64,000 nucleotides of DNA from Tubulanus polymorphus (Eukaryota; Nemertea; Palaeonemertea; Tubulaniformes; Tubulanidae), in contig NC_134031.1 of assembly GCF_964204645.1 (NCBI RefSeq), forward strand, positions 21,139,307-21,203,306. The letters run 5' to 3'. The notes under the pieces are model-generated. The model had not been told where the DNA came from and did no database searches. It worked only from the letters and a program-made list of their open reading frames with translations. Positions 1 to 64,000 of the stretch are shown in pieces; positions within the stretch are counted from its first letter, which is position 1; each line of letters starts with the position of its first letter. The position numbers and the translations under genes were made by a program.

Positions 1-852
1 TCCATCATCGGAGCACATTACTATATCCACGTATTAAATCCACTTTAATGTACACATCTAAGAAGTCTAAGAAGTTTGGAATTCCAACTTTTGGCAAATC
101 TTTTATTCGACGACATTGATTGGAGTTCATGCAAACTAGCATCCATTGTTGGTATATTCGAAAAACTTATTTTTCACTTGTGAATTTTCGAAGATCGAGG
201 ACTTTGTCACTGCACTGATTTGATGAATGGTTTCACAGCTGTAACATTTAAAATCCTGTGATCCTGTGTTAGATTGTGTATGCTTGCATGCTTCATTGGA
301 ACTACGGTCAAAAAATCTTTGTTGTTTCTTTGTTGTTCGATGGTCTACTCATTAGTAAGAGTGTCGACGTGTGTGTCGAATTAATTTTAGAGGGTTCACT
401 GATTTTGGAGAAACCTGTACCCGTTGTGTTATTGTTCAGCTTTTCTTGATGTCACAGTTATCTGTAAATATTAATCAGTAATTGAGAAATATCAAATACA
501 TAAAAAGCGGCAAAGTGAATTTGTTATGTAACTCAAAGAGCCGCGATCACATTTTTTGGGCTGTGCCAAGTTAAACTGGAAACAACTTTTCGCATGGGTG
601 CCAAATTTGGCCCAACCAAAAACGTTGAACCAGGGCCTGATCTATGGCTATTTGGCACGGGCCAAATCTTCTCCGTGTGATCACGGCTTAAGAGATACTA
701 TTTAGTTTTTGAGTATTATGATACAGTATATTTGACTTTGTTCAGATTGCTCTGAGGTTTACTAATCCCGGGAGGTAATGGGTGCTTGAATAAATGTAGG
801 TTACTGTATTATAACAGAGTTAATAAATGAATTTATCTTCTATTTTAAACAG
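1..852. other. Intron or upstream flank of the first gene
   Basis: No coding exon could be supported here. The sequence runs into a polypyrimidine stretch and an AG at 851-852, which is the acceptor of the first visible exon, so this is most simply the end of an intron. It holds one small inverted-repeat element at 539-688. I see no other structured feature. Confidence 0.6.
539..688. mobile_element. 150-bp MITE-like inverted-repeat element
   Basis: The ends are imperfect inverted repeats: the left end begins agccgcgatcac and the right end is the reverse complement of agccgtgatcac. A second complementary patch lies inside (gggctgtgcc against the complement of ggcccgtgcc). Size and structure fit a non-autonomous DNA transposon lying in the intron. 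I found no clear target-site duplication, so the superfamily is unknown. Confidence 0.55.
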
Positions 853-3556
853 CCTCCTAGGAATGGCTATGTAAGAATTCCGGATCCACCGATGACGAGA
901 GCCCCACAACCTCCATCGTACAACTCGATCGACCGACGCGGACTGAGACCTAGTCCTCAATCAAATCATTTCAACGGAAATTATCCATCAACGGGAAACG
1001 CGATCATCAATCACGGTGGTCCGAGGTCGACATTAAACGATAAGAACCATCAATTTATTGTTCATCCTGGTAAGGCATACATGTTATCGATTCCTCGTTA
1101 GGTTCAAAAATAGAAAGCTCTGTTGCATATTTGTTTCATAAACTCAATGAATTAGATATACTGTGGAAGGCACCCTCCACCCCTGGCTACCTGTCTGTCT
1201 TACTCGTCTATACATTGAATCTATCGGCATCTTCGTGCGCTGAGAATTTGGCTATACAGAGTTTACCCATATCTTGAAAAAAACCTTTTTATCCGCGTTT
1301 ATTTGAGTTCTTACGTAGGATACCTTTTTCAGATGTGCATTATAACAATGTGGTGAACGTAGAAAGATCTCCGGGATGGGAAACTATTTTACCGAAAGAT
1401 GAAAGCTCTACTGATCCATCTTCGAGATCGTCGACTCTACGAACGCGAACTAACAACAATATTACAAACAACGGCGAGTTTCACTCCAGTAACGACGACG
1501 CTAAACCCGTCCCGCTAAAACGACTAAACCCTACGACCACCCATTATAATGGAGACGCCAGCGATGAAACTGATTCTACTTCGTCGAAGTCGTCGACTTT
1601 ATTCGAAGCTATGATCCAAAAACAGCAGCGAAAAATACTCCGATCTCCTACACCAGAATCGAATGAGAACAACACGCCGCGCGTCGTTATCCATCAACAC
1701 AGTCCGACGTCTGCACCGGCGCCACCACCACCACCGCCACCGCCACCTGTACCACCACCGATCAGTGAAAGTCGCGGTAGTTCACCGGTATCGAGATCGA
1801 GTAGTAGTGTCTCGTCTAATTCGTCTCATAACGGACAAATTCAACGACCCGGTTCACCGTCACTTATTCAACGTCGTAGTGTAGCACAAGCTAGATCGAT
1901 GTTTCAACAAAAAGGGTAAGAATTACTTTCTTCTTTATCTACTTATGATCAATTTTACTTGTAAAGAGAATTTTGGCCTACAGCTATACTCAATTGTAAA
2001 TGAGTTTGATTTCATTTTCAGAGGTGCCGGTGATATAATCGCTGAGTTGAAGAATCGTAACATCGCTGCATCTTTACGTAAAACTAGCCAGCTGAATGAC
2101 GCAGGCGGTGCGGTGATTTTCTCGAGTAGTAAAAAGATCTCATCACCTACCTCAACGATTCCTCCTCGACACGAGAATCTCTCCTCACCTAGAACTGTTG
2201 CTACACCTCCTGTAAAACCTAAAGCTGAACAGCCTTCAGTACAAGTGAATGGGGTAAGAATTGTAACTGTTTAAATCATCATAAACCGTCAGTCATACAC
2301 TTGTTGCATGTATCATTCAATCTGTACCCTTTAACACATATCATCCATCGATTCGATATCTTATTTCATAGGATTCGGACAACAATGGTGCTGCGCTGAA
2401 TTTCAGCCCTGAAAATTTCATGGATGACGTTCCGAAAATGGATAAATCAGGTCGTGAGGTACCGCAATGGAGGCGATTAATGCTCGCGAGACAGCTAGCT
2501 GAACGAGCTAAAACTGACCATGATATCAAACAGAAGGTTAGTGCATCGCCATTCAGATACTGTAGGTGAAACTCGATCCAAATTACCGTATGATAATCAA
2601 ACCATTTTCTTAAATATCTATTCAAGGATGACTTGTTCGATAATGTTTGGAATTAGTAGCCTAAAAATCCTGTTTGAATTGGAAATAAACTAATTTTCGC
2701 TGGGTGCAACATATTGTATTGTTGGACCATCTGTTGTGTGCCAGTACCCCATTCGGTTAACTAGAAATTTGAATTTGTTTAGACCAATTTGTGAACCAAT
2801 AACCAGTACATGCCACGCACCTCATACTCTTAAAATGAATAATGTAACCGGGGCCGAGTATTCAACTCCTTCAACTCCTTCAACTCCTAGAAATATTTGT
2901 TGATCATTTGAATATTACTATTTTCAGAAACAGAAGGAGGAAGAAAGACTTTCTAAATTACCTCCATGGAAACGTGAAATGATACAACGTAAAGAGATGA
3001 CCATTGGGTTTGTAACATCTAGATCTATTTATATATTATATGTACATAGATCAGCAATGGTCATACGTATTACTGAAACTACTGAAGTGACCACATATTC
3101 TTCTGGGTTGCATTGAGTATGCGTCACAGCCCAACAGCCCAGCTAGCTTTTACTCAACTAATGTGTTATAGTTAAAGCTGGTCTATAGAATTGACCACTG
3201 AGCGTTAGTTGGAGCTCAGATGCGAGAGATAGAGGCTAGGGGGTAATAGTGTAATGGGGGTACCATTGATCACAATCGACGTGGATGTTGGGGGTATTTT
3301 AACTCATTATTATGTTTAGAGCCTTTAATTAAATTTTATTGTTTTCAAATTCAGAGGTCCTGTAGATAAATCTGACATCCAATCAGATGCGAGCGACAGT
3401 TCGACACTTTCGTCGCCTGAAAAACCGATCGCTGTGGTTCCCCCGAAACCAAACCCGAAACCAAATCCGAAACCAAAAATCAGCAGTTCCGATGACGATC
3501 ACAAACTTTCACCGTGGCAACAAGAGTTACAAAACCGGAAGATGAGAGTTCAGTAA
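853..3556 (+). CDS. Proline/serine-rich protein, 3' exons; espin/forked-like (tentative)
   Basis: Six exons can be joined: 853-1069, 1333-1915, 2022-2253, 2372-2536, 2928-3007 and 3355-3556. Every junction is GT-AG and all phases agree, giving 492 codons ending in TAA at 3554-3556. The first exon opens at an acceptor without a plausible start codon, so the N-terminal part lies outside the window. The protein is low in complexity: Ser-rich stretches, a poly-Pro run (about residues 200-215) of the kind bound by profilin or SH3 domains, then a basic, charged C-terminal third. That third holds three related motifs: VPQWRRLMLARQ, LPPWKREMIQRK and LSPWQQELQNRK. Repeated Pro-x-Trp-Lys/Arg motifs behind a Pro-rich region recall the C-terminal parts of espin/Forked actin-bundling proteins, and also taperin/phostensin. 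That assignment rests on memory of the family. The ankyrin repeats that would decide it would lie upstream. The gene structure is firm; the name is not. Confidence 0.75.
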
Positions 3557-6500
3557 AGTTGCTGATCTCTTCTGTACTTACCATTGTATAGTTAAACCAG
3601 CTTAATTCAGATGAGTTTAATCCGGATTTAGATCTAATCGATCCGTACATGTTAGATACACCGTTAAGGTTTCTCATAAACCTGATGAATTTCGTCAGTC
3701 TCAAATGATCTGAATGAAGCAGGTTCTACTGTAGAATGTTCTCTCAAAATCATGTCACATATTCTGATGTAGAATTTATGAAATTATTATTCGTCCTGTG
3801 ATATAAAGTCGATGATGTACGGACCCAAGTAAGATTTTGCTTTGAATGATTATAGATGTAGGCCTTGTATTATCTCAGCAAATATTATATATATTCATTG
3901 AATATAAAAATAATGGATAAATTTCATTAATTGCCGGGTAATCATTAGAAATAGTTCTATTATCTCAAATTATTCTGTGCCCTGAAAAAATGCTAAAAAT
4001 TCTCTCTGAAAAGGCAAACTCTAATTCTTATTCTCCAACTTTTTCCCAGAATTAGGTACACGTGTAACTTTTTGATGATAGTAATTGAACTGGGCAAGAC
4101 ATTTTCTTCGTTTATTTTATGCCATATTGAAAATTTCTTTAAAACCATTGAATGATGATTACAAAAATACTTTACAAAAATGTATAGATATTTCCAGCCA
4201 ATACTCAAAATCATTCCATATTTTATCGATATATTTATACACTGTAGATATACACTGTAGAGATACAATGTATTATTACAATGTATTAGTTTGAATATTT
4301 GCATTAAATGTATTTTTATATGTATACATCTGAATATTTATGTGATGGTGGCCATATACGATTCAGTGTTAAAAAGGGCAAGAAAGTTTGTTCTAATTGG
4401 TGATTATACATTCCTATTACCCCAGTATATGGAATACTCCAGTATTTATTGTTCAAGAATCTATTTCAAAGATAAAAGATCTAAGGTCACTCTGTAGGAT
4501 TTAAGAAGAGAATCTCTTGATTATACAATCGAATCCACAAACCTCAGAATAATGCTTGCTCAGATACTTACCAGGCGCCTGAACAATACTTTTGCCGATG
4601 ATGAAGAAGTTTTTTCTGACTTTCTGACAAGTGAAATTCTGAGGTATGCCGACCTACAGTAGGACGGTGCAGATATCTGCTTGAGATGAGAAGATTATGA
4701 ATCGTGTTGAGACATGATTCGGGAATCCTCTGATTGAAAGATTTCTCAGTTACAAACTGTATCGTGCAGTGCAATATGTTTGTGCAGTCACCTCAAGTAG
4801 CCTTGATTAGTATCTATGACATTCCATTATAAACAGATCTGTGGTATTTATTTATCTTTCTGAAAACGATATAAAAGTGAAAAGCATTTCTTATAGAAAG
4901 TTTGAAAAGCAGAGATTAAGCTGTTCTCTAGATTGGCTGTTGCGCATATTATAGAACAAAAATAAGCTCAATTTATCATTTTATCGACCAGGATAGTCGT
5001 AGTTACACTGTAAACCATGTGTATCTCACAAAATATCACCCATTTTTAGCCCACGGAAATTCTCTACCATCCAAGGTGCTGTGATTTAGATTGTTCTATT
5101 GTAACTGACATATCAGTAGTTGTGAATAGTTATTCATTGCATTTGATTTGCGAAAGTGTTCATGTCTCTGTCTTGTTTTAGATTTGATGATTAAATCGGT
5201 TGAATTGAATTTTCAGTCAGGTTTGTAATTTTACAAACCCTGACCACATCTTTTTTCGACACGTTTGATTTTATGAAATCATCGTTTGCTGGATATTTGG
5301 AAAATTATTGTTGTCCAATCTTGTGCTAGTGTCATTGTATATTTGAACTAATAATGTAATATTTTATTTGATTGATATGTATAATTTTTGCACATAACTT
5401 GCATGTACGACTCATTCATTATGTATTAGTTGCATTTACACAAATATGTACGAAGGAATACTCTATATATAAACTAACATGTACAGCATCGAAGCACATT
5501 CTACTGAACCTGGGCTAAAAATACTTGACTGATTTTATGGGCTGTTCGCTTTCCTTAAAATGCTGACCTTTTTGAAACGGTGCTTGAATTTTTTAGCCTT
5601 TGGTTCCGCCAAAATGTTTTATTACTCTTTGATCCAATACTAATTCGCAGATTACTGGTATATGAGAATTTGGATCCTACATTTCACCAAGTTTTTGTAA
5701 ATAAAAGACAAAAAAGTATTGCTGGAACGCGTTCGTAAGAATGAACGTTTGACTAAGAACAAGTAGAAACTATTATCTTATTCATCAACGTGCATCTACA
5801 TTGGATATTTATGTTTTTATGTTTGACCAGTTGTCTCAATTTTATTGAAGAAACTCTTAACTACATACATTGTATAACCACTCTACTTTGTTTAAGCAAT
5901 ACACATATTTAGTACCAGATAGGCCTATCTATAATGTAGTCTCTGTGAGATCAGCCAAATCTGAGATAATGAAATATTTCCATTCTTAATAATAAGCCAT
6001 TTTGCCAAGTATTTTGTGCACTTTAATAAGTTCAATGTTTGAAAATTTCGGTTAAGAAAACTAAGAGATGATCTCAGAGATTCTTGTCTAGGTAGCTGGT
6101 GCCCTTGCTTTAGGATTAATCTTTTGCCCAAGTTTGGTCATGATGAAACTACGGTACCGGTACTGAACAATGGTCTAAATACCAGATGATGTAAGGGTAA
6201 CTCCCGTACAGGTTGTTTGAGAATGATGGCTAGATTAATACTGAATGGAATGTATACCATTCAGTATCATAATCATTTACGTTTGTTCTGTATTGAATTT
6301 GAAGAAAAGAGCCAAAGGTCCAACCATTCTTTTTTTTGTGAAAATGAACCACAGACAGGTTACTGGATATGTCCCTTTTCTCAGAAACCACCAGTCCTTT
6401 GGCTCTGACCGTGTAATGTTACTAACTTGTTGACTTTTTAGAGACCGGTCTACGAGTACATCTTATCGGTGCATATTTGATATTAATGCATGTTGTGGTC

Positions 6501-6928
6501 AAACTATTTATTTTGCGGTATTTATGATATAGACTATACCGCCCAAAGACTGTTATTTGTTTGAAAAATTGTTGACAGAAAAATATTGGAAGAATAAAAT
6601 TATATGTCTTGTTATGAAAATTATCTTTTTCCGCAAAAGATTCCATGGAATTTATTTGCTTCCTTAAAATTGTCATTACAGGAGAGTTTCTTCCTCCTCT
6701 TTACTTGGTTACGGTACATTGAATGTGGGATCCATTCTGACAAAGGAATGCTGCGGTATTTCTGAATAGCACAATCTCACAATATTTGCGATCCTTCCAA
6801 GTCTATTCCCAATCTAAGGATATTATGTGCGGTTCTATTAATTTGCGATTCTATGATTTCAGAAAGCTATCCTACGATTCTACAATTATATGAATTGAGT
6901 ATCATTTACTTAAAATGCGAAACGAATG
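3557..6928. other. 3' UTR then intergenic DNA, no gene recognised
   Basis: AT-rich sequence follows the stop codon. AATAAA-like sites occur (for example near 5699) but none can be picked as the polyadenylation site without transcripts. Short open frames of 60-100 codons on both strands lack splice context, codon bias or recognisable motifs. I see no organised repeat until the minisatellite at 6929. Confidence 0.5.
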
Positions 6929-7281
6929 AATAAACGCAGTAACCCTAGTGTTGGCCTGTTAATAAACGCAGAAACCCTAGTGTTGCCCTGGTGAATAAAC
7001 GTAGAAACCCTAGTGTTGGCCGGGAAATAAACGCAGAAACCCTAGTTTTGGCCTGAAAATAAACGCAGAAACCCTAGTATTGGCCTGGAAATAAACGTAG
7101 AAACCCTAGTGTTGGCCTGGAAATAAACGTAGAAACCCTAGTGTTGGCCTGGAAATAAACGCAGTAACCCTAGTGTTGGCCTGGAAATAAACGTAGAAAC
7201 CCTAGTGTTGCCCTAGTGAATAAACGTAGAAACCCTAGTGTTGGCCTGGAAATAAACGCGGAAACCCTAGTGTTGGCCTGC
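6929..7281. repeat. 33-bp minisatellite array (upstream copy)
   Basis: About eleven units of 32-33 bp with the core aaccctagtgttggcctg preceded by aataaacgcag or aataaacgtag. The same unit forms arrays at 15667, 32403 and 44345, so the family is dispersed across the window, here about 8.5 kb from the next array. The last unit runs into unrelated sequence at about 7282. Confidence 0.9.
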
Positions 7282-7940
7282 TGTATGAACGCAGCTGTAG
7301 CGACCCATCCGCCACCTATCAGATTATCCGGTTATTAAAATAATCAATCTGAATGAAGTTGTGGGCCTTTTTCGTGGCACTGGAACGCAGCTTTCCTAAA
7401 GCCCATATACCGTACATCAATTTAGCACTTTAAGTGTTAAAATATAATTCAATCGAGAAAAAAATCCAATAATTTTGAACAAATTATCATAATTATCCAA
7501 AAAACCCGCAAACCCATTGATATCGTGGGGTTCGAACCCACCCCGTATATTAAAAATATACATTTTGGATTTCCCCACTGGAATGTTCGTCTCAAAAGAC
7601 TTTCACATTTGAGTCAAGTCACGAATCAGGTTTGTTTTTAGGCTTTTTCTCGAAATTCCGTGTCTGTGTTTCGACTAACTCCTTAAAGCAGAATCGCTAC
7701 TGATGATAGACACAAATTGAAATGGAACAATTCGCAGTTCTTAGTGTGAATGAGTTCCATCTAATAAACTGATGATCGGCTTGCGGTGATTGAGAGGAGG
7801 ACTGAGGAGGGTGGTTACTATAGTTAGTTACCTAATCGTTGGTGGTGAGCTTTTTATAATCGGATGGGCTAACCCTGGGCTTATATGATGTGGTTTGTGA
7901 AAATATCCGATTGTGAAACTAAACCACAGTCAGGTTACTG
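7282..7940. other. Intergenic, with a short tRNA-like palindromic motif
   Basis: No gene recognised. A palindromic ggggttcgaacccacccc-type motif near 7529-7548 resembles a tRNA T-arm/B box (GGTTCGAACCC), but no matching A box or cloverleaf was found, so it is probably a decayed SINE or chance. Confidence 0.35.
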
Positions 7941-8490
7941 ACTAATGTCTATTTATTAATTGATGAGACCTGTTTTTCTGGGATATTTTGCTTACTTTTT
8001 GGGGTACATACCTCATTTATGTCTTAACAGAATGCCAAAAATCGCGGACAACAACTGAATATCCGATATATTTCCAGTTCTGTACCAATTAGATGGATTG
8101 GCAAAAAGACTCCTTAAGTCCAATTGAATGAGAGAGAAAATCCTCCATTTTGTCAAATTTCTTGGATTTGAACATTGTTACCATGCCTACGCCACCCTGA
8201 TTTAGTTGTTGAGACCCCACAAGAAAAATAACTTCATTTCGTAGGCATGGTGACAATGTAAAAATTCAAGAAATTTCACAAAATGGAGGATTTTCTCTCT
8301 CATTCAATTGGACTTAAGGAGTCTTTTTGCCAATGCATCTAATTGGTACAGAACTGGAAATATATCGGATATTCAGTTGTTGTCCGCGATTTTTGGCATT
8401 CTGTTAAGACATAAATGAGGTATGTATCCCAAAAAGTAAGCAAAATATCCCAGAAAAACAGGTCTCATCCATTAATAAATAGACATTAGT
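7941..8490. mobile_element. 550-bp near-perfect palindrome (fold-back element)
   Basis: The left arm 7941-8191 and right arm 8240-8490 are each 251 bp and nearly identical as reverse complements (only a few mismatches seen, for example near 7962 and 8000). The spacer is just 48 bp (8192-8239). The outer ends read actaatgtct and agacattagt. No open reading frame of note lies inside. The structure fits a fold-back MITE or a recent inverted duplication. It ends 84 bp before the TRAF start codon, so it sits in the promoter, 5' UTR or first intron of that gene and could form a long hairpin if transcribed. Confidence 0.85.
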
Positions 8491-8573
8491 AGGTGGTTAC
8501 CAGGATGATGATAATGATGATGATGATAAAACTGCATAGGCTTACTGTCTTAATCTTATTATTTTGAAGACTG

Positions 8574-11500
8574 ATGGAGAGCAGTATAGCCAGCAGTATG
8601 GGTAGTAGCAGCGTTGAACCAACCGTTGTAAGACGTGCCGGGTATACACTGAGTATATTTGTCGAGCCTGTGCAAGAGAAATATCTATGTGGTTATTGTG
8701 GATTAGTTCTACGCGACCCGATGCAGAATAATTGTGGCCATAGATTTTGTAAAAGCTGCGTTAAACAATTAGAATTGTAAGTTCATTCAAATTTTACCCG
8801 TCTAATCCACAACTTGTTATTCAAATTTTTCCGAACCGATAATTGATTAACCTCGCTACTAAAGCTTGATCTGCGAATTCAAGGTGAAGGAGGTGAATAA
8901 AATCAGAGAGGTGGCCGACCACCTTAGGCCAGTTGCTCGAAACAGTTGATATAGTCTAGTACCTAGCCGTCGTTCCACAAACAACAGGTTGTAGGTACAA
9001 CCCTACATCACAATTGATAGAACACTATATCCGTGTTGACGCGATGTAGAGAGAATCCCACAATTATAACGAAAAAGTCCGAAAATGAAACTTCGAGATA
9101 GTAGTTTATTTCAACATTTCAACCTTGTACAACCCTACGGGTTATAGGGAACTGGTAACAACGACTGGTATTCAGACTATTGATAAGAATTAATTATTGG
9201 ATATTGGCACAATCTCAGCTATCATCTGATCAACTTTTTCACGTTTTGACTACTTCCAACCTGGTCAAATTTTGTACCAAACGAAATCCCTGCTCCCCAT
9301 TTATTTCCATGATTTCCCCCAGATGACGTGTACATGATATTCAACGTGATTTATCTCCACATCAAATATAGCCTTCCCACCATTGTTATGCTGTCATTTG
9401 ACTTCATCAAACTTTTTCAATTAAATTTTTCTCCACAGTTTATACAACAGGGGTGAAGCAGTGAAATGTCAACTGTGTTTGGATGAAGGATCATCGGATG
9501 AGGAAGCCACTTTTAAACCTGATCAGGTACATTAGCAGAGAACACATCTATAAATCTATGAATGTATACGATGGAAAAACCCTTCGAGTTAAATATATAA
9601 CATGGTCTTTCACTTATTGCTCAAGTGGGTTAATTATCATTTGTATAATATTTATTATTAGATTTCAATAAATACATGTTTCTATCTTTTGTTCGCAGAC
9701 TTACGCCGACCGGGCTGTTTTTAAGGAGATCAGCAAGAAAATGGTTACTTGCTCAAATGAGGGATGTACTTTCAAAAGTTCATTAAAAGATTACGTGGTA
9801 AATATTATTGATTAGACCAATCAATCACAAGAGGTGCAGTCATCCTCCGACGTGTGGCCTTCTGGTATATATGGTACATGGTTTCGAAACCTAGAGGTGA
9901 CAGAGATTCTTCTTTGGTTTCTTTCCCATCAAGGGTGAAATATAAACTTAGAAACCTTATTTTGAAACAGATACGTGAACAGAATCGTAAAGGTTCAGAA
10001 AAATCGATAGGTAGAATATTATTAAAAGTAACTGTCGTTGTATTTTAGAAACATGAAGATGAATGTGCGTATATGTTGATAGCGTGTCCGTTAGGTTGTG
10101 GCATGAAGATAAATCCATCTAAAGTTGAGGATCACATAACAACTGAATGCAATAAGAATATGACTGTCTGTCAGTATTGTGATCAAGAACTAATCGGTCA
10201 AACTTGGGAGGTGAGTAGATTAACAGAATTCTGTCTAGTGATCAGTAATGTAAGTTCCCTACAGCTTAGCAATTGGAAAACGGGAGGACCACAGATTCGT
10301 CTACGGAATAACTGAAAATACGCATTATGGAGTACAAATAATCTTTTCCAGAGTCACATGGGTACATGCCTGAAATATCCACTCGAATGTGAATTTTGTC
10401 ATAAAACTGGTATTCCTAGGGATATAGTAAGTACAAATTGATAATTGCCGACTGCCGATTACTAGGGAAATTTTAGTTTTGAACGCAATTGTTATAATTA
10501 TTAATCGTTGTAGATGATGGATCATCAGGATAGACACTGTGATTCTCCACAGAGAACCTGTCCACTCGGTTGTCATGAGTCTGTAAGTATATGTATATTA
10601 GTATTTATTGAACATGGTTCTTTGCTGTCTCTGGAAGGTGTAGAGTGGCCTTGCAGGAGCTGGCACATTGAACGATAAGTTCAAAATGCACCCTATAAGA
10701 ACATTAATGTTATTTTGTGGAAAACTTAGGTCCAATTTAATTAGAAAACTGTTCCAGTTATTTATATGTATTTTATTTTTGTAGATTCGTCGCGAGGAAT
10801 TAGACTCACATATCACAGGTGATTTGAGTGGTCACCTCAGTGCTCTGTCCCGCAGAATATCCAATCTCGAGTTGTTCAACCAGACATCCGGTCCGATGAC
10901 TAGTCTTCCGGCAAACGTTGAATTACAGACAAGATTTCAACATATGGATGGAATGTTGAACTCGATTAAGGAGGAGGTTATACGACATGCGTCAGAGATC
11001 GACGCGATCGGTTCCGTTAAAGCCGAGTTGATACGCCGTCTGCCGTGTTTAGAAGAGCAGTTGAAAATTCTGGAGAACGTCGTCGTAACGTTGAAGGGGC
11101 AGATCGGCGCGTACGAGGAATTCTCTCAGGAGATTCTTAATCGCTACTTACAAGCTCAGAAAGACAAAGACAGCCTCGAACAAAAGATGGCGTCGCTAGG
11201 CCGCACGTTGGCTTTGAAAGATGTCGCGTTAGCCGAACAGGAGTTGCGCATCAAGGCCCTCGAAAACACGAGCTACGACGGAACGTTGATTTGGAAGATA
11301 ACGGAATTCTCGAAGAAACTTTCCGACGCTCAGAGCGGACGAGTGATTAGTTTCTATTCGCCATGTTTTTACACGAGTAGAAACGGTTATAAGATGTGCT
11401 CGCGTATTTATCCGAGCGGCGACGGTATGGGAAAATCATCGCATGTTTCGTTGTTTTTCGTATTAATGCGAGGAAATAATGACGCGTTGTTACCTTGGCC

Positions 11501-11747
11501 CTTCAAACAGAAGGTCACGTTCATGTTGCTCGATCAAGGTCACCGCGAACACATCCTGGACGCGTTCAATCCCGACCAGAACAGCCCGTCGTTTCAGCGA
11601 CCGGTCTCCGAGATGAATATCGCGTCCGGTTGTCCGTTATTTATTCCGATTAATCACCTGTTGCAGACGTCTGACAATGAGTACGTTAAAGACGATACAA
11701 TTTTCATAAAAATAATCGTGGATTGCTCCGATTTAAACAATCTATAG
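8574..11747 (+). CDS. TNF receptor-associated factor (TRAF2/3-like)
   Basis: Seven coding exons: 8574-8776, 9439-9526, 9699-9797, 10049-10210, 10352-10426, 10514-10582 and 10785-11747. All have GT-AG borders and matching phases, giving 552 codons plus TAG. Residues 39-81 form a RING finger (Cys39, Cys42, Cys54, His56, Cys59, Cys62, Cys78, Cys81), the E3 ubiquitin-ligase module. Exons 3-6 encode TRAF-type zinc fingers with regular Cys/His spacing. Residues about 240-395 are a heptad-rich coiled coil. Residues about 396-545 are a full TRAF-C/MATH domain with hallmark stretches such as YGYKMC-like NGYKMCSRIY, WPFKQKVT and MNIASGCPLF. In animals TRAFs trimerise and bind TNF-receptor, TLR or IL-1R family tails in the cytoplasm, signalling to NF-kB and JNK. 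The C-terminal domain shares features with both TRAF2 and TRAF3, so I name it only TRAF2/3-like. The start is the first ATG of the open exon, with a serine-rich 20-residue leader. A non-coding 5' exon further upstream is possible. No lesion is visible; the gene looks functional. Confidence 0.93.
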
Positions 11748-11956
11748 AATTGATTAGTGTTTAATTGATTTGATACGTGGACTGCTGAGCCTGAGTAATC
11801 ATAAGATTGATGTCTTTTACATGAGGGATCATATGTACACATTAGGGGAGAGGTCAGTGCAATTGCGTACTGTAATGCTTAATGTATATGAAAAAATGGC
11901 CGATTTTGCGTACAGAGGGGGAGGGGAATTGAAAAATTCAAATTTCATCCGTACAT

Positions 11957-11962
11957 AATAAA
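11957..11962 (+). promoter_or_regulatory. Candidate polyadenylation signal of the TRAF gene
   Basis: A canonical AATAAA lies 210 bases after the TRAF stop codon. A further AATAAA-like site occurs near 12526, beyond the minisatellite, so a longer 3' UTR including that array is also possible. Confidence 0.4.
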
Positions 11963-12086
11963 TGAATGATCCCTGATGGGATTGTGGTTTCAGAGGAATG
12001 GAACAAAATGTCATTGATATTGTTTCATGTTCTGCTTTAGTGATTGAATGCATTCATGATATGAATATTCAGCATTAGTTTATGAA

Positions 12087-12385
12087 CTGTATGTCCGATG
12101 TATAATATATCCGGACCGTATCTCCGTGGTATAATATATCCGGACTGTATGTCCGTGGTATAATATATGAACTGTATCTCCGTGGTATAATATATGAACT
12201 GTATGTCCGTGGTATAATATATCCGGACTGTATCTCCGTGGTATAATATATGAACTGTATCTCCGTGGTATAATATATGAACTGTATGTCCGTGGTATAA
12301 TATATGAACCGTATCTCCGTGGTATAATATATGAACTGTATGTCCGTGGTATAATATATCCGGACTGTATATCTGTGGTATATTG
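12087..12385. repeat. 27/29-bp minisatellite downstream of TRAF
   Basis: About ten units with the core ccgtggtataatata. Two variants mix: 29-bp units ending tccggactg and 27-bp units ending tgaactg. The preceding word alternates between gtatctccg and gtatgtccg. The array is open on the minus strand for 133 codons with a Y-I-I-P-R repeat, but that simply reflects a stop-free unit. It lies about 340 bp after the TRAF stop and may be transcribed in its 3' UTR. Confidence 0.9.
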
Positions 12386-12987
12386 TTTTAAATTAAAAGA
12401 TTTAGCACACACAGATTTTCTCATTATTAGTGAGATTTTCCAGCAGTCGTCTTGGACTGGGATACTTGTGTATAATAACACTACCGGTACTCAGTGCTGC
12501 CATCTATTGTCATTGCTTCAACTTAAATAAACTAAAATGTTAAATATATATACGTTTGTAGAAATCTTTTTCGAAGGCATTTCGTGGTTCTGAAATGTAT
12601 TTTCGCAATAGACAGCTGCAAAGCATGGTCATCATAGCACCAACACTAACCGCAGTTTAAACATCACATAATGGTGTCTGAGTAGGATATTTATTGCTAA
12701 CATGTCTGTCTACGTAAGGCCTATACGATTACAGCCTATAGCAGCAGCTTTTAGTCTCAATTAAGAGAGATTACTACATTAATGTATAAATGAACATGGA
12801 ATAGAGCACCCGACGTGTTAAGTACATTTAATTGTTCGTCTCAGTTTCTCAGTTGGGCTTTTCCATTTTGTCAGTCGTTCTTCTGAATATCAAGCAGTCT
12901 TTTAGCATAGTTTTAGCTTACGCTTGGAATTCCGTGAACTACCAAATTATTGGATTAAGTTTGCAGCTAATTAAACTGTATATCACA
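12386..12987. other. Intergenic, nothing recognised
   Basis: AT-rich sequence without a supported exon, RNA gene or organised repeat. The end merges into the dispersed repeat that starts near 12988. Confidence 0.4.
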
Positions 12988-13480
12988 GCGCCATCTATTG
13001 GAAATTTATATCTTGAGGTCAAAATAAACGTGGAATTTATTTTAAACGCAAAATATCTCGAGTTGAGTCTGAACTGTTGGTTTGATCTGAATGCAGTGGA
13101 ACAGAATATCTGAGTGACTTAAAACCCTTTCACAACTGGCAGTAAAGTTTCCTATTAGTACAGAGATGATTTGGATAAAACCGGTGTCTCTGGTAAACTT
13201 TGCATCAATCAGAATCTACTCGACCAAAATAAACTTGAAACCAAATCTGAGAATCTACAGGGCTTCAGAATGATTGTTGTTTGTTTTGACTGGTGCGTCG
13301 TCATGGTGATGGCAAGGTGAAATTCTGGATCCGATGTCTTGGGAAAAAATAGTAATTCCTCAAAACAGAGCCAACTTTCATACTGAAATGAATAACTATA
13401 CACTTATTTTCATTGATATGAAAACAAAATGAGTTTATTTGAGCAAAACATTTCACAGAAATTTGTTGCAGAAATTGACT
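12988..13480. repeat. Dispersed repeat, copy 1
   Basis: Begins with a gcgccatctattgg motif and contains the conserved words gagtctgaactgttgg and gaatctacagggcttc. Diverged copies occur at 61085-61565 and from 63783 to the window end, in the same orientation. No terminal repeats or coding content were found, so it is an unclassified interspersed family of about 0.5 kb. Confidence 0.7.
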
Positions 13481-13567
13481 CAAAATTGAAAACTTGACCT
13501 CAAATGATATTAGACTGTTAGACGGGTTGTTGAGTCCGGGTGACCTCTAGATACTTCAAATCGCACA

Positions 13568-13599
<32 letters not shown>
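13568..13599. repeat. (GAT)n microsatellite
   Basis: About ten uninterrupted GAT triplets. A shorter GAT tract lies near 8509-8527. Confidence 0.9.
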
Positions 13600-13782
13600 C
13601 TGTTATTTGTGTTCTCCTCTTCTTCAGAATCAGTCTATAAATAGATTAAATCTTTCTTTAAAAAGTCATCAGGCCACACCGAGGGGAGAGGGTGAGAGGT
13701 TTGAGACGGACAACCCCGATTCATAATGACGACCATTACAAGGCGCCTATCGAAGGAATCTCTACGAACCTTCGTTCATTTA

Positions 13783-15060
13783 GTACGTTCGTCGCCCGAT
13801 AGTTTATCAAGAGAAATATATGGCCTTCATGATTTCTACAGGCATAATGATACGTTTATGCAGTCACGTCTTTGTGTCATAGGCGCCATCTAATGAGATC
13901 GCTATATCAGCTGCACGCATAGACCCGTCCAGTGAGAGGGTAGTCGGTATCTTCAAGTTCCTTTTTACAGAATATCATTAAAAACGGCGATAAACCTTTA
14001 TATACACCAATAAAACCTCATTCAGTAATGTATCACAGCTGAAACTACCCCCGGCTCGATATTTCACGAGATATGTAACAAATGGGCCCATCCCGCATCC
14101 CGCTGTCGCAATAGCTCATCTCCCTATTGTTACAACACAATAGAACACGCCACTATTGAAATATCCCGCGCACTAGCAATAGCCGATATCCCCCAATTGA
14201 GATCGATTAGCCAATCAGCGGCCGCGTACTGGAGCGTGTCTGGGCTTGTCGCAGGCGCCGGGAAATTCGATTTCATCGAATAAATCGTAATATCAATCGA
14301 ATCGTGCGCCATCTTTCGCTATTCTGATTGGATTTTAGTCGGAAAGGAATTAATCCAATCGGGTGTCGTATGTTCATTACGGAGAAATTGTTTTTGGAAA
14401 GTTTTAAAATTGTATGAACGAAAAAAATTGGAACATTTTCAACCGAACTTTGATAGAAAATTTCGCCTGAAAACTAGATTTTAAAGACTTGGACACGGAA
14501 TTAAATTGACTCAGGATGGGATTAACTATGAAATAACTGGATCAGGTCGGAAACTGGTGAAAAGTTGCAGTTTTGTAAGTAGGAAAATTTCTTTATATTA
14601 ACGACTGTAATCATCTTATTTAGGTTTAGTAGGGAAATATATTATTATCATTATAGGAAGTTTACAAATATCTTAAACATTCAGAACGTAGGACATAGAA
14701 CTTCACTACCCGAATTATATACGTAATCTAGTACCGGGTATAAACAGTTCGTTAATACGCTATCAAAACTTTCAGCCGTTTATTTTTCTTACCGATTCTA
14801 AATACCCCTCCTTTAAATAGGCTAGATATAATTAATATTTATATTGTGTTTTTATGCGTGACTTTTGCATAAAACTTACTTTTCTAAAGTCACTTGAACG
14901 CGATGATGTCGGGCAGCAGGGCTTTCAAAATACAAGTCGTCGGCTATCGCATCCGACTACTGGTATCAATGATATCAATGATAGTAAGAAGGCTGTGATC
15001 TATGAAATTCTTCAGGTCATATGAGTTACTACTACGTATTACGAATTACACTATTGCGGC
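13783..15060 (+). repeat. Promoter-like block, first copy
   Basis: About 1.28 kb that recurs, with indels, at 16972-18208. It includes CCAAT-type sites (gccaatcagcg near 14211; ctgattgg near 14322), a locally GC-richer segment around 14200-14320, and a donor-like site gttttgtaagtagg near 14571. It therefore looks like a duplicated promoter plus non-coding first exon on the plus strand. This is inference: no downstream coding exon could be connected to it. No open frame of interest lies inside. Confidence 0.6.
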
Positions 15061-15540
15061 TTCACAGTATCCGAAGGCGCGTTAAATTCAACGGATTTCG
15101 GAATGAAGTCGAATGATTAAATGATTTCAAAAGGCATTACTACGCGGTCGGCCCCGTTCGAACCTAAATGTCATTACTGATACTCTTTCAGGGTGGTCCG
15201 GATTCCGTACATTAGATGATGTACAGGGTGTCCCGGGTTCGAACCCAGCACTATTCTAGGTCGTTTCTCAAAAATGATAAAATAACGCACACACGACTTA
15301 CAGCAAAATTTGTGTATTTATTCCTCATTGTCATGTAATGCACGTGCCTTTTTAAGAATAGTAGTTGGACCATCGTTGAAACCCTCGCATATCAGGGTAA
15401 GAATAAATGAATCCCTCGAGTGGACACCAGAGGTCGCAGTTTCACAAAAACGATCCATTCTTTGACCGAATTTGTGAAGAAATTTAATTTTGGTCAAATC
15501 TCACTAAAGGACAAATAATAGATTAATTTCTTCATTAACT
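15061..15540. other. Spacer with a single tRNA-like 76-bp motif and macro-unit tail
   Basis: Positions about 15180-15260 hold one unit of the 76-bp motif (tcccgggttcgaaccc). This is followed by the tail sequence (acgcacacacgacttacag, then tcctcattgtcatgtaa) that in the full macro-units follows the 76-bp array. This shows the block at 13.8-15.5 kb is also related to the array. Confidence 0.6.
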
Positions 15541-15666
15541 CAGTTTTTCTTCCCTAGTTTTCCAAAATTCGGATTAAGCCGATGCAGATTAAACGATTTA
15601 GTTTGACTTCACCCATCGAACTGGCCCCAGGGCACTAAAATTACCAAGAAACAAACACTGACGAGT

Positions 15667-15875
15667 GTTGGCCTGTTTAATAAACGCAGAAACCCTAGTT
15701 TTGGCCTGTTTAATAAACGCAGTAACCCTAGTGTTGGCCTGTTTAATAAACGCAGAAACCCTAGTGTTGGCCTGTTTAATAAACGCAGAAACCCTAGTGT
15801 TGGCCTGTTTAATAAACGCAGTAACCCTAGTGTTGGCCTGTTTAATAAACGCAGAAACCCTAGTGTTGGCCTGTT
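15667..15875. repeat. 33-bp minisatellite in unit 0
   Basis: About six units of the 33-bp repeat. Because 33 is divisible by three and the unit is stop-free, open frames appear on both strands. They are not genes. Confidence 0.92.
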
Positions 15876-15920
15876 ACCACACTGACCATAAATATTCACA
15901 AACAAGGTCAGCCACCAGAA

Positions 15921-16445
15921 CTCAGCGGTCTAGTGGTTAGCGTGCTCGGCTGGCGAGCTGGAGGTCGCAGGTTCGAGTCCTGCTAGGGTTAGGGTTACGG
16001 TCGATCTAGGGTTAGGGTTAGTGCCTCAGGCCGGGGCTAATTTTTGGCCCAGCGAGGTGTTTGTAGTACGATGATCATCTGTTTGACTCGGGTTATTTTT
16101 TGGTCAATAGATTCTATACTAACTTATATATTTTGAACACAAATATTTGCTTTATCTAGTAGAGGCCACTTTATTTAAAAGATACTTCGCTCAAAACAGT
16201 ATTTTATTTCTGAATGAATAAAAGAGTTGGTGACATTATTCAATATATATAAAAACCACAATATCTACTTTACGGTTGGTATGCAACAATTTCCACTCTT
16301 TTCCATATAGGTGTCGCTTTGGATAAATGTCTATATCTCTTGACCCAATGGACCGATTACGATTAAACTTGTTACTCAGGAACTTTTATCAAATAGCACT
16401 CGGGGTGGGTGAAATCGCTCTAGGTTGAAGTTACACTGTCCTAAA
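15921..16445 (+). mobile_element. tRNA-derived SINE (unit 0)
   Basis: The head has an A box (ggtctagtggttagc, like the D arm of tRNA-Glu/Asp) and a perfect B box (ggttcgagtcc) at the right spacing: a type-2 RNA polymerase III promoter. Next come telomere-like gggttagggtta words, a central domain (gctaatttttggcccagcg) and a tail ending near cactgtcctaaa. Five copies with a head occur in the window. The independent copy at 59156 diverges from the others after cctaaa, which sets the 3' border. Confidence 0.8.
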
Positions 16446-16500
16446 ATAGCTCCAAACAACGTGAAATTGGTAGTTAGGCCTACTTCGAGTACGGGTAGAA

Positions 16501-16880
16501 GGGTTAGTGCCTCAGGTTGGGTCTAATTTTTGGCCCAGCGAGGTATTTGTAGTATGATGATCATCTGTTTGACTCGGGTTGTTTTTTGGTCAATAGATCC
16601 TACTAACTTATATATTTTGAACACATATATTTGCTTTATCTAGTAGAGGCCACTTTATTTAAAAGATACTTCGCTCAATACAGTAGTTTATTTCTAAATG
16701 AATAAAAGAGTTGGTGACATTTTTTATATATAAAAAAACCACAATATCTACTTTACGGTTGGTATGCAACAATTTCCACTCTTTTCCATATGGGTGTCGC
16801 TTTGGATAAATGTCTATATCTCTTGACCCAATGGACCGATTAGGATTAAACTTGATAAACAGGAACTGTTATCAAGTACT
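16501..16880 (+). mobile_element. Headless SINE copy
   Basis: The same body as the preceding SINE, starting at gggttagtgcctcagg without the tRNA-like head and ending with a diverged tail near 16880. It lies directly behind the first copy, so a local duplication is likelier than a separate insertion. Confidence 0.75.
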
Positions 16881-16971
16881 GCATCGACGCGTCGGGTTGT
16901 TAGAACTTACCAACTTCATAAGTGAGCCTACGGGGGCCTCTGGGTTCGAATTTGTGCTGGTGTTAGGGCTA

Positions 16972-18208
16972 TGGATGACCACACGTCCCGGTGTGAGGGC
17001 TATGGATGACATGTTCGTCACCCGATAGAGGAGAGAGAATTTCATGCCCTCCATGGTTTCTACTAAATGATACATGTCTTTTTGTGTCATATGCGCCATC
17101 AGCTGCACACAGGCCCGTCCAGTGAGAGGGTAGTCGGCATCATTAGGTTCCAATTTACCGAATATCATAAAATACGGCGATAAACCTTCACAAGCACCCC
17201 TAAAACCTCAATCAGTAAAGTATCAAGGCTGAAACTACCCCCGGCTCGATATTTCAAGGGATAACGTATCAAATACGCCCATCCCGCATCCCGCTGTCGC
17301 AATAGCTCATCCCCCTATTGTTGCAACACAATAGAACATAATAGCCGATATCCCCCATTGAGATCGATTAGCCAATCAGCGGCCGCGTACTGAAGCGTGT
17401 CTGGACTTGTCGCAGGCGCCGGGAAATTCGATTTCATCGAATAAATCGTAATATCAGTCGAATCGTGCGCCATCTTTCGTTATTCTGACTGGATTTCACT
17501 CGGAAAGGAATTAATTCAATCGGGAATCGTACGATCATTACGGAGAAATTGTTTTGGAAAGTATTAAGATTGTATGAACTAAAAAATTGGAACGATTTTC
17601 AACCGAACTTCGATAGAAAATTTCGCCTGAAAACTGGATTTTGTGAACGTTTAAAGACTTGGACACGGAATTAAATTGACTCAGGATGGGATTAACTTAT
17701 GAAATAACTGGATCAGGTCGGAAACTGGTGAAAAGTTGCAGTTTTGTAGGTAGGAACATTTCTTTATATTAACGACTGTAATTATGTTATTTTTCAGTAT
17801 CATTAAAGGAAGTTTACAAATATCTTGAACTCAGAACTTAGGATAGAAACAGTTTCTATACCCGAATTGTATACGTTATCTAGTACCCGGTATATACAGT
17901 TCATTAATACGTTATCAAAACTTTCAGCCGTTTATTTTTTTTACCGATCCTAAATACCCCTCCTTGAATGGGCTAGATATAATATAGTGTTTTTATGCGT
18001 GACTTTTGCATGAAATTTATTTTTTAAAGTCATTTGAACGTGATGATATGTTAAGCAGAGCTTTCAGAATAAGTCGTCGTCGGCGGCTATGTCGGCCGTC
18101 GCATCCGACTATTAAGAATCCTGTGACGGCTATGAAATATCTCGTCTCATATCAATGATAGTAAGAAGGCTGTGATCTATGAAATTCCTCGGGTCATATG
18201 AGTTACCA
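16972..18208 (+). repeat. Promoter-like block, second copy
   Basis: A diverged copy of 13783-15060, about 3.2 kb downstream and in the same orientation. It keeps the CCAAT-type sites and the first-exon-like segment. The donor reads gttttgtaggtagg here instead of gtaagtagg, a weaker site. Confidence 0.65.
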
Positions 18209-18209
18209 A

Positions 18210-18770
18210 AGTAATTACTGATACTGATTCAGAGTGGTCCTGATGCTGAATAGAGGATGTACAGGGGTATCCCGCGTTCGAACCAAGTAATTACTGATAC
18301 TGGTTCAGAGTGGTCTTGATATTGAATTGAGGATGTACAGGGGTGTCCCGGGTTCGAACCCAGTAATTACTGATAACTGATTCAGAGTGGTCCTGATGCT
18401 GATAAGATGATGTACAGGGGTGTCCCGGGTTCGAACCCAGTAGTGGTCCAAGTTGTCCTGATGCTGAATAGAGGATGTACAGGGGTGTCCCGACCGTACG
18501 GTGCTGTCGCTATGCTCATCGTTAGCGGGATTTCCATACACTAACTGAAGTCAACTCTGGCAATCGTCGTGCTATCCAGCTATACTCCGTAACCCTTGCT
18601 TGCCAGAGTTGCCTAACGTTAGTGTATGCAAATCCCGCTACCGATGAGCATAGAGGCAGCACCGTACGGTAAAATGTTGATATCTTAAAAGTAATTACTG
18701 ATAACTGATTCAGAGTGGTCCTGATGCTGAATAAAGGATGTACAGGGGTGTCCTGGGTTCGACCCCGCCA
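18210..18770. repeat. tRNA-like 76-bp tandem array (unit 0), split by a fold-back element
   Basis: Units of about 65-76 bp with the pattern gtaattactgatactg, then aggatgtacaggggtgtc, then ccgggttcgaaccc. The last word is palindromic and matches a tRNA B box. The array is interrupted at 18493-18670. Similar arrays occupy the same place in units A, B and C. Confidence 0.8.
18493..18670. mobile_element. 178-bp fold-back MITE (unit 0 copy)
   Basis: Ends are accgtacggtgctg and its reverse complement. The arms, about 60 bp, are nearly complementary (gctcatcgttagcgggatt against the reverse complement of aatcccgctaccgatgagc). Copies with the same ends lie at 20757, 34392 and 45728. Confidence 0.88.
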
Positions 18771-19538
18771 CGAAAAATGATTAAATAACGCACACACGAC
18801 TTACAGCAACATTTATCTATATTTATTCCTCATTGTCATGTAACGCACCTGCCTTTTTAAGAATAGTAGTTAGACCATCGAATTGAAACCCTCGCATACC
18901 TGGATAAGAAAGAATAAATGAATCCCTCGAGTGGACACCAGGGGTCGCAGTTTCACAAAAAACGATGCATTTTTTAACTGAATTTGTTAAGATATTTAAT
19001 CTGGATCAAATCTCACAAAAAAGACAAAACAGATGAACTTCATAAGTAAATGAGTAAATGAGTAAATTCATGAGTAAATTATTTCTATGAAACTGAACCC
19101 GTGGGATTTACGTGTGACGTCAACACTAGTTTGTTAGAAATTAATAACTGTACCAACATTAGAGCTTTATATAAGGAGAGTAAATTAATGGTATGATAGA
19201 ATCTCCCTAATTCCGATCATTGGGACCAACAAAATTCATCCGTTTTACGGCAAATCCGGATTAAAAGTCATTTTCGTGTATATTAATGATTAAATTGACT
19301 GTAAATATTATCCGGATTAGACCAAAATTCGGATTAAGCCGATGCGGATTAAACAGTTTAGTTTGACTGTATTAGCCAATAGAATCAGTCTTCACCCATC
19401 GAACTGGCCCCAGGGCACTAAAATTACCAAGAAAAAAACACTGACGAGTGTTGGCCTGTTAAATAAACACAGAAACCCTAGTGTTGGCATGTTACCACAC
19501 AGACTACACGTATTCACAAACTAAGTCAGTCACCACAA

Positions 19539-20050
19539 CTCAGCGGTCTAGTGGTTAGCGTGCTCGGCTGGCATGCTGAAGTACGCAGGTTCGAGTCCTG
19601 CTAGGGTTAGGGTTACGGTCGATCTAGTGCCTCAGGTTGGTGCTAATTTTTGGTCCAGCGAGGTATTTGTAGTACGATGATCATCTGTTTGACTCGGGTT
19701 ATTTTTTGGTGAATAGATTCTATACTAACTTATATATTTTGAACACAAATATTTGCTTTATCCTTAGAAGCCACTTTATTTAAAAGATACTTCGCTCAAT
19801 ACAGTAGTTTATTTCTGAATGAATAAAAGAGTTGGTGACATTATTCAATATATATAAAAACCACAATATCTATTTTACGGTTGGTATGCAACAATTTCCA
19901 CTCTTTTCCATATAGGTGTCGCTTTGGATAAATGTCTATATCTCTTGACCCAATGGACCGATTACGATTAAACTTGATACACAGGAACTTTTATCAAATA
20001 GCACTCGGGGTGGGTGAAATCGCTCTAGGTTGAAGTTACACTGTCCTAAA
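19539..20050 (+). mobile_element. tRNA-derived SINE (unit A)
   Basis: Same family as 15921-16445, with the A box ggtctagtggttagc and B box ggttcgagtcc intact. Confidence 0.8.
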
Positions 20051-20310
20051 ATGGCTCCAAACAACGTGAAATTGGTAGTTAGGCCTACTACGAGTACGGG
20101 TAGAACACAGTTTGAAATCGTATCGTTGTAGGTTATCGTAAAGAAGATGAATACGACGATTAACAGTACAAATATCGTTATAGACACGGTTTTAGTCGAG
20201 ACATTGATCGCCGGGTTTAAACATTCCTGGATATGACCATGTTTCACAATTAAATTCATCTTCTGAATGAGGACACCATCGAACACGTGTCTAATCGCAT
20301 CGTAATGGGT
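20051..20310 (-). pseudogene. Two-transmembrane exon remnant (unit A)
   Basis: On the minus strand a frame reads through two hydrophobic helices, about SITIFVLLIVVFIFFTITY and VLPVLVVGLTTNFTLFGAIL, joined by a short YNDTISNC loop. Codon choice (ACG, TCG, GTC, GTA) resembles the real coding exons of the TRAF gene rather than the AT-rich spacer, so this looks derived from a host exon. The pattern Ser-Ile-x-Ile, a helix, Asp, then a helix with TT-x-x-TL resembles TM6-TM7 of class C (GABA-B-like) receptors, but this is only a resemblance. Unit A lacks one base relative to C near 20272, breaking the 5' end of the frame, and the 3' end reads into the SINE tail. It is present in A, B and C. Confidence 0.45.
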
Positions 20311-20319
20311 ACGGGGTGT

Positions 20320-21226
20320 CCCGCGTTTGAACCAAGTAATTACTGATACTGGTTCAGAGTGGTATTGATACTGAATAGAGGATGTACAGGGGTATCCCGA
20401 GTTCGAACCCAGTAATTACTGATACTGATTCAGAGAGGTCCTGATGCTGATAAGATGATGTACAGGGGTGTACCGGGTTCGAACTCAGTAGTGGTCCAAG
20501 TTGTCCTGATGCTGAATGGAGGATGTAGGGGTGTCCCGGATTCAAATCCGGTCTATTGGTACTGATTCTGATTGGTCCTGATGCTGAATCGAGGATGTAC
20601 AGGGGTGTGTCCCGGGTTCGAGAACCAGTAATTACTGATACTGATTCAGAGTGGTCCTGATGCTGATTAGATGATGTACAGGGGTGTCCCGGGTTCGAAC
20701 TCAGTAGTGGTCCAAGTTGTCCTGATGCTGAATGGAGGATGTACGGGGTTGTCCCGACCGTACGGTGCTGCCGCTATGCTCATCGTTAGCGGGATTTCCA
20801 TACACTAACTGAAGTCAACTCCGTTACACTTGATTGCCAGAGTTGACTAACGTTAGTGTATGAAAATCCCGCTACCGATGAGCATAGAGGCAGCACCGTA
20901 CGGTAAAATGTTGATATCTTAACAAAAGTAATTACTGATAACTGATTCTCATTGGTCCTGATGCTGAATGGAGGATGTACAGGGGTGTGTCCCGGGTTCG
21001 AGAACCAGTAATTACTGATACTGGTTCTGAGTGGTCCTGATGCTAATTAGATGATGTACAGGGGTGTCCCGGGTTCGAAACCAGTAGTGGTCCAAGTTGT
21101 CCTGAGTGTGAATAGAGGATGTACGATGTATCCCGGGTTCAAACCCAGTAATTACTTGTACTGATTCAGAGTGGTACTGATGCTGAATATAGGATGTACA
21201 GGGGTGTCCCGGGCTCGAACCCAGCA
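20320..21226. repeat. tRNA-like 76-bp tandem array (unit A)
   Basis: About ten units of 65-76 bp carrying the B-box-like palindrome gggttcgaaccc (variants cggattcaaatccgg, gggttcgagaacc). It is split by the MITE at 20757-20904. Minus-strand frames spell a degenerate GHPCTSSIQHQD-type repeat, with no sign of selection. Confidence 0.85.
20757..20904. mobile_element. Fold-back MITE, 148-bp internally deleted copy (unit A)
   Basis: The same ends as the 178-bp copies, but about 30 bp of the centre (tctggcaatcgtcgtg region) is missing, so the hairpin apex is shorter. Confidence 0.85.
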
Positions 21227-22506
21227 CTATTACAGAGGTTGTTTCTCAAAAATGATTAAATAACGCACACACGACTTACAGCAACATTTATCTATATTTA
21301 TTCCTCATTGTCATGTAACGCACCTGCCTTTTTAAGAATAGTAGTTGGACCATCGAATTGAAACCCCCGCATACTAAGGTAAGAAAGAATAAATGAATTC
21401 TTTCACAAAAAAACGATGTATTTTTTAACTGAATTTGTGAGGAATCTGGATCAAATCTCACAAAAAGATCTTTTTTGTTGATCTTTGATAATTAATCCGT
21501 ATATGTGAAACCGTACCCTCGGTAGGATTTGGTTTATGATGCGAGGGTTTCAATCAGATTTAGATGCTGCAGTTTCGCACTGAATAGCGAGTATTTAATA
21601 CCATCGAGTCCAGTTTCACAGAGAAAGTATCAATCAATTTCAACTTGGATTTACTTTTTTCTTCAAAATAAAATGTTTGAACGCAATTGGTTTGTGAAAC
21701 TGTACCCTGAGTGAAGTTTTTTGAGTAAACTGAACCCGTGGGATTTACGTGTGACGCACTGAGTGTGTGTGAAACTGCTGGCGTCTGTAATCACAACTAA
21801 AACAACACAGAAAATTCATCTTTATTTCAAATAAAACAGAACAACAGTTCACACGAAATATTATAGTCCCATAATAAAGAAAACCTGTCGATATTTCAAC
21901 TTTATGGTTTCATTGATTGAGTGACTTGTCAAAACATGTCCATATTACATCATTATACAATATGTGTATCATACAATTTTTTACAAAACCAGACCAATAA
22001 AACTGGGTCGTTGGGTACAAACAATTACAAACTAATGCAACCAGTTATCGCTGCTTTACAGCTACATTTAATCTTCAATTTCAACTTTCACTAAAACTTT
22101 AACACCCACTATATAGAAACTTAATAGAAGTAAAAGAGACAACATTTTGGAGTCTCTGTAGAGACCATCATCAAGTCTGAAGAATAACTAAAACAGGGAA
22201 AAACAAGTTAATTAGGAAAGTAAAGCGAGTGTTCAGTGCTAAGGTTGAGAGGTTTTGTTATTTTGTTCGTATAGGTTGTTCTAGTTATTTCTTCATTATA
22301 CTTTTATTATTTTGATTCTTGATAAATGAATTTTGCCTTTCAAATTTGCATATAACAGGGTTTAAATTATATATTCTATGCCTGAGTCAGGCTATTATTC
22401 TATTAGCAAAAATGACACCACAGCTTTGAGAGACGAATCAGGGGATGACTCTAATGTTTTTATGTATACGTGATACACAGTCTATCAAACCATCACAAAC
22501 AGTAGG
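21227..22506. other. Unit A spacer
   Basis: Contains the array tail (acgcacacacgacttacag; tcctcattgtcatgtaa) and short words such as cagtttcaca and gtgaaactgtaccct that recur in inverted forms. These look like fragments of a fold-back family of which a full copy sits in unit C at 46154. From about 21780 the sequence is AT-rich with no recognised gene. It is conserved in unit B but largely missing from unit C. Confidence 0.5.
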
Positions 22507-22507
22507 C

Positions 22508-22659
22508 TGCCCGTGCCGGTCGGCACAGATAAACAATATTCATTTGGCTTTAAACTTAAAATTGCAGATCTGAAATAAGTGGCATCATATCAATCTCCAG
22601 GTAGATGGCTGGTCCCTGTCCCTGTCAAATGGCAAATTGGTCCCGATCCCCACTTCGTC
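22508..22659 (-). other. Terminal exon-like segment, minus strand (unit A)
   Basis: On the minus strand an acceptor ttctctattctag at 22660 opens a frame reading DEVGIG, then LPFDRD and QPSTW. In units B and C the exon runs on into an AATAAA on the minus strand followed by the hairpin gtgccggtcggcac; in A about 50 bp is inserted there. It looks like the last exon of a minus-strand transcript. Equivalent segments lie at about 36133-36238 and 46776-46881. The product is not recognised. Confidence 0.3.
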
Positions 22660-22965
22660 CTAGAATAGAGAAAACTTGCGTCAGCAAATATTACATAGAA
22701 AATGTTCAATTGAATTAACAGTCAAGTGGGAATTGTCTCCATGACATAATTCGGTAACTAGAATCTATAATTACCTTATAATACTAGATAATTCAATACC
22801 ATTATTCAATCTTTGATCACTTTTCAAACTGTTCTATTGGACAAATTTCATGCTGCAAAAAATCATTATACTATGAAAATACTAAGTAATGTATTTATAA
22901 CAGTCTGAAATTTGGGCTAAATTCTATTGGAAAATCAATCATTTTCAAACTTGTGTTGAGCAGAA

Positions 22966-23008
22966 TTAAGCAGCAGCAGCCGCCGCAGCCGCAGCAGCAG
23001 CAGCAGCC

Positions 23009-23050
<42 letters not shown>

Positions 23051-23076
23051 GCAGCAGTAGCAGCCGCACTGCTTTC
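22966..23076 (-). other. CAG tract; poly-alanine exon-like segment (unit A)
   Basis: Plus strand: about 33 CAG triplets interrupted by CCG and one TAG. Minus strand: behind an acceptor-like gtgattctcag, the frame reads ESSAAATAAAA and continues as poly-Ala to a TAA. The tract is 117 pure CAG in unit B and about ten triplets in unit C, where the acceptor AG is also mutated (ctccgg). It may be an exon of a minus-strand transcript or only a repeat. Confidence 0.4.
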
Positions 23077-23304
23077 CTGAGAATCACACATAAAAATTCT
23101 GTACAGAATAATTAAATGTTAGAATATAATGAAATTAGAGCACAGTGGAGTGATGAAAGACTCACCATTTCTAAACTCATATCAGATTAGTTCAGTGCCA
23201 TCTAGCAGGATTTCACTTCCAACAGTAATAATGTCATGAAGTTAAGAGAACTGATGATTTTCTGAGAAAATAAATTCTTAAAACGATAGCAGCAGCTTCA
23301 GCAA

Positions 23305-23915
23305 CTAGAGCTTCTTTACTCTTTGAAGGTGAATATTTTTAATTTCTCCAGTGCCAAAAAGTGTTGGGCGTATTGCATTCTGGAAAGAGAAAATTATGCC
23401 AGAAAATGGTTAATGAAATAGATAGAAACTGCAACTCTGTTTGTGTTCAATTGACAGAAAACCTACCAGGTTAATGAGTAGTTTATCACAATGTGTCGAG
23501 TATATGCAGATTTTTGAGAGGTTTGATGGTAGCTTTAGACTGCATCCTCAAGTAAAACGTTGATACCTGCCAACATTGACCGATCAAAACATCATTTTCT
23601 GGACTTGATTTGAAGATCACCACAAATTACTGCAATAAATCGATATAAAACTCACCGCTTCTGACTCGTTTGATTTGTAGAGCGCAATGTTTACTGCAAG
23701 TTCAGCTTTATTTTAGACCCTAGAATACAACAGTTGTATAATTTTGATGATTCGAACTTTGACCAGAATAGAAGTGATTGAAATTTCAACTTCACTGATT
23801 AATGTAGCTTCTAATCAGGAAATGAGTTTATAAATGTACAGTCAAACAGAGACTAGAATCAGTAGAGATATTTACCGGTACCGTATTGGTTTTGAGGATC
23901 TAAAGCGATGTCCAT
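23305..23915 (-). other. Chain of small exon-like segments, minus strand (unit A)
   Basis: Four minus-strand segments have AG and GT borders: 23876-23915 (starts ATGGACATCGC, donor gtaaat), 23656-23693 (donor gtgagt), about 23467-23513 (donor gtaggt; the acceptor is intact in B and C, mutated in A) and 23305-23379 (acceptor ctctttccag, ends in TAG). Lengths of 40, 38, 47 and 75 nt join in two open ways. One starts at the ATG and gives MDIALDPQNQYGT, VNIALYKSNESEA, then KSAYTRHIVINYSLT and a stop. The other, entered from the upstream repeat exon, reads DGHRFRSSKP and on to HLQRVKKL and a stop. Units B and C have matching segments. Neither product is recognised; a non-coding transcript or decayed gene is equally possible. 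Confidence 0.3.
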
Positions 23916-24139
23916 CTTAAACAAATGTGAAGTGAATTCCCAATGTTTACTGTTCACAGATTCTATCAAGGGTTCCAGTTATTTCAGCTCCTAAATACAA
24001 ATTTTAGAAATTGTCAGTTAAGTTGTTATGAAATAAGAGCAGTTTCACAAAAAAATCAAACTAAGCCGTGATCTTTGAGTGATTGAATGCTGGAAACATA
24101 AACAGATAGAATAATTTATATAGAACAGTTCTCTAAAAA

Positions 24140-25198
24140 CAAGAAGCCTGTCGGCTTATATAGCTCCGCTGTCTTTGTTGTGGCTTGGAGCATAGACTAT
24201 CACATCAGTATCTATTTGAAACTAGATGTTCAGGGACATTATAGCCATTTGGAGAAGGGCCACAATACCAATAATCATACTAACATACTCTAAACTGACA
24301 AACTGTTGGAACTGAAGTCATAAGTGGAACAAACTGTAGTCCCCAAGTATAGGCACCAAGTGAAATTTATCAAAAATCTATGCAATTGCTTCGATATAGA
24401 ATGGCTCTATACTTTTGTAGGCACTCCCCAATAGATCATTCATATGAAGTTTGGTTGAAATCTACTGAAAACTGGAGTAGAAGTAGAAATTTAAGTGAAA
24501 ATCTAAAAATAGCCCTAATTTGCATAATTTATGCAAAATCAAAAGTATGGCTCTATACTTTTGTAGGCACTCCCCCATAGATCATTCATACCAAGTTTGA
24601 TTGAAATCCGCTGAAAATCGATGGAGGAGTAGCGATTTTAGTGAAAATCTAAAAATAGCCCTAATTTGCATAATTTATGCAAAATCAAAAATATGGCTCT
24701 GTACTTTTGTAGGCACTCCCCCATAGATCATTCATACCAAGTTTGATTGAAATCCGCTGAAAATCGATGGAGGAGTAGCGATTTTAGTGAAAATCTAAAA
24801 ATAGCCCTAATTTGCATAATTTATGCAAAATCAAAAATATGGCTCTGTACTTTTGTAGGCACTCTCCCATAGATCATTCATACCAAGTTTGATTGAAATC
24901 CGCTGAAAATCGATGGAGGAGTAGCGATTTTAGTGAAAATCTAAAAATAGCCCTAATATGCATAATTTATGCAAAATCAAAATTATGGCTCTGTACTTTT
25001 GTAGGCACTCCCCCATAGATCATTCATACCAAGTTTCATCAAGATCCCATCAGAACTGTAGGACTAGTAGGGATATAAAGAAAAAGTTGACGCCGGACAC
25101 CGAACGGACGGACGGACGGACGGACGAACGACCGGACGGACGGACGACGAACCCCCTAACCCATCAGCTCCGCTGACCTTCGGTCACAGCGGAGCTAA
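24140..25198. mobile_element. Pearl/CvA-like Helitron-type non-autonomous element
   Basis: Units B and C read straight from ctctaaaaa to taatgaatttcc. Unit A has 1,059 bp in between, so this is a clean insertion. The element has a 5' palindromic start (agcctgtcggct), five tandem copies of a core of about 146 bp (starting near 24398, each with ggctctatacttttgtagg-type words), an ACGG microsatellite (about 25103-25145), and a terminal hairpin agctccgctg/cagcggagct ending in CTAA before a T. It also carries tagctccgct near the 5' end and agcggagcta at the 3' end as subterminal inverted repeats. Tandem cores plus an ACGG tail match my knowledge of bivalve pearl (CvA) elements, which belong with the DINE-1/Helitron group. 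No coding capacity. Confidence 0.8.
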
Positions 25199-25223
25199 TA
25201 ATGAATTTCCAAACAGGTTTTAC

Positions 25224-25781
25224 CTGCTACTGCTGCTGTTGCAGCTGGTGGTGGCGCTGTTGCTGCATAGTGCTGGTACTGCGGGTACTGCCAGTGCTGC
25301 TGTTGCAGCTGCTGGTGGCGCTGTTGCTGCATAGTGTTGGTACTGCGGGTACTGCCAGTGCTGCTGTTGCAGCTGGTGGTGGCGCCGTTGCTGCATGGTG
25401 CTGGTACTGCAGGTACTGCCAGTGCTGCTGTTGCAGCTGGTAGTGACGCCGTTGCTGCATGGTGCTGGTACTGCAGGTACTGCCAGTGCTGCTGTTGCAG
25501 CTGCTGGTGGTGCTGTTGCTGCATAGTGCTGGTACTGCGGGTACTGCCAGTGCTGCTGTTGCAGCTGGTGGTGGCGCCGTTGCTGCATGGTGCTGGTACT
25601 GCAGGTACTGCCAGTGCTGCTGTTGCAGCTGGTGGTGGCGCCGTTGCTGCATGGTGCTGGTACTGCAGGTACTGCCAGTGCTGCTGTTGCAGCTGCTGGT
25701 GGCGCTGTTGCTGCATGGTGCTGGTACTGCAGGTACTGCCAGTGCTGCTGTTGCTGCTGCTGCTGCGGTGTGTATCTCATC
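25224..25781 (-). other. 64-bp tandem repeat inside an exon-like segment (unit A)
   Basis: Minus strand: acceptor ttactctcagttacag, then G-ATG-AGA, then about 8.5 units of a 64-bp repeat, then donor CAG/gtaaaa. A preceding exon-like segment (25889-25936, acceptor ttttcttttcag, donor gtaagt) has stops in all frames and would be 5' UTR. From the ATG the frame is open for about 186 codons (MRYTPQQQQQ, then alternating Gln/His-, Ala/Pro- and Ser/Thr-rich stretches). Because 64 is not a multiple of three, every frame cycles through all three textures. In unit B (38053-38352) the frame stops inside the exon, and in C (48306-48534) after 14 codons, so coding function is doubtful outside A. Confidence 0.4.
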
Positions 25782-26218
25782 CTGTAACTGAGAGTAAAAC
25801 TGTAATTTTTAGTTCAAAAATAATTAAAAATATCAACAGAGACTGTGAAGAATTCTGTGGAGAAATTCATTACCAGTTTTATACTTACCTTAAATGAGCC
25901 TGTTTAAATAGTAAATTATATTGCATTCATTTCATTCTGAAAAGAAAAAGAAGCAATAATCAGTGGCAATAGAGCAGAATGTAACATCTCAAATTATCAA
26001 TCAATCAGACAGAAACAGTACAGGATTTCTGTAGATTAAACTGCTGTACTTATTTCATACTGATTGAACAGTTACAGATACATGTAACATTGTGTACAGA
26101 TACAGAGTACAGATCACTGCATTACTTCATCCTGTGATTGAACAGTGATTTAATGTTCTTTCATCTTCATTAGATTCCCATCAGTCTAACTAAAACATCA
26201 GAACATTTTAACTCATCT

Positions 26219-26646
26219 AACCTCCCGACCCGACCCTCCCAGACCCCATCCCTCCCACTCTCCCACACCCCTTCCCTCCCGCCCTCCCCGACCCCATCCC
26301 TCCCACCCTCCCGGACCCCTTCCCTCCCGCCCTCCCAAACCCCTTCCCTCCCGCCCTCCCCTTCCCTTCCCTTCCACCGTCCGATACCCCTTCCCTCCAG
26401 CGCCCCTTCCCTCCCTCCCTTCCTCCCTCCCTCAATGCCCTCCCACCTGGCCCTCCCTCAATGCCCTCCCACCTGGCCCACCCTCAATGCCCTCCCACCT
26501 AGCCCTCCCTCAATGCCCTCCCACCTGGCCCACCCTCAATGCCCTCCCCCCTGGCCCACCCTCAATGCCCTCCCACCTGGCCCACCCTCAATGCCCTCCC
26601 ACCTAGCCCTCCCTCAATGCCCTCCCACCTAGCCCTCCCTCAATGC
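26219..26646. repeat. C-rich minisatellite, left (unit A)
   Basis: Runs of ccctccc words. The second half has units of about 22 bp, caatgccctcccacctggcc. The minus strand is therefore packed with GGG runs and prone to form G-quadruplexes. Glycine-rich minus-strand frames are a by-product. Confidence 0.85.
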
Positions 26647-27749
26647 CTCCTCAACTCTCTTGTCTCCTCTTCACACACCACTCATCTGTACAATAACTAC
26701 AAAACGATTTGCCATTTTTCACGATCATATCAATTTCATATATAAATCAAAATCCTTAATCAATTGCATCATTGATGGGACTCACAGATACTTTCTCTAC
26801 ACATTTTGGAGGCATTCAGATGACCTCAAATGATCATATGCCTGGGTTGGTCTTGAAAATCACATGGCTTCAATTTTACAGATGATTTCTTTATCAATTT
26901 CATCAAATTATTCCTATTATTTCTACTCCCTCTAATAAGTATTCACAATATATCTCAGTTTCATGACAAGTTGCAGCAGTCGTCTGTAAATAGATTTCAT
27001 TTCATCAAATGATGCGAGTTTGAGTTGTAGAGGTTTCATCTACAAAACATCAAACTAAACCTGAGGAACTTAATGTTGTAAGGTAGGGGGACGTATATGG
27101 AGGGTTCACCCGAACCGAGGAATAAGCCCGAACCAAATCTCCACACTCACAAAATGTCGTGAGAAGGGCAAACACAAACCAAGGACAAGAATGATGGCTG
27201 AGATCAAAACAATTAATGCTATTTATGTTGCTTCACCAATTCAACATGACGTCACTAAATGAAACCATTGTGGACTATTTCAATACTCTCTACTAGAGGT
27301 TTCATATAAGCAAGTAGTTTATGGAATCCTATTCATAAAAGTCATAAGTCAATGTTTTTAAACTGCTGATGCAAAATATATACGTCAGAAATAATCTGTT
27401 TGATTGTCTTTTCAAGTTAACACTTAAACCCAGTGGAACAAATCAAACTCCAGCCATTTTTCCTTCATTTGCCATTTTTCGTTTTTACTCTTTTCTCTGA
27501 CTTTTAGCACTTGAGTCGAGGTAGGAATAGACCCCTGCCCGCTCGCTAAGCGTGCAGGACACTAAACCTTCGAATTGCTCTCGGACCCCACTCTTTATAT
27601 CAGCAATTCATGCTGTTTTATTTTATTCACGCATTCGCTTTACATTTTTTCATATGGCTTTTCCTTATTTGTCGTCTCACTAAAATTCTCATCAGTTCCG
27701 ACTTGGATCAAGTTTAATCTTTTAGAGACAAACAGCAAAAGGTTGTGTT

Positions 27750-27753
27750 AGTT

Positions 27754-27785
<32 letters not shown>

Positions 27786-27801
27786 TGCAGCAGCAACACT
27801 G
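27750..27801 (-). other. Second CAG tract / poly-alanine exon-like segment (unit A)
   Basis: Plus strand: caccagcagcag with about ten CAG triplets and one CTG. Minus strand: an acceptor-like catctgtatcag precedes a frame of poly-Ala followed by GATNTTFCCLSLKD and a stop. The tract is interrupted differently in B (about 40140-40182) and C (about 50284-50320). The resemblance to the 22966 segment may be only the shared triplet. Confidence 0.3.
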
Positions 27802-27906
27802 ATACAGATGAATCTTTCATTAACTACGTCATTTGTTCCATTCTCAAATATTGAGTCATGAAGGCAACAGAAATAACTTTAAAAAACGTTAAATCTTTCA
27901 TTCATG

Positions 27907-28125
27907 GTCTTTGTTTAGTGACCTAAGCGTCAAAGTTTGGTTCATAGCCCAGGTTTGGTGACCAAAGAGTCAAAGTTTGGTTCATGGCTCAGGTTTAGTG
28001 ACCAAAGAGTCAAAGTTTGATTCATAGCTCAGGTTTAGTGACCAAAGAGTCAAAGTTTGGTTCATAGCCCTGTTTTGGTGACCAAAGAGTCAAAGTTTGG
28101 TCTATGATTCTGATTTGGTGACCAC
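27907..28125. repeat. 40-bp minisatellite (unit A)
   Basis: About five units with the pattern gaccaaagagtcaaagtttg then gttcatagctcaggtttagt. Unit B has about two and unit C about nine or ten. Confidence 0.88.
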
Positions 28126-28785
28126 GGAGGGTAAATATAGCTCATGGCCCTCGTTAAAGGTAAGTCAGTTTTATGGCTCTGGTTTGATTAGCAAATAATA
28201 TGAGAAATTGTGCGTTGCATATGTTGAATAGGGGAATTGGACTAAACACTCATCACTAGAATAAAGTGAAGAATTATGTTTACACTGAATGGGCTCAAAA
28301 TCTTGTACTAATTGATAAAGTCCGAAATAATTCTGACTAATTGAGTCTACCGGAAAATGATGCATTGATCGAAGTCTAAAAGCTATAAACTGACAAATTG
28401 ATCGAGCACTGATAATATTTTAAATAACAGCGGAGGATGAAATAACTTTCATAAAACTGATATGATCGTGAAAAATGGCAAAATACACTAGATACACCTC
28501 CCCCACGCTTTATCAGAGTCTCATTGTAGTAGGAAGATTGCCGTAGCCTAACTGTAAAAACTACAACTACATCTGGTTGAATATCATTTGTTTTTATGGC
28601 TTTTAAATTCAGTAAAATATTTCCTGATAGAAGTATAATTAGTTCGCAGCCCCTTAAATTCTGTCTAGAATAGAATTATAAGTCACAGGTAGAAATAGAA
28701 TATTATCCTATTCTAAAATGAATATAATAATAGAACAATAGTCTCTCCGTGTCAATCTTTGTCCCACCTAAAAATTGAACAGTTT

Positions 28786-29566
28786 ATTTCAGAAGATGTG
28801 TCCCATCTTTTTGAAAAGGATAACTAATTATTAAGGATATCTATGAATAGTGATATACTGTGCCATGAAGGCAAATGTAGAAGTGTGTCTGAAAATCCAT
28901 AAAAGTGATAACAAAACATATCACTTATTCTAATGAGTTCTATACTCTTCTTCCAAAAATGAAGAGTAGGTCTCTGTCTAAGAATCTGCAGAAAAAAGAG
29001 GAAGCAGCGATGAATGTGACTGCATCTCGACTCTCGTCAATAATTTTCTAAGTCGTCCTATACAGTTCTCAGTATTTACAGCCGTTTTTAAAATAGCACA
29101 GAAGAAAATACATTTTTCAGCTGGAAATGTATCAGTAAACCGCCAGATATCAACAGTAATTATTACGTATGATTATTGTTTCATTCAATTATTAATGAAA
29201 CCGTGTTTTGATCGGAGCCAAGGAGCAGTTTGTGATCATTCAAAAAATATCTCTCATTCCTGACCACATTAAATAATGGCCCTAAAATTTGAAACGTCCC
29301 AATTCAAAAATCTGGGGGCAATTATCTCATAACGATTGAGAGAAGTGATGGTGAAATTACGTGCGCACTCACCGGGGATCAAACCCGGGTCTCATAGAAA
29401 TAACAACTAGTAAAATAGAACGAGTCCAATTGGCCGATGCTTATACAGCTTGTCATGCATAACAACTGAAACATGACATGTTGCAGTCACGTGTTTCATA
29501 ATGATTAATCCTTTCTTAGAATAATAAAAAGATGGGACACATTTTCTGAAATATCCTAAACTTCAA
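28786..29566. mobile_element. Nested inverted-repeat element of about 0.8 kb (unit A)
   Basis: Ends share agaaaatgtgtcccatc in inverted orientation (28793 region and the complement near 29533-29555). Inside, near 29365-29397, is a tRNA-like stretch on the minus strand (acccgggtttgatcccc, close to a B box). Weak open frames of 60-119 codons differ between units and are not supported as genes. Equivalents lie near 40795-41515 and 51470-52240. Confidence 0.5.
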
Positions 29567-29622
29567 GACTAAAACTACGACTAAACCACCTGTACTTGTA
29601 CCTAAACCCTAAAGCCCCACCA

Positions 29623-29883
29623 TATATCCCTCCCTCCAAAGTCCTACCACCACCCCTACATCCCTCCCATCCTCCCGGACCCCATCCCTCCCACCCTCCC
29701 GGACCCCTTCCCTCCCCCTCCCGGACCCCTTCCCTACCGCCCTCCCTCCCAAACCCCTTCCCTCCTGCCCTCCCTCACCCCATCCCTCCCACCCAGACCC
29801 CTTCCCTCCCACCGTCCCCCACCCCAACCCTCCCTCCCTCTACCCCTTCCCTCCCCCAACCCTACCCACCCTCCCCAAACCCC
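29623..29883. repeat. C-rich minisatellite, right (unit A)
   Basis: ccctccc-rich DNA with the variants accccatccctccc and accccttccctccc, ending at the right inverted arm. The complementary strand is G-quadruplex-prone. Confidence 0.85.
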
Positions 29884-30082
29884 GTGGTTAGGTGAGTAGA
29901 ATGTTCTGATGTTTTAGTTAGACGGATGGGAATCTAATGAAGATGAAAGAACATTAAATCACTGTTCAATCACAGGATGAAGTAATGCAGTGATCTGTAC
30001 TCTGTATCTGTACACAATGTTACATGTATCTGTAACTGAACAATCAGTATGAAATAAGTACAGCAGTTTAATCTGCAGAAAT

Positions 30083-30694
30083 TCTAACTCTTAAGATACA
30101 CATGATCTGATTATCACGAAGAAACATGATTGATAACAGTTGTATTATTGACATCAGGAACCAGTTTCATATTGATTAGAAATAACATTTTAGTTGATCA
30201 CAATTTAGAAAACCTGTAAACCCGCTTACAGAAATAACAATCCCAACCATGAACTGATTATAGCCAAATATTCACCAAAAGAAATTTGAAATGATTGAAT
30301 AACTGTGACAGGTTTCTGAGATTTCATTTCAAAACATGGTTTATAACAAACAATATAAAATTGGTCCCTTAAAATCAATTCAACAACCGATAAATAAAGA
30401 TTAATGTTACTTATCTTGAATTTCCACATAGGCTATAGTGATTCCTGATGTCATGCTGAATCCAAGAGTGATTCCCGATGTTCTGTGCTAAATCAAAAAA
30501 AGTCTGGTAGTAAAACACTGATTCCTTGTTGTCCTGTGCTGAATCCAAGAATGATTCCCGATGTCCGGCGCAAAACCAAAAAAGTCTGATTGTGAAACAC
30601 TGATTCCTTGTTGTCCTGTGCTGAATCTAAGAGTGATTCTTGTTTTCCTGTGCTGAATCAAAATTCCCGTTGAACATGTTGAAGTGATACCTAT
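30083..30694 (-). other. Exon-like segment with internal repeats (unit A)
   Basis: On the minus strand an acceptor-like tttgtctattatag near 30693 opens onto several diverged copies of gattcagcacaggacaac and a gattcagcat variant. Frames of 71-112 codons with recurring SAQDNKESVF or IQHRTTRNQCF words differ between units. No clean donor was found at the far end (aagataagtaac). Present in B (to 42654) and C (to 53467). Unknown function; possibly only a short tandem repeat. Confidence 0.3.
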
Positions 30695-30965
30695 AATAGA
30701 CAAATCTAAGATTGTTTTCTTTCCTTAGAAATAACTGCAGAAATATCAAATCTAAAATTCAAACTTACAAATTAGATTGTTCGCTCCAATCTGCAGTTCA
30801 TTTATTCAAGGGGTTTTTCTATCCACAGTTTAGGTTTTGCATCTAGAGTTCAACATGAAATAAACAAGAAAGTAATGAAAAAACGAACAGTTTAAATATT
30901 ATCTGTTTCTGAAACCAATGAAGATCATCATCATCAATATCACAGACGAATGGAGGCAAGTAGAG

Positions 30966-31312
30966 GCATCCATCCTCCCGCGGCAGGGACTCGAACCTGA
31001 TGGCATCCAGAATGCCACGGTACGAAACCCTGCCACACTAGACCGAGTGCGCAGCAGCTACATGCGCAGCTTAGATGATGTCATTAATAGCCAATTAGAA
31101 ATTCAGTTTTATTTGAGCCCGGGTTTTCCCATTTATAGTTCTTCCGTGAAATTTACCTCAGCGATTAACGAGCAATCTGATTGGTGCTGCAAGATTTCAT
31201 GCGGCAAAGCTGCGCATGTACCTGCGCACCCGGTCTAGTGTGGCAGGGGTTCGTGCCGTGGCTGAGTGTAGCGAGGGATGTCATCAGGTTCAAATCCCTC
31301 CCATGGGAGGAT
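30966..31312. mobile_element. Fold-back of two tRNA-like heads (unit A)
   Basis: Arms of about 80-90 bp in inverted orientation contain cctgccacactagacc and ggtctagtgtggcagg. Reading outward, each arm looks tRNA-like: the right arm has an A-box-like ccgtggctgagtgtag and a B box ggttcaaatcc, and the left arm has ggttcgagtcc on the minus strand. This is either an inverted pair of SINE heads or a fold-back element that captured a tRNA. Copies at about 42919-43260 and 53685-54030. Confidence 0.65.
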
Positions 31313-31763
31313 GTTGCTGTTGGTGTCCCACACGTTTGGACTGTGATTGATATCGATTTAGCGACAGATGAAATAAACTTACACTGTTTGATTAAATCAG
31401 TCGATGGAATCATTTTAGAACAAATTCATTACAACACAGCGAGATGAAGCCCATCGTGATCTAGAAATATCAGGATGGAATGACGTCGATATGCTTGACT
31501 GAGCGCCACCATATGTGCACTGTTTGTAGGATGTGACTCTGAAATAATATGATTTCCCACAATATCTGAGATGGAATATTTTTCGCCATTTAAACCAATG
31601 TTACAAACACTTACCAAATATTGAAATACTGATTTCAGGGGTCGGGAAGGAGGGTGGCAATGTTTGTATTAGGTGAGGTTTTTGCTTAATTTCGTGTTAT
31701 ATGGTAAAGCACGCCATTTTGATATTGCGTCATAGTGTACCTCAGATTGGGATTCCCGCCGCT

Positions 31764-32038
31764 AGACTGGTCACCGCCACATGTACTCGCAGTTAGAAAT
31801 GGCAACCAGTCTATTGCAGGTCTCGGCTTCTTTTCGATTAGATTGGATTCTTAAATTCTACGAAATATTCAAAGAATTTATTCTAATGAAAACCACGCTT
31901 TTTACCAATCTAATCATTCGTTTCGAGGTTTCCGGAATTACTACTTTAGTTCACAGAAATTCCGCTATCGTTATTCATAGGGGCAGCAGTGAACGGTTGT
32001 TATCTGATGCAGTCTTGCTATTTTACTGTGGCATGTGA
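31764..32038 (+). other. Open frame conserved in three units, function unknown (unit A)
   Basis: The plus-strand frame includes IFKEFILMKTTLFTNLIIRF and then VHRNSAIVIHRGS. The same residues occur in B (43681-43947) and C (54440-54706), while the N-terminal parts differ by frame. The near-identity could be due to recent duplication rather than selection. Flanking agactggt and accagtct form a small inverted repeat. Not recognised. Confidence 0.2.
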
Positions 32039-32402
32039 GGAATACAGATTTTTCTTAAGTCAAATTTCATTCATCACTCAACACTAGTTTGTTAGAAATT
32101 GATAACTGTACCATCATTAGAGCATTAAGGAGAGTAAATGGTATGATAGAATCTCCCTAATTCCGATCATTGGGACCAACAAAATTCATCCGTTTTACGG
32201 CAAATCCGGATTAAAAGTCATTTTCGTGTATATTAATGATTAAATTGACAGTAAATATTATCCGGATTAGACCAAAATTGGGATTAAGCCGATGCAGATT
32301 AAACGATTTAGCTTGACTGTATTAGCCAATAGAATCACCCATCTTCACCCATCAAACTGGCCCCAGGGCACTAAACTTACCAAGAAAAAAACACTGACGA
32401 GT

Positions 32403-33040
32403 GTTGGCCTGTTAAATAAACGCAGAAACCCTAGTGTTGGCCTGTTTGATAAACTCAGTAACCCTAGTGTTGGCCTGATTAATAAACGTAGAAACCCTAG
32501 TGTTGGCCTGGTGAATAAACGCAGAAACTCTTGTGTTGGCCTGTTTAATAAACTCAGTAACCCTAGTGTTGGCCTGATTAATACACTCAGTAACCCTAGT
32601 GTTGGCCTGTTTAATAAACGCAGAAACCCTAGTGTTGGCCTGATTAATAAACGCAGAAACCCTAGTGTTGGCCTGTTTAATAAACTCAGTAACCCTAGTG
32701 TTGGCCTGATTAATAAACTCGGTAACCCTAGTGTTGGCCTGTTTAATAAACGTAGAAACCCTAGTGTTGGCCTGCTTAATAAACTCAGTAACCCTAGTGT
32801 TGGCCTGTTTAATAAACGTAGAAACCCTAGTGTTGGCCTGCTTAAGAAACGCAGTAACCCTAGTGTTGGCCTGTTTAATAAACGCAGTAACCCGAGTGTT
32901 GGCCTGGTGAATAAACGTAGAAACCCTAGTGTTGGCCTGTTTAATAAACGTAGAAACCCTAGTATTGGCCTGTTTAATAAACGTAGAAACCCTAGTGTTG
33001 GCCTGTTTAATAAACGCCGAAACCCTAGTGTTGGCCTTGT
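32403..33040. repeat. 33-bp minisatellite, long array (unit B)
   Basis: About 19-20 units, a mixture of variants (cgcagaaacc, cgtagaaacc, ctcagtaacc). Frames are open on both strands for over 200 codons (NKRRNPSVGLF, or NRPTLGFLRLL on the minus strand). Simultaneous open frames on both strands are the signature of a stop-free repeat, not of a gene. Confidence 0.93.
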
Positions 33041-33086
33041 ACCACACTGACCAACCATATTCACAAACCAGGTCAGCCATCAGAAC

Positions 33087-33599
33087 TCAGCGGTCTAGTG
33101 GTTAGCGTGCTCGGCTGGCATGCTGGAGGGCGCAGGTTCGAGTCCTGCTAGGTTTATCGATCTAGGGTTAGGGTTAGTGCCTCAGGTTGGGGCTAATTTT
33201 TGGCCCAGCGAGGTATTTGTAGTACGATGATCATCTGTTTGACTCGGGTTATTTTTTGGTCAATAGATTCTATACTAACTTATATATTTTGAACACAAAT
33301 ATTTGCTTTATCCTTAGAAGCCACTTTATTTAAAAGATACTTCGCTCAAAACAGTAGTTTATTTCTGAATGAATAAAAGAGTTGGTGACATTATTCAATA
33401 TATATAAAAACCACAATATCTACTTTAAGGTTGGTATGCAACAATTTCCACTCTTTTCCATAGGTGTCGCTTTGGATAAATGTCTATATCTCTTGACCCA
33501 AAGGACCGATTACGATTAAACTTGATACACAGGAACTTTTATCAAGTAGCACTCGGGGTGGGTGAAATCGCTCTAGGTTGAAGTTACACTGTCCTAAAA
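33087..33599 (+). mobile_element. tRNA-derived SINE (unit B)
   Basis: The same family, with A and B boxes intact. The telomere-like words after the head are shorter than in unit 0. Confidence 0.8.
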
Positions 33600-33875
33600 T
33601 GGCTCCAAACAACGTGAAATTGGTAGTTAGGCCTACTTCGAGTACGGGTAGAACACAGTTTGAAATCGTATCGTTGTAGGTTATCGTAAAGAAGATGTAT
33701 CCGTTAATACGACGATTAACAGTACAAATATCGATATAGACACGGTTTTAGTCGAGACATTGATCGCCGGGTTTAAACATTCCTGGATATGACCATGTTT
33801 CACAATTAAATTCTTCTTCTAAATGAGGACGACCATCGATCACGTGTCTAATCGCATCATAATGGGAACGGGTTG
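33600..33875 (-). pseudogene. Two-transmembrane exon remnant (unit B)
   Basis: Equivalent to 20051-20310. An insertion of about 8 bp (tatccgtt near 33696) shifts the frame inside the first helix, so this copy cannot encode both helices in one frame. Confidence 0.45.
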
Positions 33876-33889
33876 TCCCGCGTTCGAAC

Positions 33890-34872
33890 CAAGTAATTAC
33901 TGATACTGGTTCAGAGTGGTATTGATACTGAATAGAGGATGAACAGGGGTGTCACGGGTTCGAACCCAGTAATTACTGATACTGGTTCAGAGTAGTCTTG
34001 ATACTGAATAGAGGATGTACAGGGGTGTCACGGGTTCGAACCCAGTAATTACTGATACTGATTCAGAGAGGTCCTGATGCTGATTAGATGATGTACAGGG
34101 GTGTCCCGGGTTCGAACTCAGTAGTGGTCCAAGTTGTCCTGATGCTGAATGGAGGATGTACAGGGGTGTCCCGGATTCAAATCCGGTCTATTGGTACTGA
34201 TTCTGATTGGTCCTGATGCTGAATCGAGGATGTACAGGGGTGTGTCCCGGGTTCGAGAACCAGTAATTACTGATACTGATTCAGAGTGGTCCTGATGCTG
34301 ATTAGATGATGTACAGGGGTGTCCCGGGTTCGAACGCAGTAGTGGTCCAAGTTGTCCTGATGCTGAATGGAGGATGTACGGTGGTGTCCCGACCGTACGG
34401 TGCTGCCGCTATGCTCATCGTTAGCGGGATTTCGATACACTAACTGAAGTGAACTCTGGCAATCTTCGTGGTGTCCAGTTATACTCCCTTACACTTGATT
34501 GCCAGAGTTGATTAACGTTAGTGTATGAAAATCCCGCTACCGATGAGCATAGAGGCAGCACCGTACGGTAAAATGTTGATATCTTAACAAAAGTAATTAC
34601 TGATAACTGATTCTCATTGGTCCTGATGCTGAATGGAGGATGTACAGGGGTGTGTCACGGGTTCGAAACCAGTAATTACTGATACTGGTTATGAGTAGTC
34701 CCGATGCTAATTAGATGATGTACAGGGGTGTCCCGGGTTCGAAACCAGTAGTGGTCCAAGTTGTCCTGATTGTGAATAGAGGATGTACAGGGGTATCCCG
34801 GGTTCAAACCCAGTAATTACTTATACTGATTCAGTGGTACTGATGCCGAATATAGGATGTACAGGGGTCACT
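33890..34872. repeat. tRNA-like 76-bp tandem array (unit B)
   Basis: About eleven units, split by the MITE at 34392-34569. The array is longer before the MITE than in A or C. Confidence 0.85.
34392..34569. mobile_element. 178-bp fold-back MITE (unit B)
   Basis: Full-length copy with ends accgtacggtgctg and complement. Confidence 0.88.
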
Positions 34873-36525
34873 ATTACAGAGGTTGTTTCTCAAAAATGAT
34901 CAAATAACGCACACACGACTTATGGCAACATTTATCTATATTTATTCCTCATTGTCATGTAACGCACCTGCCTTTTTAAGAATAGTAGTTAGACCATCGA
35001 ATTGAAACCCTCGCATACTAAGGTAAGAAAGAATAAATGAATTCTTTCACAAAAAACGATGTATTTTTTAACTGAATTTGTGAAGAAATTTAATCTGGAT
35101 CAAATCTCACAAAAACAGATGAACTCAGTTTCTCTTTTTTGTTGATCTTTGATAATTAATCCGTATATGTGAAACCGTACCCTCGGTAGGATTTGGTTTA
35201 TGATGCGAGGGTTTCAATCAGATTTAGATGCTGCAGTTTCGCACACTGAATAGCGAGTATTTAATACCGTCGAGTACAGTTTCACAGAGAAAGGATGAAT
35301 CAATATAGGCGGTAAAGTCGAATAGAGAAGTTTATTGAGTAAATTATTTCTATGAAACTGAACCCGTGGGATTTACGTGTGACGCACTGAGTGTGTGAAA
35401 CTGCTGACGTCTGTAATCACAACTAAAACAACACAGAAAATTCATCTTTATTTCAAATAAAACAGAACAACAGTTCACACGAAATATTATAGTCACATAA
35501 TAAAGAAAACCTGTCGATATTTCAACTTTATGGTTTCATTGATTGAGTTACTTAAAACATGTCCATATTACATCATTATACAATATGTGTATCATACAAT
35601 TTTTTTTACAAAACCAGACCAATAAAACTGGGTCGTGGGGTACAAACAATTACAAACTAATGCAACCAGTTATCGCTGCTTTACAGCTACATTTAATCTT
35701 CAATTTCAATTTTCACTAAAACTTTAAAACCCACTATATAGAAACTTAATAGAAGTAAAAGACACAACATTTTGGAGTCTCTGTAGAGACCATCATCAAG
35801 TCTGAAGAATAACGAAAACAGGGAAAAACAAGTTAATTGGGAAAGTAAAGCGAGTGTTCAGTGCTAAGTCGAGAGGTTTTGTTATTTTGTGTGTATAGGT
35901 TGTTCTAGTTATTTCTTCATTATACTTTTATTATTTTGATTCTGATTCTTGATAAATGAATTTTGCCTTTTAAATTTGCATATAGCAGGGTTTAAATTAT
36001 ATATTCTATGCCCGAGTCAGGCTATTATTCTATTAGCAAAAATGACACCACAGCTTTGAGAGACGAATCAGGGGATGACTCTATTGTTTTTATGGATATG
36101 TGATACACAGTCTATCAAACCATCACAAACAGTAGGCTGCCCGTGCCGGTCGGCACAGATAAACAATATTTATTTGGCTCCAGGTAGATGGTTGGTCGCT
36201 GTCCCTGTCAAATGGCAAAGTGGTCCCGATCCCCACTTCGTCCTAGAATAGAGAAAACCTGTGTCAGCAAATATGACATTGGAAATGTTCGATTGAATTA
36301 ACAGTCAAGTGGGAATTGTTTTCATGACATATTTCGGTAACTAGAATTTATAATTACCTTATAATTCTAGATACTTCAACACCATTATTCAATCTTTGAT
36401 CACTTTTCAAACTGTTCTATTGGACAAATTTCATGCTGCAAAAAATCATTATACTATGAAAATACTAAGTAATGTATTTATAGCAGTCTGAAATTGGGGC
36501 TAAATTCTATTAGAAAATCAATCAT

Positions 36526-36611
36526 TTTCAAACTTGTGTTGAGCATAATTAAGCAGCAGCAGCAGCTGCTGCTGCTGCTGCTGCTTAATTATGCTCAACA
36601 CAAGTTTGAAA
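36526..36611. repeat. 86-bp perfect palindrome beside the CAG tract (unit B)
   Basis: The sequence tttcaaacttgtgttgagc through attaagcagcagcag is followed at once by its exact reverse complement, centred near 36568. A third, direct aattaagcag then starts the long CAG tract. Units A and C have only the single, non-inverted sequence, so this is a private inverted duplication in B. Confidence 0.9.
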
Positions 36612-36621
36612 GTTTTTTTAA

Positions 36622-36987
<366 letters not shown>

Positions 36988-38052
36988 CTGAGAATCACAC
37001 ATAAAAATTCTGTACAGAATAATTATGTTAGAATATTATGAAATTAGAACACAGTGGAGTGATGAAAGACTCACCATTTCAGATTAGTTCAGTGCCATCT
37101 AGCAGGATTTCACTTCCAACAGTCATAATGTCATGAAGTTAAGAGAACTGATGATTTTCTGAGAAAATAAATTCTTAAAACGATAGCAGCAGCTTCAGCA
37201 ACTAGAGCTTCTTTACTCTTTGAAGATGAATATTTTCAATTTCTCCAGTTCCAAAAAGTGTTGGGCGTATTGCATTCTGGAAAGAGAAAATTATGCCAGA
37301 AAATGGTTAATGAAATAGATAGAAACTGCAACTTGTTTGTGACAGAAAACCTACCAGGTTAATGAGTAGTTTATCACAATGTGTCGAATATATGCAGATT
37401 TCTGAGAGGTTTGATGGTAGCTTTAGACTGCGTCCTCAAGTAAAACGTTGATACCTGCCAACATTGACCGATCAAAACATCATTTTCTGGACTTGATTTG
37501 AAGATCACCACAAATTACTGCAATAAATCGATATAAAACTCACCGCTTCTGACTCGTTTGATTTGTAGAGCGCAATGTTTACTGCAAGTTCAGCTTTATT
37601 TTAGACCCTAGAATACAACAGTTGTATAATTTTGATGATTCGAACTCTGACCAGAATAGAAGTGATTGAAATTTCAACTTCACTGATTAATGTAGCTTCT
37701 AATCAGGAAATGAGTTTATAAATGTACAGTCAAACAGAGACTAGAATCAGTAGAGATATTTACCGGTACCGTATTGGTTTTGAGGATCTAAAGCGATGTC
37801 CATCTTAAACAAATGTGAAGTGAATTCCCAATGTTTACTGTTCACAGATTCTATCAAGGGTTCCAGTTATTTCAGCTCCTAAATACAAATTTTAGAAATT
37901 GTCAGTTAAGTTGTTATGAAATAAGAGCAGTTTCACAAAAAAATCAAACTAAGCCGTGATCTTTGAGCGGTTGAATGCTGGAAACATAAACAGATAGAAT
38001 AATTTATATAGAACAGTTCTCTAAAAATAATGAATTTCCAAACAGGTTTTAC

Positions 38053-38352
38053 CTGCTACTGCTGCTGTTGCAGCTGGTGGTGGCGCTGTTACTGCATGGT
38101 GCTGGTACTGCGGGTACTGCTACTGCTGCTGTTGCAGCTGCTGGTGGCGCTGTTGCTGCATGGTGCTGGTACTGCGGGTACTGCTACTGCTGCTGTTGCA
38201 GCTGCTGGTGGCGCTGTTGCTGCATGGTGCTGGTACTGCAGGTACTGCCAGTGCTGCTGTTGCAGCTGCTGGTGGCGCTGTTGCTGCATGGTGCTGGTTA
38301 TGCGGGTACTGCCAGTGCTGCTGTTGCTGCTGCTGCTGCGGTGTGTATCTCA
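38053..38352 (-). other. 64-bp repeat in exon-like segment (unit B)
   Basis: About 4.5 units between the same acceptor and donor as in A. The length, 300 bp, leaves the same exit phase as A. A TAG near 38120 closes the ATG-started frame. Confidence 0.4.
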
Positions 38353-38598
38353 TCCTGTAACTGAGAGTAAAACTGTAATTTTTAGTTAAAAAATAATTCA
38401 AAATATCAACAGAGACTGTGAAGAATTCTGTGGAGAAATTCATTACCAGTTTTGTACTTACCTTTAAATGAGCCTGTTTAGATTGTAAATTCTATTGGAT
38501 TCATTTCATTCTGAAAAGAAAAAGAAACAATAATCAGTGACAATAGAGCAGAATGTAACATCTCAAATTATCAATCAATCAGACAGAAACAGTACAGG

Positions 38599-41500
38599 AT
38601 TTCTGTAGATTAAACTGCTGTACTTATTTCATACTGATTGAACAGTTACAGATACATGTAACATTGTGTACAGATACAGAGTACAGATCACTGCATTACT
38701 TCATCCTGTGATTGAACAGTGATTTAATGTTCTTTCATCTTCATTAGATTCTCATCCGTCTAACTAAAACATCATAACATTTTAACTCATCTAACCTCCC
38801 GACCCGACCCTCCCAGACCCCATCCCTCCCGCCCTCCCAAACCCCTTCCCTCCCGCCCTCCCAAACCCCTTCCCTCCCGGACCCCTTCCCTCCCGCCCTC
38901 CCGGACCCCTTCCCTCCCACCGTCCGATACCCCTTCCCTCCCTCCCTTCCTCCCTCCCTCAATGCCCTCCCACCTAGCCCTCCCTCAATGCCCTCCCACG
39001 TAGCCTTCCCTCAATGCCCTCCCATCATGCCTCCTCAACTCTGTTGTCTCCTCTTCACACACCACTCATCTGTACAATAACTACAAAACGATTTGCCATT
39101 TTTCACGATCATATCAATTTCATTTATAAATCAAAATCCTTAATCAATTGCATCATTGATGGGACTCACAGATACTGTCTCTACACATTTTGGAGGCATT
39201 CAGATGACTTCAAATGATCATATGCCTGGGTTGGTCTTGAAAATCACATGGCTTCATTTTTACAGATGATTTCTTTATCAATTTCATCAAATTATTCCTA
39301 TTATTTCTACTCCCTCTAATAAGTATTCACAATATATCTCAGTTTCACGACAAGTTGCAGCAGTCGTCTGTAAACAGATTTCATTTCATCAAATGATGCG
39401 AGTTTGAGTTGTAGAGGTTTCATCTACAAAACATCAAACCAAACCTGAGGAACTTAATGTTGTAAGGTAGGGGGACGTATATGGAGGGTTCACCCGAACC
39501 AAAGAATAAGCCCGAACCAAACCTCCACACTCACAAAATGTTGTGAGAAAGGCAAACACAAACCAAGGACAAGAATGATGGCTGAGATCAAAACAATTAA
39601 TGCTATTGATGTTGCTTCACCAATTCAACATGACGTCACTAAATGAAACCATTGTGGACTATTTCAATACTCTCTACTAGAGGTTTCATATAAGCAAGTA
39701 GTTTATGGAATCCTATTCATAAAAGTTATAAGTCAATGTTTTTAAACTGCTGATGCAAAATATATACGTCATTAAATAATCTGTTCGATTGTCTTTTCAA
39801 GTTAACACTTAAACCCAGTGGAACAAATCAAACTCCAGCCATTTTTCCTTTATTTGCCATTTTTCGTTTTTACTCTTTTCTCTGACTTTTAGCACTTGAG
39901 TCGAGGTAGGAATAGACCCCTGCCCGCTCGCTAAGCGTGCAGGACACTAAACCTTCGAATTGCTCTCGGACCCCACTCTTTATATCAGCATTTCATGCTG
40001 TTTTATTTTATTCACGCATTCGCTTTACATTTTTTCATATGGCTTTTCCTTATTTGTCGTCTCACTAAAATTCTCATCAGTTCCGACTGGGATCAAGTTT
40101 AATCTTTTAGAGACAAACAGCAAAAGGTTGTGTTAGTTGCACCAGCAGCAGCAGCAGCAGCTGCAGCAGCACCAGCAGCAACACTGATACAGATGGATCT
40201 TTCATTAACTACGTCATTTGTTCCATTCTCAAATATTGAGTCATGAAGGCAACAGAAATAACTTTAAAAAACGTTAAATCTTTCATTCATGGTCTTTGTT
40301 TAGTGACCTAAGTGTCAAAGTTTGGTTCATAGCCCAGGTTTAGTGACCAAAGAGTCAAAGTTTGGTTCATAGCTCAGGTTTAGTGACCAAGTCTAAAAGC
40401 TATAAACTGACAAATTGATCAAGCACTGATAAAATTCTAAATAACAGCGGAGGATGAAATAACTTTCATAAACTGATATGATTGTGAAAAATGGCAAAAT
40501 ACACTAGATACACCTCCCCTACGCTTTATCAGAGTCTCATTGTAGTAGGAAGATTGTCGTAGCCTAACTGTAAAAACTACATCTGGTTGAATATCATTTG
40601 TTTTTACAGCTTTTAAATTCAGTAAAATATTTCGTGATATAAGTATAATTAGTTCGCAGCCCCTTAAATTCTGTCTAGAATAGAATTATAAGTCACAGGG
40701 TAGAAATAGAATATTATCCTATTCTAAAATGAATATAATAATAGAACAATAGTCTCTCCGTGTCAATCTTTGTCCCACCTAAAAATTGTACAGCTTATTT
40801 CAGAAAATGTGTCCCATCTTTTTGAAAAGGAAACTTATTATTAAGGATATCTACGAATAGTGATATACTGTGCCATGAAGGCAAACGAAGAAGTGTGTCT
40901 GAAAATCCATAAAAGTGATAACAAAACATATCACTTATTCTAATGAGTTCTATACTCTTCTTCCAAAAATGAAGAGTAGGTCTCTGTCTAAGAATCTGCA
41001 GAAAAAAGAGGAAGCAGCGATGAATGTGACTGCATCTCGACTCTCGTCAACAATTTTCTAAGTCGTCCTATACAGTTCTCAGTATTTACAGCCGTTTTTA
41101 AAATAGCACAGAAGAAAATACATCTTTCAGCTGGAAATGTATCAGTAAACCGCCAGATATCAACAGTAATTATTACGTATGATTGTTGTTTCATTGAATT
41201 ATTAATGAAACCATGTTTTGATCGGAGCCAAGGAGCAGTTTGTGATCATTCAAAAAATATCTCTCATCTGGGGGCAATTATCTCATAACGATTGAGAGAA
41301 GTGACAGTGAAATTACGTGCGCACTCACCGGGGATCAAACCCGGGTCTCATAGAAATAACAACCAGTAAAATAGAACGAGTCCAATTGGCCGATGCTTAT
41401 ACAGCTTGTCATGCATAACAACTGAAACATGACATGTTGCAGTCACGTGTTTCATAATGATTAATCCTTTCTTAGAATAATAAAAAGATGGGACACATTT

Positions 41501-42032
41501 TCTGAAATATCCTGAACTTCAAGACTAAAACTACGACTAAACCACCTGTACCTGTACCTAAACCCTAAAGCCCCACCCTATATCCCTCCCTCCAAAGTCC
41601 TACCACCACCCCTACATCCCTCCCACCCTCCCAAGTCCTACCACCACCCCTACATCCCTCCAACCCTCCCAAACCCCATCCCTCCCACCCTCCCAAACCC
41701 CATCCCTCCCGCCCTCCCTCACCCCATCCCTCCCGCCCTCCCTCACCCCATCCCTCCCACCCTTCCTCCCAGACCCCTTCCCTCCCACCGTCCCTCCCCC
41801 CAACCCTACCCACCCTCCCCAAACCCCGTGGTTAGATGAGTTGAAATGTTCTGATGTTTTAGTTAGATGGATGGGAATCTAATGAAGATGAGAGAACATT
41901 AAATCACTGTTCAATCACAGGATGAAGTAATGCAGTGATCTGTACTCTGTATCTGTACACAATGCAATGTTACATGTATCTGTAACTGTACAATCAGTAT
42001 GAAATAAGTACAGCAGTTTAATCTATAGAAAT
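38599..42032. mobile_element. 3.4-kb inverted-repeat-bounded segment (unit B)
   Basis: Arms near 38599-38797 and 41829-42032. C-rich arrays at 38794-39028 and 41578-41825. It is shorter than in A because the 40-bp array and following DNA (near 40392) and part of the nested element (near 41267) are deleted. Confidence 0.6.
40305..40392. repeat. 40-bp minisatellite, contracted (unit B)
   Basis: Only about two units remain. The sequence then jumps from gtgaccaa to gtctaaaagc, losing the DNA equivalent to 28030-28372 in A. Confidence 0.85.
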
Positions 42033-42918
42033 TCTAACTCTCAAGATACACATGATCTGATTATCACGAAGGAACATGATTGATAACAGTTGTATTATTG
42101 ACATCAGGAACCAGTTTCATATTGATTACAAATAACATTTGAGTTGATCACAATTTAGAAAACCTGTAAACCCGCTTACAGAAATAACAATCCCAACCAT
42201 GAACTGATTATAGCCAAATATTCACCAAAAGAAATTTGAAATGATTGAATAACTGTGACAGGTTTCTGAGATTTCATTTCAAAACATGGTTTATAACGAA
42301 CAATATAAAATTGGTCCCTTAAAATCAATTCAACAACCGATAAATAAAGATTAATGTTACTTATCTTGAATTTCCACATAGGCTATAGTGATTCCTGATG
42401 TCATGCTGAATCCAAGAGTGATTCCCGATGTTCTGTGCTAAATCAAAAAAAAGTCTGGTAGTAAAACACTGATTCCTTGTTGTCCTGTGCTGAATCCAAG
42501 AATGATTCCCGATGTCCGGCGCAAAACCAAAAAAGTCTGATTGTGAAACACTGATTCCTTGTTGTCCTGTGCTGAATCTAAGAGTGATTCTTGTTTTCCT
42601 GTGCTGAATCAAAATTCCCGTTGAACATGTTGAAGTGATACCTATAATAGACAAATCTAAGATTGTTTTCTTTCCTTAGAAATAACTGCAGAAATATCAA
42701 ATCTAAAATTCAAACTTACAAATTAGATTGTTCGCTCAAATCTGCAGTTCGTTTATTCACGGGGTTTTTCTATCCACAGTTTAGGTTTTGCATCTTGAGT
42801 TCAACATGAAATATAAACAAGAAAGTAATGAAAAAACGAACAGTTTAAATATTATCTGTTTCTGAAACCGATGATGATCATCATCATCAATATCACAGAC
42901 GAATGGAGGCAAGTAGAG

Positions 42919-43260
42919 GCATCAATCCTCCTGCGGCAGGGACTCGAACCTGATGGCATCCAGATTGCCACGGTACGAAACCCTGCCACACTAGACCTAG
43001 TGCGCAGCAGCTACACGCGCAGCTTAGATGATGTCATTAATAGCCAATCAGAAATTCAGTTTTATTTGAGCCCGGGTTTACCCATTTATAGATCTTCTGT
43101 GAAATTTACCTCAGCGATTAACGAGCAATCTGTTTGGTGCCGCAAGATTTCACGCGGTAAAGCTGCGCACCCGGTCTAGTGTGGCAAAGGTTCGTGCCGT
43201 GGCTGAGTGTAGCAAGCGATGTCATCAGGTTCAAATCCCTCCCATGGGAGGATGTTGGTG
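42919..43260. mobile_element. Fold-back of two tRNA-like heads (unit B)
   Basis: As at 30966-31312. The inner part of the right arm lacks about a dozen bases (catgtacctgcg). Confidence 0.6.
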
Positions 43261-44344
43261 TCCCACATGTTTGGAGTGCGATTAATAGGCCTATAGGTTA
43301 AGCGACAGATGAAATAAACTTACACTGTTTTCACTGTTTTATGTAATCAGTCGATGGAATCATTTTAGAACAAATTCATTACAACACAGCGAGATGAAGC
43401 CCATCGTGGTCTAGATATATCAGGATGGAATGACGTCATGCTTGACTGAGCGCCACCAGTCCAAGTGCACCGTTTGTAGGATGTACCTGAAATAATATGA
43501 TTTCCCGCAATATCTGAGATGGAATATTTTTCGCCATTTAAACCAACGTTACAAACACTTACCAAATATTGAAATACTGATTTCAGGGGTCGGGAAGGAG
43601 GGTGGCAATGTTTGTATTAGGAGAGGTTTTTGCTTAATTTCGTGTTAGGGTAAAGCACGCCATTTTGATATTGCGTCATAGTGTACCTCAGATTGGGATT
43701 CCCGCCGGTAGACTGGTCACCGCCACCTGTATTCGCAGGTAGAAATGGCAACCAGTCTATTGCAGGTCTCGGCATCTTTTCGATTAGATTAGGTTTTATA
43801 TTCTACGCAATATTCAAAGAATTTATTCTAATGAAAACCACGCTCTTTACCAATCTAATCATTCGTTTCGAGGTTTCCGTAATTACTACTTTAGTTCACA
43901 GAAATTCCGCTATCGTTATTCATAGGGGCAGCACTGAACGGTTGTAATTTGATGCAGTCTTGCTATTTTACTGCGGCATGTGAGGAATACAGATTTTTCT
44001 TAAGTCAAATTTCATTCATCACTCAACACTAGTTTGTTAGAAATTAATAACTGTACCAACATTAGAGCTTTATATAAGGAGAGTAAATTAATGGTATGAT
44101 AGAATCTCCCTAATTCCGATCATTGGGACCAACAAAATTCATCCGTTTTACGGCAAATCCGGATTTAAAAGTCATTTTCGTGTATATTAATGATTAAATT
44201 GACTGTATATATTATCCGGATTAGACCAAAATTCGGTCGATGCGGATTAAACGATTTAGTTTGACTGTATTAGCCAATAGAATCAGTCTTCGCCCATCGA
44301 ACTGGCCCCAGGGCACAAAAATTACCAAGAAACAAACACTGACG

Positions 44345-44622
44345 AGTGTTGGCCTGTTTAATAAACGCAGAAACCCTAGTGTTGGCCTGTTTAATAAACG
44401 TAGAAACCCTAGTGTTGGCCTGTTTAATAAACGTAGAAACCCTAGTGTTGGCCTGTTTAATAAACGCAGTAACCCTAGTGTTGGCCTGATTAATGAACTC
44501 AGTAACCCTAGTGTTGGCCTGTTTAATAAACGTAGAAACCCTAGTGTTGGCCTGTTTAATAAACGTAGAAACCCTAGTGTTGGCCTGTTTAATAAACGCC
44601 GAAACCCTAGTGTTGGCCTTGT
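44345..44622. repeat. 33-bp minisatellite (unit C)
   Basis: Eight to nine units. Open on both strands as in unit B. Confidence 0.93.
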
Positions 44623-44668
44623 ACCACACTGACCAACCATATTCACAAACCAGGTCAGCCATCAGAAC

Positions 44669-45182
44669 TCAGCGGTCTAGTGGTTAGCGTGCTCGGCTGG
44701 CATGCTGGAGGGCGCAGGTTCGAGTCCTGCTAGGTTTATCGATCTAGGGTTAGGGTTAGTGCCTCAGGTTGGGGCTAATTTTTGGCCCAGCGAGGTATTT
44801 GTAGTACGATGATCATCTGTTTGACTCGGGTTATTTTTTGGTCAATAGATTCTATACTAACTTATATATTTTGAACACAAATATTTGCTTTATCTAGTGG
44901 AGGCCACTTTATTTAAAAGATACTTCGCTCAATACAGTAGTTTATTTCTAAATGAATAAAAGAGTTGGTGACATTATTCAATATATATAAAAACCACAAT
45001 ATCTATTTTAAGGTTGGTATGCAACAATTTCCACTCTTTTCCATAGGTGTCGCTTTAGATAAATATCTATATCTCTTGGCCCAATGGACCGATTACGATT
45101 AAACTTGATACACAGGAACTTTTATCAAGTAGCACTCGGGGTGGGTGAAATCGCTCTAGGTTGAAGTTACACTGTCCTAAAA
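44669..45182 (+). mobile_element. tRNA-derived SINE (unit C)
   Basis: Same family and position as in A and B. Confidence 0.8.
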
Positions 45183-45438
45183 TGGCTCCAAACAACGTGA
45201 AATTGGTAGTTAGGCCTACTACGAGTACGGGTAGAACAACACAGTTTGAAATCGTATCGTTGTAGGTTATCGTAAAGAAGATGAATACGACGATTAACAG
45301 TACAAATATCGATATAGACACGGTTTTAGTCGAGACATTGATCGCCGGGTTTAAACATTCCTGGATATGACCATGTTTCACAATTAAATTCATCTTCTGA
45401 ATGAGGACGACCATCGAACACGTGTCTAATCGCGTCAT
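45183..45438 (-). pseudogene. Two-transmembrane exon remnant, longest frame (unit C)
   Basis: The best-preserved copy. From an ATG at 45438 the frame reads MTRLDTCSMVVLIQKMNLIV, passes through both hydrophobic helices and runs on into the SINE tail, stopping at 45067 (123 codons in all). The C-terminal 38 codons are therefore SINE-derived. A short fused protein is conceivable, but no promoter or splice context supports it. Confidence 0.45.
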
Positions 45439-45467
45439 AATGGGTACGGGGTGTCCCGCGTTCGAAC

Positions 45468-46070
45468 CAAGTAATTACTGATACTGGTTCAGAGTGGTCT
45501 TTGTACAGGGGTGTCCAGGGTTCGAACTGAGTAGTGGTCCAAGTTGTCCTGATGCTGAATGGAGGATGTACAGGGTTGTGTCCCGGGTTCGAGAACCAGT
45601 AATTACTGATACTGACTCAGAGTGGTCCAGATGCTGATTAGATGATGTACAGGGGTGTCCCGGGTTCGAACTCAGTAGTGGTCCAAGTTGTCCTGATGCT
45701 GAATGGAGGATGTACACGGGTGTCCCGACCGTACGGTGCTGCCGCTATGCTCATCGTTAGCAGGATTTCCATACACTAACTGAAGTCAACTCTGGCAATC
45801 GTCGTGCTGTCCAGCTATACTCCGTAACCCTTGCTTGCCAGAGTTGACTAACGTTAGTGTATGAAAATCCCGCTACAGATGAGCATAGAGGCAGCACCGT
45901 ACGGTGAAATGTTGATATCTTAACAAAAGTAATTACTGATTCTGATTGGTCCTGATGTTGAATGGAGGATGTACAGGGGTATCCCGGGTTCGAACCAGTA
46001 ATTACTGATACTGGTTCAGAGTGGTCTTGATACTGAATAGAGGATGTACAGGTGTCCTGGGTTCGACCCC
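45468..46070. repeat. tRNA-like 76-bp tandem array (unit C)
   Basis: The shortest version, about six units, split by the MITE at 45728-45905. Confidence 0.85.
45728..45905. mobile_element. 178-bp fold-back MITE (unit C)
   Basis: Full-length copy with ends accgtacggtgctg and complement. Confidence 0.88.
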
Positions 46071-46153
46071 GCCACGAAAAATGATTAAATAACGCACACA
46101 CGACTTACAGCAACAATTATCTATATTTATTCCTCATTGTCATGTAACACACC

Positions 46154-46373
46154 CGGACGCAGTTCCACAGTTGTGTTAGAGTTAACTCCGAGTTAAAGTT
46201 AATTCATTTTCAATAAGTTACCCCAGGGCCCAGTTTCACAAAAAGGTTTAACTCTTAAATCGGTTTAATTTCTTCATTAATTCACTTTATCTTAAATCGA
46301 TTTAGGCCTTAATCCTTTTTGTGAAACTGGGCCCAGAATTAAATCTTAACTCAACAACTGTGGAACTGGACCC
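46154..46373. mobile_element. Nested fold-back insertion private to unit C
   Basis: Units 0, A and B read catgtaacgcacctgcc-tttttaag without a break; C has about 220 bp between. The outer ends are cagttccacagttg and its complement. Inside is a second inverted pair, gggcccagtttcacaaaa (46226) and its complement (about 46317-46334). The inner pair resembles the cagtttcaca fragments scattered through the unit spacers, suggesting one fold-back family inserted in another. Confidence 0.75.
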
Positions 46374-47179
46374 TGCCCTTTTAAGAATAGTAGTTGGACC
46401 ATCGAATTGAAACCCTCGCATACCAGAGTAAGAAAGAAAAAATGAATTCCTCGAGTGGACACCAGGGGTCGCAGTTCCACAAAAAACGATGCATTTTTTA
46501 ACTGAATTTGTGAAGAAATTTAATCTGGATCAAATCTCACAAAAAGATCTTTTTTGTTGATCTTTGATAACTAATCTGTATATGTGAAACCGTACCCTCG
46601 GTAGGATTTGGTTTATGATGCGAGGGTTTCAATCAGATTTAGATGCTGCAGTTTCGCACACTGAATAGCGAGTGTCCAGTTTCACAGAGAAAGGATGAAT
46701 CAATTTCAACTTGGGATTTACTTTTTCGTTCAAAATAAAATGTTTGAACGCAATTGGTTCGTGAAACTGTACCCTAGGCTGCCCGTGCCGGTCGGCACAG
46801 ATAAACAATATTCATTTGGCTCCAGGTAGATGGTTGGTCGCTGTCCCTGTCAAATGGCAAATTGGTCCCGATCCCCACTTTGTCCTAGAATAGAGAAAAT
46901 ATTACATAGAAAATGTTCGATTGAATTAACAGTCAAGTGGGAATTGTTTTCATGACATAATTCGGTAACTAGAATTTATAATCACCTTATAATTCTAGAT
47001 AATTCAACACCATTATTCAATCTTCGATCACTTTTCAAACTGTTCTATTGGACAAATTTCATGCTGCAAAAAATCATTATACTATGAAAATACTAAGTAA
47101 TGTATTTATAGCAGTCTGAAATTGGGGCTAAATTCTATTAGAAAATCAATCATTTTCAAACTTGTGTTGAGCAGAATTA

Positions 47180-47222
47180 AGCAGCAGCAGCTGCAGCAGC
47201 ATCAGCCGCACTGCTTCCCGGA
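47180..47222 (-). repeat. Short CAG tract (unit C)
   Basis: About ten triplets with CTG, CAT and CCG interruptions. The acceptor-like AG of A and B is changed to CG here. Confidence 0.7.
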
Positions 47223-48305
47223 GAATCACACATAAAAATTCTGTACAGAATAATTAAATGTTAGAATATTATGAAATTAGAGCACAGTGCAGTGATGAAA
47301 TACTCACCATTTCTAAACTCATATCAGATAAGTTCAGTGCCATCTAGCAGGATTTCACTTCCAACAGTAATAATGTCATGAAGTTAAGAGAACTGATGAT
47401 TTTCTGAGAAAATAAATTCTTAAAACGATAGCAGCAGCTTCAGCAACTAGAGCTTCTTTACTCTTTGAAGGTGAATATTTTTAATTTCTCCAGTTCCAAA
47501 AAGTGTTGGGCGTATTGCATTCTGGAAAGAGAAAATTATGCCAGAAAATGGTTAATGAAATAGATAGAAACTGCAACTTGTTTGTGTTCAATTGACAGAA
47601 AACCTACCGGGTTAATGAGTAGTTTATCACAATGTGTCGAGTATATGCAGATTTCTGAGAGGTTTGATGGTAGCTTTAGACTGCGTCCTCAAGTAAAACG
47701 TTGATACCTGCCAACATTGACCGATCAAAACATCATTTTCTGGACTTGATTTGAAGATCACCACAAATTACTGCAATAAATCGATATAAAACTCACCGCT
47801 TCTGACTCGTTTGATTTGTAGAGCGCAATGTTTACTGCAAGTTCAGCTTTATTTGAAACCCTAGAATACAACAGTTGTATAATTTTGATGATTCGAACTT
47901 TGACCAGAATAGAAGTGATTGAAAATTCGCCTTCACTGATTAATGTAGCTTCTAATCAGGAAATGAGTTTATAAATGTACAGTCAAACAGAGACTAGAAT
48001 CTGTAGAGATATTTACCTGTACCGTATTGGTTTTGAGGATCTAAAGCGATGTCCATCTTAAACAAATGTGAAGTGAATTCCCAATGATTACTGTTCACAG
48101 ATTCTATCAAGGGTTCCAGTTATTTCAGCTCCTAAATACAAATTTTAGAAATTGTCAGTTAAGTTGTTATGAAATAAGAGCAGTTTCACAAAAAAATCAA
48201 ACTAAGCCGTGATCTTTGAGTGATTGAATGCTGGAAACATAAACAGATAGAATAATTTATATAGAACAGTTCTCTAAAAATAATGAATTTCCAAACAGGT
48301 TTTAC

Positions 48306-48534
48306 CTGCTGCTGCTGCAGCTGGTGGTGGCGCTGTGGCTGCATAGTGCTGGTACTGCAGGTACTGCCAGTGCTGCTGCTGCAGCTGCTGGTGGCGCTGT
48401 GGCTGCATGGTGCTGGTACTGCGGGTACTGCCAGTGCTGCTGTTGCAGCTGCTGGTGGCGCTGTTGCTGCATGGTGCTGGTACCGCGGTTACTGCCAGTG
48501 CTGCTGTTGCTGCTGCTGCGGTGTGTATCTCATC
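48306..48534 (-). other. 64-bp repeat in exon-like segment (unit C)
   Basis: About 3.3 units, 229 bp, so the exit phase differs from A and B and would join in frame to the MDIALDP segment. A TAA after 14 codons from the ATG blocks that frame. Confidence 0.35.
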
Positions 48535-48777
48535 CTGTAACTGAGAGTAAAACAGTAATTTTTAGTTCAAAAATAATTCAAAATATCAACAGAGACTGTG
48601 AAGCATTCTGTGGAGAAATTCATTACCAGTTTTATACTTACCTTAAATGAGCCTGTTTAAATTGTAAATTATATTGCATTCATTTCATCCTGAAAAGAAA
48701 AAGAAACAATAATCAGTGGCAATAGCGCAGAATGTAACATCTCAAATTATCAATCAATCAGACAGAAACAGTACAGG

Positions 48778-51700
48778 ATTTCTGTAGATTAAACTGCTGT
48801 ACTTATTTCATACTGATTGTACAGTTACAGATACATGTAACATTGTGTACAGATACAGAGTACAGATCACTGCATTACTTCATCCTGTGATTGAACAGTG
48901 ATTTAATGTTCTTTCATCTTCATTAGATTCCCATCCATCTAACTAAAACATCAGAACATTTTAACTCATCTAACCTCCCGACCCGACCCTCCCAGACCCC
49001 TTCCCTCCCGCCCTCCCAAACCCCTTCCCTCCCGCCCTCCCTGACCCCTTCCCTCCCGCCCTCCTGGACCCCTCCCTCAATGCCCTCCCACCTGGCCCTC
49101 CCTCAATGCCCTCCCACCTGGCCTACCCTCAATGCCCTCCCACGTAGCCTTCCCTCAATGCCCTCCCATCATGCCTCCTCAACTCTGTTGTCTCCTCTTC
49201 ACACACCACTCATCTGTACAATAACTACAAAACGATTTGCCATTTTTCACGATCATATCAATTTCATTTATAAATCAAAATCCTTAATCAATTGCATCAT
49301 TGATGGGACTCACAGATACTTTCTCTACACATTTTGGAGGCATTCAGATGACCTCAAATGATCATATGCCTGGGTTGGTCTTGAAAATCACATGGCTTCA
49401 TTTTTACAGATGATTTCTTTATCAATTTCATCAAATTATTCCTATTATTTCTACTCCCTCTAATAAGTATTCACAATATATCTCAGTTTCACGACAAGTT
49501 GCAGCAGTCGTCTGTAAACAGATTTCATTTCATCAAATGATGCGAGTTTTAGTTGTAGAGGTTTCATCTACAAAACATCAAACTAAACCCGAGGAACTTA
49601 ATGTTGTAAGGTAGGGGGACGTATATGGAGGGTTCACCCGAACCAAGGAAATAAACCCGAACCAAACCTCCACACTCACAAAATGTCGTGAGAAAGGCAA
49701 ACACAAACCAAGGACAAGAATGATGGCTGAGATCAAAACAATTAATGCTATTGATGTTGCTTCACCAATTCAACATGACGTCACTAAATGAAACCATTGT
49801 GGACTATTTCAATACTCTCTACTAGAGGTTTCATATAAGCAAGTAGTTTATGGAATCCTATTCATAAAAGTTATAAGTCAATGTTTTTAAACTGCTGATG
49901 CAAAATATATACGTCATTAAATAATCTGTTCGATTGTCTTTTCAAGTTAACACTTAAACCCAGTGGAACAAATCAAACTCCAGCCATTTTTCCTTTATTT
50001 GCCATTTTTCGTTTTTACTCTTTTCTCTGACTTTTAGCACTTGAGTCGAGGTAGGAATAGACCCCTGCCCGCTCGCTAAGCGTGCAGGACACTAAACCTT
50101 CGAATTGCTCTCGGACCCCACTCTTTATATCAGCATTTCATGCTGTTTTATTTTATTCACGCATTCGCTTTACATTTTTTCATATGGCTTTTCCTTATTT
50201 GTCGTCTCACTAAAATTCTCATCAGTTCCGACTGGGATCAAGTTTAATCTTTTAGAGACAAAGAGCAAAAGATTGTGTTAGTTGCAGCAGCAGCAGCTGC
50301 AGCAGCACCAGCAGCAACACTGATACAGATGAATCTTTCATTAACTACGTCATTTGTTCCATTCTCAAATATTGAGTCATGAGGGCAACAGAAATAACTT
50401 TAAAAAACGCTAAATCTTTCATTTATGGCCTTGGTTTGGTGACCTAAGCGTCGAAGTTTGGTTCATAGCCCAGGTTTGGTGACCAAAGAGTCAAAGTTTG
50501 GTTCATGGCTCGGGTTTAGTGACCAAAGAGTCAAAGTTTGGTTCATAGCTCTGTTTTGGTGACCAAAGAGTCAAAGTTTGGTTCATAGCTCTGTTTTGGT
50601 GACCAAAGAGTCAAAGTTTGGTTTATAGCTCTGTTTTGGTGACCAAAGAGTCAAATTTTGGTTCATAGCCCTGTTTTGGTGACCAAAGAGTCAAAGTTTG
50701 GTTCATGGCTCAGGTTTAGTGACCAAAGAGTCAAAGTTTGGTTCATAGCCCTGTTTTGGTGACTAAAGAGTCAAAGTTTGGTCTATGGTTCTGATTTGGT
50801 GACCTCGGAGGGTAAATATAGCTCATGGCCCTCGTTAAAGGTAAGTCAGTTTTATGGCTTTGGTTTGATTAGCAAATAACATGAGAAATTGAGCGTTGCA
50901 TATGTTGAATAGGGGAATTGGACTAAACACTCATCACTAGAATAAAGTAAAGAATTATGTTTACACTGAATGGGCTCAAAATCTTGTACTAATTGATAAA
51001 GTCTGAAATAATTCTGGCTAATTTGAGTCTATCGGAAAATGATGCATTGATCGAAGTCTAAAAGCCATAAACTGACAAATTGATCGAGCACTGATAATAT
51101 TTTAAATAACAGCGGAGGATGAAATAACTTTCATAAACTGATATGATCGTGAAAAATGGCAAAATACACTAGATACACCTCTCCCCCGCTTTATCAGAGT
51201 CTCATTGTAGTAGGAAGATTGCCGTAGCCTAACTATAAAAACTACAACTACATCTGGTTGAATATCATTTGTTTTTATGGCTTTTAAATTCAGTAAAATA
51301 TTTCCTGATAGAAGTATAATTAGTTCGCAGCCCCTTAAATTCTGTCTAGAATAGAATTATAAGTCACAGGTAGAAATAGAATATTATCCTATTCTAAAAT
51401 GAATATAATAATAGAACAATAGTCTCTCCTTGTCAATCTTTGTCCCACCTAAAAATTGTACAGTTTATTTCAGAAATTGTGTCCCATCTTTTTGAAAAGG
51501 ATAAGTAATTATTAAGGATATCTATGAATAGTGATATACTGTGCCATGAAGGCAAATGAAGAAGTGTGTCTGAAAATCCATAAAAGTGATAACAAAACAT
51601 ATCACTTATTCTAATAAGTTCTATACTCTTCTTCCAAAAATGAAGAGTAGGTCTCTGTCTAAGAATCTGCAGAAAAAAGAGGAAGCAGCAATGAATGTGA

Positions 51701-52806
51701 ACTGCATCTCGACTCTCGTCAATAATTTTCTAAGTCGTCCTATACAGTTCTCAGTATTTACAGCCGTTTTTAAAATAGCACAGAAGAAAATACATCTTTC
51801 AGCTGGAAATGTATCAGTAAACCGCCAGATATCAACAGTAATTATTACGTATGATTGTTGTTTCATTCAATTATTAATGAAACCGTTTTTTGATCGGAGC
51901 CAAGGAGCAGTTTGTGATCATTCAAAAAATATCTCTCATTCCTGACCACATTAAATAATGGCCCTAAAATTTGAAACGTCCCAATTCAAAAATCTGGGGG
52001 CAATTATCTCATAACGATTGAGAGAAGTGACGGTGAAATTACGTGCGCACTCACCGGGGATCAAACCCGGGTCTCATAGAAATAACAACTAGTAAAATAG
52101 AACGAGTCCGATTGGCCGATGGTTATACAGCTTGTCATGCATAACAACTGAAACATGACATGTTGCAGTCACGTGTTTCATAATGATTAATCCTTTCTTA
52201 GAATAATAAAAAGATGGGACACATTTTCTGAAATATCCTGAACTTCAAGACTAAAACTACGACTAAACCACCTGTACTTGTACCTAAACCCTAAAGCCCC
52301 ACCATATATCCCTCCCTCCAAAGTCCTACCACCACCCCTACATCCCTCCCACCCTCCCAAGTCCTACCACCACCCCTACATCCCTCCCACCCTCCGGGAC
52401 CCCATCCCTCCCGGACCCCTTCCCTCCTGCCCTCTCGGACCCCTTCCCTCCCGCCCTCCCTCCCACACCCCTTCCCTCCCGCCCTCCCTCACCCCATCTC
52501 TCCCACCCTTCCTCCCAGACCCCTTCCCTCCCACCGTCCCCCACCCCAACCCTCCCTCCCTCTACCCCTTCCCTCCCCCCAACCCTACCCACCCTCCCTA
52601 AATCCCGTGGTTAGGTGAGTTGAATGTTCTGATGTTTTAGTTAGATGGATGGGAATCTAATGAAGATGAAAGAACATTAAATCACTGTTCAATCACAGGA
52701 TGAAGTAATGCAGTGATCTGTATCTCAGTATCGGTACACAATGTTACATGTATCTGTAACTGTACAATCAGTATGAAATAAGTACAGCAGTTTAATCTAT
52801 AGAAAT
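48778..52806. mobile_element. 4.0-kb inverted-repeat-bounded segment (unit C)
   Basis: Arms near 48778-48975 and 52609-52806. C-rich arrays at 48973-49170 and 52305-52606. Confidence 0.6.
50428..50806. repeat. 40-bp minisatellite, longest copy (unit C)
   Basis: Nine to ten units of gaccaaagagtcaaagtttg plus gttcatagctctgttttggt variants. Confidence 0.88.
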
Positions 52807-53684
52807 TCTAACTCTTAAGATACACATGATCTGATTATCAAGAAGGAACATGATTGATAACAGTTGTATTATTGACATCAGGAACCAGTTTCATATTGAT
52901 TAGAAATAACATTTGAGTTGATCACAATTTAGAAAACCTGTAAACCCGCTTACAGAAATAACAATCCCAACCATGAACTGATTATAGCCAAATATTCACC
53001 AAAAGAAATTTGAAATGATTGAATAAATGCAACAGGTTTCTGAGATTTCATTTCAAAACATGGTTTATAACAAACAATATAAAATTAGTCCCTTAAAATC
53101 AATTCAACCACCGATAAATAAATGTAACTTATCTTGAATTTCCACATAGGCTATAGTGATTCCTGATGTCATGCTGAATCCAAGAGTGATTCCCGATGTC
53201 CTGTGCTAAATCAAAAAAAGTCTGGTAGTAAAACACTGATTCCTTGTTGTCCTGTGCTGAATCCAAGAATGATTCCCGATGTCCGGCGCAAAACCAAAAA
53301 AGTCTGATTGTGAAACACTGATTCCTTGTTGTCCTGTGCTGAATCTGAGAGTGATTCTTGTTTTCCTGTGCTGAATCAAAATTCCCGTTGAACATGTTGA
53401 AGTGATACCTATAATAGACAAATCTAAGATTGTTTTCTTTCCTTAGAAATAACTGCAGAAATATCAAATCTAAAATCTAAAACTTACAAATTAGATTGTT
53501 CACTCAAATCTGCAGTTCGTTTATTCACGGGGTTTTTCTATCCACAGTTTAGGTTTTGCATCTAGAGTTGAACATGAAATATAAACAAAAAGGTAATGAA
53601 AAAATGAACAGTTTAAATATTATCTGTTTCTGAAACCGATGATGATCATCCTCATCAATATCACAGACGAATGGAGGCAAGTAG

Positions 53685-54030
53685 AGGCATCAATCCTCCT
53701 GCGGCAGGGACTCGATCCAGAATGCCACGGTACGAAACCCTGCCACACTAGACCTAGTGCGCAGCAGCTACACGCGCAGCTTAGATGATGTCATTAATAG
53801 CCAATCAGAAATTCAGTTTTATTTGAGCCCAGGTTTTGCCATTTATAGTTCTTCCGTGAAATTTACCTCAGCGATTAACGAGCAATCTGTTTGGTGCCGC
53901 AAGATTTCGCGCGGTAAAGCTGCGCATGTACCTGCGCACCCGGTCTAGTGTGGCAGGGGTTCGTGCCGTGGCTGAGTGTAGCAAGCGATGTCATCAGGTT
54001 CAAATCCCTCCCATGGGAGGATGTTGGTGT
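53685..54030. mobile_element. Fold-back of two tRNA-like heads (unit C)
   Basis: As in A. The left arm has lost the aacctgatggc stretch, so its B box is broken. Confidence 0.6.
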
Positions 54031-54781
54031 CCCACATGTTTGACTGCGATTAATAGGCCTATAGGTTAAGCGACAGATGAAATAAACTTACACTGTTTGA
54101 TTAAATCAGTCGATGGAATCATTTTAGAACAAATTCATTACAACACAGCGAGATGAAGCCCATCGTGATCTAGAAATATCAGGATGGAATGACGTCATGC
54201 TTGACTGAGCGCCACCGACCATGTGCACCGTTTGTTTGTAGGATGTGACTCTGAAATAATATGATTTCCCACAATATCTGAGATGGAATATTTTTCGCCA
54301 TTTAAACCAATGTTACAAACACTTACCAAATATTGAAATACTGATTTCAGGGGTCGGGAAGGAGGGTGGCAATGTTTAGGTGAGGTTTTTGCTTAATTTC
54401 GTGTTATGGTAAAGCACGCCATTTTGATATTGCGTCATAGTGTACCTCAGATTGGGATTCCCGCCGGTAGACTGGTCACCGCCACCTGCATTCGCAAGTA
54501 GAAATGGCAACCAGTCGATTGCAGGTCTCGGCTTCTTTTCGATTAGATTAGGTTTTGAATTCTACGCAATATTCAAAGAATTTATTCTAATGAAAACCAC
54601 GCTCTTTACCAATCTAATCATTCGTTTCGAGGTTTCCGTAATTACTACTTTAGTTCACAGAAATTCCGCTATCGTTATTCATAGGGGCAGCACTGAACGG
54701 TTGTAATTTGATGCAGTCTTGCTATTTTACTGCGGCATGTGAGGAATACAGATTTTTCTTAAGTCAAATTTCATTCATCAC

Positions 54782-55147
54782 TCAACACTAGTTTGTTAGA
54801 AATTAATAACTGTACCAACATTAGAGCTTTATATAAGGAGAGTAAATTAATGGTATGATAGAATCTCCCTAATTCCGATCATTGGGACCAACAAAATTCA
54901 TCCGTTTTACGGCAAATCCGGATTTAAAAGTCATTTTCGTGTATATTAATGATTAAAATGACTGTAAATATTATCCGGATTAGACCAAAATTCGGATTAA
55001 GCCGATGCGGATTAAACGATTTAGTTTGAATGTATTAGCCAATAGAATCAGTCTTCACCCATCGAACTGGCCCCAGGGCACTAAAATTACCAAGAAACAA
55101 ACACTGACGAGTGTTGGCCTGTTTAATGAACGCAGAAACCCTAGTGT
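54782..55147. repeat. Truncated macro-repeat unit D
   Basis: The first 366 bp of another unit, up to the first 33-bp minisatellite unit (aacgcagaaaccctagtg). At about 55147 it changes within a single word (ccctagtgtcccgacagag) into the 18-bp minisatellite, marking the array end. Confidence 0.88.
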
Positions 55148-56029
55148 CCCGACAGAGTACTGTGTACCGACGGAGTACTGTGTACCGACGGAGTACTGTG
55201 TACCGACGGAGTACTGTGTCCCGACGGAGTACTGTGTCCCGACGGAGTACTGTGTACCGATGGAGTACTGTGTACCGACGGAGTACTGTGTCCCGACGGA
55301 GTACTCTGTCCCGACAGAGTACTGTGTCCCGACGGAGTACTGTGTAACGACGGAGTACTGTGTCCCGACGGAGTACTGTGTCCCGACGGAGTACTGTGTC
55401 CCGACGGAGTACTGTGTACCGACGGAGTACTGTGTACCGACAGAGTACTGTGTCCCGACGGAGTACTGTGTCCCGACAGAGTACCGTGTATCGACGGAGT
55501 ACCGTGTACCGACAGAGTACTGTGTACCGACAGAGTACTGTGTCCCGACGGAGTACTGTGTCCCGACGGAGTACTGTGTACCGACAGAGTACCGTGACCC
55601 GACAGAGTACCGTGACCCGACAGAGTACCGTGTCCCGACAGAGTACCGTGACCCGACGGAGTACTGTGTCCCGACGGAGTACTGTGTCCCGACGGAGTAC
55701 TGTGTACCGGACGGAGTACTGTGTCCCGACGGAGTACTGTGTACCGACAGAGTACTGCTTATCGACGGAGTACCGTGTACCGACAGAGTACTGTGTCCCG
55801 ACGGAGTACTGTGTACCGGACGGAGTACTGTGTCCCGACGGAGTACTGTGTCCCGACGGAGTACTGTGTACCGACAGAGTACTGTGTCCCGACGAAGTAC
55901 TGTGTCCCGACGGAGTACTGTGTACCGACGGAGTACTGTGTACCGACGGAGTACTGTGTCCCGACGGAGTATAGTGTACCGGACGGAGTACTGTGTACCG
56001 GACGGAGTACCGTGACCCGACAGAGTACC
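55147..56029. repeat. 18-bp minisatellite, left part
   Basis: About 49 units of ccgacggagtactgtgtm with variants at a few positions. The unit is open in several frames (PTEYCV on the plus strand), producing a 336-codon plus frame and a 356-codon minus frame at once, so no gene is inferred. The array starts exactly where unit D breaks off. Confidence 0.93.
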
Positions 56030-56878
56030 CAGGGGCGGATCCAGGGGGATGGGTAGACAGTATTGGAAGGTAATTTAAGGGCACCTTTCTGATCTTAGGG
56101 CACACCCAGTATCCAGTTCAATGCGAGCGCCGAAGGCGCGAAGTCCTTAGAGGAGCCGTCTGGGGGCCCACCCCCGGAAAATTTTGAAAATATGGTACCA
56201 TTTAAAGGCTTTTAGAGGGCTTCTAGAGGCTAGCAGAGCAATCCAGAATAAACGAATCCGAGACAAGATTTCAACACATGCGGATAAAAAATGAAGCTGG
56301 CGAACCCATGAAAGAATGGTTGTAGCCAACTTCGCCTAGTGCCCCTATAATCTTTAAAAGTGCCCCTTAACAATTATACAGAATACGGCTAAGTGCCCCT
56401 TCATTGTTAACAATCGGCAAAAATTGCCTCGTCTTCACATTTATCCTTATGTCGTGTGCCATCTTCCAAACCAAAAGTGCCCCTAAAATTTTAAAAAAAT
56501 TAGGCAAAAAAGTGCCCTTTTCTTCAACATTTTCCGCGTATAGTGCCCTCTTCTAAAGTACGAGTGCCCCTTTAGCCCTCCCTGTAAGACAAGGAAGGAC
56601 AAGGTGCCCTCATCTAAAGCATGAGTGCCCCTTGCAAAAGGAAAGTGCCCATTTTAATTTATCATGATTAAAGGCTTTACAAATGTGATTATCTCTCCTC
56701 ACTTTCTCGGCAGCAGTATATACCGATTAATTTTATAATTATGCCCGGATTACGGACACGGAATTAGCGGTTGCTGAAATAATGCCGTCAAAAATATTGC
56801 CGGTGAAATTTCGAAGGGCACTTAAAAATTCTAGACCGTATTGGGCAATACGGCTAATACGGTCTGGATCCGCCCCTG
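56030..56878. mobile_element. 849-bp DNA transposon inside the 18-bp minisatellite
   Basis: Terminal inverted repeats caggggcggatccag and ctggatccgcccctg; the flanking gtacc on each side could be a 5-bp target duplication but also occurs naturally in the minisatellite. The interior has many agtgcccct words and a cccacccccggaaaattttg stretch. No transposase frame is seen, so it is non-autonomous. CAGGGGCGGAT-type ends recall hAT-like elements; that is a guess, and an 8-bp duplication was not found. Confidence 0.75.
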
Positions 56879-57118
56879 GTACCGTGTACCGACAGAGTAC
56901 TGTGTACCGACAGAGTACTGTGTACCGACAGAGTACTGTGACCCGACAGAGTACTGTGTACCGACGGAGTACTATGTACCGACGGAGTACTGTGTCCCGA
57001 CAGAGTACTGTGTATCGACAGAGTACTGTGTACCGACAGAGTACTGTGTCCCGACAGAGTACTGTGGTACCGTCAGAGTACTGTGAAACGACGGAGTACT
57101 GTGTACCGACAGAGTACT
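56879..57118. repeat. 18-bp minisatellite, right part
   Basis: About 13 units continuing the array after the transposon. Here cagag is the commoner variant, whereas cggag dominates the left part. Confidence 0.92.
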
Positions 57119-57345
57119 GGTTTGAGCAGGGGACGCCTAGGCTCAACGGAGCCCCGCGTCCAGGATTTTTAATGGTTCTATATCAACTTCATGACCCCTT
57201 CTTAATACCCGAGAAGTTTCAGAGCCCTAGGCCACTATTAGGGTCGTGCAGGAAGTTAGAAAAAGGTCGCTTTTCAGGTCTCAACTTAGTTCACTTTCGC
57301 GAATTATTTGACTCTGATTTTCGTGGTTTGAGCAGGGGACGCCTA
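57119..57345. repeat. Direct repeat pair flanking ~190 bp
   Basis: gtttgagcaggggacgccta occurs at about 57118-57138 and 57325-57345. This could be the ends of a small element or a local duplication. Nothing else recognised between. Confidence 0.5.
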
Positions 57346-57369
57346 ATTTCTAACAAGTAATGACAATGT

Positions 57370-57705
57370 TATGAAATTTTCATGACAGGTAATGACGACG
57401 ACGCAATTTTATCGACAATGATTCTCTTTAATTGTTTTTTTATAACACAATTCGTTTATTTATCCAGTACACGCCGCTTTATTGCGTAGCGTTGCAACAG
57501 ATGTAGATAAATTACCTAAGTTCACAATCCATGAGGGAGATAGAAACATTTTAAATAGTTAATTGTTAATTCTGGGACTGGGTGTCATCGATACGTGTAA
57601 TAACGAATGCCGTGTTATGACTTGTCATCGTACAATGTTATGACATTATGACATTGTCATAACAAGTCATAACATTGTCATAACAAGTAATGACAATGTT
57701 ATGAA
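57370..57705. repeat. Cluster of tgacaatgttatga words
   Basis: Direct and inverted copies of the words tgacaatgttatga and cataacattgtca, densest at 57610-57705. The inverted copies could pair with one another. No period is constant enough to call a minisatellite. Confidence 0.6.
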
Positions 57706-57722
57706 TTAACGACATAGTAAAA

Positions 57723-57878
57723 TTAACAACTAAAAGCCTGCTTAAAAAAGTGTGTTTTCAATGATCTTTTAAAACATTCAACCTTTTCAATTGAACTAAG
57801 AGAACTTGGTAAAATATTCCACACGTTAGGAGCATTAACTCTAAACCCAAGATGCCTTCTCAGGGCTTCCATACTTAT
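57723..57878 (-). pseudogene. LINE reverse-transcriptase C-terminus remnant
   Basis: On the minus strand the frame reads LGFRVNAPNVWNILPSSL, then SFKRSLKTHFF-like KVECFKRSLKTHFFKQAF and a stop (TAA, complement of 57723-57725). The A-P-x-x-W-N-x-L-P then F-K-x-x-L-K-T-H-x-F pattern is the typical end of reverse transcriptases of CR1/L2/Jockey-type LINEs. A stop lies a few codons upstream near 57880, so only the tail survives. Confidence 0.65.
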
Positions 57879-57884
57879 TCAAAT

Positions 57885-59050
57885 ATTTCAACACCGAAAA
57901 TTCTGATATTTCACCATACTTCACGCATAGGTTTTTAAACCGAATATATTTTGACAGTTCTGTTTTGCAAGCTCGATCCAAAACAAACGGGTATCAGTGA
58001 AATATAGTACTGAAAAAGTTGAACGAATTCTGGTCACTTTCACTAGCGTTAGGTGGATGAGAAAGGTTTAATTTATTACTGGCGGCAATCAGGGGTCCGA
58101 TTAGAAACTGTTATAGTCAGATAATGATAGCGGATATTCTTAGTGAATAGAGTCACCACACCTGACTGGTCAATGTTTAACTATGTTCTCAGTTTTAGCA
58201 TAAATTGCCGTCAAGATAACTTATGATTTCTTTATCCTCTAATTTAATTCTCCACGTTTCAGTGTGGTAGTTATTCTGGTATTTACCACCCATCTTACAA
58301 TTTACTGACGTCGATAAATTTAGACGTTTTATCAAAACTTTTACCGACGATGTTTAGATTAAGTCGGTGAAAACTCTGTATTCTTTCTCAAATATTAAAC
58401 AAAATCAATTTATCATATATCTGAATAGTATGAATCTTCGGTAGGCTCATTTAACATGAATTCAAAAAGGTATTTTATCTTTAATATTGGCGTCTGATCT
58501 TTTCAATTTCTAATTGTTTTTTTCAGAAATCATTCGAATTGGAATCGCATTCAGGATTAATATAAAACGTTTCTGAAACTGAAGGGTTTAAATTTACTTT
58601 AAGGATCCTCACTGAATTCATACACACACACACAGGAGTCGCAGAATCTGTAAGGTAGGAATAAATATTGATACGATACGATACGATACGATACGATACG
58701 ATACGATACGATACGATACGATACGATACGATACGATACGTGATATACTCCGAGATTTTAACACCGAAGATTCTGATATTTCTTACTCTACCAGATGTGG
58801 GCTTACGAGTCGATTGTGACCCTTAGCCTAATTCTGTCTCTGTATCATTTAAATACATCAATATTGTCAAAATAGAACAAATTCAGCTGGTAAATTTTGA
58901 TAGCGTTGATAGAAGAGAAAGGCTTTAATTCATTACTGGCGGCGGCAATTTAGATCAGGTCTGATTAGAAACTGTTGTAATCAGAGAATAATAGCGGGTA
59001 GTCAGTGAAGAGTCACCACATCTGACTGGTCGCCAGTCACCACAACCTGA
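57885..59050. repeat. Diverged ~870-bp tandem duplication
   Basis: Matching landmarks recur about 860-870 bp apart: aacaccgaaaattctgata at 57890 and aacaccgaagattctgata near 58760; attactggcggcaat near 58075 and 58937; gagtcaccacacctgactgg near 58148 and its catctgactgg variant near 59011. A weaker match to the middle landmark lies near 59790, beyond a SINE. No gene recognised. Confidence 0.6.
58670..58740. repeat. (GATAC)14 pentanucleotide microsatellite
   Basis: Fourteen perfect GATAC units without interruption, implying recent expansion. Confidence 0.95.
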
Positions 59051-59155
59051 CTGATCATCACATCTGACTGATTGGTTCTCTGGTCACCACACCTGACCGG
59101 TCACTGGTTAAACAATGACCAGACAAACTAACAAACTGCGTTAATCGTCACTGGT

Positions 59156-59674
59156 GTATGGTCTAGTGGTTAACACGCTCGTCTGGCATGCTGTTGGTCG
59201 CAGGTTCGAGTCCTGCTAGGGTTAGGGTTACGGGTGATCTAGGGTTAGGGTTAGTGCCTCAGGTTGGGGCTAATTTTTGGCCCAGCGAGGTATTTGTAGT
59301 ACGATGATCATCTGTTTGCCTCAGGTTATTTTTTGGTCAATAGATTCTATACTAACTTATATATTTTGAACACATATATTTGCTTTATCTAGTGGAGGCC
59401 ACTTTATTTAAAAGATACTTCGCTCAATACAGTAGTTTATTTCTAAATGAATAAAAGAGTTGGTGACATTATTCAATATATATAAAAACCACAATATCTA
59501 CTTTAAGGTTGGTATGCAACAATTTCCACTCTTTTCCATAGGTGTCGCTTTGGATAAATGTCTATATCTCTTGGCCCAATGGACCGATTACGATTAAACT
59601 TGATACAGGAACTTTTATCAAGTAGCACTCGGGGTGGGTGAAATCGCTCTAGGTTGAAGTTACACTGTCCTAAA
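59156..59674 (+). mobile_element. tRNA-derived SINE, copy outside the macro-array
   Basis: The head has tatggtctagtggttaac and ggttcgagtcc. The body is as in the array copies, but the flanks are unrelated, so this copy shows where the element starts and ends. The array copies continue with the same non-SINE flank in every unit, meaning they were copied by duplication rather than by separate insertions. Confidence 0.8.
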
Positions 59675-60659
59675 TTGGGTTGGCGAGTCAGGTGCTATTA
59701 CCTATTGTTTGGGCCTATTTTGCCTTTGTTGAGGCTATTTCATGATTCCTGTCGTCCCCTAAATGCCATTTTGGTGGAAAAAGGGTAATTTATTATTGGC
59801 GTCGATGGGGTCTTAATAGAGAATTGTTGTTATCAGAAAAATGATAGCGTTTCGACAGTTTACAAATAAGATAAACTTTTTCGACCTTTACAGAAGTAAA
59901 CCGTATGACGTAAACATCAAGCGATTAAAATATTCACTTAAGTTTTATTCAGCAAAAAATCATCGAGTTTATTTTGTACGTTACAATTGAGTTCTTCAAT
60001 TAAACAACTTAGTATTAAAAAAATGATGGTTGGATTTATAATTTTCAATATAAATGGCGGAACTTACTTTTTACAATATTGAATAATTCGATGGTTTAAA
60101 AAATACTAATAGAAAAGGAGAAATGGAAGATGAAATGAAATAATTTTCAGATTGACTAGAGAGATTGAGATCTTCTGGTGTTCTACTTCTTATGTTTAAA
60201 ATACACGTATTTATTATAGTGGTACCTGGTTTATCGTGGGCTGATTATATGTACAGTCCGTCTGATATTCAAAGTTTAACAAAATCTGATAAACACGTAG
60301 TCCAAAAACTGGCCCTATAAGTGTCACTTTCGTAATCTTAATTTGCTCTAACTGACATTGAACCACATAACTACGTGATAGGGGGAAATGTTCGTATTCT
60401 CAAAGCGTGGATTCCCGAACATCATCTACGGTGAATCAAACAGTGAATCGGTCGATACCGTATACAACTAGTGAAGATGGAGAAATTCAAATTTGATCAG
60501 TGTCATTAATTCAAGTCAATTACAGATAATACAGTCGTCTGTCAACAAAACGGTTACTATTATCAGTCACCAGCTGTCCTTGTACAACAACGCGCGTCAC
60601 ACATATAGACAATACAGATGTAGAACGATAACCACACTCAAACGTGATGAACGGATAAT
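59675..60659. other. Intergenic, no gene recognised
   Basis: AT-rich DNA with a diverged copy of the 870-bp duplication landmark near 59790. No supported exon or RNA gene. Confidence 0.4.
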
Positions 60660-60707
60660 AAGATAAAATCCCACTATTTACAGATTAAAATAGTGGGATT
60701 TTATCTT
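60660..60707. repeat. Perfect 20-bp stem hairpin
   Basis: aagataaaatcccactattt at 60660-60679 and its exact complement at 60688-60707 around an 8-nt loop. AT-rich, with no T-tract expected of a Pol III terminator. A small fold-back element or a hairpin RNA precursor are both possible. Confidence 0.75.
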
Positions 60708-61084
60708 AATACAGATGTTTATTACTGTAGAAATTGTTTTTTAATTTCGAGGTTTTACTTGAAAAAGCCGCCATCTTGATTTTGACCTTTTAAAGAACAT
60801 TTCACATTTAAAATGTAGTTTTAGATTTAAATAGCTATATCAGGAATAAAACGCGTTATTGATAGTTTATATCATTATGATGATATTTATGTAAAGAAGA
60901 CAGGTTCTGTTACGGGTGATGAAGCTCTGCAGTTTTACACCCGGAGACGGTTTAGGACGGCGTCCAGAATAGACTGAACGAGCTCCAGAGTGTGGAAGGT
61001 TTTTGTATTGTATCGAGTTTGCCGGGTTTTGATCGTCAGTTTGTACGTAAACATCGACCATGATTTGTGGAACATCACGTATTG
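60708..61084 (-). other. Possible decayed coding remnant, minus strand
   Basis: A 64-codon minus-strand frame starting at 61061 (MVDVYVQTDDQNPANSIQY) uses GC-ending codons more than the surroundings. An alternative frame reads LELVQSILDAVLNRLRV before a stop. Neither is recognised. It may be a pseudogene or transposon piece. Confidence 0.2.
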
Positions 61085-61565
61085 TATTCTAATTTATATC
61101 TTGAGTGTAAAAAAAAACGTGAAATTTATTTTAGATTAACACAATATATTTCTCAAGTTGAGTCTGAACTGTTGGTTTGATCTGAATGCTGTGGAACACA
61201 ATATCTGAGTGACTGTTAAAACCCTTCCAGGATTGGCACTGTCCCCCACAGATGATTTTGATGAAACCAATGTCTCTAGTAAACTTTGCATCATTCAGAA
61301 TCTACTCAACCAAAATAAATAAACTTGAAACCAAATTTTAGAATCTACAGGGCTTCATTTCTGAATGATTGTTTTTGTTTTGACTGGTGCGTTGTCATGG
61401 TGATGGCGAGGTGATATTCTGGATCCGATGTCTGGAAAAATAGTAATTCCTCAAAACAGAGCCAAATTTCATACTGAAATCAATAACTACACTTATTTTC
61501 ATCGATATGATAATGAAATGAGTTTATTTGAGCAAAATACGTTATAGAAATTTATCACAGAAATA
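61085..61565. repeat. Dispersed repeat, copy 2
   Basis: Aligns with 12988-13480 through gagtctgaactgttgg, gtctctagtaaactttgc and gaatctacagggcttc. Confidence 0.7.
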
Positions 61566-62112
61566 TAGAACTTGTCGATGTCGGCCGCGCCCCGCTGATA
61601 AACTAGGTGAAATACCTATTGTGAGTCACCGATTTAAGTTTTTAAGTTTCTTTGTTTGAAATACCGGTATTTTATTGGGAATATTTTTCACATAATTTTT
61701 CTGTGAACTATTGCACGGAAATCGCTACAAATTCCTAATTTCGTGGTATTATTTCCCGCAACTATCAATTAGCGGCATTTAAAGTCTACCGCGGCATTTA
61801 AAGTCTACCGCGGGCACTATCGTGAACTCTTTAGTTGGTGCCCGGAGCGCTAATGCCCCTGAGTCCTAGTCGACCTCGATCTGCGCGGACTACAGAACTA
61901 GCCCTCCCAAGTGGAGTATGTCCCATTTAAGAATGATGGCGGACGAATCAATCGAAATTTACACTTGAAATATTTAGAAGCTTCTCTTTCAACGAAGAAG
62001 CGACAAAATGTCTTCAAACCATTTCAACATTGAAATACAGTAAGTAACTTTACTTATGAATCGAATACTTTTTTTGTACGGTTGAAGGTGATTCGAGATG
62101 GAAGGTGTCGGA
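61566..62112 (+). other. Possible first exon with short start frame
   Basis: A locally GC-richer stretch (61560-61900) with a small tandem pair gcggcatttaaagtctacc is followed by acaaaATGTCTTCAAACC (ATG at 62007) and a strong donor ataca/gtaagtaac near 62039. Joining this to the acceptor at about 62715 (tttatttcag) gives only MSSNHFNIEIQVMLY and a stop. Further exon-like borders occur at about 62716-62805 (donor gtagat), 63298 (acceptor attatttcag) and 63455 (acceptor attttcag). This could be a non-coding transcript or the 5' UTR exons of a gene beyond the window. Confidence 0.25.
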
Positions 62113-62369
62113 ACACAGGGGCTTGTCACAATGAATTCCGTCACAATTTGATGGACGGATGGATGACACCAGTTGCCAGTATCCCTATCTAGGTATGACT
62201 GCAGTTTTGGTGTCCCTAATGGTATGTACCTAACCTTACCATAACACTATTCTTTAATAACACTAGCGCCACCCAGTGGATAGGTGACCCAAACTGCAGT
62301 TAGCCCCCCTATCTATATAAGGATACTGGTGTGGTCCATCCTCAATCAAATTGTGATAAGCTCCTGTGT
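62113..62369. mobile_element. 257-bp fold-back MITE
   Basis: Ends acacaggggcttgtcacaa and the complement of acacaggagcttatcacaa. Complementarity continues inward through ccagtatcc and gactgcagtttt-type words for about 90 bp per arm, with indels. No coding content. Confidence 0.75.
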
Positions 62370-62507
62370 GTTGGACATAAAACACTCGGGTTTAACCGCC
62401 ATGTCGAGCTGATGCGTGTAAAACTGTCGGCCGACATTCAAGATACAATTAGTAAAATGTATGAATAATATCAAGTGTGGATCGAGGCCTAATATAAATT
62501 ATTACTA

Positions 62508-62657
62508 TCAATACAGATGGAGCATTTGAGCAGTGACTTGACACATTTTGACCCCAGTATCCTAGGTACTATATATAAAAAGACTGAGGATACTGGGGTC
62601 AAAATCTTTTTGTGTCAAGTCCCTGTAATTGCTATCAACACAGATGGAGAATTTGAC
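62508..62657. repeat. Inverted repeat framed by a direct repeat
   Basis: Left arm 62535-62563 (gacttgacacattttgacc, then ccagtatcct) pairs with 62587-62621 apart from a small insertion. The pair lies between two direct copies of a tatcaatacagatggag-type word (62508 and 62635), which look like long target duplications or a filled-in break. Confidence 0.6.
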
Positions 62658-63782
62658 CCCGCGGATACCCTTGATTTTATAGTGCTTTCTCTGACAGGTT
62701 TCTATGTTTATTTCAGGGTGATGCTCTACTAATTAACTGCAGTCATGCAGGAAGTTCAAGAAATAACTGTTTGCAATGAAGTGAACAAGTGATCCCTCGA
62801 TTCAGGTAGATATATCTTAGGCCCTAATCACAGACCTCTAGAAACTAAATAGTTTCAGTGGTGTTTTAAAACTGAGTTAACCAAAATCCAAGTAGGTTTT
62901 CAGCGCCGTTCTCAAATCATTGATGCCATCATGATTTGAAAGCTTGTCAAAGATTGCGGCTCAATTTACTGTGTTTGGGACTAAACAAAAATTTTGCTGC
63001 GATGAAATTTACTGTGGAAATATCAAACATGTTTGAATGGTGCGATTCACCTGCTGCTGAGCAACGAACACGCTGCAAATTTCATTGTGAAATCTGTAAT
63101 TTCAGACGGTGTGGGAATAAATTCATATAGTGTTCCCTGCTCTAAGTCTGAACCAATTTACCGTTAAGTCTTGTATGAAAAAAAGATTGTAACACTGAAA
63201 ATTCTTGGCACTAAAAGCATTTTGAATCTTGTTGAATCTGTTTTCATTTTTTATCTGATGAAGAAATAATGATTTTCAGTGTTTTGTATTATTTCAGATG
63301 TAGGCGTAACGCTAGAGTTTTGTTTATTCTACTCAAAAGAAGGTGATGTTTAGATCAGGTTCGTTTAGTTACTCTTATTTATATCGAATATTTGATATGA
63401 TTTTTGTGAATTGCTCTAATGATGTTATAATGAACGTTGTTTGATTTATTTTCAGTCTAATGGGGGAGGATCTCAATAACTGAAACCTGCGACACGTCTA
63501 CACCTGAAATTGACTGCACGTCAAATGAATGAATTATTGAATCTAAATGACTGTGATGTTTCATGCTGATTGGAGGATTTGGAGGAATGTCTCAGGTTCG
63601 AACCCAATGACTGTGTTGCGATGTCCCAGGTTCAAACCCAGTGATTCTGATCAGATGATGAACCAAGGTGTCTTATTACTTCACATACATTAGTTACATG
63701 TTCGCCACCTCTTGGAATTTTGCTGAACCACTAAATTACTGGAAAAGCTAATTGCGACGATTGGCAAAATGAGTTACATATC
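62658..63782. other. Intergenic or intronic, with two 76-bp-type motifs
   Basis: No protein gene recognised. At about 63585-63650 two B-box-like words occur, caggttcgaacccaatg and caggttcaaacccagtg, with gatgctgatt-like spacing. They are related to the 76-bp tRNA-like arrays of the macro-units, so this family also exists outside the array. Confidence 0.45.
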
Positions 63783-64000
63783 GCAGGCGCCATCTATCGG
63801 AAATTTGAGTTGTGAACTTTTGATCTGAAAACATTTTATCACAAAATCTGAGTGACTAAAAGCCCTCCAGGGATGGGGCAGTGAAGTTTACCATCAGTAC
63901 TGAAACTCTAACTTTGCATCATTCAAAATCTACTCAACCAATATAAACAAACTTTTAACCAAATATAAGAATCTACAGGGCTTCATTTCTGAATGATTGT
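63783..64000. repeat. Dispersed repeat, copy 3, cut by window end
   Basis: Starts ggcgccatctatcggaaatt and carries aactttgcatcattc and gaatctacagggcttcat, matching copies 1 and 2. Runs off the window. Confidence 0.7.

What the first reader, a model, noticed from the sequence alone, without database searches (positions are those of the whole stretch)
15541..55147. Tandem array of an 11-13 kb macro-repeat next to a TRAF gene
Seen directly: the junction word caacactagtttgttag recurs at 19120, 32078, 44023 and 54782, and at least a dozen landmarks recur in the same order in each interval. Units this large and this composite (SINE, exon remnant, arrays, fold-backs, exon-like segments) are unusual. 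Each unit looks like an amplified genomic segment rather than a simple satellite. Inference: amplification by unequal exchange, recent enough for near-identity by eye, with repeat-number drift since.
Basis: seen in the sequence. Interest (0 to 1): 0.85.

Follow-up and report, generated by a model that had tools for sequence, protein, structure and literature searches.

The report
Chromosome-end macrosatellite with telomere-like seeds
The repeat is real: it is a large, apparently non-coding tandem repeat shared between the ends of several chromosomes of an unnamed animal, and its units carry a short tRNA-like element with a telomere-like tail that is itself concentrated near chromosome ends.

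Summary
The macro-repeat is confirmed. Units of 12,958, 11,945 and 10,759 bp lie head to tail from 19121, collinear and 96.5-96.7% identical where aligned. The array is larger than stated: diverged pieces begin near 13003, and it runs about 60 kb past the window. At 54783 it switches to a second unit type, B, sharing only modules X and S with type A.

The window lies at C7:21.14-21.20 Mb of a 268-Mb genome with 12 chromosome-sized contigs. The unit boundary occurs 62 times, 57 within 509 kb of a chromosome end. In four arrays compared, units are as alike between arrays as within them (96.20%, 96.15%). This is a subtelomeric macrosatellite kept alike by exchange between ends, not a local event beside TRAF. 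Pfam and a synonymous-change test found no coding content.

Unexpected: module S holds a tRNA-like element followed by TAGGGTTAGGGTTA. Found with a telomere-free probe, 64 of 95 listed relatives lie within 1 Mb of an end (9% expected). A telomere-seeking SINE is the boldest reading, unproven. Species unnamed; no RNA or read data.

The parts
13003..19120 (+). shuffled left edge of the array: pieces of units B and A out of order
   Evidence: blastn of C7R against A and B: pieces up to 15.6 kb are 75-87% identical; from 15664 on some are 82-89% and five are 94-95% (15664-16500, 15927-16445, 16500-16878, 18690-18849, 18848-19021)
19121..32078 (+). unit A copy 1 (12,958 bp)
32079..44023 (+). unit A copy 2 (11,945 bp)
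44024..54782 (+). unit A copy 3 (10,759 bp), used as reference
54783..64000 (+). unit B, alternative unit type; continues outside the window to C7R coordinate 66319 (11,537 bp in all); 97.4% identical to a B unit on chromosome C4
54783..55147 (+). module X, start of the units and shared by A and B (also 19121-19484, 32079-, 44024-)
44345..44619 (+). 33-bp minisatellite after module X (8.3 copies here; 19.3 at 32400-33037; 6.4 at 15664-15875; a 32-bp relative at 6929-7280)
55144..56028 (+). 18-bp minisatellite (49 copies) that takes the place of the 33-bp array in unit B
44674..45185 (+). module S in unit A copy 3: tRNA-like element plus telomere-like seed and tail; other copies at 15927-16445, 16500-16878 (partial), 19545-20054, 33092-33602
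59160..59678 (+). module S in unit B (92-95% identical to the A copies of the window)
44745..44758 (+). telomere-like seed TAGGGTTAGGGTTA; 7 in the window, all on + (15984, 16007, 19602, 33163, 44745, 59217, 59240)
   Evidence: 7 matches, 0.02 expected with up to 1 mismatch
45441..46070 (+). stretch of about 76-bp units with the word GGTTCGAACC or close to it (found as tandem arrays at 18210-18442, 20309-20490 and 33870-34341)
   Evidence: read in the sequence; the other copies
36625..36979 (+). pure (AGC)118 tract in unit A copy 2; the longest pure run in the other ten aligned units is 13
48775..48975 (+). left arm of an inverted repeat inside unit A (201 bp; partner 52609-52809), each arm beside a C-rich array
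   Evidence: 96% over 202 columns
52609..52809 (-). right arm of the same inverted repeat
8688..11711 (+). TRAF-like gene left of the array (RING part from about 8688, MATH at 11349-11711); flank, not part of the repeat
   Evidence: RING just under its curated cut-off, MATH well above

Best explanation
The feature is a subtelomeric macrosatellite: head-to-tail units, mostly 10.5-14 kb, of two interchangeable kinds (A and B), shared by at least seven chromosome-end loci of this animal. Shown: tandem structure, location near ends, two unit types that share modules X and S, switches between types inside those modules, a shuffled array edge, equal identity within and between the four arrays compared, no coding content detected in the parts searched. 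Inferred: the shared modules serve as homology for ectopic exchange or break-induced copying between chromosome ends, which spreads and evens out units, while unequal exchange within an array changes copy number. The unit probably has no protein function; any structural role at the chromosome end is untested.
For: 62 junctions genome-wide, 57 within 509 kb of a chromosome end, where 4.7% of chromosome length lies; by locus 7 of 8 chromosomal sites. 45 of 53 spacings between neighbouring junctions are 10.4-14.1 kb (counted from the list). A copies on C1, C4 (both ends), C7 (both ends), C10 right, diverged ones on C5 and C10 left (hit lists capped); ten full-length B-tail hits on C1, C4 (both ends), C7 right, C10 right (capped). 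Mean identity 96.15% within arrays (14 pairs), 96.20% between (41 pairs), 11 units of four arrays. Trees of three segments: C7-right and C4-left copies interleave; C7-left copies group together (support 87, 76, 94). Switches fall in X (54783-55147) or S: a hybrid unit at C7R 99522-108396 passes from A to B inside S, and the C6 array stops at the 3' end of S. No Pfam family in six frames of A 46780-54800 and B 56030-63600; of 173 open frames tested for synonymous excess 2 are below p 0.05, best 0.045.
Against: One array (C6, 9.50-9.54 Mb) is internal and one relative lies at C7:20.17 Mb. At C10 right the array is inverted half way (6 junctions +, 10 -) and C5 left runs the other way, so orientation relative to the end holds for 45 of 57 junctions. 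Nearest neighbours per 1-kb block are in the same array 40.5 of 100 times against 28 expected, so some local homogenisation exists. Five pieces of the left edge are 94-95% identical, so edge decay is patchy. Of the contig ends read, few end in telomeric repeats, so distances to true ends are approximate. No reads were available to confirm copy number. The C1, C4-right, C10 and C6 units were not in the identity comparison.
Confidence: 0.82

Rival explanations
1. Module S derives from a telomere-seeking tRNA-type SINE: its telomere-like 3' tail lets it insert at or near telomeric DNA, and the seeds it leaves act as break and recombination points from which the macro-units grew.
For: Dispersed relatives share a 5' linker, a tRNA-like body and TAGGGTTAGGGTTA modules (14 loci read in part). 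With a probe that contains no telomeric letters, 64 of 95 listed chromosomal copies outside arrays lie within 1 Mb of an end (9.2% expected); copies with at most 2 mismatches are nearer than those with 3 (39 of 49 against 25 of 46, p 0.008). With a probe that includes the seed, 41 of 43 outside arrays.
Against: Dispersal by subtelomeric recombination would give the same distribution. Sense-strand orientation toward the end is not significant with the telomere-free probe (38 of 64, p 0.17; 28 of 43). No target-site duplication, partner LINE or insertion boundary was seen; the 5' end of the element lies outside what was fetched. The 14 loci were chosen by a pattern that includes the seed. Both lists were cut at 100 rows (of 119 and 175); the 19 unlisted linker matches follow the listed 3-mismatch rows, so the age comparison misses part of that class.
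Confidence: 0.2
2. The unit is an amplified multi-exon gene or pseudogene on the minus strand, so that the array is a gene cluster.
For: Splice-like sites and short protein-like stretches on the minus strand at 46880-48700, clearer to the eye in the diverged relative at C7:20.17 Mb.
Against: No Pfam family for three minus-strand frames of the A core or of the relative; sub-threshold matches only for single open frames (PARP_reg E 0.057, DUF2238 E 0.079); PDB matches no better than E 0.09; no synonymous excess; splice motifs not significantly enriched (minus strand 5 donors against 2.4, reached by 16 of 200 shuffles; 6 acceptors against 3.2, 12 of 200).
Confidence: 0.12
3. The tandem copies are an assembly artefact.
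For: Two C7-left copies are almost identical with an exact 11,169-bp period; the array at C10 right is mirrored.
Against: Units in the window differ by 3-4% and by private repeats such as (AGC)118 and 19 against 8 copies of the 33-mer, which a false duplication would not create.
Confidence: 0.03
4. The unit is a giant mobile element that inserted in tandem.
For: Internal 201-bp inverted arms and composite make-up.
Against: Most copies sit in arrays; no element protein in the frames searched; of the two internal sites found, the C6 block stops at the end of module S and the C7:20.17 Mb relative is diverged.
Confidence: 0.04

Closest known systems
Human macrosatellites (D4Z4, RS447, RNU2, CT47)
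   Same: Large tandem units of variable number; D4Z4 occurs on two chromosomes, 4q and 10q (PMC3599962 passages), and 4q is subtelomeric (abstract of PMC13199055 in a listing)
   Different: Those units are 3.3-6.1 kb and the four named here encode a gene (PMC3599962 passages, PMC13138017 abstract in a listing); here mostly 10.5-14 kb, two unit types, no gene found, seven end loci
Yeast subtelomeric Y' elements
   Same: Tandem units at chromosome ends; type I survivors contain tandem Y' arrays (PMC4700185, passages read); telomeric tracts between units (recalled)
   Different: No helicase-like frame found in the parts searched (helicase in Y' is recalled); seeds here are about 2.3 repeats inside a tRNA-like element; unit about twice as long (recalled)
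Subtelomeric segmental duplications of Schistosoma mansoni
   Same: Extensive exchange between chromosome ends in an animal (PMC10900676, abstract read)
   Different: There the duplicated segments carry gene families; here apparently non-coding tandem units
Telomere-inserted retrotransposons (SART/TRAS of Bombyx; MoTeR of Magnaporthe)
   Same: Elements at chromosome ends associated with telomeric sequence; MoTeR integration makes interstitial telomere tracts whose breaks start rearrangements (PMC7367193, abstract read)
   Different: SART/TRAS encode endonuclease and reverse transcriptase (PMC4700185, passages read; for MoTeR recalled); no frame was found in the parts of the unit searched, module S is tRNA-like, and insertion into telomeres is not shown

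Membership tests
Macrosatellite | tandem units of kilobase size, head to tail | tested here: met
Macrosatellite | polymorphic copy number between individuals | not testable with these tools
   one assembly only
Subtelomeric repeat | located near several chromosome ends and shared between chromosomes | tested here: met
   57 of 62 junctions within 509 kb of an end, 7 of 8 chromosomal loci, on 5 of 12 chromosomes; one internal site on C6
Yeast Y'-like element | encodes a helicase-like protein (recalled) | tested here: inconclusive
   no Pfam hit in six frames of A 46780-54800 and B 56030-63600; A 44024-46780 and the remaining parts of B were not searched in six frames
Yeast Y'-like element | telomeric repeats between tandem units (recalled) | tested here: inconclusive
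   the 11 aligned A units each carry 1-2 seeds of about 2.3 repeats inside module S, not long tracts between units; the truncated unit at C7R 91795-99521 has none
tRNA-derived SINE (module S head) | tRNA-like body with A and B boxes | tested here: inconclusive
   box-like words (labels recalled) and a T-arm stem in the fold; ARAGORN finds no tRNA in the window
tRNA-derived SINE (module S head) | dispersed copies with target-site duplications | tested here: inconclusive
Telomere-specific retroelement | insertion into telomeric repeats | tested here: inconclusive
   near-end concentration, no insertion boundaries read
Centromeric satellite | one array region per chromosome at the centromere | tested here: not met
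   C4 and C7 each carry arrays near both ends; centromere positions are not known

The most novel reading that the evidence does not exclude
A tRNA-derived SINE with a telomere-like 3' tail preferentially lands at chromosome ends, and the short telomere-like seeds it brings turn the neighbouring DNA into a recombination substrate. From such seeds, segments of 11-13 kb were copied again and again between chromosome ends into interchangeable A and B macro-units: an animal counterpart of yeast Y' amplification started by a non-coding element.
Probability: 0.17. Interest if true: 0.75.

Novelty: new variant of a known kind. Interest (0 to 1): 0.5.

Why it matters
Subtelomeres of invertebrates are, to my knowledge, little described. 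Here one 64-kb window leads to a system in which unit boundaries, exchange points and a telomere-tailed short element can all be read directly. It gives a testable case for how chromosome ends exchange sequence. If the telomere-tailed element does seek chromosome ends, it would be a non-coding element with an end-specific home whose mechanism could be tested. If not, it is still a clean example of an apparently non-coding macrosatellite homogenised between chromosomes.

Tried and rejected
Coding or gene-cluster reading: Pfam on X-coded frames of A 46780-54800 (both strands) and B 56030-63600 (both strands) gave nothing at E 0.5; the same for three minus-strand frames of the diverged relative L052 at E 1. 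Single open frames gave two sub-threshold matches. PDB searches of L052 gave five matches at E 0.09 or worse, the best a glycine-rich stretch. Synonymous-excess test (frames of 30 or more codons with 5 or more changes) and splice-motif test were negative. By eye, several short minus-strand stretches looked protein-like; I do not count them as evidence. A 61-bp word is unchanged in 49 of 53 copies, but I chose it because it was invariant in 11 aligned units, so it does not show constraint.

Rfam and tRNA searches of the window: none. Centromere reading rejected: arrays near both ends of C4 and C7. A chromosome fusion at the internal C6 array was considered; the 30 kb fetched of its edges and flanks hold only scattered TTAGGG or CCCTAA words, so it is open.

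Rows dropped: thirteen units were taken by junction spacing of 9-16 kb (eleven A, two B). For the A alignment I dropped the two B units and one of the two near-identical C7-left copies and added unit 2 of the window: eleven in all. The 16.3-kb hybrid stretch was not in it. One search used 97 chromosomal rows of the first 100 of 175 matches (three on unplaced contigs left out); one search used 95 of the first 100 of 119 (three on unplaced contigs and two in arrays left out).
Full report
What was checked. The junction word stands exactly at 19121, 32079, 44024 and 54783 and nowhere else in the window, against 0.01 expected with two mismatches allowed. A self-comparison shows long collinear matches between the three intervals. 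Cutting unit 3 into 200-bp pieces, 53 of 53 are found in order in unit 1 and 52 of 53 in unit 2. Units measure 12,958, 11,945 and 10,759 bp and are 96.5-96.7% identical where aligned. The most variable stretches include the internal minisatellites and simple repeats: the 33-mer has 19 copies in unit 2 and 8 in unit 3, and unit 2 alone has a pure (AGC)118 tract.

Extent. The window's own genome is held: 267.8 Mb in 77 contigs, 12 of them chromosome-sized (11.5-32 Mb). The window is C7:21139307-21203306, 420-484 kb from the right end of the contig. Left of 19121 the array does not stop sharply. From about 13003 there are shuffled pieces of the repeat: up to 15.6 kb they are 75-87% identical; further right some are 82-89% and five are 94-95%. 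To the right, repeat sequence runs on to at least C7:21263400.

Two unit types. Between 54783 and C7R coordinate 66320 lies a unit of 11,537 bp that shares its first 365 bp with the other units, then differs. Its twin on chromosome C4 is 97.4% identical, while both align with the other eleven units no better than unrelated DNA (about 53%). I call the common kind A and this kind B. They share module X (the first 365 bp and about 40 bp before the junction) and module S (about 520 bp; A at 44674-45185, B at 59160-59678). Changes from one type to the other fall in these modules: in X at 54783-55147, and inside S in a hybrid unit at C7R 99522-108396. The internal C6 array stops at the 3' end of S.

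Where it lies. A 34-base junction word with up to three mismatches occurs 62 times. Of these, 57 lie within 509 kb of a chromosome end, 3 are internal on C6 and 2 are on the unplaced contig C54. End regions of that size make up 4.7% of chromosome length. By locus, 7 of 8 chromosomal sites are near ends, on 5 of the 12 chromosomes. At five of the seven end loci all 39 junctions point the same way relative to the end. At C10 right 6 of 16 do, because the array is mirrored half way, and at C5 left 0 of 2 do. Of 53 neighbour spacings, 45 are 10.4-14.1 kb (counted). A 61-base core word of A was counted 53 times. Telomeric TTAGGG blocks lie between the arrays and the contig ends on C1, C4 left and C7 right (list cut off), and C10 begins with telomeric repeats.

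Exchange between chromosomes. Eleven A units from four arrays (C7 left, C7 right, C4 left, C54) have a mean identity of 96.15% within arrays (14 pairs) and 96.20% between arrays (41 pairs). Per 1-kb block, the nearest relative is in the same array 40.5 times of 100, where random choice gives 28, so there is some local copying. Quick trees of three segments (14, 15 and 14 rows) put C7-left copies together each time (support 87, 76, 94), but mix C7-right with C4-left. Two C7-left copies of 11,169 bp differ at one base and within one stretch of about 265 bp that looks like a shifted register. So there is recent local amplification at one end, and exchange between ends elsewhere. The C1, C4-right, C10 and C6 units were not in this comparison.

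No coding content detected. No Pfam family was found in six frames of A 46780-54800 and B 56030-63600, with stops read as X. The first 2.8 kb of A and the rest of B were not searched in this way; single open frames there and elsewhere gave only sub-threshold matches. Of 173 open frames of 30 or more codons with at least 5 changes, 2 show a synonymous excess below p 0.05, the best 0.045. Splice motifs are not significantly more frequent than in shuffles. A diverged relative at C7:20.17 Mb looks more gene-like to the eye, but had no Pfam family in its three minus-strand frames and no convincing structure match. The TRAF-like gene left of the array has a RING part from about 8688 and a MATH domain at 11349-11711. 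It is a neighbour, not part of the unit.

The telomere-like seeds. Module S begins with a tRNA-like element and then TAGGGTTAGGGTTA (in two of the window's A units the first seed is decayed and the second intact). Seven seeds lie in the window, all on the + strand (0.02 expected). In the four arrays held there are 35 forward and none reverse, after turning the left-end arrays round; 6 of the 35 are on the unplaced C54. These are copies of one element, so they are not 35 independent facts; a truncated unit (C7R 91795-99521) has none, and the mirrored half at C10 carries reversed ones. Genome-wide the T-arm-plus-seed word has 175 matches. Of the first 100 listed, 97 are on chromosomes: 54 inside the arrays, and of the 43 outside, 41 lie within 1 Mb of an end. 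Because that probe contains telomeric letters, I repeated the test with the 5' linker of the element, which has none. Of 119 matches the first 100 are listed; 95 chromosomal ones outside arrays were examined, and 64 lie within 1 Mb of an end (9.2% expected). Copies with at most two mismatches are more often near an end (39 of 49) than those with three (25 of 46; p 0.008). The 19 unlisted matches follow the listed three-mismatch rows. Orientation relative to the end is not significant (38 of 64, p 0.17). Fourteen solo copies read in part are only 67-86% alike, even with the selected probe bases included, so they are old and dispersed.

How it most likely works. Shown: tandem composite units, two types, shared modules, near-end position, equal identity within and between the arrays compared. 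Inferred: shared modules X and S provide homology for exchange or break-induced copying between chromosome ends, and unequal exchange alters unit number. A parallel for rearrangements started by breaks in interstitial telomere tracts is MoTeR in the blast fungus (PMC7367193, abstract and section list read); for tandem arrays of subtelomeric units, yeast type I survivors (PMC4700185, passages read); for exchange between chromosome ends in an animal, Schistosoma mansoni (PMC10900676, abstract and section list read). Human macrosatellites have units of 3.3-6.1 kb in the texts seen (PMC3599962 passages, PMC13138017 abstract in the listing). A review of telomere-neighbouring repeats (PMC9498494, passages) gave nothing used here.

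Novelty. As a class this is a macrosatellite near chromosome ends. Unit size, the A/B modularity and the telomere-tailed tRNA-like element make it a variant that I did not find described. That rests on eight literature searches in an open-access library, with the species unnamed, so it is weak evidence of absence.

Noticed in passing
window 36625-36979: A pure (AGC)118 tract in one unit; the longest pure run in the other ten aligned units is 13. Comparable in length to long disease-type CAG/CTG expansions (recalled).
   Followed up: partly
C10:13.94-14.20 Mb of the own genome: Junctions run + up to 14.019 Mb and - from 14.089 Mb; three pairs of B-related hits mirror each other with the exact coordinate sum 28,107,757, others with slightly different sums. 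The right end of C10 looks like a large imperfect palindrome or a join of haplotypes.
   Followed up: partly
L049-L051, C6:9501353-9540319: An internal block of the subtelomeric repeat (B tail plus three A cores) in C6; no array sequence in the fetched flanks (about 7 kb left, 19 kb right).
   Followed up: partly
L052, C7:20171601-20177600: A diverged relative of the middle of unit A (mostly 76-85%, with a 1.1-kb stretch at 95%) 1.45 Mb from the end; it may be an old copy that later exchanged with the arrays.
   Followed up: partly
L032, C4:1-300: The left end of C4 encodes a GIY-YIG domain (E 8.6e-6), as in Penelope-like retroelements (recalled).
   Followed up: partly
window 7941-8490: A 550-bp hairpin (92% self-complementary) beside the TRAF-like gene.
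   Followed up: no
C1:689315-690093 of the own genome: Tandem copies of the anticodon-arm region of the tRNA-like element, mostly at steps of 36-39 bp.
   Followed up: no
L034, C6:1-300: C6 begins with the same roughly 76-bp GGTTCGAACCC-type tandem repeat that occurs inside unit A.
   Followed up: no
C8 left, C9 left, C32, C45, C65: Unit B tail sequences, 88-95% identical, form clusters with shorter spacing on further chromosome ends and unplaced contigs.
   Followed up: no
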